The notes below the pieces were generated by a model. The model made no database searches and was not told where the DNA came from. It saw only the letters and a list, made by a program, of their open reading frames with translations. This document shows positions 1-64,000 of a stretch of 64,000 bases of DNA, piece by piece. The translations under genes and the position numbers were made by a program. The first letter of the stretch is position 1; every line of letters starts with the position of its first letter. The DNA comes from Thalassospira lucentensis (GTDB lineage Bacteria > Pseudomonadota > Alphaproteobacteria > Rhodospirillales > Thalassospiraceae). The DNA lies in contig NZ_CP136684.1 in the NCBI RefSeq assembly GCF_032921865.1, positions 1,718,501 to 1,782,500 of the forward strand, given 5' to 3'.

Positions 1-1
1 G

Positions 2-112
2 GTTTATGGTCGGGAAGGCGAAAGCTGCACCGCGGATGGCTGCGAAAGCGTCGTGGGCAGGATTGTTCAGGCTGGTCGATCAACCTTCTTCTGCCCTACT
101 TGCCAGAAATAG
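2..112 (+). CDS. mutM: Formamidopyrimidine-DNA glycosylase, C-terminal end (partial)
   Basis: Only the last 36 codons and the stop lie in the window. They encode the C-terminal zinc finger of Fpg/MutM, recognisable from the opening VYGREGE, the [16 protein letters not shown] ending, and four cysteines spaced as CX4C...CX2C. The family removes oxidised purines such as 8-oxoguanine from DNA, and this finger contacts DNA. The gene is cut by the window edge, not broken. The order mutM, hydratase, rpsT, dnaA supports a chromosomal housekeeping context. Confidence 0.88.
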
Positions 113-287
113 GCGTTTTGCATTTCCTGTTGCCGGAAACGCGTGTGACAGAATTCGGATAATCCGGTGATTCTGTCGGGTCCGGTTGCGGCTTGGAAAT
201 AAAATCGGTAAAACAGTATCAAAATATGTCTTCGACCGAATCGGATCGCAAATGTAAGCGGATTGATTCCCGACAAAGGATTGCAGC

Positions 288-1064
288 ATGTCTTACGAGA
301 ACATCATTGCCGAGGTTAAGGGCAATGTCGGCCTGATCACTCTTAATCGTCCCCAGGCTTTGAACGCGCTTTGTGCGGCATTGATCACCGACATCGGTGG
401 GGCGCTTGATCAGTTCGAAAATGACGAAAACATTCGCGCCATCGTCATTACCGGATCGGAACGGGCCTTTGCGGCCGGGGCCGATATCAAGGAAATGGCC
501 GATTATGATTATATGGATGTCTATAAGAGCGACTTCATCACCAAGGGCTGGACACGGGTGGCGAGCTGCCGCAAGCCGGTTATTGCCGCGGTAGCGGGCT
601 TTGCGCTTGGCGGCGGTTGCGAGCTTGCGATGATGTGCGACATCATTCTTGCTGCGGATACGGCAAAGTTCGGTCAGCCGGAAATCACCATCGGAACCAT
701 TCCGGGTGCTGGTGGGACGCAGCGCCTTACGCGTGCCATTGGCAAATCCAAAGCAATGGAAATGTGCCTTACCGGTCGGATGATGGATGCTGAAGAAGCA
801 GAACGCTCGGGACTCGTCGCACGAGTCGTCCCGGCCGACTCGCTTATGGAAGAAGCGATGAAACTGGCTGATAAAATTGCTTCTTTCTCTGGCCCGGTTC
901 TGATGAAGGTGAAGGAGAGTGTCAGCAAGTCTTATGAAATGTCTCTGACCGAAGGTCTGATGTTTGAACGTCGCGAGTTCCATTCGACATTTGCGCTCGA
1001 TGACCGGGCCGAGGGCATGAAAGCCTTTGCTGAAAAGAGAAAACCGGATTTCAAGCATCGCTGA
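288..1064 (+). CDS. Enoyl-CoA hydratase
   Basis: 258 residues, the usual length of a crotonase-fold enoyl-CoA hydratase. The family adds water across trans-2-enoyl-CoA in beta-oxidation. The oxyanion-hole segments (AAGADIKEM near residue 62 and [12 protein letters not shown] near 104) and the two catalytic glutamates expected for a true hydratase (E112 and E132, the latter in [19 protein letters not shown]) are present. An AAAGGA motif lies about 7 bases before the ATG. It stands alone between mutM and rpsT. Specific substrate chain length cannot be read from sequence. Confidence 0.92.
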
Positions 1065-1240
1065 TTCGGGCTGGATCGTACCCCGATACCTGCGATGCAT
1101 TGCTGCCTTGCAGTAGTAAAGAGTCGCAAACCGCGGAAATTCAGCGGGATTGAAGGTATCGGGGGTTGACGAGGGTTTCCGACGGAGCTATAAGCCGCGC
1201 TCCGAATTACGTAACATTTGTTTTAAGAGACAGGTTCGCA

Positions 1241-1501
1241 ATGGCTCACCATAAATCGGCCAAGAAGCGCATTCGCCGCAACGCCGCACGTGCAGAAGTT
1301 AATGGTGCACGCATCGGTCGCATTCGTACCTTCGTTAAGAAGGTCGAGGCTGCGCTGAACGTTGGCGACAAAGATGCCGCTCTGGCTGCGCTGAAAGTTG
1401 CAGAGCCGGAAATGGCACGTGGCGCGCAGCTCGGCGTTCTGCACAAGAACACCGTCGCTCGCAAGGTCTCGCGTCTGACCGCTCGCGTCAAAGCGCTTTA
1501 A
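1241..1501 (+). CDS. rpsT: 30S ribosomal protein S20
   Basis: 86 residues starting [14 protein letters not shown], the typical lysine- and arginine-rich S20 sequence that binds 16S rRNA. An in-frame upstream start at 1166 would add 25 residues not found in the family, so the ATG at 1241 is chosen; a weak AAGAGACAGG stretch precedes it. The C-terminus ([21 protein letters not shown]) is characteristic. A strong terminator follows, so it is probably monocistronic. Confidence 0.96.
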
Positions 1502-1529
1502 TTTATCCCTTACGGGATGGCGAGTCGAA

Positions 1530-1554
1530 GGCCGTGCTTGTAGCACGGCCTTTT
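1530..1554 (+). terminator. rpsT intrinsic terminator
   Basis: Nine-base stem GGCCGTGCT / AGCACGGCC with a 3-base loop followed by TTTT, 29 bases after the rpsT stop. Confidence 0.88.
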
Positions 1555-1677
1555 CGCTGCCCGGATTTCGTCGAATCACCTTTTGTTCCTTGGTTGCGGC
1601 ATCGCAAAAAACCGCACAAACAAAGGACTGTTTTGGTGCCGAAATCCTTTTAACGTTCTGTTAAAGATCGCCTTGCC

Positions 1678-1858
1678 TGATGCGGATCGCATCAGTACAG
1701 TGTTTTGACTTCGCTGGCCGCGCAACGCGGCGAAAGACGAAGAACCAAAAAACAAAAGGCGCGAGTACGCTTCCAAGACTTGGTGGAAGACAGGCGTGTT
1801 GATCATGTTTGTGATCAACGCGGGCGAGTACTTTTTTGTCTTTCGCGTTTTGTTTGGT
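1678..1858 (+). promoter_or_regulatory. Structured dnaA upstream region
   Basis: The 340-base gap before dnaA has no convincing gene and several inverted repeats: TGATGCG/CGCATCA (1678-1694), GCCGCG/CGCGGC (1717-1731), CTTCCA/TGGAAG (1770-1789) and GTTGATCA/TGATCAAC (1798-1819). GCGAAAGAC (1730-1738) is complementary to GTCTTTCGC (1838-1846) and would enclose the last two. GCGAGTAC is repeated at 1761 and 1824. No clear TTATCCACA DnaA box was seen. Function (leader RNA, protein binding, part of an origin) is not determinable here. Confidence 0.45.
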
Positions 1859-1893
1859 AGTGAAGATTGATTAAGCGGGGAAAGGTTCTAACA

Positions 1894-3474
1894 GTGCAGC
1901 ACGCCGTTAGGGGAACGCAATCGGCACTCGGGGAGTCCAACGGGGGGATTCCGGGTGACCAGCAGGCGGCACTAGACGATCACGCGAAAGCGACATGGCA
2001 GATTGTTCGCGAAAAGCTTCGTTCGGAGTTTGGCGCGACAGCTTATCGCTATTGGCTTGATCCCGTCGCATTGATCGCGGTCGAAGCCGGTGTTGCGCGT
2101 CTTGGTGCGCCAACGCGTGCAATGCGTGACTGGGTAACTCAGCACTATCTGGATCGTATTCAGTCCTTCTGGCATTCCGAGGATGAGAACATCCATTTTG
2201 TCGAGATCGTTGTTGTTCAACCGGCGAATGGTAACGGTCAGAAAAGCCTGCCTTCTTCCTCCGCTTCGAATTCAGGTGCCCAGTCCGGGAATGGCAGTGC
2301 GCGTGGTCGCATCAGTGACGATGTCACACGACTGGATAAAGTCGCGAACGAGGTGACTGATGTCGAAGGTTCCAGTCCATCCTATGCGGGCAATGCAAAA
2401 GGTCTGGTTTCCGGCGGTCGCAAGGCAATTGGCACAATGTCCGATGACGGCATATCGGCCGCACTTGATCCGCGTTACACATTCGACAATTTCGTGATCG
2501 GCAAGCCGAACGAATTTGCCTATGCGGCAGCACGCCGCCTGGCCGAAGCCGAATCGGTGCCTTTCAACCCGCTGTTCCTTTATGGCGGTGTTGGCCTTGG
2601 TAAAACCCACCTTATGCATGCAATTGCGTGGCACATTCGCCGCACGCAGCCGCACCGCACGGTGATTTACCTGTCTGCCGAAAAATTTATGTACCGGTTC
2701 ATCCGGGCTCTGCGTGACAAGAACACCGTTGATTTCAAAGATCAGTTCCGGTCTGTTGATGTGCTGATGGTCGATGATGTTCAGTTCATTTCCGGCAAGG
2801 ACTCGACTCAGGAAGAATTCTTCCACACCTTCAATGCGCTGGTGGATCAGGGGCGTCAGATCATTGTATCCGCCGACAAATCACCTTCGGACCTTGAAGA
2901 TATCGAGGAACGTTTGCGTTCGCGTCTTGGCTCAGGCCTTGTTGCTGATATTCATGCCACGACCTACGAGCTGCGTCTGGGCATCCTCGAATCGAAGGCG
3001 GAACGCCAGAATATCGAGCTGCCGCAGCGCGTGATGGAATTTCTGGCTCACAAGATCACCGCGAACGTGCGTGAACTCGAAGGTGCGCTGAACCGCGTCA
3101 TTGCCCACGCACAGCTTGTCGGACGTGAAATCAGTCTCGAGATGGTTCAGGACGTGCTGCACGATGTTCTGCGTGCATCCGAACGCCGGGTTTCGATTGA
3201 GGAAATCCAGAAAAAAGTTGCCGAGCATTTCAATATCAAGGTGTCGGACATGCATTCCGCCCGTCGGGCCCGGGCCGTTGCCCGCCCGCGTCAGGTCGCG
3301 ATGTATCTGTCCAAGCAATTGACGACGCATTCCCTGCCGGAAATCGGTCGCAAATTCGGTGGTCGTGACCACACGACCGTCATGCATGCCGTTCGCAAAA
3401 TCGAAGAACTGCATGTGAGCGATCCTTCGCTGTCCGAGGATATCGACCTGCTGCGTCGCATGCTTGAAGGCTGA
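1894..3474 (+). CDS. dnaA: Chromosomal replication initiator DnaA
   Basis: 526 residues from a GTG start; the ATP-dependent initiator that binds DnaA boxes and opens oriC. Seen in order: N-terminal DnaB/self-interaction domain (about residues 30-110), a variable serine/glycine-rich linker, the AAA+ core with Walker A GGVGLGKTH (about 231-239) and Walker B LMVDDVQF (about 291-298), and the C-terminal DNA-binding helix-turn-helix with the signature GGRDHTTVMHAVRKI. A TTG at 1867 is in frame, but GTG 1894 has a GGGGAAAGG ribosome-binding site 8 bases upstream and is preferred. dnaN, recF and gyrB follow in the classical order. Confidence 0.95.
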   Translation: MQHAVRGTQSALGESNGGIPGDQQAALDDHAKATWQIVREKLRSEFGATAYRYWLDPVALIAVEAGVARLGAPTRAMRDWVTQHYLDRIQSFWHSEDENIHFVEIVVVQPANGNGQKSLPSSSASNSGAQSGNGSARGRISDDVTRLDKVANEVTDVEGSSPSYAGNAKGLVSGGRKAIGTMSDDGISAALDPRYTFDNFVIGKPNEFAYAAARRLAEAESVPFNPLFLYGGVGLGKTHLMHAIAWHIRRTQPHRTVIYLSAEKFMYRFIRALRDKNTVDFKDQFRSVDVLMVDDVQFISGKDSTQEEFFHTFNALVDQGRQIIVSADKSPSDLEDIEERLRSRLGSGLVADIHATTYELRLGILESKAERQNIELPQRVMEFLAHKITANVRELEGALNRVIAHAQLVGREISLEMVQDVLHDVLRASERRVSIEEIQKKVAEHFNIKVSDMHSARRARAVARPRQVAMYLSKQLTTHSLPEIGRKFGGRDHTTVMHAVRKIEELHVSDPSLSEDIDLLRRMLEG

Positions 3475-3497
3475 TTGCGATTTCGAAAATAATTGGG

Positions 3498-3532
3498 CGG
3501 GTCACGGTTTGAAAACGGTGACCCGTTCTGAT
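3498..3532 (+). terminator. Possible dnaA terminator
   Basis: Eight-base perfect stem CGGGTCAC / GTGACCCG (3498-3525) with a 12-base loop, 23 bases after the dnaA stop. It has only a poor T tract (TTCTG). The remaining gap to dnaN (3533-3785) holds no recognisable gene; a near-palindrome ATTCCGATCGGAT followed by TTTT sits at about 3532-3548 and could contribute. Confidence 0.45.
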
Positions 3533-3785
3533 TCCGATCGGATTTTTACGGTGACCAACGGGCTGAAAATCAGGCACCGCGCGGGGTTCCGCCTTTTGCG
3601 TGCATTGGGTGGGAAAATATACAACGACTCGTTTTGTTTGCTTGGGTTTAAGCCGTAAAAATCCTTCGATTTCCCGACATGCATGTTATAATGCGCCTGC
3701 CTTGCCCGAAAGGGTGAAGCAAAAGCGACAAAATCGATTATAAATCAATTTGTTAAACCAATACTGACAGACGGATAGGACGGGC

Positions 3786-4904
3786 ATGAAGCTGACCATT
3801 GAACGCGCGGCTCTGTTGAAATCTTTGACCCATGTTCAAAGTGTGGTCGAACGGCGCAATACCATTCCGATTCTGTCCAATATTTTGCTGCGGGCAGAGA
3901 ATGATCAGCTGTCTTTGACTGCAACGGACATGGATCTTGAGGTGATTGAAACCACCACTGCAGAAGTCAGTGAAGCCGGTGCAACCACCACCCCCGCCCA
4001 TACCCTTTACGAGATTGTCCGCAAGTTGCCGGAAGGCTCGCAGGTGCAAATCGCGCTTGAGCCGGGAGCAGGGCGTCTTACCCTGTCTGCTGGTCGTTCG
4101 AAATTCAATCTGGCGGTTCTTCCGGTTGATGACTTCCCGGTCATGTCCGGTGGTGAGCTTCCGGTCAGCTTTGGCCTTGCCGCGGCGGAACTTCGCGGTC
4201 TGATTGATCGTGCGGAATTTGCGATTTCGACCGAAGAGACCCGTTACTATCTGAATGGTATCTATTTCCATGCGACCGACGCAGAAGGAACCAAAATCCT
4301 GCGTGCTGTTGCAACTGATGGCCATCGTCTGGCTCGGGTCGAGGCACCGCTTCCCGATGGGGCGGAAAACATGCCCGGCGTTATTGTGCCGCGGAAAACC
4401 GTTGGCGAATTGCGCAAGCTGATCGAGGAAACCGGCGAAGCGGTAGACATCGCCATGTCCGACACCAAAATTCGCTTTGGTTTTGGCAAGGCAGTGCTGA
4501 CCTCCAAGCTGATTGATGGCACCTTCCCGGATTACGAGCGTGTCATTCCGTCTGGCAATGACAAGACGCTTGATATCGAGTGCAAAGCCTTTGCCGATGC
4601 TGTTGATCGCGTTTCCGCTATTTCGATCGAAAAGTCGCGTGCGGTCAAAGTCGTCATGTCGGGGAATACCCTGACCCTTTCCGCGTCGAGCCCGGAACAC
4701 GGAACCGCATCCGAGGAACTCGAAATCAACTATGATGCCGATGACATCGAAATCGGTTTCAATTCGCGTTATTTGCTCGATATCGCCAAGCAGGTAAAGG
4801 GCGACACCCTGAACCTTCTGATGTCGGACGGTTCATCACCAACCATTCTGCGTGATACCGATGATCTTTCGGCATTGTACGTTCTGATGCCGATGCGCGT
4901 CTGA
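3786..4904 (+). CDS. dnaN: DNA polymerase III subunit beta (sliding clamp)
   Basis: 372 residues, the standard clamp length. The ring-shaped dimer tethers DNA polymerase to the template. The start MKLTIERAALLKSLTHVQSVVERRNTIPILSN is diagnostic, as are YYLNGIYFH, ATDGHRLA and the C-terminal VLMPMRV that ends nearly all beta clamps. It is preceded by about 310 bases of non-coding DNA, so it probably has its own promoter. recF follows 64 bases downstream. Confidence 0.97.
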   Translation: MKLTIERAALLKSLTHVQSVVERRNTIPILSNILLRAENDQLSLTATDMDLEVIETTTAEVSEAGATTTPAHTLYEIVRKLPEGSQVQIALEPGAGRLTLSAGRSKFNLAVLPVDDFPVMSGGELPVSFGLAAAELRGLIDRAEFAISTEETRYYLNGIYFHATDAEGTKILRAVATDGHRLARVEAPLPDGAENMPGVIVPRKTVGELRKLIEETGEAVDIAMSDTKIRFGFGKAVLTSKLIDGTFPDYERVIPSGNDKTLDIECKAFADAVDRVSAISIEKSRAVKVVMSGNTLTLSASSPEHGTASEELEINYDADDIEIGFNSRYLLDIAKQVKGDTLNLLMSDGSSPTILRDTDDLSALYVLMPMRV

Positions 4905-4968
4905 CGGTTAGCGCACTTTTGCTGTGGCTGTTCTTGCCCATAATCTTCCACCCCAAGACGGTACGTCC

Positions 4969-8608
<3,640 letters not shown>

Positions 8609-8616
8609 GTGGCATC

Positions 8617-8621
8617 AGGTG
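8617..8621. repeat. Target-site duplication, left copy (AGGTG)
   Basis: AGGTG directly precedes the left terminus of the transposon and is repeated directly after the right terminus (25574-25578). A 5-bp duplication is the size made by Tn7-family transposition. Confidence 0.9.
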
Positions 8622-8689
8622 TGTGAATTGACTCATAAAATTAGAAACGCGACGCATAAATCTAGAATCTGTGACACATAAAATTAGAA
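8622..8689. repeat. Left-end transposase-binding repeats
   Basis: Three 18-base direct repeats with consensus YGACNCATAAAATTAGAA begin at 8629, 8650 and 8672, spaced 21 and 22 bases apart, about two helical turns. Arrays of this kind are TnsB-binding sites in Tn7-family ends. Confidence 0.85.
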
Positions 8690-8754
8690 CGGGCAGAGCA
8701 AGTTCAAATGAATGCTATGAATTAGCTCTGCTCGTCTTTAATCGTTGAGATTTG

Positions 8755-8784
8755 TTGCATCTGGGCGTCTGGTTAAGTTAAAAT
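8755..8784 (+). promoter_or_regulatory. Candidate promoter of a small RNA or leader
   Basis: TTGCAT (8755-8760), 18-base spacer, TAAAAT (8779-8784). This would start transcription near 8791, just before the long hairpin that follows. Based only on similarity to the sigma-70 consensus. Confidence 0.4.
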
Positions 8785-8790
8785 CTCTCC

Positions 8791-8864
8791 AACAACACCC
8801 CCCCCACGCTTAGCCTGAAGTTCTTAGGAACTCAGTGATGCGCCTCTTGGGGGGTTATTTTTTG
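8791..8864 (+). ncRNA. Putative small structured RNA or fic attenuator
   Basis: A long hairpin occupies the segment. The outer stem pairs the C run (8798-8805) with GGGGGG (8849-8854); inside it CGC (8807-8809) pairs with GCG (8840-8842), CTG with CAG, and AGTTC (8819-8823) with GAACT (8828-8832) around a TTAG loop. It ends in TTATTTTTT. With the upstream promoter-like sequence this makes a roughly 70-base self-terminating RNA. It may be a free small RNA or a leader controlling the fic gene 105 bases downstream. The remainder of 8690-8968 shows only an inverted repeat GCAGAGC/GCTCTGC (8693-8731). Confidence 0.45.
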
Positions 8865-8968
8865 CCAAAATCGCGAGTTGTTGTAGGTTTTGCCTCTTTC
8901 GTGAAATTTATTCACGTCATTATGTGAGCCGAATATGGTGATTAATCGGCTCACGAGGGAGCATTGTG

Positions 8969-10075
8969 ATGGGCAAATGGAACTGGCAGCACAGCGACTG
9001 GCCCAATTTCACGTGGGATAAGCAGCAGCTCCAGGCCCGCTTGCCTTCTGTTTATCATAAACAGGGATACGTGGCCGGATTGGTCAACTCGCAGAACGGC
9101 AGACGAGCCTTAATCACCAAAGCACTTACTGAGAACATTGTTGCTTCTTTTGCAATTGAGGGCGAGTACCTAAACGCAACTGAAGTATCCTATGAAATCG
9201 AGCGAGGGTTTGGCCGACCTTCCTCTTGCGATGAGGCCAAGAGTGTCGGGCTACTGGAGGGAAACGCCGCTGCTTTGATATCAACCGTTTTTGACGAGTC
9301 CTCTAAAGACCTTACTCTGCATCGATTGGGGATGTGGCAGCGCTGCATGTTCGAGAGGACCTACTCGCCAGCTCAAATCGGACAGCCTGCAACATGGCGA
9401 ACTGAAGATATCAAGGTGGTTTCCGGTGGAACTGGTGACCGGAAGATTCATTTCGAAGCCCCTGATGCATCACGCATCGCAATCGAGATGGAAGCATTCC
9501 TTCATTGGTTTGCTTACAGTCGGGAAAGCAAAGAAATAGACCCGGTCTCGCGAGCTGCTTTGGCGCACCTGTGGTTCGTGACCGTGCATCCGTTCGATGA
9601 CGGCAATGGTAGGAGCGCCCGCGCGGTTGCTGATTTGGCACTGTTTCAGTCAGACAAAAATGCTGTCTTGTACCCAATGGCGGCTTACATTTTAGCCGAC
9701 CGAGAGAACTATTACCGAGTGTTGGAGCGAACTCAGTCTTCCGGTTTGGACATAACGGAATGGATGATCTGGTTTTTCAAAACTTTGGAAAATGCACTCG
9801 ACGGGGCGTCAACGAGATTAAGCTGGAATATTGAAGCAAATAACCTCGTGGCAATGCAGCCAGAAAGCCGACTTTTGACGCAACAAGTCAGAATTCTTGT
9901 GATGCTACATGATGATGCGGATCAAAATGTCATAAGCGCATCACAATATGCTGCGATTAATAGCGTTAGTAAGGCGACAGCGACGCGCCACCTTACTGAC
10001 CTGGTCGAGAAGGGCTATCTATGCGTTTGCGAAGGACGCGGTCGTTCGACGAAATACCGTTTGTCAGGCAAATAA
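8969..10075 (+). CDS. Fic family protein (N-terminal DUF4172-like, C-terminal wHTH)
   Basis: 368 residues. The Fic core has the complete active-site motif HPFDDGNGRSAR (about residues 207-218) expected for AMP transfer to a hydroxyl side chain of a target protein. The N-terminus (WNWQHSDWPNFTWD) resembles the DUF4172 region often joined to Fic. SFAIEG (about residues 60-65) fits the autoinhibitory (S/T)xxxE(G/N) motif placed before the core. The last 70 residues look like a winged helix-turn-helix, so it may also regulate its own gene. ATG 8969 is preferred over GTG 8966 because GAGGGAG is then 8 bases upstream. Transposon cargo; the target is unknown and no separate antitoxin is seen. Confidence 0.85.
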   Translation: MGKWNWQHSDWPNFTWDKQQLQARLPSVYHKQGYVAGLVNSQNGRRALITKALTENIVASFAIEGEYLNATEVSYEIERGFGRPSSCDEAKSVGLLEGNAAALISTVFDESSKDLTLHRLGMWQRCMFERTYSPAQIGQPATWRTEDIKVVSGGTGDRKIHFEAPDASRIAIEMEAFLHWFAYSRESKEIDPVSRAALAHLWFVTVHPFDDGNGRSARAVADLALFQSDKNAVLYPMAAYILADRENYYRVLERTQSSGLDITEWMIWFFKTLENALDGASTRLSWNIEANNLVAMQPESRLLTQQVRILVMLHDDADQNVISASQYAAINSVSKATATRHLTDLVEKGYLCVCEGRGRSTKYRLSGK

Positions 10076-10086
10076 TTGATCAGGCA

Positions 10087-11064
10087 TTAGACCATTCCAA
10101 AATCTGGTATGCCCTGACGCATGATTTCGCGAAGAGTTAGAGAATAACGAGAGGGCCGGGCGTCTCCTTTTGGGCGACGAACAATCTTCATTTCGCTGCC
10201 CGTTTCATCAAATTCGATGATCCCGACTTGATGAATGTCCAGAGCGTCAATCGCCGAATTAATTTCTTCTGATGGCCATCGGAACGAGCTGTTTCTGCAA
10301 AGCCATACGTGCCGGAAAAAGCTCGAGCGATAATCGATATCCGATAGCAGGTTCTGGAAAGCGAGTTTGTTGTTTCCGGGAGAGCCGGTCATGAACATGA
10401 AGCCGTCAACCAGCTGTAAGGCGCCATCCTCGCCACAGCGAATGCCAACAGCGTCAATGCTGACGAATTCGAAATCGTATCTTTTAAAATAGATACTGAC
10501 ATCGTCACCTCCATAAAGGAGCGATTTGTGCTCGTCGATCAGAGCAAGCGCGTCTTTTCTGTGAAGGGCGTCTTTGGGCATCAGGAACGTTGGAGCGGCT
10601 GATGAAGAGTATTTGCGGTTTGTTACTTCACTGAGGATTTCCTTGATGCGAACAACCGGGACCTTTTTGTCTCGCATCTCAGCCAAGAGATCGAGTGCAG
10701 CGTCTGGGTCTGCGCTGTGAATACGCGCGAACAATTCTGCAGTGTGAAAGTGACCCAGTACGTCAAACAGGGCATTTGGTTCGATTGCGCGCTGTCCGAG
10801 AATTTCTTGCAGTTTCATTTTTTCGCGATCTGCGATGGCATTTCCGCGGATGAGTGTTGAGCGCATCCGTTGCAATGCGTTGCGTGTGTATCGCGTTTTC
10901 TGAGCAAGCATTTCCCAGAAATGTTCTTTATTTGCAGAGTATTGTTTACCTGCTGGCGTTTTCTCGATCGCGTTAATGAGCATTGCAATATCCGTCCATG
11001 GAAGTCTGCGATCCCTGGCATTATCGAGTTTTGCAAGAAGTTCATCGAACGATTGTGTGCTCAT
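10087..11064 (-). CDS. Unknown protein divergent from tnsA
   Basis: 325 residues, not recognised. The first 80 residues are helical and basic with an HTH-like stretch (KTRYTRNALQRMRSTLIRG). The C-terminal half alternates predicted strands and helices (FEFVSIDAVGIRC, VWLCRNSS, VGIIEFDETGSEMKIVRRP), a layout reminiscent of restriction-endonuclease-like folds, but no complete D-(D/E)XK motif is visible, so this is only an impression. It is convergent with fic (11-base gap) and divergent from tnsA over a 115-base region with repeats. It could be a cargo gene or an accessory or regulatory protein of the element. There is no resemblance to TnsE that I can defend. Confidence 0.6.
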   Translation of the reverse strand: MSTQSFDELLAKLDNARDRRLPWTDIAMLINAIEKTPAGKQYSANKEHFWEMLAQKTRYTRNALQRMRSTLIRGNAIADREKMKLQEILGQRAIEPNALFDVLGHFHTAELFARIHSADPDAALDLLAEMRDKKVPVVRIKEILSEVTNRKYSSSAAPTFLMPKDALHRKDALALIDEHKSLLYGGDDVSIYFKRYDFEFVSIDAVGIRCGEDGALQLVDGFMFMTGSPGNNKLAFQNLLSDIDYRSSFFRHVWLCRNSSFRWPSEEINSAIDALDIHQVGIIEFDETGSEMKIVRRPKGDARPSRYSLTLREIMRQGIPDFGMV

Positions 11065-11141
11065 TTTGATTCTTTTCCACGGTGTTGGAAGTTTCTTTCA
11101 ATTACCCATAGCAGAATTTTTCGATTGTGCAAAGTTGATTT

Positions 11142-11172
11142 GAATCATAATATGCCACGAATCATAACGTGG
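11142..11172. promoter_or_regulatory. Candidate operator between tnsA and the divergent gene
   Basis: GAATCATAA occurs twice (11142-11150 and 11159-11167), and CCACG (11155-11159) pairs with CGTGG (11168-11172). The first copy, TGAATCATAATAT, resembles the element's end repeat TGACTCATAAAAT. It ends 8 bases before the tnsA start, so a bound protein would affect tns expression. Function inferred from position. Confidence 0.4.
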
Positions 11173-11179
11173 ATTGTGA

Positions 11180-11827
11180 ATGATGTTTGATCCCCATGCA
11201 CAAAGAAGCAGGAAGGTTGTCCGTCGGACAACGCATCGCGTTGTAGGTCGTTTTCCAAGCTTGAAATCCAGTCGGGTCGTCCACTGGGAGTCCCAGCTCG
11301 AGCGCGACATGATACGTTTGTTGGAGTTTGATCCGGCGGTGTTGTCATATCGGGAGCAACCAGAGCCTCTTACTTATTTCGATAGCGGAAAAAGGCGTAA
11401 ATACACACCCGATTTTATCGCGCAGATGACGACTGGCGTAACTGTCTTTGAGGTGAAGCCTTACGAACAGTCCATAACAAGCCCCTTGAAAGAGAGACTT
11501 GTGGCATTCCGGGAGTACTACAGCGTGCAAGGCATAGATTTCCTGGTGATGACCGAGCGCGAAATCCGAAAAGAACCGCGACTTTCAAACATCACCAAAC
11601 TCTTGCGGTATCAGCGCGAAATCGTGAATCCCGCCAGAAAGCAGGTTGTTATCAATCTCATTAATAGCGGTGTTCAGACCCTTGCGGGGTTGTTCGAACA
11701 TTTGAAAGAGCATGGTGTTCCGTTCTCGCAGGTCTATGCACTCATTGCTCAAGGCATTCTTGGCGTCGATATTAATCAACCGATCGACAACGACAATACA
11801 CCTGTCTGTTTGCGGAGGGCTTCATAA
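11180..11827 (+). CDS. tnsA: TnsA-like transposon endonuclease
   Basis: 215 residues. TnsA cuts the 5' ends of the element so that, with TnsB, it leaves by cut-and-paste. Catalytic residues of the restriction-enzyme fold are visible: an N-terminal acidic helix (HWESQLERD, about 35-43), the aspartate in RRKYTPDFI (D78), and the ExK pair in VFEVKPYEQ (E91, K93). The C-terminal 80 residues correspond to the region that contacts TnsC in Tn7. Its TAA stop overlaps the tnsB ATG by one base (TAATG), showing translational coupling. Confidence 0.9.
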   Translation: MMFDPHAQRSRKVVRRTTHRVVGRFPSLKSSRVVHWESQLERDMIRLLEFDPAVLSYREQPEPLTYFDSGKRRKYTPDFIAQMTTGVTVFEVKPYEQSITSPLKERLVAFREYYSVQGIDFLVMTEREIRKEPRLSNITKLLRYQREIVNPARKQVVINLINSGVQTLAGLFEHLKEHGVPFSQVYALIAQGILGVDINQPIDNDNTPVCLRRAS

Positions 11828-13830
11828 TGGTTGCTGTTCGTATCGGTATGGGCACTGAGATTTCTGTTGGGGAAACGATCTACGCTGTTCGTCGCTGTCT
11901 AGAAGGGGATATTCTTCAGCTTGAGTCAGAAGACGATGGTCAATTGGTGAAAATCCCAAGACCTGAATTGGCGTCCTCCGTGGCTAACGGTGAAGCTTCC
12001 ATCATCGTAGGTGATCGCAAGCGGCAGATACCTGAACGACAGGACCTCAGTGCCCTTCCTGAAAAAGATCGGGATGAACTTCGTCGCAGGCTTGTCTACG
12101 TAAAATTAGTTGAGAAGCCGAGGGTTGCAGAAAGTGGCGCTGCCTTGATGAAAACCAGCATAGAAATTGGTGCAGCGCAGCTCAACGACCTTAAACCGCC
12201 GTCAGTTGCAACTCTCTATAACTGGTGGAAACTTTACCGACAGGCTGGCGGCGACCCTGTCGCTTTGGTGCCGCAAACAAAGCGTCGCGGGAATCGACAA
12301 CGGCGATTTTCTCCTGAGGTGCTTGAGATTCTTCAGAGCGTTATTAATGAGCGATTTCTGGTTACTTCTAGGCCTAGGCCGACAGATGTTTATTCCGCTG
12401 TTGTCGTCGAGATCGAAAGACTGAATGCATATCGACCATCGTTTGATCAACTCGCGGTTCCGACACTTAGAACTCTCTATCGCGAAATCGAGAAACTCGA
12501 GCCCTACACATACTTAAAGGGCCGATACGGGAAATACATTGCCGACAAGGAAACACGACACGTGGGAAAAGGTGCGTTCTCCTGTCGGCCGCTTGAGCGG
12601 GTTGAGATTGACCACACGTTGCTCGACATCATCGTCTATGATCCAGAACTAGGCATTCCTTTGGGGCGGCCAACACTCACATTGATCATTGACCATTTTT
12701 CACGGATGCCTTTGGGCTTTTATCTCGGCTTCGAAGCGCCAGGTTCAGCGAGTGTAATGATGGCGCTGCGCAATGCGATTGGAACCAAGGAATGGGTCAA
12801 CGAGCGTTACCCTGACATTGAAGGCACATGGCCTTGTTATGGCGTGCCTGAGGTTCTTGTTACGGACAACGGGCCTGAATTCCATTCCAAAGACCTGGAA
12901 ATCGCGTGTGCCCAACTGGGTATCACCATTCAGCATAACAAAGTGAAGTCGCCATGGACCAAAGGCGTTGTGGAGAGGATTTTTGGTGAGATCAACCGAT
13001 CTCTGCTGTGTGATGCACCGGGCAAAACCTTTCACAACAAGGATGCACGCTCAGAGAATGATGCGGTTGGAGAGGCTAGCGTTCCTGTCGCGCTTCTTGA
13101 GCATGTCTTGTGTAAATGGATTGTGGAAATTCATGCCAAGAAGATGCACGAGGGTATACGAGCAATACCGCTTGAGAGATGGACTGAAGGTGTAGACGAG
13201 TTTCCTCCTCGGCTTATTTCCGATCAGGAGGACCTCAATGTTCTTCTTTCCTGCTTCAAGGAAGTTCGGAAAATTCACCCCAAAGGAATCGTCATAGAGG
13301 GCATTTGGTACAGCTCAAGAACGCTGACCGAGCTCCGCAACAGTTCTACCAAGGATTTTCAGGTAGATATGAAGTTTGACCCGACCAATATGGGCCGCAT
13401 TCATGTCCGTGATCCCAGAACCAATACCTATTTCAATGTCCCGGCATTGGATCCCGAATACGCAGAAGGACTCGGGTTATGGCCGCACAAGATCTTTCGT
13501 AAATGCCTTCGAAAACTGGGATCGCGTCAGATCGACACCACTGAACTTGCGAAAGTTAAAGAATACATTCACGAGCTTATTCATGAAACGGCCAAGACCA
13601 AGAAGCGAAAACGCACAACGAATGCACGGATTGGACGTTTTCGTGAGTCTTCAAAACAAGCATCCACGAATGAAGATCGTATGGTCGAGCCGAACACCTC
13701 TTATGATATCTCATTTGACGCTGTGCCAACGGTCGAGGAGGAAGATTATCGCGACAACCTGGTCGAAGATGACGATTTTCTTGCTGACGGCATGCGACGT
13801 ATTCAGGCGGTCGGAAAGGATGACGCATGA
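11827..13830 (+). CDS. tnsB: TnsB-like DDE transposase
   Basis: 667 residues; an integrase-fold transposase that binds the end repeats, cleaves 3' ends and joins them to target DNA. An N-terminal DNA-binding region with HTH-like PPSVATLYNWWKLYRQAGG (about 124-142) precedes the catalytic core. The acidic triad is readable: D262 (RVEIDHTLLD), D347 (LVTDNGPEFH) and E383 (KGVVERIFGEINR), with 35 residues between the last two. A basic C-terminal tail (KTKKRKRTTNARIGR) and acidic end follow. The start overlaps the tnsA stop and the end overlaps the tnsC start by 4 bases (ATGA). Confidence 0.93.
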   Translation: MVAVRIGMGTEISVGETIYAVRRCLEGDILQLESEDDGQLVKIPRPELASSVANGEASIIVGDRKRQIPERQDLSALPEKDRDELRRRLVYVKLVEKPRVAESGAALMKTSIEIGAAQLNDLKPPSVATLYNWWKLYRQAGGDPVALVPQTKRRGNRQRRFSPEVLEILQSVINERFLVTSRPRPTDVYSAVVVEIERLNAYRPSFDQLAVPTLRTLYREIEKLEPYTYLKGRYGKYIADKETRHVGKGAFSCRPLERVEIDHTLLDIIVYDPELGIPLGRPTLTLIIDHFSRMPLGFYLGFEAPGSASVMMALRNAIGTKEWVNERYPDIEGTWPCYGVPEVLVTDNGPEFHSKDLEIACAQLGITIQHNKVKSPWTKGVVERIFGEINRSLLCDAPGKTFHNKDARSENDAVGEASVPVALLEHVLCKWIVEIHAKKMHEGIRAIPLERWTEGVDEFPPRLISDQEDLNVLLSCFKEVRKIHPKGIVIEGIWYSSRTLTELRNSSTKDFQVDMKFDPTNMGRIHVRDPRTNTYFNVPALDPEYAEGLGLWPHKIFRKCLRKLGSRQIDTTELAKVKEYIHELIHETAKTKKRKRTTNARIGRFRESSKQASTNEDRMVEPNTSYDISFDAVPTVEEEDYRDNLVEDDDFLADGMRRIQAVGKDDA

Positions 13831-14837
13831 GTATTTCTGTAAACCCAGACAAGCTTGCTGGCATCAATCAGGTGATGGGTGATGTTCTGATCCGCCATCG
13901 TTCCTTCAAAACCGGTTTGGCACGGCTTGAGGAATGCATGCAGTCCTACACAGGCTATGGCGAGCCGGTTTGCATGCTTTTACACGGCCCCTCAGGGGGT
14001 GGGAAGTCAACGCTTGCAAAAGCTTTTCTCGTCGATAACCAGCCTGTCGAAACGCAGGATCGTAAACTGGTTCCGGTTCTGAGCGCCGTAATTCCCGTGC
14101 CGGCAACGATGAAGAACATGGCGTCCGAACTTCTCGATAAGCTTGGCGACCCTCTGTCAGATCGGGGCACACTTGAGCAAAGAACCAAGAGGCTTCGCAA
14201 GTTGCTCCGGGAGTGCGGTACGAAACTCATCATTCTTGATGAGTTTCAGCACTTTATCGATCGCAAGAGCGAGCGGGTTATCCTCGATGTTTCAGACTGG
14301 CTGAAGAACCTCATTTCCAACACATCGATCCCGGTGGCTTTGGTTGGGCTTCCGTATTCGAGAAATGTGCTGTCGGCAAATGAGCAACTGATGCGGCGTT
14401 TTAGTTATCAAACTGAACTCTCGCCATTTGATTGGAATGACAAGGCGGAGTGCGCAGAGTTTAACAGGATTCTTGACGCGGTTGATGGAAAGCTTGCAGA
14501 GACCCTGGGACGCAGAAGCGATTTGAAGGGCCAAGGTGTTCGCTGCCATGCTGCGACGAAAGGCCTGATTTCTCTTCTGATCAAGTTAATCCATGGCGCC
14601 GCATATGAAGCAGCCAAATGCAATGCTTCGTTGATAACCCGGCAGCATCTCGCCAAATCGTTCAGGGAGCGCCTTGTACCAGACAAAGCAGTTCTCAATC
14701 CGTTTCTCGATAGTTGGGACGGCCAAGCAATCGACCCACTTCCCGAGAGCAGGCATATGTCTGTGGCGGGATGCATCCCGTCGATTAGCGCGAGATCACG
14801 TTCTCAAAACGTCAACGAAGTCCTCTCAGCAAGGTGA
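13827..14837 (+). CDS. tnsC: TnsC/TniB-like AAA+ ATPase regulator
   Basis: 336 residues. In this family the ATPase forms filaments on DNA, links the target selector to the transposase and gives target immunity. Walker A GPSGGGKST is at about residues 54-62 and Walker B LIILDEFQHF at about 134-143; a sensor-like LVGLPYSRN follows. The shorter length (Tn7 TnsC is over 500 residues) is closer to TniB-type ATPases, while the presence of tnsA places the element with Tn7. Translationally coupled to tnsB upstream. Confidence 0.9.
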   Translation: MSISVNPDKLAGINQVMGDVLIRHRSFKTGLARLEECMQSYTGYGEPVCMLLHGPSGGGKSTLAKAFLVDNQPVETQDRKLVPVLSAVIPVPATMKNMASELLDKLGDPLSDRGTLEQRTKRLRKLLRECGTKLIILDEFQHFIDRKSERVILDVSDWLKNLISNTSIPVALVGLPYSRNVLSANEQLMRRFSYQTELSPFDWNDKAECAEFNRILDAVDGKLAETLGRRSDLKGQGVRCHAATKGLISLLIKLIHGAAYEAAKCNASLITRQHLAKSFRERLVPDKAVLNPFLDSWDGQAIDPLPESRHMSVAGCIPSISARSRSQNVNEVLSAR

Positions 14838-14842
14838 GACAC

Positions 14843-16708
14843 ATGTCAGGTGATCAGTCACTATTGGTGCGTCCTAAGCCGGAAAAGGCTGAGAGCTTCC
14901 GAGGATATCTGCTCAGGGTTTCGACGGAAAATGGTTATCACAATGCAAACTGGATGCTGAGGCAGCTTGGTATTCATCCACGCACATATTTGCCGCGTGA
15001 TGACATTACAAAGTTGGCAAGCGCGCTAAATCTCCAGGACCGCGAACTTTCAAATATGCAGAACCGAGTTGTGGCGCCTCGGTGGGTTCGTGTGGGGGCG
15101 CATGAAGTTCATATCTGTGCACAAGAAAGGCGTTCTTTTCGCTATTGTCCTGAATGCTTGAGCGAAGCTCCGTACCATCGTGCCGTGTGGGATCTCAAGC
15201 CTATGAGTGCCTGTCCAAAACACGGGACCTATCTGCTGGAGAGTTGCAGGAAATGTAATCGACGCGTTGGCTGGGCACGTGAAAACCTTCTGGAGTGCGC
15301 CTGTGGTGCGGATTTGAGGCCGTTTCGGCCGCGTTTCGCACCCGATAAGACAGTAGATTTCTGCAGGTTGCTAGAGAAGCGTTTCAACGGTCAGCCGGCA
15401 GACGAAAACTGTGCCTTGCACCCAGCATTTCAGAAGTTGAGTTTCACGGACCTTCTGAATCACACGATGTTCTTGGCGGCTTATATTTCCGGTCGCGGGC
15501 GTGGAACCGGCCGACAACTGTTTTACAATCTTACCGCAGATGCATTGCGCGAGGTATTTGATCGGGTTTCTGTGATTCTTGCTGATTGGCCGAACGGATT
15601 CCACCTGCTGCTCGATGAGGTGCGGCAATTCACTGAACAGGATGTTGGAAAGCATGTCGGGCTCGAGGCGGAATTTCGATCGCTCTACACCAATCTGTTT
15701 CGCAAGCAGCAGGAGGTTGAGCATCTGCATCTCATCCGGGCCGAATTTGCCAAATATATTGAAAGCAAATGGTTTGCTGGGTTTGTCGTGCCAACCAGTA
15801 AACGATTGTCTGATGAATGGTCCCAATATCAGTCGTTTGTCACGGTTGCGGAAGCGGCACGACGCCTTGGTATTCATCCAAGTATCCTGAGACGTGATAT
15901 CGCCGAGGGGAGTTTGGCTGCAACCACAAGACAGATGCAAAGCAGATGCCTTCGCGTCGTAGAAGTCTCGGAGGTTGAGCGGTACCGAAACGCGCGCGAG
16001 AACCTGCTTGGAACCAATGACGCTCAGGAACTGTTGGGCATTTCAAAGCACCCACTCATGAAACTGGTGAATGCTGGCCTGATCAAATCCGTCAAGGGGC
16101 CGAAGGTTGATGGTTCACAGCACTGGGCATTCAAGAAACAGGACATCGATGAATTCATTGCATCTTTGGCAAAGCAAGCGACCTATCGTCAGTTCGCCGA
16201 TGAGCCTGTGACTTTTGCTAAAGCAGTGCGTCGTTGTACCGCCAAAGGGCTTTGTATTGTTGACTTGGTTCAGGGTTTGCTCGGTGGCGAGTTGAAAGCG
16301 CTGAAGCGCTCGACAAAAGTGATCAATCTCAAAAATCTGTTCTTCAATGACGCAGACTTCCGAGCGTTTCTTTACAACGAAAAGCGGACGATCAAATGGG
16401 CCGTTACCATTCGTGAAGCTGCAAGGATGCTTGGGCTAAATGAAGAAGCAACACGTCATCTCGTGCATAAGGGGTTTCTTGAAACAACCTCTGTCCCGTT
16501 AGATGGGCGTCTTCGCAGACAGGTTTCATTGGATGCGATTGAGCGATTCAAGGCGACTTATGTCTCCGCTTCAAGCTTGGCAGCCCACAAGAATACTTCC
16601 GCAAGATCCGTCGTTGCCCAGCTACAAGAATTGGGAACCAGCCCTGTTACCGGGCCAGCTATTGATGGAAGCCGTCAATACTTCTTCAGACGATCCGCGA
16701 CAGCATAG
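14843..16708 (+). CDS. tniQ: TniQ/TnsD-like target-site selector
   Basis: 621 residues. The N-terminal TniQ domain has LLVRPKPEKAESFRGYLLRVS and zinc-binding clusters CPEC (about 102-105), CPKH (124-127), CRKC (135-138) and a CAC pair near 152. After a helical middle come up to four excisionase/MerR-like HTH units near residues 334, 394, 521 and 574, two followed by a DGSxxxxF strand. TnsD-type selectors bind a fixed chromosomal sequence and recruit TnsC, so this protein is the likely reason for insertion after gyrB. A GTG at 14834 overlaps tnsC, but ATG 14843 with AAGG 8 bases upstream is preferred. Confidence 0.87.
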   Translation: MSGDQSLLVRPKPEKAESFRGYLLRVSTENGYHNANWMLRQLGIHPRTYLPRDDITKLASALNLQDRELSNMQNRVVAPRWVRVGAHEVHICAQERRSFRYCPECLSEAPYHRAVWDLKPMSACPKHGTYLLESCRKCNRRVGWARENLLECACGADLRPFRPRFAPDKTVDFCRLLEKRFNGQPADENCALHPAFQKLSFTDLLNHTMFLAAYISGRGRGTGRQLFYNLTADALREVFDRVSVILADWPNGFHLLLDEVRQFTEQDVGKHVGLEAEFRSLYTNLFRKQQEVEHLHLIRAEFAKYIESKWFAGFVVPTSKRLSDEWSQYQSFVTVAEAARRLGIHPSILRRDIAEGSLAATTRQMQSRCLRVVEVSEVERYRNARENLLGTNDAQELLGISKHPLMKLVNAGLIKSVKGPKVDGSQHWAFKKQDIDEFIASLAKQATYRQFADEPVTFAKAVRRCTAKGLCIVDLVQGLLGGELKALKRSTKVINLKNLFFNDADFRAFLYNEKRTIKWAVTIREAARMLGLNEEATRHLVHKGFLETTSVPLDGRLRRQVSLDAIERFKATYVSASSLAAHKNTSARSVVAQLQELGTSPVTGPAIDGSRQYFFRRSATA

Positions 16709-16828
16709 GATGCTAGCTTTAACGGATCGGTTGTGGACGGAGCCGGCGCGAATTGATTGACTCTTCTTCAGTATGCCCACAATCTGATGACTGTGACGCA
16801 ACGACAGCAGTGGTTGCCTACTTTCCGA

Positions 16829-16859
16829 AGCCCGCGCATGTCGCGGGCTTTCGTGTTTT
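16829..16859 (+). terminator. tns operon terminator
   Basis: Eight-base stem AGCCCGCG / CGCGGGCT with loop CATGT (16829-16849), then TTCGTGTTTT, about 120 bases after tniQ. The rest of 16709-17019 shows no gene and presumably holds the hsd operon promoter. Confidence 0.75.
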
Positions 16860-17019
16860 AGGGCCAATCTCCTTGCGCCATTTTTTTCATTGCCTATCGA
16901 CGCAGCTTGTGTATCGCGAGACCTCCCTAGGTTAAAAAAGCTGTCAAAATTACACGCATTGATGCTTCCGCAATTTTCCGTCATTCTCTCGCAGAAAGAG
17001 TTGGTTCGGAGCGACCGAA

Positions 17020-17202
17020 ATGGAAGCCGACATAATGACCGTTAAAGAAGTGGCTGAGTATCTCAAGATTAATGAGAAAACGGCCTACAGACTGGCGGCA
17101 GAAGGAAAGTTGCCTGGATTCAAAGTTGGCGGCTCGTGGAGATTCAGGCAAAGCGATCTCGTTGAGTGGATAGAAAGGAACAAAGGCGTGGAGAAGTATT
17201 GA
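17020..17202 (+). CDS. Excisionase-type HTH protein, first gene of hsd operon
   Basis: 60 residues forming a single HTH_17/excisionase-type winged helix: MTVKEVAEYLKINEKTAYRLAAEGKLPGFKVGGSWRF, then SDLVEWIE. Its TGA stop overlaps the hsdM ATG by one base (TGATG), so translation of the two is coupled. There is no tyrosine recombinase in the element, so a role in excision is unlikely; control of the restriction operon is the better guess. The same fold occurs in the C-terminal half of the TniQ protein. Confidence 0.82.
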   Translation: MEADIMTVKEVAEYLKINEKTAYRLAAEGKLPGFKVGGSWRFRQSDLVEWIERNKGVEKY

Positions 17203-19397
17203 TGGGGATCGCTCGTCAGGATCTTACGAATTTCATATTTGAAATCGCGAACAAGCTTCGTGGACCATATCGGCCGCCGCAATACCGCAAGGTAATGTTG
17301 CCGATGACGGTTCTTCGTCGCCTCGACCTTGTTCTTCAACCCTCCAAAGACAATGTAATTGCGGAGTACGAGAGACTTCAGGCATCTGGCCTAGAGGGTG
17401 AAGCGCTGCACAAGGTTTTAGCTCGAAAAGCGAGTGGTGGAAGGCAACAGCCAATATACAATATCAGTCCGTTCACTTTCGAGAAGATGCTTGGTGACCC
17501 GCCCAATGTTGCGACCAACTTGGTATCATTCATCAATGGCTTCTCTCAGAATGTGCGGGATATTTTTGAGCGTTTTGAGTTCGAGGCTGAAATTGAAAAG
17601 CTCGACAAATCCAATCGCCTATTTCTCATTATCAAGGAATTTACAGACCCCAAGGTCAGGCTGCATCCGAACGACTTGGACAATGCAGATATGGGCGACG
17701 TTTTTGAGGAACTCGTAAGGCGCTTTAACGAGCAGGCCAACGAAGAGGCCGGGGACCACTTTACGCCTCGTGAAGTCATTCGACTGATGGCGGAGCTTGT
17801 CTACACAGAAGAAGAGGACGTTTATAAACCAGGGATCGTTCGGACCATTTATGACCCTACCTGCGGAACCGGTGGGATGCTTTCCGTCTCAGAAGACGTA
17901 ATCAAAAAGAAAAATACCCAAGCTTACCTAGAACTTTTCGGTCAAGAATATAACGCTGAAAGTTGGGCCATATGCTGCTCTGATATGCTGATCAAAGATG
18001 AGGCGGTAGACAACATCGTCTATGATGACACTTTGACAGACGACGGACACAGCGAACGTAAATTCCACTATATGCTGGCCAATCCTCCGTTTGGAGTTGA
18101 GTGGAGGCCGCAAGAAGATTTTGTCAAAAAGGAACATGAAGCGCTTGGTTTTGCCGGACGATTCGGGCCGGGCCTCCCTACCATTCGGGATGGGGCCACA
18201 CTGTTCCTGATGCACATGATGTCAAAGATGCATCCTGCACCAAGAGATGGTGGTGAAGGTTCAAAAATCGCGATCGTTTTCAACGGCTCCCCTTTATTCA
18301 ATGGCGACCCGGGGCCAAGCGAGAGCAACATCCGGCGATGGATTATCGAGAACGACTGGCTTGATGCCATTGTGGCCTTGCCGGACCAGCTTTTCTACAA
18401 CACAGGCATCCTTACCTATATCTGGCTGGTTTCAAACCGGAAGCCTGAGCACAGGCGCGGCAAGGTTCAGCTCGTCGATGCATCTCGTCATTTCGTCAAA
18501 ATGACCAAGAGCAAAGGTGACAAGAGAAACCGAATTGCAGGCACCGAAGACGGGGACACGGAAAACCAGATCGCGGAGATCGTCCGTCTCTATGGAGATT
18601 ACACGGACGGAGATTCATCACGCGTACTGGTCGATGGTAAGCATGAAGATCGGGTATGCAGCCGAATATTCGACAACAGGGACTTCGGCTATTTAAAGGT
18701 TACTGTTGAACGCCCACTAAGGCTTAACTTTCAGCTTTCCAAAGAACGCATCGAAAAAATCAAAGAAGAGACTGCATTTGCAAATCTGGCAAAATCAAAA
18801 AAGAAATTTGGCAGCGATGCTTACAAGGAAGAAGTGGCGGCCGGCGAAGAACGCCAGAAAGCAATTTTTGACGCGCTCAGTGCTTCGATATCAAATCAGC
18901 TGTTCAAGGATCGCGACGAATTCACCGAACACCTAGACGGTGTCCTTGGCGATCTAAAACCGAAAATTCCAGCAGCTCTGACTAAGGCGCTTGTCAGCGC
19001 GTTAAGCGAAAAAGATCCAACAGCCAATGAATGCTATATCGCTAAGCGAGGTGGTGAGCGGGTAAAAGAGCCTGATCCCGATTTGCGAGATATTGAGCTC
19101 GTCCCGTTACCCGATGATGTCAGCCTCCCCTTGCCGGTAGATTATGATCGGGATGCCGACAATTCGCGCCTGCTCACCCTCGTGCAGGATCACTGTGAAG
19201 ACTATTTGGCACGTGAAGTGACGCCCTATGTTCCAGATGCCTGGATGGACCACTCCAAAACCAAAGTCGGCTATGAAATTCCCATCAATCGACATTTCTA
19301 CGTCTATAAACCACCCCGCGAACTATCCGAAATCGAAGAGGATATCAAAAACCTCGAAAAGGATATTCTCGCGCAGTTGAACAAGGTCGTGTCATGA
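17202..19397 (+). CDS. hsdM: Type I restriction-modification methyltransferase subunit
   Basis: 731 residues. N6-adenine methyltransferase subunit, which works with HsdS to protect DNA. Seen: N-terminal helical HsdM domain, SAM-binding motif I DPTCGTGGM (about residues 218-226), and catalytic motif IV NPPF (about 294-297). It is longer than the classical 500-residue HsdM; the extra C-terminal region (about 540-731) has charged helices and ends in a coiled-coil-like EIEEDIKNLEKDILAQL. The ATG at 17202 follows a GGAGAAG site; an in-frame GTG at 17166 is less likely. The next gene starts inside its stop (ATGA overlap). Confidence 0.92.
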   Translation: MGIARQDLTNFIFEIANKLRGPYRPPQYRKVMLPMTVLRRLDLVLQPSKDNVIAEYERLQASGLEGEALHKVLARKASGGRQQPIYNISPFTFEKMLGDPPNVATNLVSFINGFSQNVRDIFERFEFEAEIEKLDKSNRLFLIIKEFTDPKVRLHPNDLDNADMGDVFEELVRRFNEQANEEAGDHFTPREVIRLMAELVYTEEEDVYKPGIVRTIYDPTCGTGGMLSVSEDVIKKKNTQAYLELFGQEYNAESWAICCSDMLIKDEAVDNIVYDDTLTDDGHSERKFHYMLANPPFGVEWRPQEDFVKKEHEALGFAGRFGPGLPTIRDGATLFLMHMMSKMHPAPRDGGEGSKIAIVFNGSPLFNGDPGPSESNIRRWIIENDWLDAIVALPDQLFYNTGILTYIWLVSNRKPEHRRGKVQLVDASRHFVKMTKSKGDKRNRIAGTEDGDTENQIAEIVRLYGDYTDGDSSRVLVDGKHEDRVCSRIFDNRDFGYLKVTVERPLRLNFQLSKERIEKIKEETAFANLAKSKKKFGSDAYKEEVAAGEERQKAIFDALSASISNQLFKDRDEFTEHLDGVLGDLKPKIPAALTKALVSALSEKDPTANECYIAKRGGERVKEPDPDLRDIELVPLPDDVSLPLPVDYDRDADNSRLLTLVQDHCEDYLAREVTPYVPDAWMDHSKTKVGYEIPINRHFYVYKPPRELSEIEEDIKNLEKDILAQLNKVVS

Positions 19398-20293
19398 CCG
19401 CGGGTAGCAGAGGCCAATCACTGGAGCTCTATTTTATCAACGGCAAGCCAGACGGGATGCTGACAGCTGAGGTGTTCAATTGGACAGGCCATGTCCTAAT
19501 GACGCCGCGCACCCAAATATCTGAAGCCCTGAAACGCCCAGAGGCACAATTTACCGGCGTTTACCTCCTGTTTGGCGAGAACGATGGGAAACCTTGCGCC
19601 TACATTGGCGAAGGCGAAGATATGTCCTATCGCATTCGTTCTCATGAAGCGCGCAAGGATTGGTGGACCCAGGCGATCCTGGTCACGACCCAGGCCAACA
19701 GCCTTAACAAGGCACATATCCGTTATCTGGAAGCGCGCCTGATTGAAGAAGCCAGAAACATCGCGCGTGTTGGTCTGGATAATGGAACAGCCCCTACGCT
19801 TCCTTCCCTAAAAGAAGCCGAGCGCGCCAACATGGAGGGCTTCCTCGACTATCTCCTTATGGTCTTACCTGCCATTGGGATTGACGCATTTAAGCAGAAC
19901 AAACGCCCTAAGCTTGCAGAAGCATCGAAGGAAGATATCACGTCGCCGATATTTGAACTTCACACCCGTAAACACGACCTCCGTGCCCGAGCGCTGATTG
20001 AAGATGGTGACTTTGTTGTTCTTGAAGGTTCCGAAGCAAGGCCAGAATGGGGTGGCAAGGGGTCCGAGCTTACATCTTACGCCAAGCTTCACGGCGAGCT
20101 GTTGGGCAGTGGTGTGCTGACGATTGCGGGCCCTAAAGCCAAGTTCACCCAGAATTTTGCTTTTGCCAGCCCCAGTGCGGCCGGCGCTGTCGTAAATGGT
20201 CGACCGACTAATGGCACCATCGAATGGAAGATCGAAGGCAGCAGCAAAACCTACAAGGATTGGGAAGCTGAAAGATTGGAGGCCTCGGAATGA
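19394..20293 (+). CDS. GIY-YIG nuclease-domain protein with DUF4357-like C-terminus
   Basis: 299 residues. A GIY-YIG-like module is visible as GVYLLFG (about 55-61), CAYIGEGEDMSYRIRSHE (about 68-85) and the likely catalytic glutamate in YLEARLIEEA (E113). The C-terminal region (ALIEDGDFVVLEGSEARPEW, then GVVNGRPTNG-like end) resembles DUF4357, often joined to this nuclease domain. It overlaps both hsdM and hsdS by four bases, so it is an integral part of the operon rather than a chance neighbour. Possible roles are an extra nuclease activity or control of HsdR; neither is shown by sequence. Confidence 0.8.
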   Translation: MTAGSRGQSLELYFINGKPDGMLTAEVFNWTGHVLMTPRTQISEALKRPEAQFTGVYLLFGENDGKPCAYIGEGEDMSYRIRSHEARKDWWTQAILVTTQANSLNKAHIRYLEARLIEEARNIARVGLDNGTAPTLPSLKEAERANMEGFLDYLLMVLPAIGIDAFKQNKRPKLAEASKEDITSPIFELHTRKHDLRARALIEDGDFVVLEGSEARPEWGGKGSELTSYAKLHGELLGSGVLTIAGPKAKFTQNFAFASPSAAGAVVNGRPTNGTIEWKIEGSSKTYKDWEAERLEASE

Positions 20294-21579
20294 GTTTAAG
20301 CGCCTCTAACAAAAGCACTTGGGAAACGAAGCGGCTAAGGTTCCTTGCTCGTATTAATAAATCCAGAATCCCAAAAGAACTAGAAGAGACTGACGAAGTT
20401 TCCTTTATTCCCATGCCTGCTGTTGGAGAGTATGGCGGCTTAGAGCTTTCGGAAACAAAGCCAATTGGAGATATTGGCGCCGGATACACGCCTTTTGTGG
20501 AAGACGATGTCTTAGTCGCCAAAATCACACCATGCTTTGAAAATGGCAAAGGGGCAGTAGCACGCGGCCTAATAAACCAAGCAGCATACGGCACCACTGA
20601 ACTCCATGTTGTGAGCTGTGGCCCAGAACTTTTACCTGATTTTGCTTTCTATCTTTCTATAAGCGATCCGTTTAGGGGGTTTGGTGAAGGCAGTATGTAT
20701 GGTGCTGGTGGTCAAAAGAGAGTGCCTGAGAGCTTTATCAAAGACTTCCTAGTATCCATCCCAACTTTGGAGCATCAAAAACGCATATTGAGTTTCTTAG
20801 AAACCAAACTCGGCGAGATCGACGACCTAATCGCGAAAAAGCAAGAAATGCTGAAGCTTCTTGCCGAGAAGCGGTCAGCCTTAATTACTCGCGCGGTTAC
20901 CAAGGGTTTGAACCCTGATGCCCTCATGAAGTCAAGCGGATACGATTGGCTTGGCGACATACCCGGACATTGGGAGATAAAGCGCCTTCGGTTCATTGGA
21001 CGACCTCAGAATGGCATAAACATTGGAGGTGAGTTCTTTGGAAAGGGGCATCCATTTGTGAGTTACAGCGATGTCTTCAATAATTTTGAGCTACCTAGCA
21101 ACATTTCCGGTTTAGTTGAAAGTTCAGATGATGACCGCAAAAGATATTCAGTCCAAAGAGGGGATATTTTTTTCACCAGAACCTCGGAAACTATAGAAGA
21201 AATTGGAATGTCAGCGGTTAGTATGCGAACGATTCCAGACGCCACTTTTGCAGGGTTCTTGATCCGCGTTAGACCCTCTAGAAAAGTTCTACTCCCAAGC
21301 TTCGCAAAGTACTATTTCAGAAATACCAGTTTGAGGTTCTTTCTCGTCAAAGAAATGAACCTAGTTACACGCGCGTCTTTGGGACAGAACCTGTTAGGTA
21401 ACTTGCCAGTAGTCATTCCCTCGTTGGCTGAGCAGGAACAAATCGTAGGATTTATTGAAACTGAAGCCACAACACTCGATGCTGTCACCTCAACCATTGA
21501 GTCGGCCATCCTGCATTTAATTGAATATCGATCATCTGTAATCAGTAAAGCTGTCACTGGTGAATTGGAGGTTGCCTAG
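20290..21579 (+). CDS. hsdS: Type I restriction-modification specificity subunit
   Basis: 429 residues. HsdS recognises the bipartite DNA target. Two target-recognition domains (about residues 1-165 and 225-390) are separated and followed by conserved helical spacers, for example PTLEHQKRILSFLETKLGEIDDLIAKKQEMLKLLAEKRSALITRAVTKGL and PSLAEQEQIVGFIETE in shorter pieces. The phrase YDWLGDIPGHWEIKRLRF starting the second half is typical. Overlaps the GIY-YIG gene by 4 bases; the next gene starts on the following base. The recognition sequence cannot be deduced. Confidence 0.93.
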   Translation: MSLSASNKSTWETKRLRFLARINKSRIPKELEETDEVSFIPMPAVGEYGGLELSETKPIGDIGAGYTPFVEDDVLVAKITPCFENGKGAVARGLINQAAYGTTELHVVSCGPELLPDFAFYLSISDPFRGFGEGSMYGAGGQKRVPESFIKDFLVSIPTLEHQKRILSFLETKLGEIDDLIAKKQEMLKLLAEKRSALITRAVTKGLNPDALMKSSGYDWLGDIPGHWEIKRLRFIGRPQNGINIGGEFFGKGHPFVSYSDVFNNFELPSNISGLVESSDDDRKRYSVQRGDIFFTRTSETIEEIGMSAVSMRTIPDATFAGFLIRVRPSRKVLLPSFAKYYFRNTSLRFFLVKEMNLVTRASLGQNLLGNLPVVIPSLAEQEQIVGFIETEATTLDAVTSTIESAILHLIEYRSSVISKAVTGELEVA

Positions 21580-22173
21580 ATGCCCTTGAGCGCTGAAGGA
21601 TATTTTGGGCATATCAAGGCCTGTTTGAACCAAGCATTTATTCAGGACCACGGGACAGGGGAATCTATAACCCTAAAGGAAAAAATAGACGGCCAATCTA
21701 AGCCATTGACCGTTTCTTTCCCTTTTCAAGGTGAAGCGTTTTCGATCAATCTTGATCTGAAGTCGACAAAGAAGGGTGAGGACCCAAGGCTCTTTAGGTT
21801 TCTTGATGACGAGGCTAAGCCGTGGGCAAAAAAATGCGACTTCGTTGTTTTTCATCGAATGCCTGTGGGTATATACGCGTACCTTATCGAATTCAAATCC
21901 AATGGAATTGATGGCGCGGGGATCAAAGCCCAATTGGATGCGAGCATCAATTGGCTGAAGTCTCTCAAACAAGTTGTCGCGCATTATTACGGCCACGAAC
22001 GCGAACTTACTGTCCAAAAATTTGTATTTAGTTCGAATACAAATCCAAGGGCATATCTGGACTCGCATGGAAAATACCTGAAGGCCGATCCAACAATCAG
22101 GTTTTATCACTATGAGGCTTTGAAGGGTCTCTCGCTCGGCGAACTTGAAAACAATATGGCCGACGAGATTTAG
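21580..22173 (+). CDS. PD-(D/E)XK-like protein of the type I operon
   Basis: 197 residues, no family recognised with certainty. A restriction-endonuclease-like active site can be read: KKCDFVVFH supplies D87 and YLIEFKSN supplies E104 and K106, followed by an amphipathic helix (KAQLDASINWLKSL) as in this fold. It is translated directly after hsdS (no gap) and just before hsdR (8-base gap), in the same direction. It could be an accessory nuclease, a degenerate immunity or regulatory factor, or a separate defence component carried with the restriction system. Confidence 0.6.
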   Translation: MPLSAEGYFGHIKACLNQAFIQDHGTGESITLKEKIDGQSKPLTVSFPFQGEAFSINLDLKSTKKGEDPRLFRFLDDEAKPWAKKCDFVVFHRMPVGIYAYLIEFKSNGIDGAGIKAQLDASINWLKSLKQVVAHYYGHERELTVQKFVFSSNTNPRAYLDSHGKYLKADPTIRFYHYEALKGLSLGELENNMADEI

Positions 22174-22181
22174 GGGGCAAA

Positions 22182-25100
22182 ATGTCAAAGCATAAAGAAA
22201 TCAGATTTGAAGAAGCCATTGAAGAGTCCCTCCTTGCGGATGGCGGTTATTTCAAGGGCGATTCCGACAGCTTCGATCCTTTATTTGCGCTATACCCCCG
22301 CGACGTGATCAGTTTTGTTGAAGCAACCCAGGACAAGAAGTGGCAGGCGATCAAGGCCTTGCATGGGCCAAAGGCAGAGGATGCCTTGCTATCCGCACTC
22401 TCACGCGAGCTGGGCAGCAAAGGCGCTCTGACTGTTCTACGCAAAGGATTCAAGTGTTATGGAAAGACTTTCGATCTTGCCTATTTTGCACCCAACACAG
22501 GCATGAACCCGGAAGCCAAAGCGCTTTATGACAAGAACGAATTGAAGGTCACACGCCAGGTTCACTTCAGCGAAAAGACCCCCAACCAGACCCTGGACAT
22601 GGTGTTGTCGTTGAATGGCCTCCCTGTTGTTACGCTAGAAATTAAAAACGCAATGACAGGTCAGACGGTCGATCATGCCATCAAGCAGTACAAGTTTGAC
22701 CGCGACCCCAATGAACAAATCTTCAAATTCAAGGAGAGGGCATTAGTTCACTTTGCCGTGGACACGGATCAAGCCTTCATGACGACGCGGCTCTCTGGGG
22801 GCAAGACCTTCTTTCTTCCCTTCAACAAGGGGTATGAAAATCGGGCGGGTAATCCACCTCAGGATGGGGACTATAGGACATCGTATCTGTGGAAGGATAT
22901 TTTGGCGCGCGATAGCCTAATGGATATCTTGGCACGCTTCCTTCATCTGCAGGTTCAGGAACGCCGGGTCGTCACCAAGAAAGGCATCAAGGTTGAAAAG
23001 CGGGAGACGATGATCTTCCCCCGCTTCCACCAGCTTGACGTTGTGCGAGAGCTTGTTTCTCATTCGAAGGCAAAGGGCTCCGGCCACAACTACCTCGTTC
23101 AACATTCTGCCGGATCGGGTAAGTCCAACTCGATTGCCTGGCTCGCTCATCGCCTCTCCAGCCTGCATGACGGTGCAGGGCAAGCAAAAGTCTTTAACTC
23201 GGTCATTGTGGTTACGGACAGACGCGTATTGGACCAGCAACTACAAGACACGATCTACCAGTTCGAGCATAAGCAGGGTGTGGTTCAGAAGATCGATAAA
23301 GATACGCGCCAGCTGACCAAAGCCTTATCGAGTGGTGTGCCCATCATTATCACCACCATACAGAAGTTTCCATTTATCGCTCAAGCTTTGGACACGATGT
23401 CGCAGAAGGGCGAGACGATTGATATTGATACCTCTAACAAACGATTTGCCGTGATTGTCGATGAGGCGCACTCCTCACAATCAGGCGAAACAGCCATGGA
23501 GTTGAGGAAAGTCCTTAATCGCTCAGGCATCGAAAACGCAATTGCATCCGAGTTTCTGGATGAGGAAGAAAACCTATCAGAAGAAGCCAAGAAAGAGTTG
23601 ATTGCCGAGATGATGAAGCGTCCTCGGCAACCGAACCTGAGCTTTTTTGCCTTTACGGCAACACCGAAATTCAAGACTCAGGTAATCTTCAACGAACCCA
23701 ATCCAAGGACGAACACAGCACCATTTCATACGTACTCAATGCGGCAAGCGATTGAGGAAAAATTCATCCTGGATGTCTTGGCGAATTATACGACATACAA
23801 AAGGTTCTTCGGCCTAGTTCAGCAAATGGAAGATGATCCAGAAGTGCCCAAGAGCAAAGCGGCCAAGGCCTTAAGTCGCTTTGTCTCCATGCACAGCTAC
23901 GACATCTCCCAAAAAGTTGAGATCATCGTGGAGCATTTCCGGTCTTCTACGAAACATAAGATTGGCGGTAAGGCCAAAGCCATGGTGGTGACAGGCTCCC
24001 GAATTCATGCAGTTCGCTACAAACTGGCATTTGACAAATACATTCAGGAGAAGGGCTATGATGATGTGCGGTCCTTGGTGGCTTTCTCCGGCGATGTGAG
24101 CGACCCAGAATTGCCGGGCCACACCTTTACAGAGGTTGGCATGAACTCAGGCATCAAGGAGCGGGAGCTGCCGGAGAAGTTTGCTACTGATGAATTCAAG
24201 GTCTTGCTGGTGGCTGAAAAGTACCAGACGGGTTTTGATGAACCTCTTTTGCATACGATGTATGTGGACAAGCGCTTAGCTGGTGTTCAGACCGTTCAAA
24301 CGCTCTCCAGACTAAACCGCATGACGTCCGGTAAAGAAGACACTTTTGTCCTCGATTTCGTTAATGAACCAGAAGAAATCTACAAAGCCTTCAAGCCTTA
24401 CTACGAGGTTACGCCTCCAGGTGAGGCCACTGATCCGCACCAGCTTTACGACTTGCAGCACAAGATTGAAGAGTGGCGTCTCTTTGATCAGTCGGAGCTA
24501 AACGCCTTCTGCAATGTCTGGTTCCAAAAGCATGTGGAGACGGCTTCCGCAGATCATATGAAGCTGAATGCGATTATTGATCCGTGTGTTGAGCGCTTCA
24601 AAAAGCTCGATGACGAGCAACAGGAAAATTGCAAGTCACAGCTGGAGAGTTTCAGGCGGCTATATGCCTTTCTTGCCCAAGTCATTCCTTATCAGGATAC
24701 CAGTTTGGAGAAGCTCTATGTCTTCGCACGTTTCCTGCTGAAAAAGCTGCCTCGGCGGGATGATGGCGGGGTCTTTGAGTTGGACGAGGAAGTTACTCTC
24801 CAATACTACCGCCTGCAAAAGATGAGCGAAGGCGCAATTGATCTTTCTGAAGGCGAAGCAGAGCCTCTTAAGGGGCCAACTGAAGTCGGAAGCCGTAAAG
24901 CCGAGGAAGAGCTAGTTCCCCTGTCCACCCTAATCGAACGCCTGAATGATCGATTTGGGACTGATTTCACTGAAGCCGACCGACTGTTCTTCGAACAGGT
25001 TGCCGAGGCCGCCACCCAGGATGCGACCCTGAAGGCCGCAGCTGAGGTTAACACGATTGAGAATTTTGCTCTCGTGTTCGACAAGATGCTTGAGGGCCTT

Positions 25101-25229
25101 TTCATCGAACGGATGGATGGGAACGAAGCAATTTTCGCGAAGCTGATCGCAGATAAAGACTTCCGGCGAATCGCCAATGAGCACCTTTTGAAGGATGTTT
25201 ATGAGCGTCTATCGAAGGCTAGAGTCTGA
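22182..25229 (+). CDS. hsdR: Type I restriction endonuclease/translocase subunit
   Basis: 1015 residues. The motor and nuclease subunit that translocates and cuts unmethylated DNA. Seen in order: nuclease domain with D139 (QTLDMVLSL) and E153/K155 (VTLEIKNA), superfamily 2 helicase motif I QHSAGSGKSNS (about 307-317), motif II VDEAHSSQSGE (427-430 for DEAH), motif III FFAFTATP, and motif VI-like QTLSRLNRM. The C-terminal helical region binds the methyltransferase core. Intact; last gene of the operon. No terminator was found in the 344 bases before the right end. Confidence 0.95.
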   Translation: MSKHKEIRFEEAIEESLLADGGYFKGDSDSFDPLFALYPRDVISFVEATQDKKWQAIKALHGPKAEDALLSALSRELGSKGALTVLRKGFKCYGKTFDLAYFAPNTGMNPEAKALYDKNELKVTRQVHFSEKTPNQTLDMVLSLNGLPVVTLEIKNAMTGQTVDHAIKQYKFDRDPNEQIFKFKERALVHFAVDTDQAFMTTRLSGGKTFFLPFNKGYENRAGNPPQDGDYRTSYLWKDILARDSLMDILARFLHLQVQERRVVTKKGIKVEKRETMIFPRFHQLDVVRELVSHSKAKGSGHNYLVQHSAGSGKSNSIAWLAHRLSSLHDGAGQAKVFNSVIVVTDRRVLDQQLQDTIYQFEHKQGVVQKIDKDTRQLTKALSSGVPIIITTIQKFPFIAQALDTMSQKGETIDIDTSNKRFAVIVDEAHSSQSGETAMELRKVLNRSGIENAIASEFLDEEENLSEEAKKELIAEMMKRPRQPNLSFFAFTATPKFKTQVIFNEPNPRTNTAPFHTYSMRQAIEEKFILDVLANYTTYKRFFGLVQQMEDDPEVPKSKAAKALSRFVSMHSYDISQKVEIIVEHFRSSTKHKIGGKAKAMVVTGSRIHAVRYKLAFDKYIQEKGYDDVRSLVAFSGDVSDPELPGHTFTEVGMNSGIKERELPEKFATDEFKVLLVAEKYQTGFDEPLLHTMYVDKRLAGVQTVQTLSRLNRMTSGKEDTFVLDFVNEPEEIYKAFKPYYEVTPPGEATDPHQLYDLQHKIEEWRLFDQSELNAFCNVWFQKHVETASADHMKLNAIIDPCVERFKKLDDEQQENCKSQLESFRRLYAFLAQVIPYQDTSLEKLYVFARFLLKKLPRRDDGGVFELDEEVTLQYYRLQKMSEGAIDLSEGEAEPLKGPTEVGSRKAEEELVPLSTLIERLNDRFGTDFTEADRLFFEQVAEAATQDATLKAAAEVNTIENFALVFDKMLEGLFIERMDGNEAIFAKLIADKDFRRIANEHLLKDVYERLSKARV

Positions 25230-25573
25230 GCCCAATTGTACCGGTTGAAATTGAGCTATGGATTCCCGATTTTATTCTTCAAACCACAATTGATGCGACT
25301 TCATGTTAATTTACCCACTCCAAAATAAATAATTGCATGAAAGATTACTTGGTCAGGCAGTCGTAATTGGCGTCAGGAACTAAGAATTTTAACATAAAAA
25401 GTTGGAATTTCTTTGTAGTTCTGTCCTCTCAAGGTGTTGATTTAAAGCATATTTTTAAGGTGTGAGAAATTTCCAATTAACTCTGTCAAGTTCATCGAAT
25501 TTTATGTGTCAAAGGCGTTGCGGTTTCTAGGGGTTTAGCAAAAGTTGATTCCAGATTTGTGCGTCAATTCACA
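25230..25573. repeat. Right end of the transposon with binding-site repeats
   Basis: A+T-rich, no gene seen. Read from the right terminus inward, repeats matching the left-end consensus occur at 25549-25566 (TGACGCACAAATCTGGAA), 25494-25511 (TGACACATAAAATTCGAT) and 25471-25488 (TGACAGAGTTAATTGGAA), with a weak copy at 25525-25542. Spacing is less regular than at the left end. Different numbers and spacing of sites at the two ends are normal for Tn7-family elements. Confidence 0.8.
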
Positions 25574-25578
25574 AGGTG
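25574..25578. repeat. Target-site duplication, right copy (AGGTG)
   Basis: Second copy of the 5-bp duplication, directly after the terminal ACA of the element. Confidence 0.9.
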
Positions 25579-25590
25579 CGCAATTCGTAC

Positions 25591-25617
25591 AGGGCAGTCC
25601 ATCGGGCTGCCCTGTTT
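25591..25617 (+). terminator. Original gyrB terminator, displaced by the transposon
   Basis: Stem AGGGCAG / CTGCCCT (25591-25613) followed by GTTT. If the element and one AGGTG are removed, this hairpin lies 25 bases after the gyrB stop, the normal place for its terminator. Confidence 0.75.
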
Positions 25618-25702
25618 GCGTTTGGATGAAGTACTTTCTTAATAGCTTGGCGCTTTACTGTACGTTGGCATAGTCAATCTGTTGATAAAAGCGGAACCGG
25701 GC

Positions 25703-27622
25703 GTGGCAGAAGAAGAGCAGGACGAACCGCAACGCGGCGGTGCAAACGCCGCCCATGCGGCGATGCAGGAAATTGCAGAACGTGAACTGCGCATCATCAG
25801 GCGCCGCCGTCGTCGGCGGCGTATGCTGATGATCGGTCTTTTCGCGTTGACCGGTTTTGCTGCGGTGATGGCGATTGTCCTGACAATCCAGTCCAATCTT
25901 GATTTCAGCCGCAACATGATCAGAAGCCCCGAAGTCCGGATCATGGGTTTTGACGGTGCGACGCTTGAAATTGTTCAGGGGCGCTATAGCCAGGACGTCT
26001 CGCTGACGACCATTCCCGAACGGATACAGAATGTGTTCGTCGCAGGTACTGATCCCGGTTTTTATGGGCATTTTGGTGTATCGGCCAGCGATTTCGTGCG
26101 TGTTTTCACAAGCAACGATATCCCCGGATCGACCATAACGATGCGGGTTGCGCGAAGCTTCTTTAAAACCCCTGAAGTCAGTGCAGGCCGTCATCTGCAG
26201 GAGCTTCTGGTCGCGCTCTGGCTTGAATTCAAGTTCAACAAGAAAACCATCCTGCGCAGTTATCTTGAGCGCAGTTATATGGGCCGCGGCATATTCGGGA
26301 TCACGGCGGCATCACGCATCTGGTACGGAAGCCCTGCCGAGCGGATAACATTGCATCAGGCCGCCGTTCTGGCGGCTGCAATCAATGATCCGAAAAAGTT
26401 TGATCCCTTATACCACCCCAAGGATGCGGCCAATGCGGCCAACGAGATCCTTCTGAATATGGGGCGCTATAAATATATCGAACTTGATCGCGTATCCGCC
26501 CTTACCCTGGTGGAGCCTAAGCTGGATGTTCAGTACAAGGATGGCGTGGTTTCAAGCTATGTTGTCGACATGGTCATGGACGAAGTCGCTGCGCGCATCG
26601 GCTATACCAGTCGCGATATCGAAGTTATCACCAGCATAGATCTGACCATTCAGAGTCTGGCACAGGATGTTGTGCGTGAAGTTTCCAATCTGCGTCTAAG
26701 GCCCAAGGGGGTCGAACAGGCTGCACTGCTTTCCATGAGCCCGGACGGGCGTATTCGTGCGATTGTTGGTGGGGCGAATTACAGCCCGTTCCGTCCGAAC
26801 CGCGCCTGGGATGTGCGCCATTTCCCCGGCCGAATGATCAAGATCGTGCCATATTATTACGCGCTGAACGAAAACAGCGATCCGGCCCAATGGGTGCGTG
26901 ACAACCGTATGGCGGTGGGAGGCTGGCGTCCGGTTAATCCGGATCACGAATATCGTGGCCAGATTTCATTGCGCGAGGCATTCGTTCGCGACGTCAATAC
27001 TGTTCCCGTCAATCTGGCCGATCAGTTCGGCTTGCTAAACGTCAAGGATTATGCCCGTGCCATAGGGGTTCAAAGTCCGCTATCAAACGATATCCGAACC
27101 GTTGTCGGGCTTGATCCGGTGTCCTTGGCAGACATTGCTTCAATTCATGCCTTGCCACAAAACTCGGGTAAACCGGTGCAACTCAGTCTGGTCAACCGTG
27201 TTGCCTTCGCTGGAACTGGCGAACTGGTCTATCAGCGGGTCGAACAAACCGTTGAAAAACGTCTGACTGACGAAGCCATTCAGGGGGCCTATACACTGTT
27301 TTCCAGTGTGACAGATCCGCAACTTCGTCTGGATCGACCGTTTGCGGGCTATGGTACGCAGGATACCGGGGCATCTGATGCATGGTTTACCGGTTTTACA
27401 TCCGATCTGATAACGGTTGTCTGGGCCGGAAATGATGATAATAGCCGAATTCCTCAGATCCGCGGCGATGTAGAGCTTGCGTCTCTTTGGCGGTTATTTA
27501 TGCTGGATGCACATGACGGTTTGCCTATTCGTTCGATGATTCGTGCCGCCTCGCAACGCCGACGTGAAAATGATGGCGTGACGGATATGTGGAAACACGA
27601 CTTGTTGAATGAACAGCAGTAA
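25703..27622 (+). CDS. PBP1A-like protein with degenerate active sites (pseudoenzyme)
   Basis: 639 residues from GTG (a TTG at 25682 is possible). Arginine-rich cytoplasmic segment (about 33-40), one transmembrane helix (about 40-62), then glycosyltransferase-51 and transpeptidase regions alignable with the next gene. Key residues are lost. The glycosyltransferase glutamate of SIEDRRFYDH is replaced in VAGTDPGFYGH; TITQQLAKN has become TITMRVARS. The transpeptidase SxxK serine is arginine (PGRMIK), SxN is DVN, and KTG is YGT. The reading frame and fold-supporting sequence (ELLVALWLEFKFNKKTILRSYLER) are conserved, arguing for a selected non-catalytic role, perhaps scaffolding of cell-wall synthesis, rather than decay. 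Lies 194 bases before the active paralogue. Confidence 0.8.
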   Translation: MAEEEQDEPQRGGANAAHAAMQEIAERELRIIRRRRRRRRMLMIGLFALTGFAAVMAIVLTIQSNLDFSRNMIRSPEVRIMGFDGATLEIVQGRYSQDVSLTTIPERIQNVFVAGTDPGFYGHFGVSASDFVRVFTSNDIPGSTITMRVARSFFKTPEVSAGRHLQELLVALWLEFKFNKKTILRSYLERSYMGRGIFGITAASRIWYGSPAERITLHQAAVLAAAINDPKKFDPLYHPKDAANAANEILLNMGRYKYIELDRVSALTLVEPKLDVQYKDGVVSSYVVDMVMDEVAARIGYTSRDIEVITSIDLTIQSLAQDVVREVSNLRLRPKGVEQAALLSMSPDGRIRAIVGGANYSPFRPNRAWDVRHFPGRMIKIVPYYYALNENSDPAQWVRDNRMAVGGWRPVNPDHEYRGQISLREAFVRDVNTVPVNLADQFGLLNVKDYARAIGVQSPLSNDIRTVVGLDPVSLADIASIHALPQNSGKPVQLSLVNRVAFAGTGELVYQRVEQTVEKRLTDEAIQGAYTLFSSVTDPQLRLDRPFAGYGTQDTGASDAWFTGFTSDLITVVWAGNDDNSRIPQIRGDVELASLWRLFMLDAHDGLPIRSMIRAASQRRRENDGVTDMWKHDLLNEQQ

Positions 27623-27815
27623 AATTGCCGAAGAACCGGGGGATCGGGGTCTCCCGCAGACGTTGGGGCATAACCATATAAATTTCAGCCGAAATGGCTG
27701 AGTGGCGCGGTTTGAGGCCTTGTTCGCCTGTCTTCTGCCTGTCTGGCAGATACGTTGACAGATCAGGCGTTCACGGGCACAAACCGGCGTCCCTATATGA
27801 TATCAAAGGTGCTTA

Positions 27816-29834
27816 GTGGCCCAAAGACCATTCAAAAGACAACAGACCGTACGCAAGGGTGCAACGACGCCGCGAAAACGCAAGAAACGCGTTAGCAGTT
27901 CGGGCAGTAGCGGCAGCAAGAAAAGCGGGTCGGGTATTTTAAGTAAAATCGGCGGGATGATACCCGGACCCGAGGCGATTGCGCGTTTTATTGTCATTAT
28001 GGGTATTTGGGGACTTGTTATTGGTGGCGGGATCGTTGCCTATTACGGTTATGGACTACCGGAAAAGATAAGCTTCGAAGTTGCCAGCGAACGTAAACCA
28101 TCCATCCGTGTGATCAGTGTGGATGGCGCCGTACTTGGGTCTTATGGTGATCGTTACGGCAGTCCGGTGGAGGTTTCCGATCTGCCCGATCATGTCGGGC
28201 AGGCTTTTGTATCCATTGAAGATCGTCGTTTTTATGATCACTTTGGTATCGATATTCTGGGGATTCTGCGTGCCAGCTGGGTTAATCTGACATCGGGGCG
28301 TATCGCCGAGGGCGGCAGCACGATTACCCAGCAGCTTGCAAAAAACCTGTTCCTGTCACCCGAACGCAATTTCGGGCGCAAGATCGAAGAAGTGCTTCTT
28401 GCATTGTGGCTGGAATTCAAATTTACCAAGCAACAGATCCTGTCGCTTTATCTGAACCGCATCTATTTCGGATCGGGGATGTACGGGATTGATGCCGCAT
28501 CCCGACATTATTTCGGAACAGACCCGCGACGGCTTAATCTTTACGAAGCTGCGGTTCTGGCCGGTTTGCCAAAGGCACCAAGCCGTTACAACCCGCTGGT
28601 TGATCCCGAAGATTCCGCAAAACGTGCCAACGTCGTTCTTGACGCGATGGCATCAAACGGTGTCATCACTGCCGCACGTGCGGAACGTGCCAAGCAGCGC
28701 ACCGTGCGCACCACGCGACAGGGCAAAAGTGGGCCGGGTGTCCGATATTTCACAGATTGGGTTCTTGATCGCGTTCGTGATTACATCGGCTATGTCGATC
28801 AGGACCTGACGATCCATACAACGCTTGATTCCCGTCTTCAGGAAATCGCGGAGCTCAACCTTGAACGTGCTTTGGCAAGTCCGGTTGCCCAGCAAAAACA
28901 TGTCGGGCAGGCTGCACTTCTGGCGATGACGCCGGATGGCGCGGTGCGTGCGATGGTTGGCGGGCGTGACTATTTCGAAAGCCAGTATAACCGTGTGACC
29001 CAGGCCCGGCGGCAGCCCGGGTCGGTGTTCAAACTGTTTGTGTATCTGGCGGCACTGGACAAAGGCATCGGGTCGAATGACTGGATGCGTGATATGGCGA
29101 TTTCGATCAATGGCTGGGAGCCGCGCAACTTTGATCGCAAGCATCATGGCACGATGTCAATCCGTGACGCGGTGGCAACCTCGAACAACTCGATTGCTGT
29201 TCAGGTCGCGATGGAAGTCGGATTGGATAATGTGATCAAAAAGGCCCACGATATGGGCGTTTCGTCCGAGCTTGGACGGGAACCCAGTCTGGCACTTGGT
29301 ACCAGCGAGGTATCGATGCTTGATCTGACAGGTGCCTATGCAATCGTTGCCAATGGCGGTTTTTCCGTCTTCCCGCACGCAATTCGCAAAATTGTCGGTC
29401 AGGGTGGTGTGGTTCTGTTTGAACGCAGCGATGAGTTCCCTGTGCGTTTGATGAACCCGCTGCATGCCGGTGAGATGAACAATATGCTGTCTTCGGTGGT
29501 TGCCAAGGGCACAGGACGAAATGCGATCATTGATCGCCCTGCTGCGGGCAAGACCGGCACGACGTCGGATTCACGTGATGCATGGTTCATCGGTTATACC
29601 GCCGAACTGGTTGCAGGGGTCTGGATGGGGAACGACAACGGCAGCCCGATGGATGATGTTTCCGGCGGTGATCTGCCAGCCAAGCTTTGGCATGATTTCA
29701 TGCTTCATGCACATCAGAACCTGCCAGTTCGTTCTCTTGGCAAGGCGGCACTTGCACGGTCGCAGAAAGTCGGCGAGGACGGCAGCTGGCGTGAATTTAC
29801 ATCCGGCTTCACAACCGGGAATACAAAGCAGTAA
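27816..29834 (+). CDS. mrcA: Penicillin-binding protein 1A (bifunctional)
   Basis: 672 residues. Polymerises glycan strands and cross-links peptides in peptidoglycan. A basic cytoplasmic tail and one membrane helix (about 57-79) precede a GT51 domain with E135 in SIEDRRFYDHFG and GGSTITQQLAKNLFL. The transpeptidase domain has SVFK (S403, K406), SNN (456-458) and KTG (579-581), all intact. GTG start with AAAGG 7 bases upstream. Unlike many PBP1A proteins the OB-like insert between domains is short or absent. The gap upstream (27623-27815) shows no gene. Confidence 0.94.
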   Translation: MAQRPFKRQQTVRKGATTPRKRKKRVSSSGSSGSKKSGSGILSKIGGMIPGPEAIARFIVIMGIWGLVIGGGIVAYYGYGLPEKISFEVASERKPSIRVISVDGAVLGSYGDRYGSPVEVSDLPDHVGQAFVSIEDRRFYDHFGIDILGILRASWVNLTSGRIAEGGSTITQQLAKNLFLSPERNFGRKIEEVLLALWLEFKFTKQQILSLYLNRIYFGSGMYGIDAASRHYFGTDPRRLNLYEAAVLAGLPKAPSRYNPLVDPEDSAKRANVVLDAMASNGVITAARAERAKQRTVRTTRQGKSGPGVRYFTDWVLDRVRDYIGYVDQDLTIHTTLDSRLQEIAELNLERALASPVAQQKHVGQAALLAMTPDGAVRAMVGGRDYFESQYNRVTQARRQPGSVFKLFVYLAALDKGIGSNDWMRDMAISINGWEPRNFDRKHHGTMSIRDAVATSNNSIAVQVAMEVGLDNVIKKAHDMGVSSELGREPSLALGTSEVSMLDLTGAYAIVANGGFSVFPHAIRKIVGQGGVVLFERSDEFPVRLMNPLHAGEMNNMLSSVVAKGTGRNAIIDRPAAGKTGTTSDSRDAWFIGYTAELVAGVWMGNDNGSPMDDVSGGDLPAKLWHDFMLHAHQNLPVRSLGKAALARSQKVGEDGSWREFTSGFTTGNTKQ

Positions 29835-29908
29835 CTGGCTTTGATGTCTTGATTGCAAATGTAATTTAGGCCGGTGCTGATGCATCGATCCGTTTGCGTT
29901 TCGCCCAA

Positions 29909-29946
29909 GAAAAAATGGCCGGTATCCTGGGGGATGAACCGGCCAT
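29909..29946 (-). terminator. argE operon terminator
   Basis: Nine-base stem ATGGCCGGT / ACCGGCCAT (29915-29946). Read on the minus strand it is followed by TTTTTTCTT. It lies about 165 bases beyond the argE stop; the gap 29835-30109 holds nothing else recognisable. Confidence 0.7.
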
Positions 29947-30109
29947 CAAGTTTGCAGTTTGCATGGCTTCATCGGGGGAGACCGATGAAGCCGAGGGAGA
30001 TCTCACCTGTCGAATATCGCGATGTGATCAAGGGTCAGGGGTGCAATCTTTCCCTTGCATCGGGTGAATATCCGCATGCACCGTTCAGGGCGGTACATCG
30101 GCGAGAGCA

Positions 30110-31288
30110 TCAGGCCGCTACAGCCTGATCACTGAGCTTCTCGAGGAATTCGAGACATTCCTCGATCTGCGAAATTTCGATGAATTCGTTGGCCTTGTGG
30201 GCTTGTTTGATGCTGCCCGGGCCGCAGATGATGGACGGGATATTGCCCTGTTTTTCGAAAATCCCGCCTTCGGACCCATAGGAAACCTTGCCCGATACTT
30301 CGGGGATGATGTTGCGAACCAGCGCGAATGCCTCGGCATCCGTGCAATCGCCCATACCGGGATAGGAAAAGATTTCTTCCCACTCGAACCCGGTTTCTGC
30401 TTCCTTGGCTTTCATTTCGGCATCAAGGGTCGAAATGATCTTTTCTTTGATACCATCAAGAACGGCCTTGGCGTCATGTTCCGGCAGATGGCGAATTTCA
30501 AACGTGAATTCGCAGAAATCCGGGGTCACGTTGGTTGCCGTACCACCGCCGATGGTGGTGGTCAGCATGGTGCTGTGCGGGACCGTGAAGTCGTTATCAA
30601 ACGGGCCGTTTTCCTCGAACTCGCGCGCAAGGTCGGAAATCATTGCAATGGCGCGTGCCGCATATTCGATGGCATTGACGTGACGTGGTGCGAAGGACGA
30701 ATGCCCGGCTGTACCGGTAACCGATACCCGCATCGAAAACTTGCCTTTCTGCCCGTTGATGACCTTCATCTCGGTCGGTTCACCAATAACGGCAAGGCGT
30801 GGCGGGGTTTTAAGGGCGGCGAGATGATCAACCATCGAACCAACGCCAAGGCAACCGACTTCCTCGTCATAAGACAGGCAAAGATGGAATGGGATTGCCA
30901 GGTCGCGTTTGACCAGTTCGGGCACCATCGCCAGCGCGCAGGCAGAAAAGCCTTTCATATCGGCAGAACCGCGACCAAACAGTTTGCCGTCACGCTCGGT
31001 CAGTTCGAAGGCCGGGCTGATCCAGCTTTTTTCAAGGGCGGGTACAACATCTGTGTGTCCCGAAAGTGCAATACCGGGAACGTCTTTCGGGCCAATGGTC
31101 GCCAGAAGGTTTGCTTTTTCACCTGTCTCGTCATGAAACAGCGTGCTTTCAATGCCATATTGCGCCAGATAGTCGCGAACAAAATGGATCAGACCGAGAT
31201 TCGAGTTCTTGCTGGTGGTGTCAAACGCCACAAGCTTGCCAAGCAGATCGATGGCATTATGCAGACGGGACATGTTGGGTTTGCTCAT
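30110..31288 (-). CDS. argE: ArgE-like deacetylase (M20 metallopeptidase family)
   Basis: 392 residues. Predicted to hydrolyse N-acetylornithine to ornithine and acetate. Di-zinc ligands and catalytic residues are visible: SGHTDVVPA (H78, D80), GRGSADMKG (D110) and YDEEVGCLG (E142, E143), with the dimerisation-domain segment GTAGHSSFAPRHVNAIEYAA. It lies 27 bases behind tctA in the same direction, so it is probably the last gene of the transporter operon. That context leaves open a catabolic deacylase role instead of, or besides, arginine synthesis. Confidence 0.85.
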   Translation of the reverse strand: MSKPNMSRLHNAIDLLGKLVAFDTTSKNSNLGLIHFVRDYLAQYGIESTLFHDETGEKANLLATIGPKDVPGIALSGHTDVVPALEKSWISPAFELTERDGKLFGRGSADMKGFSACALAMVPELVKRDLAIPFHLCLSYDEEVGCLGVGSMVDHLAALKTPPRLAVIGEPTEMKVINGQKGKFSMRVSVTGTAGHSSFAPRHVNAIEYAARAIAMISDLAREFEENGPFDNDFTVPHSTMLTTTIGGGTATNVTPDFCEFTFEIRHLPEHDAKAVLDGIKEKIISTLDAEMKAKEAETGFEWEEIFSYPGMGDCTDAEAFALVRNIIPEVSGKVSYGSEGGIFEKQGNIPSIICGPGSIKQAHKANEFIEISQIEECLEFLEKLSDQAVAA

Positions 31289-31315
31289 TTTTATCGCTTC
31301 TCGTTTCTCGGAATA

Positions 31316-32815
31316 TTAGGCTGACTGTGCCGTATTTCGGGATTTCTCACGCCATTTCTGCCATTCGCGGCGAATGGTCAGGGCGATGAACAGAACGGTA
31401 AGGGCAAAGAACCCCCACGAAATCCATGACTGGAAAAAGACACCAAGATCACCGCGCGAAATCGCGAGCGAGCGGCGCATATTGTCTTCAAACATCGGCC
31501 CCAGAATGAAGGCGATCAGGAATGGTGCTGCCGGGATGTTGAGGATCATCATTGCAAAGCCCACAACGCCCATGACCAGAAGCACGGTGACGTCAAACGG
31601 GCTGGCACCGATGGAATAGATGCCAAACACGCAGAGAACCAGAATGCAGGGTAAAAGTAGCGTCTGTGGAATACGCGAAATTTTGGCAAAGGCTCCGGCG
31701 GTCAGTTTTCCGGCAACAAACAGGAAGACGGAACTGAACAGGATACCGATAAACAGCGAATAGACTTCGCCGATATTGTTCTGGAACAACAGCGGGCCTG
31801 GTGTCAGGCCGTGAATCATGAACGCGCCAAGCATGACACCCGTGATCACATCCCCCGGCACGCCAAGTGCCAGAAGCGGGATCATGGTCGCACCACAACA
31901 GCCGTTATTGGCGGACTCGGATGCAGCAACACCTTCGAGCTCACCTTCGCCGAACTTGTCACCGTTTTTCGATGTGCGGCGTGCTTCGCTATAGGAAAAG
32001 AAGGCGGCGGTCGACGGACCGATCCCCGGAATGGCACCAAGGACCACGCCGATAACACTGCCGCGCAGGATCGATTTCAGGCTGCCGCGGAATTCTGACA
32101 TGGTCAGGCGGTTATCACCAAGCTTCATCGCCGCATTGTTGTCCTCGGGCCGGAAGACGATCATTTTTATCAGTTCGGGCAAGGCAAACAGGCCGATCAG
32201 GACCGGGACGACACCAAGACCCGATTTCATATCTTCGGTAACGGCAAAGCGGAACGAGCCATAGATATCTTCGCCGACGGTTGCCAAAAGCAAACCGATG
32301 CAGGCTGAAATGATACCCAGCAATAGCGAACGACCGGAAATGCTGGCAACAATCGTCAGCGAGAACGCCATCAGCATGAAATATTCTGGCGGACCGACCC
32401 GAAGCGCAAATAACGCAAGCGGCATCGCCAGGAAGAACAGCGAGATGTTCGAAACGAAGTCGCCGATGCAGCTTGAAACCAGCGCCATATTCAGCGCCTT
32501 GCCACCTTTTCCCTGCTGGGCCAGTGGATAACCGTCAAGAACGGTGCAGGCTGCGGATGCGGTACCTGGTGTCTTGATGAGGATCGCTGAAATTGATCCG
32601 CCATAGGTCGATCCCTTGTATAGGGCAACCAGCAGCAAAATGCTGGTGACAGGGGGCAGATAGAAGGTGAATGGCAGGGCAAGGGTCACGGCCATTGTAC
32701 CGGTCATGCCCGGAATGGCACCGATGATCACACCACCCCAGATTCCCGCTGCCATGGCAATAAAGTTGGGCAGCGTTGCGACGGCTTCAAAGGCGTAAAG
32801 CAATTCGTTCCACAT
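31316..32815 (-). CDS. tctA: Tripartite tricarboxylate transporter, large permease TctA
   Basis: 499 residues with about 12 hydrophobic helices. The typical TctA features are present: GVIIGAIPGMTGTMAVTLALPFTFYLPP near the N-terminus and the repeated GAIPGIGPSTAAFFSYSEARR in the middle, plus GVPGDVITGVMLGAFMIHGLTPGP, each conserved in this family. It forms the membrane channel with TctB and is fed by the periplasmic TctC. Follows tctB by 17 bases. The substrate is likely a carboxylate but cannot be named. Confidence 0.93.
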   Translation of the reverse strand: MWNELLYAFEAVATLPNFIAMAAGIWGGVIIGAIPGMTGTMAVTLALPFTFYLPPVTSILLLVALYKGSTYGGSISAILIKTPGTASAACTVLDGYPLAQQGKGGKALNMALVSSCIGDFVSNISLFFLAMPLALFALRVGPPEYFMLMAFSLTIVASISGRSLLLGIISACIGLLLATVGEDIYGSFRFAVTEDMKSGLGVVPVLIGLFALPELIKMIVFRPEDNNAAMKLGDNRLTMSEFRGSLKSILRGSVIGVVLGAIPGIGPSTAAFFSYSEARRTSKNGDKFGEGELEGVAASESANNGCCGATMIPLLALGVPGDVITGVMLGAFMIHGLTPGPLLFQNNIGEVYSLFIGILFSSVFLFVAGKLTAGAFAKISRIPQTLLLPCILVLCVFGIYSIGASPFDVTVLLVMGVVGFAMMILNIPAAPFLIAFILGPMFEDNMRRSLAISRGDLGVFFQSWISWGFFALTVLFIALTIRREWQKWREKSRNTAQSA

Positions 32816-32832
32816 GAAGGGGCGCTTTCAAA

Positions 32833-33378
32833 TCAGATCAGGGTCACGGAATCGGCGATATAGGTCGAAAACAGATGGCCTTCGGGGAAAGGCGTATGGG
32901 TGACTTCGGTGAAAACAAGATAAAGCAGGATCGGAAAGATAATGGACAATCCGATCATCCAGATTTTCCGACTGTAATTGCCGGTCATCAGGAACAGGTA
33001 GGCCAGAAGCAAAATGGTTGCAGGAACAAAACCGATTACCGGCATGCCATAGGTAAAGGCGGCAAATCCGATCAGGACGGCAACAAAGCGGGCAATCAGT
33101 TTACGGTTGCGGTTCAAGGTCTGACCAATGGTCGTGACACGCTTACCGCTGGCCAGCCGCATTTTGGGAATGGCAAAAATAATGGCAAGGATGCCCATGG
33201 CAAGCCCGACACCGGTAATCACGCGTGGCCACATATCAGGCGGCGGCGCAAAACCGGGGATGAAAGACGGAACCTTCACATAGATCGGGATCAGGACGAA
33301 CAGGACAAAAGCAAAGAAGGCCGTTGCAACCAGTCCGGTATAAAAATCGCGATTTGGGGTCATGGTTCCGTCTCGCAT
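32833..33378 (-). CDS. tctB: Tripartite tricarboxylate transporter, small permease TctB
   Basis: 181 residues, four predicted membrane helices, starting near NRDFYTGLVATAFFAFVLFVL, typical for TctB. Neither the first ATG (33378) nor the second (33363, giving MTPNRDFYTG) has a strong ribosome-binding site; the second fits family starts better. Placed between tctC and tctA as usual. Sequence conservation in this subunit is low, so the call relies on context as well. Confidence 0.87.
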   Translation of the reverse strand: MRDGTMTPNRDFYTGLVATAFFAFVLFVLIPIYVKVPSFIPGFAPPPDMWPRVITGVGLAMGILAIIFAIPKMRLASGKRVTTIGQTLNRNRKLIARFVAVLIGFAAFTYGMPVIGFVPATILLLAYLFLMTGNYSRKIWMIGLSIIFPILLYLVFTEVTHTPFPEGHLFSTYIADSVTLI

Positions 33379-33400
33379 TCAGATGTTTAGGGGATGGGGA

Positions 33401-34390
33401 TTACTGAATGTAACCGAACTTCTTGGCCATGCCGTTATAGAGCTCGTACTGGCTCTTGACGAAGGCAGCCGGGTCTTGGTCACCAACGACCGAAACCGAA
33501 CCGCGTTTTTTGGCAAGGTCAAGCCACTGTTCGTTGGTTGCAACGTTCGACAGAATGTCTTTCCACTTTGCAACAACGTCTTCCGGCAGATTTTTCGGGG
33601 CGAACAAGGCGCTCCAGCCGTCAACCTGACCGGCCAGGTTATAACCAAGTTCCTTGGCGGTCGGGACGTCCGGAAGCGCGTCCATGCGCTTGGGCGAATA
33701 AACCATCAGCGCCCGCATTTTACCGGCTTCGATATGGGGCATCAAAGAACCGGCTGCGATGGCGAGGAAGTCGACATGTCCACCGAGAAGGGCTGCGGCA
33801 AGGGCACTGCCGCCTTTGTATGGCACGAGGGTGGAGGCAGACAGCGGATCCAGATCAGCATCGGCAAGAAGAGCCTGAACCGTAAAGCCGTCAATCGCGG
33901 TGGGGCCGGATGCGGCATAGGTGGTTGCGCCATTGCTTGATTTGATTTTGGCAAGCAGGTCGTCGACGGTTTTGATGTCCGAGTTTGCGTTAACCGCAAG
34001 GATCATCGGGGTCGATTCCAGAATACCAAGGAAGGTGTAATCGTCCCAGCCAACCGGGCTATCGATATAAACGGCCGGGTAAAGTGCCATGCCGACGCGC
34101 GACAGCAGCAGAGTATAGCCATCCGGCTTCTGTTCGGTGACGTAACGCGCACCGTTCATTCCGCCATTGCCGGTTTTGTTCACAACAACGACCGGCTGTT
34201 CGTCGGTGTAGTTGCGCGCGGTTTCAGCCAGTGCGCGACCGGCCAGATCCGATGCACCGCCCGCGCCATAAGGCACGACAAGGGTGATGGCTTTTTCCGG
34301 GTAGTCAGCGGCCTGTGCGGTTGAAACCAGTGTTGTGGTTGCAAGAACTGCAGCCGCAAATGTCGCGGCCTTTTTGAGCTGTCGAAACAT
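33401..34390 (-). CDS. tctC: Tripartite tricarboxylate transporter substrate-binding protein TctC
   Basis: 329 residues. Periplasmic receptor with a signal peptide (basic MFRQLKK, hydrophobic core, cleavage likely after STAQA) and the family landmarks YPEKAITLVVPYGAGGASDLAGR and NKTGNGGMNGARYV. The first ATG at 34396 is only 2 bases from the GGAG motif; the ATG at 34390 gives 8-base spacing and is preferred. First gene of the tctCBA(-argE) unit, divergent from a LysR-type gene. Confidence 0.92.
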   Translation of the reverse strand: MFRQLKKAATFAAAVLATTTLVSTAQAADYPEKAITLVVPYGAGGASDLAGRALAETARNYTDEQPVVVVNKTGNGGMNGARYVTEQKPDGYTLLLSRVGMALYPAVYIDSPVGWDDYTFLGILESTPMILAVNANSDIKTVDDLLAKIKSSNGATTYAASGPTAIDGFTVQALLADADLDPLSASTLVPYKGGSALAAALLGGHVDFLAIAAGSLMPHIEAGKMRALMVYSPKRMDALPDVPTAKELGYNLAGQVDGWSALFAPKNLPEDVVAKWKDILSNVATNEQWLDLAKKRGSVSVVGDQDPAAFVKSQYELYNGMAKKFGYIQ

Positions 34391-34487
34391 TTTCATGTCT
34401 CCCTGGATGGTTGGTGGCAGGATTGCCCGAGCACGTCGGTTTTTTATTTTGTATACATTTCATCGCAAACTATAACTCGTGACGCAA

Positions 34488-34532
34488 AAAATTAATTTCA
34501 GTATAACTAATTTACATACTGAAATTAATTTT
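34488..34532. promoter_or_regulatory. Perfect 17-bp inverted repeat, candidate LysR operator
   Basis: The arms are 34488-34504 and 34516-34532 (left arm AAAATTAATTTCAGTAT), fully complementary, separated by 11 bases. It lies in the tctC-lysR intergenic region next to the regulator start. Within it, TCAGTAT-N11-ATACTGA matches the T-N11-A pattern of LysR-type sites. Probably bound by the divergent regulator. Confidence 0.75.
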
Positions 34533-34542
34533 GAGCCAGACA

Positions 34543-35448
34543 ATGAATTTGCGCGAACTTGAAAGCTTCAATGCCTTTATGACCTATGGCTCCGTCACCA
34601 AGGCAGCACAGGCCATGAATATCAGTCAGCCCATGGTCAGCCGTTTGCTAAACAGTTTTGAAAAATCTGTCGGGTTCGCGTTGTTCAACCGCAAACGAAA
34701 CCAGTTGTTGCCAACGACCGAGGCATTGCAGTTTCATACAACCGTCTTGCGGTCGCTTAATTCTCTGCGTGAAATCGAAACACAGGCGCGTGCCATTGCC
34801 AACGAGCAGCTTGGCAGTATCCGGATTGCGGCACAACCGATCTATGTTGACACCTATCTTCTTGATGTGGTGGCCAAGTTTAAGCGTGCTCACCCCAACG
34901 TTTCGGTCAGTATTGCCGATACCGGTCTTGAAGGTATGCTGGATATGGTCACAACCCGGCAATGTGATCTGGGTATCGGCATCACGCTTGATCTTCAGGA
35001 TCCGAATATGGAAGTTATGCCGTTGGCGCAATGCCGGGCGGTGTGCCTGATGCCGCGCAATCATCGGCTGGCCGGTTTTGAAACCATCGATATCGATTTA
35101 CTGCGTGGTGAAAGTTTTGTCGAACTCTCGATAGGATCGCCGCTCCGCACCAAGATCGACTACATTTTTCAGATTGCAGGCTGGCCGCGCAAAATTGCGG
35201 TCGAAGCCCGCACCATCCGAACCATTTCCCGGCTGGTTGAACGCAATGTCGGCATTGCGGTTATTGATCCGTTTGCGACTTTGCTGGTGGACGAGGAAAA
35301 GGTCGTTGCCCGTCCCCTGACCCCTGCAATCGAATGGGACGTTGCCGTGTTCCGGTCTTCAGGCGAACTCAGCGCGGTCGAACGCAGTTTTCTAAGCTTC
35401 CTGCGTGCGGAATTGCCCGACCTGCGCAAGGCGGGTTGTGTTTTGTGA
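34543..35448 (+). CDS. LysR-type regulator of the tct operon
   Basis: 301 residues. N-terminal winged HTH (MNLRELESFNAFMTYGSVTKAAQAMNISQPMVSRLLNSFE in outline) and a C-terminal ligand-binding domain. ATG 34543 is used: an in-frame TTG at 34531 would place the start inside the perfect palindrome and lacks a ribosome-binding site. Divergent from tctC, the usual layout for a LysR activator of its neighbour; a carboxylate inducer is likely but unproven. Convergent with the LysE gene, 5 bases apart. Confidence 0.9.
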   Translation: MNLRELESFNAFMTYGSVTKAAQAMNISQPMVSRLLNSFEKSVGFALFNRKRNQLLPTTEALQFHTTVLRSLNSLREIETQARAIANEQLGSIRIAAQPIYVDTYLLDVVAKFKRAHPNVSVSIADTGLEGMLDMVTTRQCDLGIGITLDLQDPNMEVMPLAQCRAVCLMPRNHRLAGFETIDIDLLRGESFVELSIGSPLRTKIDYIFQIAGWPRKIAVEARTIRTISRLVERNVGIAVIDPFATLLVDEEKVVARPLTPAIEWDVAVFRSSGELSAVERSFLSFLRAELPDLRKAGCVL

Positions 35449-35453
35449 TGCGA

Positions 35454-36086
35454 TTATGCCCGCTTGTCAAAAGCCAGCCGTGCGGCAAGTGCCAGAAATA
35501 CGCAACCAGTAAAAATCTGAAACGCGCGTGCCAGACGGGCCGAACGCGACAGGAACTGGCCAAGCTTTCCGGCAAAACCACCAACCAGGCAATTGATAAT
35601 CGTGCCGCCGATATTCAGGATCACACCAAGGATCAGAAACTGTGCCAGAACCGATCCACGTGCCGGATCGACGAACTGCGGAATAAAGGCCAACACGAAA
35701 ACGATGATCTTTGGATTAAGCAGGTTAACCACGATGCCGTCGCGCCAGGCTTTCATGGCGGTTGCCGGTGCAGTTTTCGCCGGTTTTAAAACGCCGCTAT
35801 CGTTGCGGAACGACTGAAACGCCAGCCACACCAGATAACCAATTCCCGCCCATCGCAGAATCTCGAGCGCCACCGGGTGGGCAGCGACCACTGCTGCCAG
35901 TCCGAGACCGGCAAGAAGAGTATGGATCATGGCACCTGTTGCGATCCCGAAACTGGCGGCCAGACCGGCCCGTGGTCCTGACTTGATACCCTGACCAAGG
36001 CAAAACAGCATGTCGTTGCCCGGTGTCATGTTCAGCGCCAGTGCGGTCGGAATGAAAATCAGCAGGGTTTCAACAGGGATCAGCAT
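35454..36086 (-). CDS. LysE/RhtB family amino-acid exporter
   Basis: 210 residues with about six hydrophobic helices. The N-terminal LNMTPGNDMLFCLGQGIKSGPRAG is the conserved family signature and NLLNPKIIVFVLAFIPQFV the second. Inner-membrane exporter of amino acids or homoserine-lactone-like compounds; substrate not predictable. It lies 18 bases after the metallopeptidase gene on the same strand. Confidence 0.9.
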   Translation of the reverse strand: MLIPVETLLIFIPTALALNMTPGNDMLFCLGQGIKSGPRAGLAASFGIATGAMIHTLLAGLGLAAVVAAHPVALEILRWAGIGYLVWLAFQSFRNDSGVLKPAKTAPATAMKAWRDGIVVNLLNPKIIVFVLAFIPQFVDPARGSVLAQFLILGVILNIGGTIINCLVGGFAGKLGQFLSRSARLARAFQIFTGCVFLALAARLAFDKRA

Positions 36087-36104
36087 ATCGGGACTCCGTT
36101 AGGA

Positions 36105-36821
36105 TCAAGTACCTGCGCCATATCGATGCAGGGCTGAACCGTTCTTTTTTAGCCAGTGCTGCTGTTTTTTTGACGGACCATAAAGGTTTTCGACGACAGC
36201 CCAGAAACGCGCACTGTGGTTCAGTTCCTGAAGATGAGCAACTTCGTGGGCAACCACGTAATCCAGCACATCTTCAGGGGCCAGAACGAGTCGCCAGCTA
36301 AAAGACAGATTACCGTTGGATGAGCAACTGCCCCAGCGTGTGCGCGTATCTTTTAACGAAATACGGTTTACCTTTTTGCCGATCCGTTCGGCATAGGCAT
36401 GGGCACGGGGGGAGATCTCAAGTTTGGCCTGTTTCTTCAGCCAATCAGAAACCCGACGATTGGTATGCTCGGGCAATCCCGAAACCCAGATCACACCTGC
36501 TTCGGCCCAGACGCCGCGCTTGGCGTCGGGAACGGTGCGTATGGCATGTTCGTTGCCCATGAACGGCACCCATGCGCCCGGAACGAACTGTACGCGTTCG
36601 GGCAGGCGGCTCATATGGGCAGTGACCCAGTCGCCATGCTGATACAGCATCGAGATCGCCGTTTTGCGCGATATGCCGTTCGGAACGACAATTTCAACAC
36701 CGTCAAATGCCGGATCGATCCGCAATTTGAGTCGCGTCGCACGCGCACTCGGGCGCAAACGAACCGGCAGGGGGCCGATTTGCGGCAGATCGATTTCGGT
36801 TTCTTCGATATTTCGCAGCAT
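36105..36821 (-). CDS. YgjP-like zinc metallopeptidase domain protein
   Basis: 238 residues of the YgjP/SprT-like (formerly DUF45) family. The zinc motif is [11 protein letters not shown] (H192, E193, H196, H202), preceded by the conserved [18 protein letters not shown]. No signal peptide, so probably cytoplasmic. Function in most bacteria is uncertain. Divergent from argG. Confidence 0.88.
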
Positions 36822-36899
36822 TCAGGGTGAATTTTTCCAAAAGCGGGGTGGAATTTTCGTACTTTTTGCGCCTTTTTGGCCGGAAGGGCATCTTGCCCC

Positions 36900-36927
36900 T
36901 TGCCCGGCACTAGTGTTTTCCTATACT
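36900..36927 (+). promoter_or_regulatory. Candidate argG promoter
   Basis: TTGCCC (36900-36905), 16-base spacer, TATACT (36922-36927), 114 bases before the argG start. No ARG-box-like palindrome was evident nearby. Confidence 0.5.
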
Positions 36928-37041
36928 CCGCGCTCAAGGTCTAGGGGACTTTTGCAATGTATTTGTTGCAGCCCCGCAAGGGACGCTGGCCTGCATGTGC
37001 CGCGCCCCGGTTTACATCGGAAGAAGAAAGGCGTCACTCCA

Positions 37042-38262
37042 ATGAGCGATCAGGTCAAAAAGGTGGTGCTTGCCTATTCAGGCGGGCTTGATACCTCCAT
37101 CATCCTGAAATGGCTGCGCGAAGAATATAACTGCGAAGTCGTGACTTTCACCGCCGATCTCGGCCAGGGCGAGGAACTTGAACCCGCCCGCAAGAAAGCC
37201 GAGATGTTTGGCGTCAAACAGATTTTCATCGAAGATCTGCGCGAAGAATTCGTTCGCGACTATGTCTTCCCGATGTTCCGTGCGAACGCCCTTTATGAAG
37301 GTGTGTATCTGCTCGGCACTTCGATTGCGCGTCCTCTGATTGCCAAGCGCCAGATCGAAATCGCCGAAGAAGTCGGTGCCGACGCCGTTTCCCATGGCGC
37401 GACCGGCAAGGGCAACGATCAGGTCCGTTTTGAACTCGGCTATTATGCGCTTAAGCCGAACGTAAAGGTCATTGCACCGTGGCGTGAATGGAAACTGAAT
37501 TCGCGTACCGCACTCCTGAACTTTGCGCGCGAACACCAGATTCCGATTTCGGCTGATAAACTCGGCGGGGACGAGCCCCCCTATTCAACCGATGCCAACC
37601 TTCTGCACATTTCCTATGAAGGCAAGGCGCTGGAAGATCCGTGGGTCAAGCCGAACGAACAGATGTTTGAACGCACCGTATCGCCGCAGAATGCACCCGA
37701 TGCGATCACCACGATCGAAATCGAGTTCGAACAGGGTAACCCGGTTGCCGTGAATGGCGAACGTATGAGCCCGGCCACCCTTCTGACCAAGCTGAACGAT
37801 GTTGCTGGCAAAAACGGCATCGGACGTCTTGATCTGGTCGAAAACCGTTATGTCGGTATGAAATCGCGCGGCGTTTATGAAACCCCGGGCGGTACCATCC
37901 TGTCGGTCGCGCATCGTGCGATGGAAAGCATCACGCTTGACCGTAACGCAGGTCACCTCAAGGACGAGTTGATGCCGCGTTATGCCGAGATGATCTATAA
38001 CGGTTACTGGTGGTCGCCGGAACGTCAGGCCCTGCAGCGCCTGATCGACGAAACCCAGAAAACCGTCAACGGTATTGTCCGTCTTGACCTTTACAAGGGT
38101 AACGTCACGGTTACCGGCCGCAAGTCGCCGAACTCGATCTACTCCGAAGAGCATGTCACGTTCGAAGCCGACACCGTTTACAACCAGCGCGACGCAGAAG
38201 GCTTCATCAAGCTGAATGCTCTTCGCCTGCGTCTTGGTTTTGACCGCGACGGCGTGAAGTAA
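37042..38262 (+). CDS. argG: Argininosuccinate synthase
   Basis: 406 residues, standard length. Joins citrulline and aspartate with ATP in arginine synthesis. The ATP pyrophosphatase loop is [15 protein letters not shown] at the N-terminus, and [15 protein letters not shown] and [13 protein letters not shown] segments follow. A long in-frame upstream extension exists but ATG 37042 gives the canonical [17 protein letters not shown], with AAAGG about 11 bases upstream. Monocistronic, with a strong terminator. Confidence 0.96.
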
Positions 38263-38288
38263 GTTTCACTGTCGTGATCCGTTACGAA

Positions 38289-38318
38289 ACGAGGGGTGTT
38301 CATCACCCCTCGTTTTTG
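38289..38318 (+). terminator. argG intrinsic terminator
   Basis: Ten-base perfect stem ACGAGGGGTG / CACCCCTCGT with loop TTCAT, followed by TTTTT; it ends 27 bases before truA. Confidence 0.92.
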
Positions 38319-38344
38319 TTTTGAAGCTTGGTTATAAGCACCCG

Positions 38345-39091
38345 ATGCAGCGTTATAAATGTACCGTCGAATATAATGGACGTCCCTATCACGGGTGGCA
38401 GTTCCAGGAAGAGGTGATCTCGGTCCAGCAGGTTTTTGAAACCGCACTGGAAAAGTTCATCGGCGAATTTGTGCGCGTATATGTATCTGGCCGTACCGAT
38501 GCCGGGGTACATGCCTTTGGGCAGGTGGTGCATTTTGATCTGCCGCGCACTTATCCGGCGGATGCCGTGATGAATGCAATCAATCATCACCTCAAACCCG
38601 ATCCGGTGGCTGTGATTGACTGTATTGAGGTCGATGAAAACTTCCATGCCCGGTTTTCATCCAAGAAACGGTACTACATGTATCGCATCATCAATCGTCG
38701 TGCGCCGCTGACCGTTGATGCCGGTCTTGCATGGGGCATTTTCAAACCGCTTGATATTGATGCGATGAACGAAGCCGCCGCCCACCTTATCGGCACGCAT
38801 GATTTCACTACGTTTCGCGCCAGTGAATGTCAGGCCAAGAGTCCGGTGAAGACTCTGGAAAAGCTTGTCGTGACCCGGGGTGAACACGATCCGCTGGATA
38901 TTCGTGTTTACACCGAAAGCCGGTCCTTCCTGCATCATCAGGTTCGCAATATGGTCGGTACTCTTGTTCTGGTCGGCAAGGGCAACTGGAAGCCGATTGA
39001 CGTCAAAACAGCACTGGAAGCTTGCGATCGTAAGGCAGGCGGGCCAACGGCACCAGCCGATGGGCTTTATTTCGTCAAAGTCGATTACTGA
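38345..39091 (+). CDS. truA: tRNA pseudouridine(38-40) synthase
   Basis: 248 residues. Converts uridines 38-40 of tRNA anticodon stems to pseudouridine. Catalytic aspartate D52 is in SGRTDAGVHAFGQ; YNGRPYHGWQFQ, KKRYYMYRI and FLHHQVRNMVGTLVLVGKG are also typical. ATG 38345 is chosen because it gives the family N-terminus MQRYKCTVEYNG; no good ribosome-binding site is visible. The argG terminator just upstream suggests its own weak promoter or readthrough. Confidence 0.95.
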   Translation: MQRYKCTVEYNGRPYHGWQFQEEVISVQQVFETALEKFIGEFVRVYVSGRTDAGVHAFGQVVHFDLPRTYPADAVMNAINHHLKPDPVAVIDCIEVDENFHARFSSKKRYYMYRIINRRAPLTVDAGLAWGIFKPLDIDAMNEAAAHLIGTHDFTTFRASECQAKSPVKTLEKLVVTRGEHDPLDIRVYTESRSFLHHQVRNMVGTLVLVGKGNWKPIDVKTALEACDRKAGGPTAPADGLYFVKVDY

Positions 39092-39257
39092 GCATTCTGT
39101 TTTGAGTGAGTCCCGGATTTCTGGCAGTTTTGATCATTTTTTGCACAAATGTTCAGCTGTTTTGATTTTACATTCTTGAACTGCCAAATAAAGATCACCA
39201 GATTCCAAAGACATAAGTGCGATTATTAAATCGCTGTAGTGTTGAAGTCTGATCCAG

Positions 39258-39279
39258 CCTGACTATCGGTCAGGTTTTT
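39258..39279 (+). terminator. Terminator-like hairpin before the chemoreceptor gene
   Basis: Stem CCTGAC / GTCAGG with loop TATCG, then TTTTT. It is 167 bases after truA and 69 before the chemoreceptor; it may end truA transcription or act as an attenuator. The rest of 39092-39347 shows nothing recognisable. Confidence 0.55.
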
Positions 39280-39347
39280 GGGTTGTGGGCAGTTATTTGC
39301 ATTGGTCCCATTGGGCTCGATGCATTGGGGTCAGGGGACGAATAATT

Positions 39348-41051
39348 ATGTCCAGAAGTATTGTTTTCAAGGTTGCGCTGGCAGCCTTGATCATCCTCGT
39401 CAGCGGTATCTTTCTGCTTGGCGTGGTTATCATGCAGCGTATTGATCAGCAGGTAAGTGATACCAGCCTGGAATCGCAAAAGCTCAACCTGCGTGTTGCG
39501 GCCCTGTTGCTGCAGGATGCTTATCCGGATTTGAAGGTAACGATCGGTGCCGACGGCGAAACCACCAAGCTGGTCATGCCCGAAATTCCCGATCTGTCAT
39601 CGCACAGTCTGATTGATCGTATCGGAACGGCAACCGGTCAGACGGCAACCGTGTTTTCCTGGGTGCCCGCGGAAAAGGACTTTATCCGCGTTTCCACCAA
39701 CATCATCAAACCGGATGGCCAGCGCGCGGTCGGGACGATGCTTGGCAATGGCAGTGCGGCCTATGCGCCGACAACATCGGGGAAAACCTTCCGCGGTGAG
39801 GCTGTCATTCTTGGTACCGCCTATGTCACGCAATATACGCCGATCTTCAATCCGGCCGGCGATGTGATCGGCATTCTGTATGTCGGGATCAAAAAGGCCG
39901 AAGTTGCCGAGGTCGCATCGGCTATTGAGCTTCGCATTGCGATTGCCGGTATTATCGTTGCCCTGATTGCCGGTGTCCTGTTGGTGGTTCTGCTGCGCTG
40001 GCAGCTCGGTCCGCTTCATGTTTTGGGCAATACCATTGCCCGGTTTGTGGATCGCGATTTTTCTGGCGATGTTGCCTACACGGCGCGCAAGGATGAAATC
40101 GGTGTGATTGCTGATGGTCTTGTTCGCTGGAAAGAAACAGCAGGCCAGATCAAGGAAGCCGAGGAAGCCAGAATTTCGGCTGAAAAACGCAACGAGGATG
40201 AACGCGTTCAGCAGCGTAACCGCCTTGCGAAGGAGCTTGAGGAATCTGTCGGGCAGATCGTTTCCTCGGTCCGTCAGGCAACCGAGGGCATGATGCGCTC
40301 GACCCGTCAGATGCGGGATTCTGCCGATCATTCGGTTCGCCAAAGCAGCCATGTCAGCGAAGCGGCCAACGAGTCAGCCCGAAGCGTGCAGACTGTTGCC
40401 GCCGCAACCGAAGAACTTTCCGCATCGATTACCGGCATCGGAAACCAGGTCGACGAATCGACATCAATCGCTGATACCGCGGTGGGTGAAGCATCGCGGG
40501 CCAACGAAATGGTTAGCGGTCTTGCCGATGCAGCGGAACGGATCGGCGAAGTCGTTAGTCTGATTAACGACATTGCGGCCCAGACCAACCTGCTGGCACT
40601 AAACGCCACGATTGAGGCCGCCCGTGCCGGCGAAGCAGGCAAAGGCTTTGCCGTCGTTGCGCAGGAAGTCAAAAACCTTGCCAATCAGACAGCCAAGGCG
40701 ACAGATGAAATCGCCCAGCAGATCGGGGCGATTCAAAGCGAAACCAAACTGACGGTCGAGGCCATCGAAAAAGTGACCCAGACCATCGCGACCATCAACG
40801 ATATCACCAACGGTATTTCAGCATCTGTTTCCGAACAGAATGCTGCCGTCAGTGAGATCGCCAACAGTGCCGCGACCGCGTCGAGCGGTTCAAGCGAGGT
40901 TGTCAGCAATATCGAGGAAATCCATCAGGCTGCAAGCAGCAGCGGTGCTGCCGCAAGCGAGCTTGATACAAATGTCGGTGCCCTGTCAGGGCAGATCGAA
41001 ACCCTTCACAGAACGGTCTCCGACTTCCTCAAACAGCTACGTGCCGGATAA
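39348..41051 (+). CDS. Methyl-accepting chemotaxis protein
   Basis: 567 residues. N-terminal membrane helix (about 7-29), periplasmic sensor of the single-Cache type ([23 protein letters not shown] and [21 protein letters not shown]), second membrane helix (about 190-215), HAMP linker, and a long cytoplasmic coiled coil. The signalling tip that contacts CheA/CheW is [38 protein letters not shown] in outline, almost invariant in the family. ATG 39348 follows GGGGACG and begins MSRSIVFKV. Ligand unknown. Confidence 0.94.
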
Positions 41052-41078
41052 GGCTTTGGGCTTCGGGTGAGTTTCGGC

Positions 41079-41804
41079 TCACCCGAAGAACCAATGCCAC
41101 AGGAATGGCAGGGTCAGGGCGGTGGCCAGCGTATTTAACCCCATCGCCAATCCTGAAAACGCCCCGGCTGTTTCATTGACCTGAAACGCCCGTGCCGTTC
41201 CGATTCCGTGTGCGGCAACCCCCATGGCAAATCCGCGCGCCCGCCAGTCTTTCAATCGGGCCAAATTCATCACCATCGGGCCCAGTGTTGCCCCGACAAT
41301 GCCGGTTGCGATCACGCAAACCGCAGTCAGGGCCGGGACACCACCAATTTCATCGGCAATACCCATAGCAACCGGTGTCGTGACCGATTTCGGTGCCAGG
41401 GAAGCCAGTGTTTCCGGGCTCGCGCCAAGGATCCAGGCCAGAACAACTGTGCTGACACTCGCAACCAGCGATCCGAACAGCACACCGAAAATAATCACCG
41501 GCAATGCCCGTTTCAATGTTTCCATCTGGCGAAACAGCGGTACGGCAAGTGCCACCGTCGCCGGACCCAAAAGGAAGTGCACGAACTGTGCCCCTTCGAA
41601 ATAGGTCGCATAGGGGGTGCCGGTGCTTTCCAGCAGCAACGCAATCAACGCAATGGCGATGACCACCGGATTGCAAACCGGATTGCGGTCGGTTTTCTGA
41701 TACAGCCAGAACCCGATGGAATAGGCGACAAGCGTAATGGTAAGGCCGGTTAATGGCTTGGTCGAAAGATAAACCCAAAGTTGCGTGATATCTGTCTCGC
41801 CCAT
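41079..41804 (-). CDS. lrgB: LrgB family protein
   Basis: 241 residues, multiple membrane helices. LrgB/CidB family marker SLAPKSVTTPVAMGIADEIGG is present, with AHGIGTARAFQVNETAGAFSGLAMG near the end. With LrgA it forms a holin-like pair; in some bacteria such pairs export small acids such as glycolate or pyruvate. Its ATG overlaps the lrgA stop by one base. Confidence 0.92.
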   Translation of the reverse strand: MGETDITQLWVYLSTKPLTGLTITLVAYSIGFWLYQKTDRNPVCNPVVIAIALIALLLESTGTPYATYFEGAQFVHFLLGPATVALAVPLFRQMETLKRALPVIIFGVLFGSLVASVSTVVLAWILGASPETLASLAPKSVTTPVAMGIADEIGGVPALTAVCVIATGIVGATLGPMVMNLARLKDWRARGFAMGVAAHGIGTARAFQVNETAGAFSGLAMGLNTLATALTLPFLWHWFFG

Positions 41805-42172
41805 TATTTTGCGTCCCCGTCGCCGATGGATGCCTTCGGTTTGGGAAGAAGTTTCGACATCAGAAGGGCGGTCAGAACCATCGCAAGCAGGGTGGAAAAG
41901 ATCAGGGCGGCCGTAATCGGCAACCAGTCCCCACGCAGCCGGTCAAGCTGTGTCACCACACCGACACCGGCCGGAACGAACAGCAGCGAAAAATGGATAA
42001 GAAGGTTATCGGCGGCATCGGTCAGAACCTTGGGCGGGTGGCGTTTGACAATCAGCCCGATAAACAAAAGCCCAAGTCCGATCACAGGGCCGGGTACCGG
42101 CAGGTCAAACAGTTCCGATATCACCTCGCCAAACAGCTGGCAGACAAGGATCAGGGCAAACGCAGCAATCAT
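41804..42172 (-). CDS. lrgA: CidA/LrgA family holin-like protein
   Basis: 122 residues with four predicted membrane helices and the family core DLPVPGPVIGLGLLFIGL, NLLIHFSLLFVPAGVGVV. ATG 42172 has AGGAGG 6 bases upstream; an in-frame TTG two codons earlier is rejected. Overlaps lrgB at TAATG, so the two are coupled. Confidence 0.91.
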   Translation of the reverse strand: MIAAFALILVCQLFGEVISELFDLPVPGPVIGLGLLFIGLIVKRHPPKVLTDAADNLLIHFSLLFVPAGVGVVTQLDRLRGDWLPITAALIFSTLLAMVLTALLMSKLLPKPKASIGDGDAK

Positions 42173-42243
42173 GAGCAACCTCCTGACATTTATGTCTTTG
42201 GATTAGACATAATGACTTTGCGCCCGTTCGACTTTTATTAATA

Positions 42244-42279
42244 ACGAAAAACGCCCGTGCGGAAATGGCACAGGCGTTT
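42244..42279 (-). terminator. arsC terminator
   Basis: Two-part stem AAACGCC-GTGC / GCAC-GGCGTTT (42249-42279); on the minus strand it runs into TTTTTCG. Located 27 bases after the arsC stop. Confidence 0.8.
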
Positions 42280-42305
42280 GAAGTCATTCGATATTTCAGG
42301 TGACG

Positions 42306-42647
42306 CTAAAGAATTTCCAGAACACTTTCCGGCGGTCGCCCAAGGGCGGCCTTGTGGCCGTTGACCACAATCGGGCGTTCAATCGCGCGCGGATGGGCAC
42401 AAAGGGCCTCGATCAATGTGTCACCACGAAGATCGGCGATGCCTTCTTCTTTGGCTTCTTTCTTGCGCAGGATATCTTCCGGGGCCATGCCCAGCATGCC
42501 AAGAATTTCTTTTAATTCCTGTGGAGTGGGTGGTGTATCCAGATACTGGATCACATCGGGGGTAATTCCCTGTTCCTCGATCAATGCAAGGGTCTGGCGC
42601 GACTTGGAACAACGCGGATTGTGATAGATGCGGACCATCATATTCAT
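42306..42647 (-). CDS. arsC: ArsC family (glutaredoxin-type) arsenate reductase
   Basis: 113 residues, glutaredoxin-dependent ArsC class. The catalytic cysteine is C13 in HNPRCSKSRQTL; the anion-binding arginines occur in the ADLRGDTL, AIERPIVVNGHKAALGRPPE region. AAGGAG lies just before the ATG. No other ars genes are adjacent, so a housekeeping or unrelated reductase role is possible. Confidence 0.88.
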   Translation of the reverse strand: MNMMVRIYHNPRCSKSRQTLALIEEQGITPDVIQYLDTPPTPQELKEILGMLGMAPEDILRKKEAKEEGIADLRGDTLIEALCAHPRAIERPIVVNGHKAALGRPPESVLEIL

Positions 42648-42725
42648 GGTTCTCCTTCACGCAAAAGGCAGTCTGTATCGGTTCTTTTTAGGGGCTCAAT
42701 CCCGATTGCACCAGCCCGTTGTTGT

Positions 42726-43468
42726 CTATCTCACCGTCATCCAGATCGCCATCGCGACCATCATGATGTTTTCTGTCAGTGAAATGAAACCAAGCGGAAC
42801 ATTGCTGTCCCCACCGACGCAGGCGCATTTGAGGTTGCGCTTATCTCGATATAAACCGCCTTGAACACCGATACAGCCCCGATTGTCCCGATGAAAAGGG
42901 CAACAGGAACGGCAAGCCACATAAGGGCGCCAAAAATCATAAGCACACCTGCCAGTGCCTCACCAAACGGGTAAATATAGGCATATCGTACCCACCGTTG
43001 CGCGAGCAGGTCATAACCCAGAAACATGTTCGAAAAGCTTTCCAGATCCCGAAGCTTCAGGATGGCAAGAATGCACATCGACGTCGCTATGAACCACTCA
43101 ACCGCCCGAACCGTCAGGAAATCGCCAAATGCGGCCCAACTAAGGCCCAGCGCCATAAGTGCCGCCATGCCGAAAACGGCAATGACCGGCTGATAGGTAA
43201 CCGAATTGCCATCATTTACCGGCTTGCCGAAATATTCCCGCAATTCGTCATGGCCGCCGATCCGATCTCCATCAATGAATGTCTGAGGGGTGGTTTCGAC
43301 ATTGTATTCTGCCTGAAAGTCGTCAGTTTCTTTCCGGGTGGTCAGCCAGTGATCATCGACGGCGTATCCTTCCCTTTTTAGAAGGTCGCGCGATTTCAGG
43401 CCGAACGGACAGATATGGTCGTCCATCACCATCCGGTAAAGCGTTGCCTTGTGTGTATGTGCGGTCAT
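42726..43468 (-). pseudogene. Glutaredoxin-MauE/DoxX-type membrane protein, frameshifted near its end
   Basis: The upstream frame (stop at 42776) encodes a 230-residue protein. An N-terminal glutaredoxin domain has the single active cysteine C20 in DDHICPFG and TTPQTFIDGDRIGG, then about four membrane helices of the MauE/DoxX kind. After VFKAVYIE the frame changes to an unrelated tail. The adjacent frame continues KRNLKCACVGGDSNVPLGF to a stop at 42726, the expected conserved C-terminus with two cysteines. Removing a duplicated GA dinucleotide (TC on the + strand at 42844-42847) restores the frame. It may be a real mutation, a sequencing error or, less likely, programmed frameshifting. Confidence 0.7.
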
Positions 43469-43590
43469 GACTTGATCTCTCTCGTCTTGCCCTTGGGTCT
43501 ACGCTTTTATGGAACTTGTCGGGGTGACATTTGTTCCACGCAATGCGGAAACGCAGTCTTTCGGTGCCCGAAAAAACGCCCGCCCAGCAA

Positions 43591-44310
43591 TCAGATGCCG
43601 TCAATCATGGATAACAGATCGTTCAGGTGATCCAGATCGCCATCAATGATCCGGGTGGCGGTGTCATAGCCAAATCCCTGCCGGGCAAGTGCGGCCAGAT
43701 CCTTGTCGCGTTTTTCATCGCGCTGGTCAGGCCGACGAAATGGTCCAAGCCGACGGCGTCGGGCATAAGCCGCGGCGGCGGCAAGGTTGGGATCGGTACC
43801 CCGGATATCTTCATAGGCCGCCTGATCGGCTTCCTGTCTGAGGTCGGTGATGGTGTCATCAATCATGTGCGATGCAATGCCGCGTGCGTTCAGATCTGCG
43901 GCGATAACCCGCATGGCCTTGCCCTTGCGCAAAAGCGATCTGGCACGTCCCTTGGCATAGGTGGTGTCATTGATAAATCCGGCATTCTCGCAGGTGTTCA
44001 GAACGCTTTTCATCCATTCTTCGGCTTCCTGCGGATCGGTGCCGTATTCCGCGATCGAAAGCCTGATCTTACCGCGCATCAGTTTTTCAAGCCGGGCGCG
44101 TGACGCGGCAAAGCGTTCCAGATACCAGGTGGCATAATTCATCAGATAGTCGCGCGTTACCCGGCGCGGCTTTTTGGGTTCGCGCGGGTCGCGATCTTTG
44201 CCTTTGGCAGCACTTTTGCGGGAAAAACTGGCGTTACCGCCAAATTTTTCCGCCTTGCTGTCAGGCGCTAAATCACTGCGGTTTTCGTGTGATTCTTTCA
44301 TTTCATCCAA
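43591..44310 (-). CDS. recX: RecX family regulatory protein
   Basis: 239 residues with three-helix RecX repeats: YLERFAASRARLEKLM, NDTTYAKGRARSLLRKGKAMRVIAADL in outline, and RQGFGYDTATRIID. RecX binds and restrains RecA filaments. A charged N-terminal extension of about 50 residues precedes the domain. recA is not nearby. Divergent from the ABC-2 permease gene. Confidence 0.87.
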   Translation of the reverse strand: MDEMKESHENRSDLAPDSKAEKFGGNASFSRKSAAKGKDRDPREPKKPRRVTRDYLMNYATWYLERFAASRARLEKLMRGKIRLSIAEYGTDPQEAEEWMKSVLNTCENAGFINDTTYAKGRARSLLRKGKAMRVIAADLNARGIASHMIDDTITDLRQEADQAAYEDIRGTDPNLAAAAAYARRRRLGPFRRPDQRDEKRDKDLAALARQGFGYDTATRIIDGDLDHLNDLLSMIDGI

Positions 44311-44395
44311 TGCTGATCAATACGCACCCTTGCACTTGATGCCCAACTCTCCCTATTTTACCGGCAATTGTCTGCATTTTTCCGAAGGATTTTTC

Positions 44396-45190
44396 ATGAA
44401 AGAGCTAGCACCGCGTCAAATGGGCGCGATCAACTGGCTCGGTCTGTGGACGCTTTATGCCAAGGAAGTTCGACGTTTTCTGAACGTCCATCTGCAAACC
44501 ATCGGAGCACCGGTGGTTACCAGCCTGTTATTCATGGCGGTCTTCCTTCTGGCACTCGGGCGCGCGGTCGAGACGGTAAACGGCGTTCCTTTCGCCACCT
44601 TCCTTGCCCCCGGTCTGGTCATGATGACCATGGCCCAGAATGCCTTTGCCAATACCTCAAGCTCGATCATCATCTCGAAGGTACAGGGCAATATTGTTGA
44701 TGTTTTGATGCCGCCGCTTTCGGCCGGTGAAATGGTTGCCGGTTTTGCATTCGGTGCGGTGACGCGCGGGATTATGGTTGGTGTTGCCACCACCATTGTC
44801 ATGGCGTTCTTTGTTGATGTCGGCATCCACAATATCTGGGCGATCCTGTATTTCGGGATTTCGGCGTCGCTGATGTTGTCGCTTCTGGGTATTGCCGGTG
44901 GTGTATGGTCCGAGAAATTCGACCATATCGCGGTTGTCACCAACTTTGTCATTACCCCGCTTTCTTTCCTGTCGGGCACATTCTATAGCGCCGAAAACCT
45001 GCCCGAAGCTGGCAAGGTACTGGTCCATTACAACCCGTTCTTCTACATGATTGACGGGTTCCGCTATGGTTTTACCGGGGTTTCGGACGGCACTGTGATG
45101 ACCGGGGTTGTGGTGTTGGCCGTGGTCAATGTCCTGCTTTGGATTCTGTGCTATCGCATGATCAAAAGCGGCTACAAGCTTAAGGCCTGA
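44396..45190 (+). CDS. ABC-2 type transporter permease
   Basis: 264 residues with six predicted membrane helices, YadH/NodJ-like. The family signature near the C-terminus is FVITPLSFLSGTFYSAENLP. ATG 44396 has GAAGGA about 7 bases upstream; a longer in-frame start at 44174 lies inside recX and is rejected. No ATP-binding gene is adjacent, so its partner must be elsewhere. Substrate unknown. Confidence 0.88.
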   Translation: MKELAPRQMGAINWLGLWTLYAKEVRRFLNVHLQTIGAPVVTSLLFMAVFLLALGRAVETVNGVPFATFLAPGLVMMTMAQNAFANTSSSIIISKVQGNIVDVLMPPLSAGEMVAGFAFGAVTRGIMVGVATTIVMAFFVDVGIHNIWAILYFGISASLMLSLLGIAGGVWSEKFDHIAVVTNFVITPLSFLSGTFYSAENLPEAGKVLVHYNPFFYMIDGFRYGFTGVSDGTVMTGVVVLAVVNVLLWILCYRMIKSGYKLKA

Positions 45191-45230
45191 TCGCCAAAAC
45201 AGTGCGGCTTTCAGCATTAAATTCCGTTTA

Positions 45231-45264
45231 AGAGCAGCATTCCGCATCGGATGCTGCTCTTTTT
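45231..45264 (+). terminator. Terminator after the ABC-2 permease
   Basis: Ten-base arms AGAGCAGCAT / ATGCTGCTCT extended inside by TCCG/CGGA, followed by TTTTC. Confidence 0.9.
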
Positions 45265-45300
45265 CATATCAGCCCTGTTCGTATACGGGGTTTTGCGTCG

Positions 45301-45329
45301 TTGACAGAGGTCAGGAATCTCTTGATACT
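45301..45329 (+). promoter_or_regulatory. argD-argF promoter
   Basis: TTGACA (45301-45306), 17-base spacer, GATACT (45324-45329), about 79 bases before the argD start. Close to consensus. Confidence 0.65.
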
Positions 45330-45407
45330 CCGCGGCTTCCCGGTATTCTGCCGGAACTGACCTTCTGGTCAGGAATGATTTTTTACCCCTGATTGAGGAA
45401 TGAAGAA

Positions 45408-46580
45408 GTGATTACTCCCGTCATGCCGACCTACGCGCGGGCCGATCTGGCCTTTGAGAAAGGTGAAGGACCTTATCTCTATGCGCAGGATGGCCGACGA
45501 TTCCTCGATTTCGGGTCGGGTATTGCGGTGAATACCCTTGGCCACGCGCATCCGCATCTGGTCGAAGCCCTGACCGAACAGGCGAAAAAGGTTTGGCATA
45601 CGTCGAACCTGTACCGGATTCCGGGGCAGGAAAAACTGGCGGCACGTCTGGTTGAAAATACCTTTGCCGACACGGTGTTCTTCTGTAACTCCGGGGCGGA
45701 GGCCAACGAGGCCGGCATCAAGATGCTGCGCCGCTACCAGTATGTCAGCGGTCACGCCGAAAAGAACCGGATTCTGGTGGCAACCAATGCCTTCCACGGT
45801 CGGACGCTTGGTACCCTGACCGCCGGTTATAGCGATAAATACCGCGAGGGCTTTGGCCCGATGCCTGATGGTTTTGATCGTGTGGCATTTGGCAATCTGA
45901 ACGAATTGCGCGATGCGATCACGCCCGAGACCGCAGGTATTCTGGTCGAACCGATCCAGGGCGAAGGCGGTATCTGCAAGGCCCCCGAAGGTTACCTTGA
46001 AGGTCTGCGAAAAGCGGCTGACGAATTCGGCCTGCTTGTGATGTTTGACGAGGTCCAGACCGGCGTTGGCCGTACGGGCAAGCTTTATGCCTATGAATGG
46101 TCGGAGATGAAGCCCGATCTGATTTCATCGGCCAAGGGGCTTGGCGGTGGTTTCCCGGTTGGCGCGTTGCTGGCGACCGAACGCGCGGCACAGGCATTGC
46201 CTGCGGGGATGCATGGCACGACCTTTGGCGGCAATCCGCTTGCCATGGCAGCGGCCAATGCGGTTCTTGACGTCATCCTTAAACCCGGTTTCATGGACAA
46301 TGTTCTTGCCATGAGCCAGTTGATCCGTGACGGCCTAGCGGCCATTGCCCGAAAACATCCGGGCTTTATCGCGGAAGTCCGTGGCATGGGCCTGCTTCTG
46401 GGTATGAAAACTGTGCCGACCAATGTTGATGTTGTCGCAAAACTGCGTGAACTGGGTCTTTTGACCGTTCCGGCGGGCGATAACGTGGTGCGTCTTTTGC
46501 CGCCGCTTAACATCACCAAAACCCATGTTGACGAGGCGCTGGCAGCAATCGATGCCGCCGCGGCAGCCTTGGCGCAATAA
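45408..46580 (+). CDS. argD: Acetylornithine aminotransferase
   Basis: 390 residues, class III PLP aminotransferase. Converts N-acetylglutamate semialdehyde to N-acetylornithine. The PLP lysine is K243 in [34 protein letters not shown] and [18 protein letters not shown] are typical. GTG 45408 is chosen over TTG 45393 because GAGG is then about 9 bases upstream and [21 protein letters not shown] matches family starts. argF follows after 11 bases: a two-gene operon. Confidence 0.93.
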
Positions 46581-46591
46581 GGAAGACTGAA

Positions 46592-47509
46592 ATGACTGAT
46601 ATCAGGCACTTTCTCGATCTCGACAAAATGTCGGCGGGAACGCTGAACGATATTCTTGAACTTGGATCTGTGGAAAAGGCAGGCAAGGCACCGTTTGGTG
46701 ACAAGCCGCTTGCGGGCAAGACACTTGCCCTGATTTTTGAAAAACCATCGACCCGTACACGCGTGTCATTCGAAGTTGGTATGCGCCAGCTAGGCGGTGA
46801 TGTTGTCATCCTTGATGCCGCAAGTTCGCAGCTGGGCCGTGGCGAAACCATTGCCGATACCGCACGCGTTCTGTCGCGCTTTGTCGATGCGATCATGATC
46901 CGTACGACGGACGAATTGAAACTGCTGGAATTGGCGAAATATGCCACCGTTCCGGTCATCAATGGCCTGACCGATCAAAGCCATCCCTGCCAGATCATGG
47001 CCGACCTTATGACCGTCAAGGAACACAAGGGACGCCTTGATGGGTTGAAATTCGCCTGGGTCGGCGATGGGAACAACGTTTCGGCATCCTTTATACATGC
47101 GTCGCCGAAATTCGGGTTCTCGCTTGATATGGCCTGTCCGGCGGGTTATCGCCCCAATCAGGGTCTGATCGAAACGGCCAATGCCGAGGGTGGCAAGGTC
47201 CGCATGACCGATATGGACAGCGCGCTGGACGGGGCCGACGTTATCGTTACCGATTGCTGGGTTTCGATGGGGGACGAGGACGCCGACGCCCGCATGGAAG
47301 CATTGGCCCCCTATCAGGTCAATTCCGCCGCAATGGCAAAGGCAAACAAGGATGCGATCTTCATGCATTGCCTGCCTGCCCATCGTAACGAAGAGGTTAC
47401 CGACGATGTGATCGACGGGCCGCAATCGGTGGTGTTTGACGAGGCTGAAAACCGTCTGCATGCGCAGAAAGGGGTTCTGCTATACTGCTTTAATGGCTTG
47501 CCTTCCTGA
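46592..47509 (+). CDS. argF: Ornithine carbamoyltransferase
   Basis: 305 residues. Forms citrulline from ornithine and carbamoyl phosphate. The carbamoyl-phosphate loop is [19 protein letters not shown], the HPCQ-type motif [11 protein letters not shown], and the ornithine-side loops WVSMGDE and [11 protein letters not shown] are all present. Last gene of the argDF unit, followed by a terminator. Confidence 0.96.
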
Positions 47510-47539
47510 CGGTGCAGACTAAATAAGCATCAGAATTTC

Positions 47540-47570
47540 GGGGCGGACAGTGATGTTCGCCCCTTTGTTT
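47540..47570 (+). terminator. argDF terminator
   Basis: Ten-base stem GGGGCGGACA / TGTTCGCCCC (one G-U pair) with loop GTGA, followed by TTTGTTT. Confidence 0.88.
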
Positions 47571-47646
47571 TGGCGTGACATGGCTGGACAATGCGGTTCT
47601 GCTGTTGTTATACGCCCCGGAACACGTAAAAACGCGGAACCCGAAA

Positions 47647-48600
47647 ATGCAGATCGCTGTCGATTTTTGTCAGCCCTTCACGCTGGATCATTCCAATATT
47701 CGTGGCCGTTTCGCACGGCTTGGCCCGACCGTGCAGACCATCATTGGTCAGCACAGCTATCCTGCGCTTGCAAATCATCTGCTGGGCGAGATTATCGGGC
47801 TTGCTGTTCTGCTGTCCTCGGCGCTGAAATATGAAGGCCTGTTTACCCTTCAGACCTCGTCTGACGGTCCAATTGGCATGATGGTTGTCGACGTCGATAG
47901 CGACGGCAACATTCGCGCCTGTGCGCGTGTTGACGAAGACCGCCTCAGCACCATGATTGCGGCCGAAGACGGTGGTGAAGATGCCCTGCGCGGACAGGTG
48001 CACAAGCTGATGGGGCATGGCCACATCGCCTTCACCGTCGATCAGGGCGGCGATCACGAACGCTATCAGGGTATTGTGTCGCTCGAAGGCAATACGCTTG
48101 CGGAATGTGCCGAGTCCTATTTCCGTCAGTCCGAACAGATCGAAGCTTCCTTCAAGCTTGAAGTCCATCAGGGCGAACAGGCCAATGACTGGTGGGTTGG
48201 TGGGCTGTTCCTGCAGCGTCTTCCGGCCAGTGCTTCGGGCGAAGCGGCAACCCCGGAAGACGCCGAAAAGATTACCGAGGACTGGAACCGATCCAAGATC
48301 CTGATGGCGAGTGCGACCGAAAACGAACTGGTCGATATTTCGCTTTCGGCGCATGACCTGATCTGGCGTCTGTTCCACGACGAAGAACCGCGCGTGTTTG
48401 ATCAGACGGCGTTGCAGTTCAAATGCCGTTGTTCGCGTCAGAAAATCGAAGGTGCGCTTGTGTCCTATCCGCTTGAAGAACTTTTGGACATGCGCGAACC
48501 CGATAGCGGCGAAGTCGCGGTTTCCTGCCAGTTCTGCAACACGCGCTATGGCTTCAACGAGGCCGACCTGCGTGCGCTTAAATCCGGCGATGAAGCATAA
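47647..48600 (+). CDS. hslO: Redox-regulated chaperone Hsp33
   Basis: 317 residues from ATG 47647 (an in-frame GTG at 47575 would add 24 residues; the family start resembles MQIAVDFCQPFTLD). Hsp33 is a cytoplasmic holdase switched on by oxidation. The C-terminal zinc switch is intact: FKCRCSRQKIEGAL followed by VSCQFCNTRYGF, the CXC and CXXC pairs. The N-terminal phrase GRFARLGPTVQTIIGQHSYPALANHLLGE is also typical. Confidence 0.92.
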   Translation: MQIAVDFCQPFTLDHSNIRGRFARLGPTVQTIIGQHSYPALANHLLGEIIGLAVLLSSALKYEGLFTLQTSSDGPIGMMVVDVDSDGNIRACARVDEDRLSTMIAAEDGGEDALRGQVHKLMGHGHIAFTVDQGGDHERYQGIVSLEGNTLAECAESYFRQSEQIEASFKLEVHQGEQANDWWVGGLFLQRLPASASGEAATPEDAEKITEDWNRSKILMASATENELVDISLSAHDLIWRLFHDEEPRVFDQTALQFKCRCSRQKIEGALVSYPLEELLDMREPDSGEVAVSCQFCNTRYGFNEADLRALKSGDEA

Positions 48601-48656
48601 GTTGCTGCATCGGCGCGGTTTTTGATTGTCACAGCCTTGCCTTAATCATCAAGCAA

Positions 48657-48694
48657 CGTCACCATGCCCACACAAAGGTATGGTGGCGTTTTTA
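48657..48694 (+). terminator. hslO terminator
   Basis: Nine-base stem CGTCACCAT / ATGGTGGCG (one G-U pair), then TTTTT. Confidence 0.8.
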
Positions 48695-48716
48695 TTTGAG
48701 GCAGGAGAAAGACTTG

Positions 48717-49313
48717 ATGAAGGCATTGTCCATCAATGGAATGCGCGTGGCCCTGGCGGGTGCAGTTGTTGCCCTTCTGGCGGCCTGTACCAGCGCACCG
48801 GTGCAGACCTATCCCGATGTGACCTGGCGCCATCTCGACCCGATTGTATTTGCAGCCGGGCCGATTGAAAAAGTGGCGGCCTATCCGGCCGGGGGTGACA
48901 ACAACCTTGAAGCCTATCTGCCGTTCAGCCTTGGCAAGATGGCGATGAACTGGCCCGATGACCGCATCCAGACGGCAGGCACCAGTGATATTCTGCGTTA
49001 TAGCGTGACCGAGGCATCCATCACCTCAAACGCGCTTAAAACCACCAAGGGTTTTTCGGGCGTCTTTACCGATGATCAGTCCGAAAAGGTCGAAATGAAA
49101 GTTTCCGCCAAGCTTGAGGTTCTTGACCCGAATGGCACCCAGAAGGGTGAAGTTGCCGCAACCGCGGTTCGCACCCGGACCCTTGCAGAATCGATGTCCG
49201 TCGCCGAACGTGAAAAGGCTGTTTATGATGAAACCGCAACGCTCCTGATGGACCTTGATCGTGAACTCGAACGCCAGATCAATGCCAATTTCGGGCGTTT
49301 CCTGTTGCGCTAA
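48717..49313 (+). CDS. Predicted lipoprotein of unknown function
   Basis: 198 residues. Signal peptide with lipobox LLAAC (acylated cysteine C24), so it should be membrane-anchored. The mature part is predicted alpha/beta with DDRIQTAGTSDILRYSVTEASITS and a C-terminal helix YDETATLLMDLDRELERQINANFGRFLL. No firm family assignment; such proteins are often listed as conserved hypothetical in alphaproteobacteria. ATG 48717 with AGGAG upstream is preferred to TTG 48696. Confidence 0.82.
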   Translation: MKALSINGMRVALAGAVVALLAACTSAPVQTYPDVTWRHLDPIVFAAGPIEKVAAYPAGGDNNLEAYLPFSLGKMAMNWPDDRIQTAGTSDILRYSVTEASITSNALKTTKGFSGVFTDDQSEKVEMKVSAKLEVLDPNGTQKGEVAATAVRTRTLAESMSVAEREKAVYDETATLLMDLDRELERQINANFGRFLLR

Positions 49314-49338
49314 GTTCCGGTATCCATATTGCTATACC

Positions 49339-49369
49339 AAAAGCCCGGCAGGGAAACTGCCGGGCTTTT
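49339..49369. terminator. Bidirectional terminator between lipoprotein and USP genes
   Basis: Thirteen-base perfect arms AAAAGCCCGGCAG / CTGCCGGGCTTTT, loop GGAAA. It serves both convergent genes. Confidence 0.93.
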
Positions 49370-49374
49370 GGTCA

Positions 49375-50229
49375 CTAGCGGAACATCATTACCGGCACCT
49401 GACAGGACCGGACCATTTCGGTCGTCGTGCTGCCAATGATCAGGTTGCGGATGCGCGAATGGCCATAGGCGCCCATGACCAGAAGATCGATATTGTCGCT
49501 TTCGATACGGTTTTTAATCACGTCTTCGGGCTCACCGGCTTCGAAACCGGCCTCGACCTCGTAGCCCGCCTTGCGCAGAAGGGCTGCCGTGTCATCAAGC
49601 TTTTCCTGAAGGCTGTCAGTTGGTTTGCCAACGCACAGCAAAACGCATGGAAGCCCTGTAAAAAGCTTGCCACCCGCAATATGGCGTACCGCCTTCATCG
49701 CACTTTCACCACCATCAAACGCAATCAGGAACTTGCTGATCGGTTTGAACGCGCGCGATGCGACCAGAACCGGTTTGGTCGCAGACCGGACAACCCGTTC
49801 AAGATTTGATCCCAGATGCAGTTTGGCAAAATCGGCGGCCTCGCCCCGCTTGCCAATGATGATCAGGTCGGCATCGCCTTCAAACTCGCCAATTGCATCA
49901 ATCAGATCGCCATGACGAAGCTTGGAGGTAACGGATGAAAGTCCAGCTTCTTCAAGGCCCGATTTGGCTTCTTCAAGCAACAGCCGCCCGCGTTTTAGCT
50001 CTAGCTTGGCCTTCTGTTCATCAAGGTCGGCCAGTTCCTGCAAAAGGGCGCTACGTGCACCAAGTTTCAGGTTACCACTAAGGTCGGCGGGTTCGGAGCC
50101 CACGCCGCGGCGACCCAACACATGCATCAGTTCAACCGATGCTTCGGTGCGTTTGGCTACCCAGCAGGTCAGGTCGCGAACGCTTTGCGAATAGCCCGAT
50201 CCATCGATCAGTGCGATCAGATGTGTCAT
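49375..50229 (-). CDS. Universal stress protein, two UspA domains
   Basis: 284 residues with tandem UspA domains. The second has an ATP-binding loop GAYGHSRIRNLIIGSTTTEMV fitting GX2GX9G(S/T); the first has a similar GKRGEAADFAKLHLGSNLE. It lies 12 bases after the SulP transporter on the same strand, so the pair is probably cotranscribed. Confidence 0.9.
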   Translation of the reverse strand: MTHLIALIDGSGYSQSVRDLTCWVAKRTEASVELMHVLGRRGVGSEPADLSGNLKLGARSALLQELADLDEQKAKLELKRGRLLLEEAKSGLEEAGLSSVTSKLRHGDLIDAIGEFEGDADLIIIGKRGEAADFAKLHLGSNLERVVRSATKPVLVASRAFKPISKFLIAFDGGESAMKAVRHIAGGKLFTGLPCVLLCVGKPTDSLQEKLDDTAALLRKAGYEVEAGFEAGEPEDVIKNRIESDNIDLLVMGAYGHSRIRNLIIGSTTTEMVRSCQVPVMMFR

Positions 50230-50241
50230 TGAACGTTCCCC

Positions 50242-51732
50242 TTAGTGGCCCATCAGGCGTTCAAGTGCGCCGGGCTTGTCGTGGATGGCCAGTTTATCAA
50301 CAATTGTCTCGCTGGCTTCATTGAGACCGATCAACTCGACCTCGGCCCCCTCACGGCGGAATTTCAGTACGACCATGTCAAGAGCTGAAACGCTTGAGAT
50401 GTCCCAGATATGAGCATGGCTGACATCAATGGTCACTTTATCAAGGGCTTCGCGGAAATCGAATGCCTTGGTGAAGTCTTCGACCGAGGCAAAGAAAATC
50501 TGCCCGCGCACTTCGTAGGTTCGCTGCGTGCCATCGGCTGAAAGCGTGCTGGTAACCCGGAAGATCTGCGCGATTTTCCATGCAAAGAATATCCCGGAAA
50601 GCAAAACACCGATCAGAACGCCAATCGCAAGGTTATGCGTGCCGACCACGGTCACAACAGTTGCCAGCATCACGATGGATGAACTGCGCGGATGTTCGCG
50701 CAGGTTCTTGATCGAGGACCAGCTGAATGTCCCGATTGATACCATGATCATGATCGCGACAAGTGCGGCCATCGGAATGATCGCCACCAGATCGCCCAGA
50801 ACCACAATCAGGATCAGAAGGAAAATACCGGCAAGGAAGGTCGAAAGGCGGCACCGCCCGCCCGATTTCACATTGATTACCGACTGGCCGATCATCGCAC
50901 AACCGGCCATGCCACCGATGAAACCGGTAAAGAAGTTGGCAATCCCCTGACCATAGCATTCGCGGATGCGGTTCGATGGTGTATCGGTCAGTTCGTCCAC
51001 GATCTGTGCCGTCATCAGGCTTTCCAGAAGCCCGACTGCCGCCACCGCCGCCGAATAGGGCAGGATGATCAGGAAGGTATCAAGGTTCAGCGGCACATCA
51101 GGCAGGTAAATCGCCGGGAAGGCATCGGGCAATGCACCCATATCGCCGACCGTGCGTAGATCACCATCGATAAACAGGGACAGGATCGTCAGAACGATAA
51201 TGCAGATCAATGGCGAGGGGACAATTTTCGTGATCCGCGGGAACAGGTAAATAATCGCAAGTCCGCCCGCGACCATCACATATGTCATGTAACTGACACC
51301 GGTCAGTTCCGGCAATTGCGCCATGAAAATCAGAATGGCGAGCGCGTTGACAAAGCCCGTCATCACCGATTTCGAGACAAACCGCATCAGGTTTCCAAGC
51401 CGAAGCGCCCCGGCCAGCATCTGGATCACCCCGGCAAGCACGGTTGCCGCCAGCAGGTAATCAAGTCCGTGATCGCGCACAAGCGATCCCATCAGCACGG
51501 CGGTTGCCGCGGTGGCAGCCGAAATCATGCCCGGCCGTCCACCAAAGATCGCGGTAATCACTGCAATCGAGAAGGATGCATAAAGCCCGACCTTGGGATC
51601 GACCCCGGCGATGATGGAAAACGCAATGGCTTCGGGGATCAGTGCAAGTGCCACCACAAGGCCCGAAAGCACATCACCACGGATATTGCCAAGCCATTCG
51701 GCCCGCAAACGCGGAAGGAAATCGGTATTCAC
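50242..51732 (-). CDS. SulP family anion transporter with STAS domain
   Basis: 496 residues from GTG 51732, which has GGAG 7 bases upstream (TTG 51750 is the alternative). About 10-12 membrane helices with the SulP signature [24 protein letters not shown], then a C-terminal STAS domain ([22 protein letters not shown]). The family carries sulfate, bicarbonate or dicarboxylates. The pairing with a universal stress protein suggests co-regulation. Substrate unresolved. Confidence 0.92.
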
Positions 51733-51921
51733 AGAACTTCTCCGTATCAAACAGCCCAGTCTGTCCCCGGGGCTGGAGTGTCATCTGGCGGCATGAAAGC
51801 CGTCCCTAACGGTCAGTATTGCAATGCAGAAGGCTGTACCTATACCAATTTAAAATATGGCACAACCGCAGGGGGCGTGATCTTTGCCGGGCATTTTGTG
51901 CAAAACCCAGTCTGGAATGGA

Positions 51922-51949
51922 AAAACCCGCCGGAATAGCGGCGGGTTTT
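51922..51949 (-). terminator. acs terminator
   Basis: Eleven-base arms AAAACCCGCCG / CGGCGGGTTTT, loop GAATAG. It lies 40 bases beyond the acs stop. The remaining gap 51751-51921 shows no gene. Confidence 0.9.
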
Positions 51950-51988
51950 GTCCTGAAGTTCTGATCTCTGCGATTTAGGCAGATCAGA

Positions 51989-53935
<1,947 letters not shown>

Positions 53936-54050
53936 ATGTGGCCTCTTGTTCGTTTCCTGTTGTCTGTACGCTCGTACCGGTCACCTGCCCGCTGAAAGGT
54001 CTTTGGGCCGGTACGATATTCTTGTGCGTGCCAGATGCCGATTTTTGCAG

Positions 54051-54071
54051 TTGCAATAACAGTTATTACAA
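54051..54071. promoter_or_regulatory. Palindrome upstream of acs
   Basis: TTGCAATAAC-A-GTTATTACAA: 10-base arms with one mismatch around a single base, 116 bases before the acs start. The symmetry and place suggest a regulator-binding site for acs. Confidence 0.5.
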
Positions 54072-54202
54072 CCGGTGCAGGATAACCGAACGGGCGATGC
54101 AAGATCAGCCGGACGGCATGGCGTAAATCGGTTCCTGTCGCTTGCGCCCTATGCTAGTGCGCTGATGGATTTCAGGGAATACAACTTAAGACGGGGGGCA
54201 AA

Positions 54203-54337
54203 ATGCACAGCAATTACCGCGATACAATCCTGATTTCCCTGTCTTGCGAGCGGTTTGATTATGGGATCACAGCCAAACCGTTCCGGTCGTCCTGTCTGGA
54301 TGCCGAAAAAAGTGCACACCCTGAAATAGGTGATTGA
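54203..54337 (+). CDS. Possible small protein, 44 residues
   Basis: ATG with a GGGGGG run 5 bases upstream, 44 codons and a TGA. No recognisable family, and no promoter that I can identify. The composition is unremarkable. It lies in the 546-base gap between acs and rmuC, which otherwise appears non-coding. May be chance. Confidence 0.2.
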   Translation: MHSNYRDTILISLSCERFDYGITAKPFRSSCLDAEKSAHPEIGD

Positions 54338-54481
54338 AACATAGTGATATTATTGTGATCCCGCCAGTCACGATCTGGCGATTTGCCACGTTTCACACCG
54401 ATACATCAATGCGGTTGCGTTCTGGATTTAATGGAACAAAACAGATACAAAGAAATCAGGTTATAACCAAACGGTGGGAAT

Positions 54482-55942
54482 ATGGATCCGATCTCTCTTG
54501 CAGCGGGCGCAATTGCGGCATTTGTCGTCGCACTGGTTTTCAGTGTGCTGATGGTCAAACGCACCAAAGAAGCCGCGATGGCCGAGGCAGAGTCGCGAAC
54601 CGCCCTTCTGGCGGCGCAACTTGATCAGGCTGATGAAGCCCGTCGCGAACTGGTATCTGAACTGGCGACCACGCGTAACCGGCTTTCCGAAGAAGCCGAA
54701 AAACGCGCCATTGCCGAAACCAGACTGGAAAAAGAACGCGAAGCCACCACCGAAAAGCTCGCAATGCTTGATGATGCGCGGACCAAACTGCTTGATAGCT
54801 TCAAGGCATTGTCGTCTGACGCGCTTAAAGTCAACAATGACGAGTTCATGAAGCTGGCACGCGAAAATTTCTCGCGGATGCAGGAAGGGGCCAAAGGCGA
54901 TCTGGAAAAACGCCAGCAGGCAATTGACGGGCTCGTCAAACCGATCCAGGAACGATTGCAGGCTTTCGATACCAAGGTCAACGAACTGGAAAATTCGCGC
55001 AAGGAAGCTTACGGCGAATTGCGCAATCAGGTCGGTCAACTGGTCGAATCGCAAACCCGTCTGTCCAAGGAAACCCAGACGCTTAGCTCCGCCCTGCGGT
55101 CAAGCTCGTCGGTATCTGGAAAATGGGGTGAACTGCAATTGCGCCGGATCGTTGAACTGGCCGGGATGCTCAAACATTGCGATTTCGAAGAGCAGGTGCA
55201 TTTCAATACCGACGAAGGTGCGCAGAAGCCGGACATGGTCATTCATCTGCCGGGCGGCAAAAACATTGTTGTCGACGCCAAGGCCCCGACATCGGCCTAT
55301 CTTGAGGCGATCGAGGAAAAGCACGACGATATCCGCCGCGAGGCCCTGATGGGCACCTATGTCACCAATGTGCGCAAGGTGATTTCGGACCTTTCGAAGA
55401 AATCCTATTGGAAATCAGTCGATTCTCCGGAATTTGTTGTTCTGTTCCTGCCCGGTGAAAGCTTCTTCTCGGCAGCACTTGAACGCGATCCACGCCTGAT
55501 CGAAGACAGCTTCCGCGATGGCGTCATTCTGGCAACGCCGACGACCCTGCTCGGGCTTCTGAAGGCCGTGGCTTATGGCTGGCGTCAGGAAGCTCTTGCC
55601 GAAAATGCCCGTGATATCAGCGAAATCGGTCAGCAGCTTTTTGATCGTCTGGGGACCCTTGCCAAAAACTTTGCCTCTATGGGCAAGTCGCTTGAAAGCA
55701 CGGTCAAAAACTACAACAAGACTCTTGGCACGCTTGAAGGCACGGTACTGGTGTCCGCCCGCAAGCTTAAGGAAAAGCATATCGTTGCCGATGATCGCGC
55801 CATCGAAGAACCGCTTCATGCCGAAACCCATGTCCGTGAAATCACCAAAACCGAATTGCTTGGGGCTCCTTCCGATTTATTGACGGGCGAAACCGGTGAT
55901 GATGACGACGAAACGGCCCATACCGGTACCGATCATGGGTGA
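54482..55942 (+). CDS. rmuC: DNA recombination protein RmuC
   Basis: 486 residues. N-terminal membrane helix (about 5-25), a long coiled coil (about 30-190), then the RmuC domain: SVSGKWGELQLRRIVELAGM, MVIHLPGGKNIVVDAKAP and LPGESFFSAALERDP. The domain has a restriction-nuclease-like fold (D/E-x-K at VVDAKAP). RmuC limits recombination at inverted repeats. The acidic tail is variable. Confidence 0.93.
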   Translation: MDPISLAAGAIAAFVVALVFSVLMVKRTKEAAMAEAESRTALLAAQLDQADEARRELVSELATTRNRLSEEAEKRAIAETRLEKEREATTEKLAMLDDARTKLLDSFKALSSDALKVNNDEFMKLARENFSRMQEGAKGDLEKRQQAIDGLVKPIQERLQAFDTKVNELENSRKEAYGELRNQVGQLVESQTRLSKETQTLSSALRSSSSVSGKWGELQLRRIVELAGMLKHCDFEEQVHFNTDEGAQKPDMVIHLPGGKNIVVDAKAPTSAYLEAIEEKHDDIRREALMGTYVTNVRKVISDLSKKSYWKSVDSPEFVVLFLPGESFFSAALERDPRLIEDSFRDGVILATPTTLLGLLKAVAYGWRQEALAENARDISEIGQQLFDRLGTLAKNFASMGKSLESTVKNYNKTLGTLEGTVLVSARKLKEKHIVADDRAIEEPLHAETHVREITKTELLGAPSDLLTGETGDDDDETAHTGTDHG

Positions 55943-56060
55943 GTTGCGCGTTAATACAGGGCTGTTTGCTTGACTAACGTGCGACGAAACCTTATCTCGA
56001 AGCGCTGATTTCGCTATAATGCGATGAACGCATAGATTTCCAAACCCGGACAGAAGACAC

Positions 56061-56579
56061 ATGGCCCTGCGCGACATTCTCATTGTTCCCGATCCCCGCC
56101 TCAAGCAGGAATGCGAAGAGGTGGCCGAGGTGAATGACGAAATCCGTGAATTGCTCGATGACATGCTTGAAACCATGTATGCGGCACCGGGTATCGGACT
56201 TGCCGCGCCCCAGATCGGCGTGATGAAGCGCGTGGTTGTCATGGACGTTTCCGATGACAAGGAAAAGCCCCAGCCGCTGAAACTCGTGAACCCGGAAATC
56301 ATCTGGGAGTCCGAGGATACATCGGTTTATCAGGAAGGCTGCCTGTCGATCCCGGAACAATATGCCGATGTCGAACGCCCTGCCGAAGTTGGCCTGCGCT
56401 ATCTGGATGAAAACGGTAAGGAACACGAAATCGAGGCCGACGGCCTTCTCGCAACCTGCATCCAGCATGAACTTGATCACCTTGATGGCATCCTGTTCAC
56501 CGATTATCTGAGTGCGCTTAAGCGCAACATGATCCTGAAAAAAGTGCAGAAGCTGCAAAAGACGAAAAAATCTGCCTGA
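56061..56579 (+). CDS. def: Peptide deformylase
   Basis: 172 residues. Removes the formyl group from new proteins. All three motifs are intact: GIGLAAPQIG, EGCLSIP (metal ligand C94) and QHELDHLDG (H136, E137, H140). Followed by fmt, the common def-fmt pairing, though a hairpin terminator lies between them. Confidence 0.97.
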   Translation: MALRDILIVPDPRLKQECEEVAEVNDEIRELLDDMLETMYAAPGIGLAAPQIGVMKRVVVMDVSDDKEKPQPLKLVNPEIIWESEDTSVYQEGCLSIPEQYADVERPAEVGLRYLDENGKEHEIEADGLLATCIQHELDHLDGILFTDYLSALKRNMILKKVQKLQKTKKSA

Positions 56580-56603
56580 TTAGAAACGCATCACAGAATT
56601 CAG

Positions 56604-56632
56604 GGGCCGGATTTTCCGGCCCTTTTGTTTTG
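56604..56632 (+). terminator. def terminator
   Basis: Seven-base stem GGGCCGG / CCGGCCC, loop ATTTT, followed by TTTTGTTTT. Confidence 0.85.
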
Positions 56633-56740
56633 GAAATCTGACAAAGCGGGTACCCGCCTTTTAAGGCTTGGCTTGTCATTTGGCCAAGATAACGCCAAAT
56701 TGCCGCCAATCACCTGATTGATGACGATAGGACGTGACCA

Positions 56741-57664
56741 ATGACCAAGCTGCGCATTGCCTTTATGGGAACCCCGGATTTCGCCCTTGTGGCGTTAAAG
56801 CAACTGGTCGCAGCCGGTCATGATGTTGTCTGCGTCTATTCCCAGCCACCCCGTCCTGCCGGTCGCGGGCAAAAGGAAACGCCGACCCCGGTTCATGCAT
56901 GGGCGCAAGAACAGGGTATCGAGGTCCGCACACCTGTTTCCCTGAAATCCGATGACGAGAAAAAGGCCTTTGCCGACCTTGATCTCGATGTTGCGGTGGT
57001 CGCGGCCTATGGCCTGATTCTGCCAAAGGCTATTCTCGATGCGCCGAAATATGGCTGTCTGAACATTCATGCGTCCCTTTTGCCGCGCTGGCGCGGTGCG
57101 GCCCCGATCCAGCGGGCCATTCTGGCCGGTGATGATAAAACCGGTGTGACCATCATGCAGATGGATGTCGGGCTTGATACAGGCGATATGTTGTTGGTTG
57201 GTGATATCCCGATCTCGTCCGAAACCTATGCCAATACGCTGCATGACGATCTTGCCGAGCTGGGTGGCAAAATGATTGTCGAGGCGCTTGAAAAGCTTCC
57301 GGGTGGCGGACTGAGCCCAATCAGACAGCCCGAAGACGGCGTGACCTATGCCGCTAAGCTTGAGAAATCCGAGGCCAAGCTTGATTTCACCGATGATGCC
57401 GCGGCACTTGAACGCAAAATCCGTGCTTTCACACCATGGCCAGGTGCCTATTTCGAATTCGGCAAGGAACGTATCAAGGTGCAGGCTGCCATCGTTACCG
57501 ATCAATCCGGTCCGGCAGGCACCATCCTTGACGATCATCTGACGATTGCATGCGGTAGCGGCGCCCTGCGCCCGACCCGTATTCAACGGCCGGGCAAGGC
57601 AGTTATGGATACCGATGCTGTTTTGCGCGGCTATGACAAGCTTGCCAAGGGTGTGGTTTTGTAG
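56741..57664 (+). CDS. fmt: Methionyl-tRNA formyltransferase
   Basis: 307 residues. Formylates initiator methionyl-tRNA. N-terminal RIAFMGTPDFALVAL, the folate-site LNIHASLLPRWRGAAPIQRAI and GVTIMQMDVGLDTGDML are diagnostic; an OB-like C-terminal domain follows. AGGA lies 8 bases before the ATG. The GNAT gene follows after 10 bases. Confidence 0.96.
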   Translation: MTKLRIAFMGTPDFALVALKQLVAAGHDVVCVYSQPPRPAGRGQKETPTPVHAWAQEQGIEVRTPVSLKSDDEKKAFADLDLDVAVVAAYGLILPKAILDAPKYGCLNIHASLLPRWRGAAPIQRAILAGDDKTGVTIMQMDVGLDTGDMLLVGDIPISSETYANTLHDDLAELGGKMIVEALEKLPGGGLSPIRQPEDGVTYAAKLEKSEAKLDFTDDAAALERKIRAFTPWPGAYFEFGKERIKVQAAIVTDQSGPAGTILDDHLTIACGSGALRPTRIQRPGKAVMDTDAVLRGYDKLAKGVVL

Positions 57665-57674
57665 GATTAAGTCC

Positions 57675-58190
57675 ATGGAAATGGTATTCGACATTCGCAA
57701 AGCCACCAATCGGGATGGTGATCAGATCGCAACCCTGATTGCGGAGGTCTTTGCTGATTATCCCGGTTGCATCTTTGATCGTGCGGGCGAGTTTCCCGAA
57801 CTTGATGCCATCGCTGATGATTTTAGTACTGATCACGGCTGTATCTGGGTGGTCGAGGGGCATGGACGTGTCCTGGGATGCCTTGGCATCAAATTCGATC
57901 CGGCACAAAAACAGGCCGAATTGCACAAGGTCTATCTGGATCGCGACACCCGTGGGAAGGGCATTGCCCAGCGCATGTTGAAAACCGCCCTTGATTGGCT
58001 GGAGCAAACCCATCCCGATTGCACCGATCTTGTCCTTTGGACCGACACACGGTTCGAAGCCGGGCATCGCTTTTATGAAAAATGCGGGTTCGCCCGAACC
58101 GGCGAAACCCGCACTCTTGATGATCTTAGCGCTTCGTCTGAATATTGCTTCAAAGCCCGTCCGGGCGATATCCGCTTTCGGATTGGCTAA
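57675..58190 (+). CDS. GNAT family N-acetyltransferase
   Basis: 171 residues. Acetyl-CoA binding is shown by HKVYLDRDTRGKGIAQRMLKTAL (R/QxxGxG/A) and the C-terminal AGHRFYEKCGFARTGE. AGGA precedes ATG 57675 at 8 bases. Probably cotranscribed with fmt. Substrate not predictable. Confidence 0.88.
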   Translation: MEMVFDIRKATNRDGDQIATLIAEVFADYPGCIFDRAGEFPELDAIADDFSTDHGCIWVVEGHGRVLGCLGIKFDPAQKQAELHKVYLDRDTRGKGIAQRMLKTALDWLEQTHPDCTDLVLWTDTRFEAGHRFYEKCGFARTGETRTLDDLSASSEYCFKARPGDIRFRIG

Positions 58191-58202
58191 CCTATTCTGC
58201 GC

Positions 58203-59192
58203 CTAGCTTTGCTGCTCGGTTACCGGGGCTGCAATGGCCTTGGTTTCGGCAACGGCTTCGGGTTTGCGGACCGAACGCGCATCGCGCAGGCCAAGCTCCC
58301 ATGGCGGGATGGGGGTGAATTTTTCGGCCAGGAAGTCCACAAAGGCACGGACCTTTGGTGACAGGTGGCGTTTGTGCGGATACACCGCCGAAATCCATGC
58401 CAGATCGTGAACATATTCCGTCAGAACCGGCGTCAGGCGACCTGCCCGGATATCTTCATGCACGAGGTACTCTGCCAGTCTCGCCATGCCAAGTCCGGCG
58501 ACCACCGCTTCGTGCAATGCGTCGCCGTCATTGGCGGAAAAACTGCCCTGTGCACGGAATGAAACATGGCCTTCGGGCGTGTCGAAATGCCAGTCGTTAA
58601 AGCTTTCGCGCGATGACAGATGCAGACAGTCGTGGTTTTCAAGTTCCTGCGGCTTGCGAGGGATACCGTTCTTTTCCAGATATTCCGGCGATGCGACGAT
58701 CATGCGGCGGTTGACCGCATATTTGCGTGCGATCAGGGATGAATCTTCAAGGGCGGACAGGCGAATCGCCAGATCGTAACCATCATTGACCAGATCGGTG
58801 AATTTATCATCCAGCGTCAATTCAATCCTTACATCGGGATAACGCGCCAGAAATTCCGGAATCAGCGGCACGACCTGATACTTGGTGAAGGCCACCGATG
58901 CGTTGATACGTAACGTTCCGCGCGGGGCCGCATAAAGCTGGGTCACGACTTCTTCGGCTTCTTCGATCTCGTTTAGGATCGTGCGTGCGCGCTCGTAAAA
59001 GGCACGGCCTTCTTCGGTCAGGCTAAGCTGGCGGGTGGTGCGCATCAAAAGACGCGCGCCAAGTCTGTCTTCAAGGCGCGAAATGTATTTTGAAACCGCC
59101 GAAGGTGACAGACGCATGGTCCGTGCAGCAGCTGAAAAGCTGCCTTCTTCAACGGCATGGACAAAGATTTCCATTTCTGCGGCGCGATCCAT
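58203..59192 (-). CDS. LysR-type transcriptional regulator
   Basis: 329 residues. N-terminal winged HTH (AAEMEIFVHAVEEGSFSAAARTMRLSPSAVSKYISRLE in outline) and an effector domain of the CrgA type. The ATG at 59192 is 9 bases from an AGGA; an ATG at 59198 is only 3 bases away. An alanine-rich tail ends the protein. Divergent from the small-protein gene at 59335; target unknown. Confidence 0.9.
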   Translation of the reverse strand: MDRAAEMEIFVHAVEEGSFSAAARTMRLSPSAVSKYISRLEDRLGARLLMRTTRQLSLTEEGRAFYERARTILNEIEEAEEVVTQLYAAPRGTLRINASVAFTKYQVVPLIPEFLARYPDVRIELTLDDKFTDLVNDGYDLAIRLSALEDSSLIARKYAVNRRMIVASPEYLEKNGIPRKPQELENHDCLHLSSRESFNDWHFDTPEGHVSFRAQGSFSANDGDALHEAVVAGLGMARLAEYLVHEDIRAGRLTPVLTEYVHDLAWISAVYPHKRHLSPKVRAFVDFLAEKFTPIPPWELGLRDARSVRKPEAVAETKAIAAPVTEQQS

Positions 59193-59277
59193 CGGCATGT
59201 TTCCTATTTATGACGCATATTCACAAGTAATGTGCATATTGAGGTAATTCTCTTCTGCCGTAAAGGAAATTAGATTG

Positions 59278-59312
59278 GGTTCATCAAACGCGACACGTTG
59301 TCGCAATGAACC
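59278..59312 (+). promoter_or_regulatory. Hairpin in the leader of the small-protein gene
   Basis: GGTTCAT (59278-59284) pairs with ATGAACC (59306-59312), and GCGACA (59290-59295) with TGTCGC (59299-59304). It ends 22 bases before the start codon, just upstream of the AAAGGAGG site, so it could affect translation or be a protein-binding site. Confidence 0.5.
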
Positions 59313-59334
59313 AAATTCTCAAAGGAGGTCTGCC

Positions 59335-59517
59335 ATGACCACTTATGCTGACATCACCAAGCTGAACATCAAAACCAGCGAGATTGAAGCTGGCGTGCGC
59401 AAAGGCCAACAGCTTCGCGCTGAATATATCGGCAGCCTGTTCCGCAGCCTGTTCAAAGGCTCTGACAAGTCGGCCGACATCAAGCATCCTGCTGGCACCG
59501 TTGGCGGTGCTGCCTAA
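59335..59517 (+). CDS. Small basic protein, host gene of 3' hairpin RNAs
   Basis: 60 residues, preceded by a near-perfect ribosome-binding site (AAAGGAGG, 6 bases before the ATG), which predicts strong translation. An amphipathic helix EIEAGVRKGQQLRAEYIGSLFRSLF dominates, recalling small alphaproteobacterial proteins annotated near DUF1127/RSP_7527, but the match is only by eye. An in-frame upstream start at 59275 would run through the hairpin and is rejected. The downstream region encodes tandem anti-Shine-Dalgarno hairpins. Confidence 0.75.
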   Translation: MTTYADITKLNIKTSEIEAGVRKGQQLRAEYIGSLFRSLFKGSDKSADIKHPAGTVGGAA

Positions 59518-59535
59518 TTGACGACCTCGCGGTCG

Positions 59536-59620
59536 AGCGACGTTTGATCTTCCTCCCCAAACGACGCTCCCGCGATGGACTACCGCGTTTTTTCTAGCGT
59601 CTTCCTCCCTAGACGACGCT
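59536..59620 (+). ncRNA. Tandem CUUCCUCC-loop hairpins, cuckoo-RNA-like sRNAs
   Basis: First hairpin: AGCGACGTTT (59536-59545) with AAACGACGCT (59559-59568), loop containing CTTCCTCCCC. A short CGCG/CGCG stem plus TTTTTT (59571-59593) separates it from the second: AGCGTC (59596-59601) with GACGCT (59615-59620), or TCTAG/CTAGA, again showing CTTCCTCC. The two share TCTTCCTCCC-A-ACGACGCT with few differences. The loop is complementary to the Shine-Dalgarno sequence. Known alphaproteobacterial homologues (CcsR/cuckoo RNAs) lie in 3' regions of small stress genes. Confidence 0.65.
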
Positions 59621-59632
59621 GTTTTCCCGACT

Positions 59633-59667
59633 GGCCCGGGCTCTTTTGAGCTCCGGGCCATTTTTTT
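59633..59667 (+). terminator. Terminator of the small-protein/sRNA transcript
   Basis: Stem GGCCCGGGCTC / GAGCTCCGGGCC with one bulge and loop TTTT, followed by seven T. Confidence 0.92.
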
Positions 59668-59705
59668 GTCTCATCGCCGATCTTCGGCTTTGCAATCCCG
59701 CTGCC

Positions 59706-60989
59706 TCATTCGCCGGTTTGGCGTGCGACGCCGGGCGGGATATAAAATCCGGGCCGTTCCGACATCCAGGACAGCATTGACACAACCGCCATTGCGACGA
59801 TGGTGATCCAAAGCGTCGTCGCGATATCGATATTGGCGGCAAACATCCAGCCATAGATCGCAGGTCCAATCGCAGATGCCAGAACCATGACCGCGGTCAA
59901 TGTGCTGCGGACTGCGCCGATTTCACTAAGTGGCACCAGTTCCGGAATGATTGCCGTGCGCAATGTTGTGGCAAAGCCGGTGGTGACGCCCAGCATCCCC
60001 ATATAAACAGGGATCATGACCGGTGTTTCAGTGATCGCCAGCAACGATACCGCCCCGATGGCCGGGATCAGGTGATAGGGGAACAGCTTTCGTGCAGTAT
60101 GGCTGTCAATCAGCGGACCGCTACCAAACGCCCCGATCACCGATGTAATGGCAAAAACCGTAAAACCGGCGGCAAACCAGGCAAGGTCGATATCTTTGCT
60201 GGCTGAAATCGATCCCTGATGGAAAAACAGGGCGGTCATCACCAGCGGTGGGGCGGCAAGCATCGGCATGCAGAACCAGATATAGCGTGACCGGAACAGG
60301 CGTGGATGGCTGCTTGCGGGGGATGCGTCCTGATCGGCGCTGTGATCAGTACTAGCGGCTTTGCCATCCTTTTCCGTTTTGCCCGGTGCCTCGCGGAATT
60401 TTGCATTATCACGGATCAGCAGGATCGCAATCGGCATCAGGATCACCACGATAAAAACACCAGCCCCTGCATAGGTCGCCCGCCAGCCAAATCCGGCGAT
60501 AAGTGCCAGCAGGGTTACCGGCATGATTGCCTCTGCCAACGGAAAGCCGAAGCTTGCAATGGCGAGGGCACGACCCCGGCTGCGATCAAAATAGCGCGCA
60601 ATGCCGGTCATGCTGACATGGCTCATTAATCCCTGCCCGGCCAGACGCAGAATGAACAGGGCCCCGATCAGCATCCAGACCGATTGAGCCGAGGCAATCA
60701 CAAGGCAGCCGATGGTCAGCAACACCATGGTCGCCAGGCTATAGCGCAGCATATCAATGCGGTCGATCAATCGCCCGATGAAAGGCAGGCACAACGCACT
60801 TGCGATGGTGATCCCGGCATAGATATTGGCAAACTCGGTTTCATTTATCGAAAGGCTGGCGCCAATGAACGGAACGAAAAGGGCTACCAGAAAGGTCTGA
60901 CCGAATGACGAACCGAAACTGTGAAGCGCGCCAAAGGCCAGCGGGCGGGGTGCCTGACGCAAAAGGCTAAGGAATTGCATGGGGTTCAA
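59706..60989 (-). CDS. Major facilitator superfamily transporter
   Basis: 427 residues with about 12 membrane helices and a charged central loop (about 205-230: KTEKDGKAASTDHSADQD). MFS motif-like sequence GRLIDRIDMLRYS follows helix 2. Closest in feel to oxalate/formate-antiporter-like or MCT-like carriers, but substrate cannot be deduced. Convergent with the sRNA transcript; separated from the TRAP operon by a terminator. Confidence 0.87.
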   Translation of the reverse strand: MNPMQFLSLLRQAPRPLAFGALHSFGSSFGQTFLVALFVPFIGASLSINETEFANIYAGITIASALCLPFIGRLIDRIDMLRYSLATMVLLTIGCLVIASAQSVWMLIGALFILRLAGQGLMSHVSMTGIARYFDRSRGRALAIASFGFPLAEAIMPVTLLALIAGFGWRATYAGAGVFIVVILMPIAILLIRDNAKFREAPGKTEKDGKAASTDHSADQDASPASSHPRLFRSRYIWFCMPMLAAPPLVMTALFFHQGSISASKDIDLAWFAAGFTVFAITSVIGAFGSGPLIDSHTARKLFPYHLIPAIGAVSLLAITETPVMIPVYMGMLGVTTGFATTLRTAIIPELVPLSEIGAVRSTLTAVMVLASAIGPAIYGWMFAANIDIATTLWITIVAMAVVSMLSWMSERPGFYIPPGVARQTGE

Positions 60990-61087
60990 TCAATAGTATG
61001 AGGAATTATTTTCCGCCGATCTTATCGATCGAGGGTAATTGCGTCTACTGCCCGAATGCATAGGTATTATGTGCGCGCATAAAGTGA

Positions 61088-61126
61088 AAAAGCCCCCGCA
61101 AGGCAAATATTCTTGCGGGGGCTTTT
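61088..61126. terminator. TRAP operon terminator
   Basis: Fifteen-base perfect arms AAAAGCCCCCGCAAG / CTTGCGGGGGCTTTT, 29 bases past the TRAP permease stop. The rest of 60990-61154 shows no gene. Confidence 0.94.
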
Positions 61127-61154
61127 GGATCAAGTATGCCGTTTTAATGGAGGA

Positions 61155-63173
61155 TCAGGCGGCTATTTTGGCCGCCGGACCATCCGAATGACGGCCTTTC
61201 CACCAGTTCAGGCCCAGTATCGCCAGAATGACGACTGTCCCTGCGATCTCTGCCCGAAGGTCCGGATAGAAGATGCCAATGGTCGCCGGAACAATCAGAA
61301 TGCGTGATACCAGATCAATCTTGGCAAACATGAAGCCTTCGAGTGCTGCGGCAAAGGCAGCTAGCGACAGGATCGCGGTAAAGCCGGTCCACAGCACAAG
61401 CGGCAGCGGGCCACCAGTGATGATTTCCGGATTGAACACCATGAAGGCCGGGATCAGATAGAGGCCCTTGGCAAATTTCCAGGCCTGCATACTGGTTTCC
61501 AATGGACTGGCCCCGGCTATCGCGGCCCCGGCAAAGCCGGCCAATGCAATGGGCGGGGTCACGTTACTGTCCTGGGAATACCAGAACACCACCAGATGCG
61601 CGATCAGCAACGGAATGCCGAACTCGTTGGACAGGGCCGGACCGACCAGAACGATCAGAACGATATAGGATGCCGTCACCGGCAGGCCCATACCAAGGAT
61701 CAGACTGGCGAGCAGCACCAGAACCAGTGCAAGAACGATATTGCCACCCGAAAACGCGATCATCATCGACGAGAATTTCAGGCCAAGACCGGTCAGGCCA
61801 ACAACGCCAACGATAATCCCGGCAACGGCACAGGCCATGCTGACGGCAACCGCGTTCTTTGCGCCGAGTTCAAGGGCAGCGATTGTAATCCTGACGCCAT
61901 TGGCAAGTGCAGCCTTCAGTCGGTCATGGCTGGCCTTTTCACCGTTCTGTGGCGCGACGTAGAAGAACCAGATCGCGTAGCGCAGGGCGGCAACCGCAAG
62001 GACCGAAATAATCGCCCAGAAACCGACGCGCATCGGAGAAATGTTCAGCACCAGAAGGTAAATCAGAACGCCAAGCGGCAGGATGAATTGCCAGCCTTCT
62101 TTAAGTACCTGCTTCCAGTCCGGCAATTCTGAGACCGGCATGCCACGCATACCGTTCTTCAGCGCGACGATATGCACAAACAGATAAACCGTGCCGAGAT
62201 ACAGGATCGCCGGGAAGATCGAAATCATGACGATTTCGAGATACGGCACCTGGGTATATTCGGAAATCAGGAAGGCGCCCGCCCCCATGAGTGGCGGGGT
62301 GATTTGCCCGCCGGTCGATGCGGCTGCTTCGATCCCACCGGCCTGGGCGGGGCGATAGCCAAGGCGCTTCATCAGCGGAATGGTAAAGGCGCCTGTCGTG
62401 ACAACGTTGGCAATGGCCGAACCGCTGATCGAACCCATTCCGGCCGAGGCCAGAACAGCGGCCTTTGCCGGACCACCAGCCTTTCTGCCGGTCGCGGCAT
62501 AGGCCATGTCGATAAAGAATTTACCAGCACCGGTCACTTCAAGGAACGCACCAAACAGCACGAACATGAAGATATAGGTTGCTGCAACCCCCATCGGCAG
62601 GCCGTAAATACCCTCCTGTCCAAGGTAAAGCTGACCGACAAGGCGGTCTACATCAGCGCCCCGGTGGCTAAGAATACCGGGCAGCCATTCGCCAAGCCAT
62701 GGCAGCGAACCGCGTGGACCCGAGAGCGCATAAATGATGGCAACGATGCCAATTACGGTCATGCCAAGGCCAACAGCACGGCGGCTGGCTTCGAGGACGG
62801 TAACGGTTGCGATGATGCCGACGATCAGATCGGTACTGGTCCAGAAGCCGGCACGGTTGAAAATCTCGTCCAGATAGAAGGACAGATAGAAACCGGTAAC
62901 GAACGCACCGGCCAGAAATGCCAGATCGATGACCCAACCAAGGACGCCCCGTTTACGGTTCGATCCGAACGCCGGAAACATCAGAAAAGCCAGAAACATC
63001 ACAAAGGCCAGATGGATCGAGCGCTGATAAAACAGGCCAAGCGGTTCGATACCCGCGCCATACATCTGGAACAGTGAAAGCGCAACCGCGACCACGGTGA
63101 TCAGCCCCAGAACAATTTTGGGCTGGGCAACTGTGTCCTGCATGGACGGAAGAGGAGCCGGTTCAGTCATCAA
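61155..63173 (-). CDS. TRAP transporter fused permease (4TM/12TM)
   Basis: 672 residues, about 16 or more membrane helices: the small (DctQ-like) and large (DctM-like) subunits in one chain, as in TAXI-type TRAP systems. Typical motifs are GMGSISGSAIANVVTTGAFTIPLMKR in outline, ASTGGQITPPLMGAGAFL, GMGLPVTASYI and SNVTPPIALAGFAGAAIAG. It imports a solute with an ion gradient. DUF1850 and receptor genes lie directly upstream. Confidence 0.93.
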   Translation of the reverse strand: MMTEPAPLPSMQDTVAQPKIVLGLITVVAVALSLFQMYGAGIEPLGLFYQRSIHLAFVMFLAFLMFPAFGSNRKRGVLGWVIDLAFLAGAFVTGFYLSFYLDEIFNRAGFWTSTDLIVGIIATVTVLEASRRAVGLGMTVIGIVAIIYALSGPRGSLPWLGEWLPGILSHRGADVDRLVGQLYLGQEGIYGLPMGVAATYIFMFVLFGAFLEVTGAGKFFIDMAYAATGRKAGGPAKAAVLASAGMGSISGSAIANVVTTGAFTIPLMKRLGYRPAQAGGIEAAASTGGQITPPLMGAGAFLISEYTQVPYLEIVMISIFPAILYLGTVYLFVHIVALKNGMRGMPVSELPDWKQVLKEGWQFILPLGVLIYLLVLNISPMRVGFWAIISVLAVAALRYAIWFFYVAPQNGEKASHDRLKAALANGVRITIAALELGAKNAVAVSMACAVAGIIVGVVGLTGLGLKFSSMMIAFSGGNIVLALVLVLLASLILGMGLPVTASYIVLIVLVGPALSNEFGIPLLIAHLVVFWYSQDSNVTPPIALAGFAGAAIAGASPLETSMQAWKFAKGLYLIPAFMVFNPEIITGGPLPLVLWTGFTAILSLAAFAAALEGFMFAKIDLVSRILIVPATIGIFYPDLRAEIAGTVVILAILGLNWWKGRHSDGPAAKIAA

Positions 63174-63182
63174 TTAAAATCC

Positions 63183-63689
63183 TTAATCCCCGGTATCAAG
63201 CCGTATGGTGACACGGGTATGTTCGGCCATTTTCGATAGATTGATCTCGTCATTTTCGGTGACGATGCGATGATTTACCGCGAGGCTGCCGACCCGAAGG
63301 ACATAGGCATTTCCCGGCACGGCTTCATCAATGTCTTCAATCCAATAACCACCATTTTCCGCGCTGGTCAGTTTGCCGCGTCCCGGATAATGGCCCAGTC
63401 CTGCAGCAAAATCGGGCTGATAGGCGCGGTGCAGGACCATCTTGCCGTGATCGTCGACATAGCAATCGATCACACCATCGCCGGTGACTGAATGGTTCCA
63501 GTAAAGACACCACCCCCCCTGACGCCGGATGCCGGTTTCAGCCAGAATGCGACCATCCGCCCCGATAATTTCAAGGCGATCGGTTTTGTCGGTTTCTTCT
63601 TTGGCGGCGTCACCGGCATGACCGGAGGGTGCCAAAGCAAGGAGGAAAAGGGCGGCCAGAAACGGCCGCCCCCACATGGCAGAGATCAT
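63183..63689 (-). CDS. DUF1850 domain protein
   Basis: 168 residues with a signal peptide (MISAMWGRPFLAALFLLALAPSGHA). The WCLYWNHSVTGDGVIDCYVDD pattern resembles DUF1850, a protein commonly found between TAXI receptor and TRAP permease genes. Function unknown; periplasmic. Starts inside the stop of the receptor gene (ATGA overlap) and ends 9 bases before the permease gene. Confidence 0.82.
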   Translation of the reverse strand: MISAMWGRPFLAALFLLALAPSGHAGDAAKEETDKTDRLEIIGADGRILAETGIRRQGGWCLYWNHSVTGDGVIDCYVDDHGKMVLHRAYQPDFAAGLGHYPGRGKLTSAENGGYWIEDIDEAVPGNAYVLRVGSLAVNHRIVTENDEINLSKMAEHTRVTIRLDTGD

Positions 63690-64000
63690 GGACGCAGGTG
63701 ATCCAGGAATGGTGCACCAGCTTCTTCGTAATAACGAATTGCTCCCGGATGCATCACGATCGGGGTCGAGCCGACCGAGAAATCAACCGTGGTGTCATTT
63801 GCAGCCGGGTGAATGGCGATCAGTTCGTCAACCTTGTCAAACAGGGTCTTGGTAATCTGATAAGCCAGTTCCTCGTCCATGTCGGCATTGACGACCAGAA
63901 CGTTCGGGGTGGAGATCGTCAGAACCGGTGCCTCGACACCTTCGTAGATGCCTTTACGCAGCGAGTAAGGTGCAAAGGTCGGCTCCGCGTCGATGGCGGC
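63686..64000 (-). CDS. TAXI family TRAP solute receptor, C-terminal part (partial)
   Basis: The last 104 codons are in the window; the gene continues past its right edge. The sequence APYSLRKGIYEGVEAPVLTIS, NVLVVNADMDEELAYQITKTLFD and ending HPGAIRYYEEAG are typical of the C-terminus of TAXI receptors, periplasmic proteins that capture the solute for the TRAP permease. First in order of the receptor-DUF1850-permease operon. Confidence 0.9.
   Translation of the reverse strand, partial: AAIDAEPTFAPYSLRKGIYEGVEAPVLTISTPNVLVVNADMDEELAYQITKTLFDKVDELIAIHPAANDTTVDFSVGSTPIVMHPGAIRYYEEAGAPFLDHLRP

Follow-up and report, generated by a model that had tools for sequence, protein, structure and literature searches.

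Directly behind gyrB in Thalassospira lucentensis lies a segment with transposition genes, and we asked what this segment is and how it came to lie there. The analysis covered a stretch of 64,000 nucleotides, hereafter the window, and the loci related to it in other genomes. We conclude, with a probability of roughly 0.86, that the segment is a complete cut-and-paste transposon of Tn7-like type and belongs to a family that homes to gyrB, in which TniQ serves as a TnsD-type selector that reads the 3' end of gyrB, and that it carries a type I restriction-modification system together with a Fic protein.

The element is bounded by exact copies of an 11-bp terminal inverted repeat, TGTGAATTGAC, at 8622-8632 on the plus strand (the gyrB-proximal end on the tnsA side, which, judging by gene order, we take to be the counterpart of Tn7R) and at 25563-25573 on the minus strand (the distal end). 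AGGTG lies on both sides as a target-site duplication, at 8617-8621 and 25574-25578. With up to one mismatch allowed, TGTGAATTGAC matched the window just twice, at the two ends, and because 1.61 matches in the window are expected by chance, the 11-mer by itself is weak evidence. Inside the left end are three TnsB-type 18-mers on the plus strand (8629-8646, 8650-8667, and 8672-8689), spaced at 21 and 22 bp. A degenerate pattern derived by hand from these three, all of which fit it perfectly, was run with up to three mismatches and gave nine matches in the window versus 3.85 expected; 0 of 100 shuffles reached nine. At the right end, sites fitting this pattern are present on the minus strand at 25549-25565 (one mismatch) and 25494-25510 (two mismatches), and a third, with about four mismatches by manual count, falls below its reporting limit. 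The exact ends, the AGGTG duplication, and the regular left repeats given for a complete element in a preliminary description are therefore all present; its "three recognisable" repeats at the right were slightly generous, since the third escaped the pattern and two are clear. TGT...ACA ends plus repeated TnsB sites are a hallmark of Tn7-like elements.

An empty site with a single AGGTG had also been predicted for a related genome, and we found it in a genome of the same species (G007, locus L004), where the flanks are joined around one AGGTG at 99.07% identity over 643 bp. This joined site was the decisive test of the observation, and a 5-bp target duplication plus an empty site is a further hallmark of Tn7-like elements. 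A second case, in G012, has the duplication ATGAC; the two ends in G016, which sit on different contigs, showed no matching duplication. Because a single empty relative cannot show direction, the insertion might instead be old, with the element precisely lost from G007. We consider this very unlikely: the G007 site is uninterrupted at 99% identity, 14 of the 29 genus members have no family end behind gyrB, and exact loss of one duplication copy is unusual in this transposon class. A recent insertion, as first proposed, draws support from the empty site in a genome of the same species and from the open genes of the element.

The transposition genes are on the plus strand, and their roles are predicted from protein families. 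They comprise tnsA (11180-11827; 215 aa, endonuclease; Pfam TnsA N, 2.5e-13, and motifs), tnsB (11827-13830; 667 aa, DDE transposase; Tn6677 TnsB, 6e-90, and motifs), tnsC (13827-14837; 336 aa, AAA+ regulator; VchTnsC, 2.2e-40, and Pfam TniB, 2.2e-30), and tniQ (14834-16708; 624 aa, TnsD-like target selector; Pfam TniQ, 2.2e-16, HTH_17, 3e-19, and the family alignment). In the last of these, a TniQ core is followed by a C-terminus rich in helix-turn-helix motifs. All four are open reading frames with their motifs present, and they overlap at TAATG (tnsA/tnsB), ATGA (tnsB/tnsC), and GTGA (tnsC/tniQ), as expected from the earlier claim of an intact set with coupled frames. The element thus has the hallmark TnsB-type DDE transposase with TnsC and TniQ/TnsD, and likewise a TnsA endonuclease adjoining TnsB.

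The element begins 13 bp past the stop codon of gyrB (6149-8608, plus strand; 819 aa; Pfam DNA_gyraseB, DNA_gyraseB_C, and Toprim), a host gene outside the element whose 3' end we propose as the attachment site. The preliminary description had not noticed this location or its use by a whole family. Searching GTDB genomes for TniQ returned 41 loci, distributed over the alpha-, beta-, and gammaproteobacteria. Of these, 26 have gyrB upstream on the same contig; another 13 have gyrB on a different contig, where a family end follows it, and 2 were unassigned. In all 26 same-contig loci gyrB and tniQ are co-oriented, and in 39/41 loci the element end begins 2-24 bp past the gyrB stop, although picking ends by eye from the first 60 bp past the stop favors short distances. 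Across 57 gyrB loci measured, the 27 from alphaproteobacteria have ends 4-24 bp past the stop, with a mode of 12 (9/27), and 30 beta- and gammaproteobacterial ends lie at 2-16 bp, with a mode of 3 (11/30); TnsC does not join the alpha and beta/gamma groups. The window element has the two traits that define the gyrB family, an end within about 25 bp of the gyrB stop and tns genes in the orientation of gyrB.

As a control, we looked at gyrB in 22 of the 42 genomes in which a TnsB relative had been found, nearly all of these 22 with other TnsB lineages. The sole gyrB-adjacent TnsB was a family member (in G086), and every other TnsB was on a different contig from gyrB or 0.4 Mb or more away from it. 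This bears on the idea of a passive island hotspot, in which elements would insert loosely and survive only where they do no harm, with gyrB not read by TniQ at all. Such a hotspot would be in keeping with a region behind gyrB that is occupied in many genomes, with one-ended remnants among the occupants, and with the location of some TniQ relatives elsewhere. We nevertheless think it quite unlikely, since survival alone would not be expected to give one orientation in 26/26 same-contig loci and an end no more than 24 bp from the stop in 39/41, and since none of the 22 genomes checked had a TnsB relative from outside the family at gyrB.

The proposed homing to gyrB comes with apparent decay and with exceptions. 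Within the host genus, a family end follows gyrB in 15 of 29 genomes; 5 of these keep family tns genes and 10 do not. For those ten, a search allowing up to two mismatches, with a TnsB-type site nearby, found no right end in the roughly 20 kb searched (14.6 kb in G024), and we therefore call them remnants. The same result led us to reject two-ended non-autonomous islands at these ten sites, with larger islands still allowed. A right end was likewise not found in G004. The gyrB-linked TniQs do not form one exclusive clade: a TniQ from a genome whose own gyrB site is empty (L186) and a plasmid copy (L143) fall inside, and L185 sits away from gyrB in a genome whose gyrB bears another end. Distantly related TniQs sit at other locations. 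Order-wide, 30/317 genomes matched the TniQ profile at 1e-20, with several elements away from gyrB (e.g., in G001, G002, G006, and G023). Class-wide, 11/385 genomes matched at 1e-10, several in part only, which makes the family sparse. Among 72,556 plasmid records, 23 had TniQ matches, and two places were looked at (L142 and L143).

Insertion behind gyrB moves a host hairpin with a T-rich tail (25590-25614, plus strand), which in the empty site lies 24 bp past the gyrB stop. Just inside the left end is another hairpin followed by a T-rich tract (8691-8733, plus strand), a candidate replacement terminator for gyrB. A strict terminator detector, which missed the hairpin of the window element itself, found terminators in 10/14 empty sites and in 19/55 ends, compared to 9/1100 shuffles, 1/82 interior windows, and 13/55 opposite strands. 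A lax detector was non-discriminating (48/55 ends, 46/55 opposite strands, 124/220 shuffles, and 49/73 interior windows). At -17 kcal/mol, a cut-off picked after the data were seen, 15/15 Thalassospira ends were positive versus 3/120 shuffles, 5/15 reverse complements, 11/73 interior windows, and 27/110 flank windows. These counts lead us to suggest that the proximal-end hairpin may stand in for the displaced gyrB terminator.

The cargo includes an anti-phage restriction system of type I, with hsdM (methyltransferase; 17166-19397), hsdS (specificity subunit; 20290-21579), and hsdR (restriction subunit; 22182-25229), all on the plus strand. On the same strand lie an accessory gene of the PADLOC PDC-S14 family (19394-20293; 1.5e-113), a gene for a small protein with a weak likeness to PD-T4-4_B (21580-22173; 6.6e-08; no Pfam match), and, between the left end and tnsA, a gene for a Fic-family protein (8966-10075; Pfam DUF4172 and Fic; PADLOC SoFic, 2.9e-35). 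Divergent from tnsA is orf325 (10087-11064, minus strand), a conserved gene of the alphaproteobacterial branch with no significant relative in Pfam, PHROG, or PDB. It was rejected as a TnsE, as its profile against Tn7 TnsE gave an hhalign probability of 0.1. Most likely orf325 serves this branch as a regulator or accessory factor specific to the element, a guess based on its divergent position.

We infer that TniQ recognizes gyrB and that the element is active. The zinc-finger core of TniQ would contact TnsC, and its long helix-turn-helix C-terminus would bind conserved coding DNA at the gyrB 3' end. TnsC could then recruit TnsA and TnsB to cut out the element: at the TGTGAATTGAC ends, TnsB would act on the repeated sites and TnsA on the 5' ends. 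The element would then be joined, always the same way round, to DNA a short distance past the gyrB stop codon, with the 5-bp duplication as the result. Of this scheme, the structure of the ends, their distance from gyrB, the orientation, and the duplication are observed, and the roles of the proteins are predicted from their families. The gyrB gene stays intact, with the hairpin inside the proximal end probably replacing the terminator that now lies beyond the distal end, and the element would spread its type I restriction-modification cargo and Fic protein. A broader proposal, which we hold tentatively and at somewhat under even odds, is that protein-guided Tn7-like elements throughout the proteobacteria use gyrB as a general attachment site, hitherto undescribed, that TniQ lineages measure two standard distances (about 12 bp in alpha- and 3 bp in beta/gammaproteobacteria), that a replacement terminator keeps the proximal end worthwhile after decay, and that orf325 is a new kind of component, either a regulator or a second selector.

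In the literature searched, we did not find gyrB as an attachment site of such elements, and the landing spot behind it, common to related elements of three bacterial classes, seems to be a safe docking site that has drawn little attention. Since gyrB is essential and found in nearly all bacteria, a protein directing elements to the DNA behind this gene would mark a natural safe harbor comparable to attTn7. With this site, gyrB would join glmS, parE, comM, yhiN, and tRNA genes as a target. Homing to it may account for islands that recur at one position in Thalassospira and in other proteobacteria, and suggests where further cargo may be sought.

In a TnsB tree the element falls outside the Tn402/Tn6022 group, which has 100/100 support, and E. 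coli Tn7 is far from it; a tree of this kind was a check proposed in the preliminary description, and the element passed it. Among solved structures, Tn6677 TnsB and VchTnsC are its closest relatives, and its core resembles Tn6677/type I-F3, unlike classical Tn7 or Tn402. The short ATPase beside TnsA had been read as the sign of a branch apart from Tn7; the branch is indeed distinct, but a short TnsC was already known in this class (VchTnsC chain, 330 aa). The closeness to Tn6677/I-F3 among solved structures would fit RNA-guided homing to gyrB in the manner of type I-F3 CRISPR-associated transposons (CASTs), as might a 13-bp word, the longest common to the element and the gyrB end, at the upper edge of chance (1/40 shuffles reached it). 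That word is far below full guide length, there are no cas genes among the proteins of the element and no direct repeats of at least 20 nt, as in a CRISPR array, in the three intergenic stretches checked, and TniQ is long and helix-turn-helix-rich, resembling direct binders. We thus rejected a type I-F3 CAST identity and regard RNA guidance as extremely unlikely. Protein-guided homing would instead mean that an I-F3-like branch offers a selector free of CRISPR, a point of relevance to CAST origins.

Tn6677 and Tn6900 (I-F3a and I-F3b CASTs) differ from the window element in being CRISPR-guided, with a shorter TniQ and a separate branch in the TnsB tree. Tn7017, a type I-F3 CAST, is described in a review (PMC11406308) as using a second TniQ for protein-guided homing to parE, a gyrB paralogue, and its TnsC branch, in section 8 of PMC10293859, as mostly without Cascade I-F; compared with Tn7017 by these descriptions, the window element has no Cas genes, one long TniQ, and gyrB as target. 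Tn5053/Tn402 and Tn6022 have a TniB-sized ATPase, as does the window element, whereas the Tn402 stretch examined has no annotated TnsA; membership of Tn402/Tn5053 was rejected on the tree. Classical Tn7 (glmS, TnsABCDE) was rejected because no TnsE was named among the genes of the element and the insertion is behind gyrB. E. coli Tn7 homes to glmS with its end about 20 bp past the stop, compared to 2-24 bp for the gyrB family; the window element has a short TnsC and no tnsE, and the TnsBs are only distantly related (1.1e-28). Nevertheless, the two share TnsABC and a 5-bp duplication, and residues 5-174 of Tn7 TnsD align with the TniQ core (hhalign E 7.9e-06, probability 84). According to PMC2918618, TnsD reads the coding end of a conserved gene and Tn7 inserts in one orientation shortly past that gene, and this style of insertion resembles that of the window element.

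The element occupies positions 8622-25573 of the window (16,952 bp), in a genome of 4.73 Mb and two contigs, and has a G+C content of 0.49 vs 0.55 in its flanks. Read inward, both termini give TGTGAATTGAC, and AGGTG is present at both flanks, as a preliminary description had claimed. The empty site that it predicted is found in a genome of the same species (G007), which is unfilled at this position, has one AGGTG, and is 99.07% identical over 643 bp. A same-genus relative (G012) contains a reduced 6.2-kb copy that keeps both ends and has a matching ATGAC duplication.

From the gyrB side, the gene order is a Fic protein, orf325 (10087-11064, on the opposite strand and divergent from tnsA), tnsA, tnsB, tnsC, and tniQ, followed by hsdM, a PDC-S14 gene, hsdS, a small gene with weak similarity to PD-T4-4_B, and hsdR. 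Genes of the tnsA-to-tniQ series overlap by 1-4 bases throughout. The tns genes, previously described as intact, have all their frames open in the window copy, and their products carry what we take to be the motifs of TnsA, TnsB (DDE), TnsC (Walker A and B), and TniQ (zinc-finger). Other copies in the genus are damaged: a stop codon splits tnsB in G018, the frame changes within tniQ in G016, and tnsC is missing in G012; the G004 copy appears open in the part read. We also observed the Fic gene (window 8966-10075) in three further Thalassospira copies (L052, L053, and L054), and its spacing from the left end varies among the Thalassospira copies carrying it. In the gyrB-tnsA interval of a Herminiimonas locus (L086, 3708-4730), there is a reverse transcriptase-like cargo frame with an adjacent small HTH gene, as judged by eye from the translation.

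The gene upstream of the window element is gyrB, and the insertion lies 13 bp past its stop codon. To survey relatives, we scanned genome contigs with an alignment of five TniQs as query; 105 stretches matched the pattern, from which 41 loci were confirmed. For 26 of the 41 loci, the contig also carries gyrB, upstream and in the same orientation; among them, an interval of ~29 kb separates gyrB from the tnsA behind it in L083, and a tniQ fragment is all that is left in L104 and L105. For another 13, a family end is found on another contig, directly past the stop of that genome's gyrB. The two unassigned loci are L101, which yielded no gyrB, and L106, a weak Vibrio fragment. Ends were chosen by eye at 57 gyrB loci, remnants included, comprising these 39 together with additional loci from the genus and the order and the Azospirillum element L142, which is listed as lying on a 'plasmid' and has gyrB adjacent on the same replicon. 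The alphaproteobacterial ends (n=27) lie 4-24 bp past the gyrB stop, most commonly 12, and the beta/gamma ends (n=30) lie 2-16 bp past it, most commonly 3. Behind gyrB of Methylobacter sp. KS41 (L112), a second element end is present ~45 bp inward of the first, as though the gyrB site had been struck twice, with the second insertion entering the end of the first element.

Within Thalassospira, a family end is present behind gyrB in 15 of 29 genomes and absent in 14. Two of the 15 copies (G027 and G008) are degenerate, and family tnsB at ~90% or more was found in only 5 of the 29; in the other ten end-bearing genomes, the right end was not seen within the stretch read. One Thalassospira genome has, besides its normal gyrB, a second full-length gyrB-like gene (G028:C1:411126-413552) with 49% identity to the window GyrB.

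As a control, we checked gyrB position in 22 of the 42 genomes with a TnsB match, leaving out 12 with weaker matches. Only the family member of G086 has its TnsB adjoining gyrB; other TnsB matches in the 22 are on different contigs or at least 0.4 Mb away, with linkage across contig breaks possible. An element with a 25%-identical TniQ is sited elsewhere in G190, whose gyrB site is empty, and one with a 26%-identical TniQ is sited elsewhere in G084, whose gyrB bears a different family end. At 1e-20 the TniQ profile matches 30 of 317 genomes of the order, many of these matches being partial or in elements not at gyrB. We conclude that gyrB location is predicted by close TniQ kinship, not by distant kinship. 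A relative is carried by the conjugative Pseudomonas plasmid pXWY (L143), where no gyrB match was found in the 26 kb read; an IS3-family gene stands there at the expected tnsC position.

The conserved gene orf325 was detected in 15 of the 317 genomes at 1e-5, and in 14 of these tns genes or a gyrB end are nearby; in the 15th (G131) the orf325 contig lay outside the reading. Comparing orf325 with protein families, solved structures, and TnsE gave no significant match. In 6 of 8 beta/gamma loci inspected, a small gene that is Xre-like by eye is ahead of tnsA.

The closest solved chain to the window TnsB is Tn6677 TnsB (6e-90; Tn7 TnsB, 1.1e-28), and that to TnsC is VchTnsC (2.2e-40). In a 54-row TnsB tree, with long branches on several rows, the window groups with three other alphaproteobacterial gyrB elements (support 100/98). 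At the next level is a 28-row group (94/92) that adds further alpha and beta/gamma gyrB elements and takes in L046, one long row with no known gyrB location. Tn402 and Tn6022 rows (100/100) and I-F3 rows (91/82) form separate groups, and TnsB of the gyrB-adjacent L142 falls elsewhere. In a TnsC tree made by a quick method, the alpha and beta/gamma groups did not come together. In the available text of Benler et al. (PMC8649781), I-F CASTs are in the fourth TnsB clade, mainly proteobacterial with a cyanobacterial branch, and this clade would fit the window's tree neighbours. On the smaller contig of the window genome (G000:C1:109644-110402; L002, L063), a 304-aa open frame has 34% identity to part of TnsB; no tnsA, tnsC, or tniQ match at 1e-6 was seen around it in the 19 kb read.

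The Tn7-like sites named in the accessible part of a review (PMC11406308) are glmS, parE, comM, yhiN, and tRNA; 'gyrB' is absent from that part, and from the main text, as available, of two surveys (PMC10293859 and PMC8649781). In the accessible text of PMC12452197, gyrB serves as a host-tree marker. Our search found no paper combining Tn7-like, TnsD, or TniQ with gyrB as an insertion site, which may be known in subscription papers or supplements.

A host hairpin that was 24 bp behind gyrB before insertion is now past the element, at 25590-25614. Just within the proximal end lies another, distinct hairpin that has a T-rich tail (8691-8733). Hairpins at -17 kcal/mol or better, a cut-off chosen post hoc, are present at 15/15 Thalassospira ends, with differing sequences, vs 11/73 interior and 27/110 flank windows, and with two other detectors the contrast was weaker or none. 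It is plausible that the proximal-end hairpin, a candidate terminator, would keep gyrB transcription terminated.

For Tn7, TnsD is described in the available portion of PMC2918618 as binding the final 36 bp of the glmS coding region, with the element inserting ~20 bp past the stop codon in fixed orientation and with a 5-bp duplication. The N-terminus of the window TniQ matches TniQ and TnsD proteins, and its C-terminus has helix-turn-helix units and a family tail. The simplest reading is that TniQ would recognise gyrB DNA directly. Like Tn7, the gyrB family is inserted in a single orientation into variable sequence past a conserved coding end, such conservation being expected of gyrB, and shows a 5-bp duplication in the two copies with both ends and flanks readable. 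Judged by gene order, the end that faces gyrB is the one on the tnsA side, the counterpart in Tn7 being Tn7R, which faces glmS.
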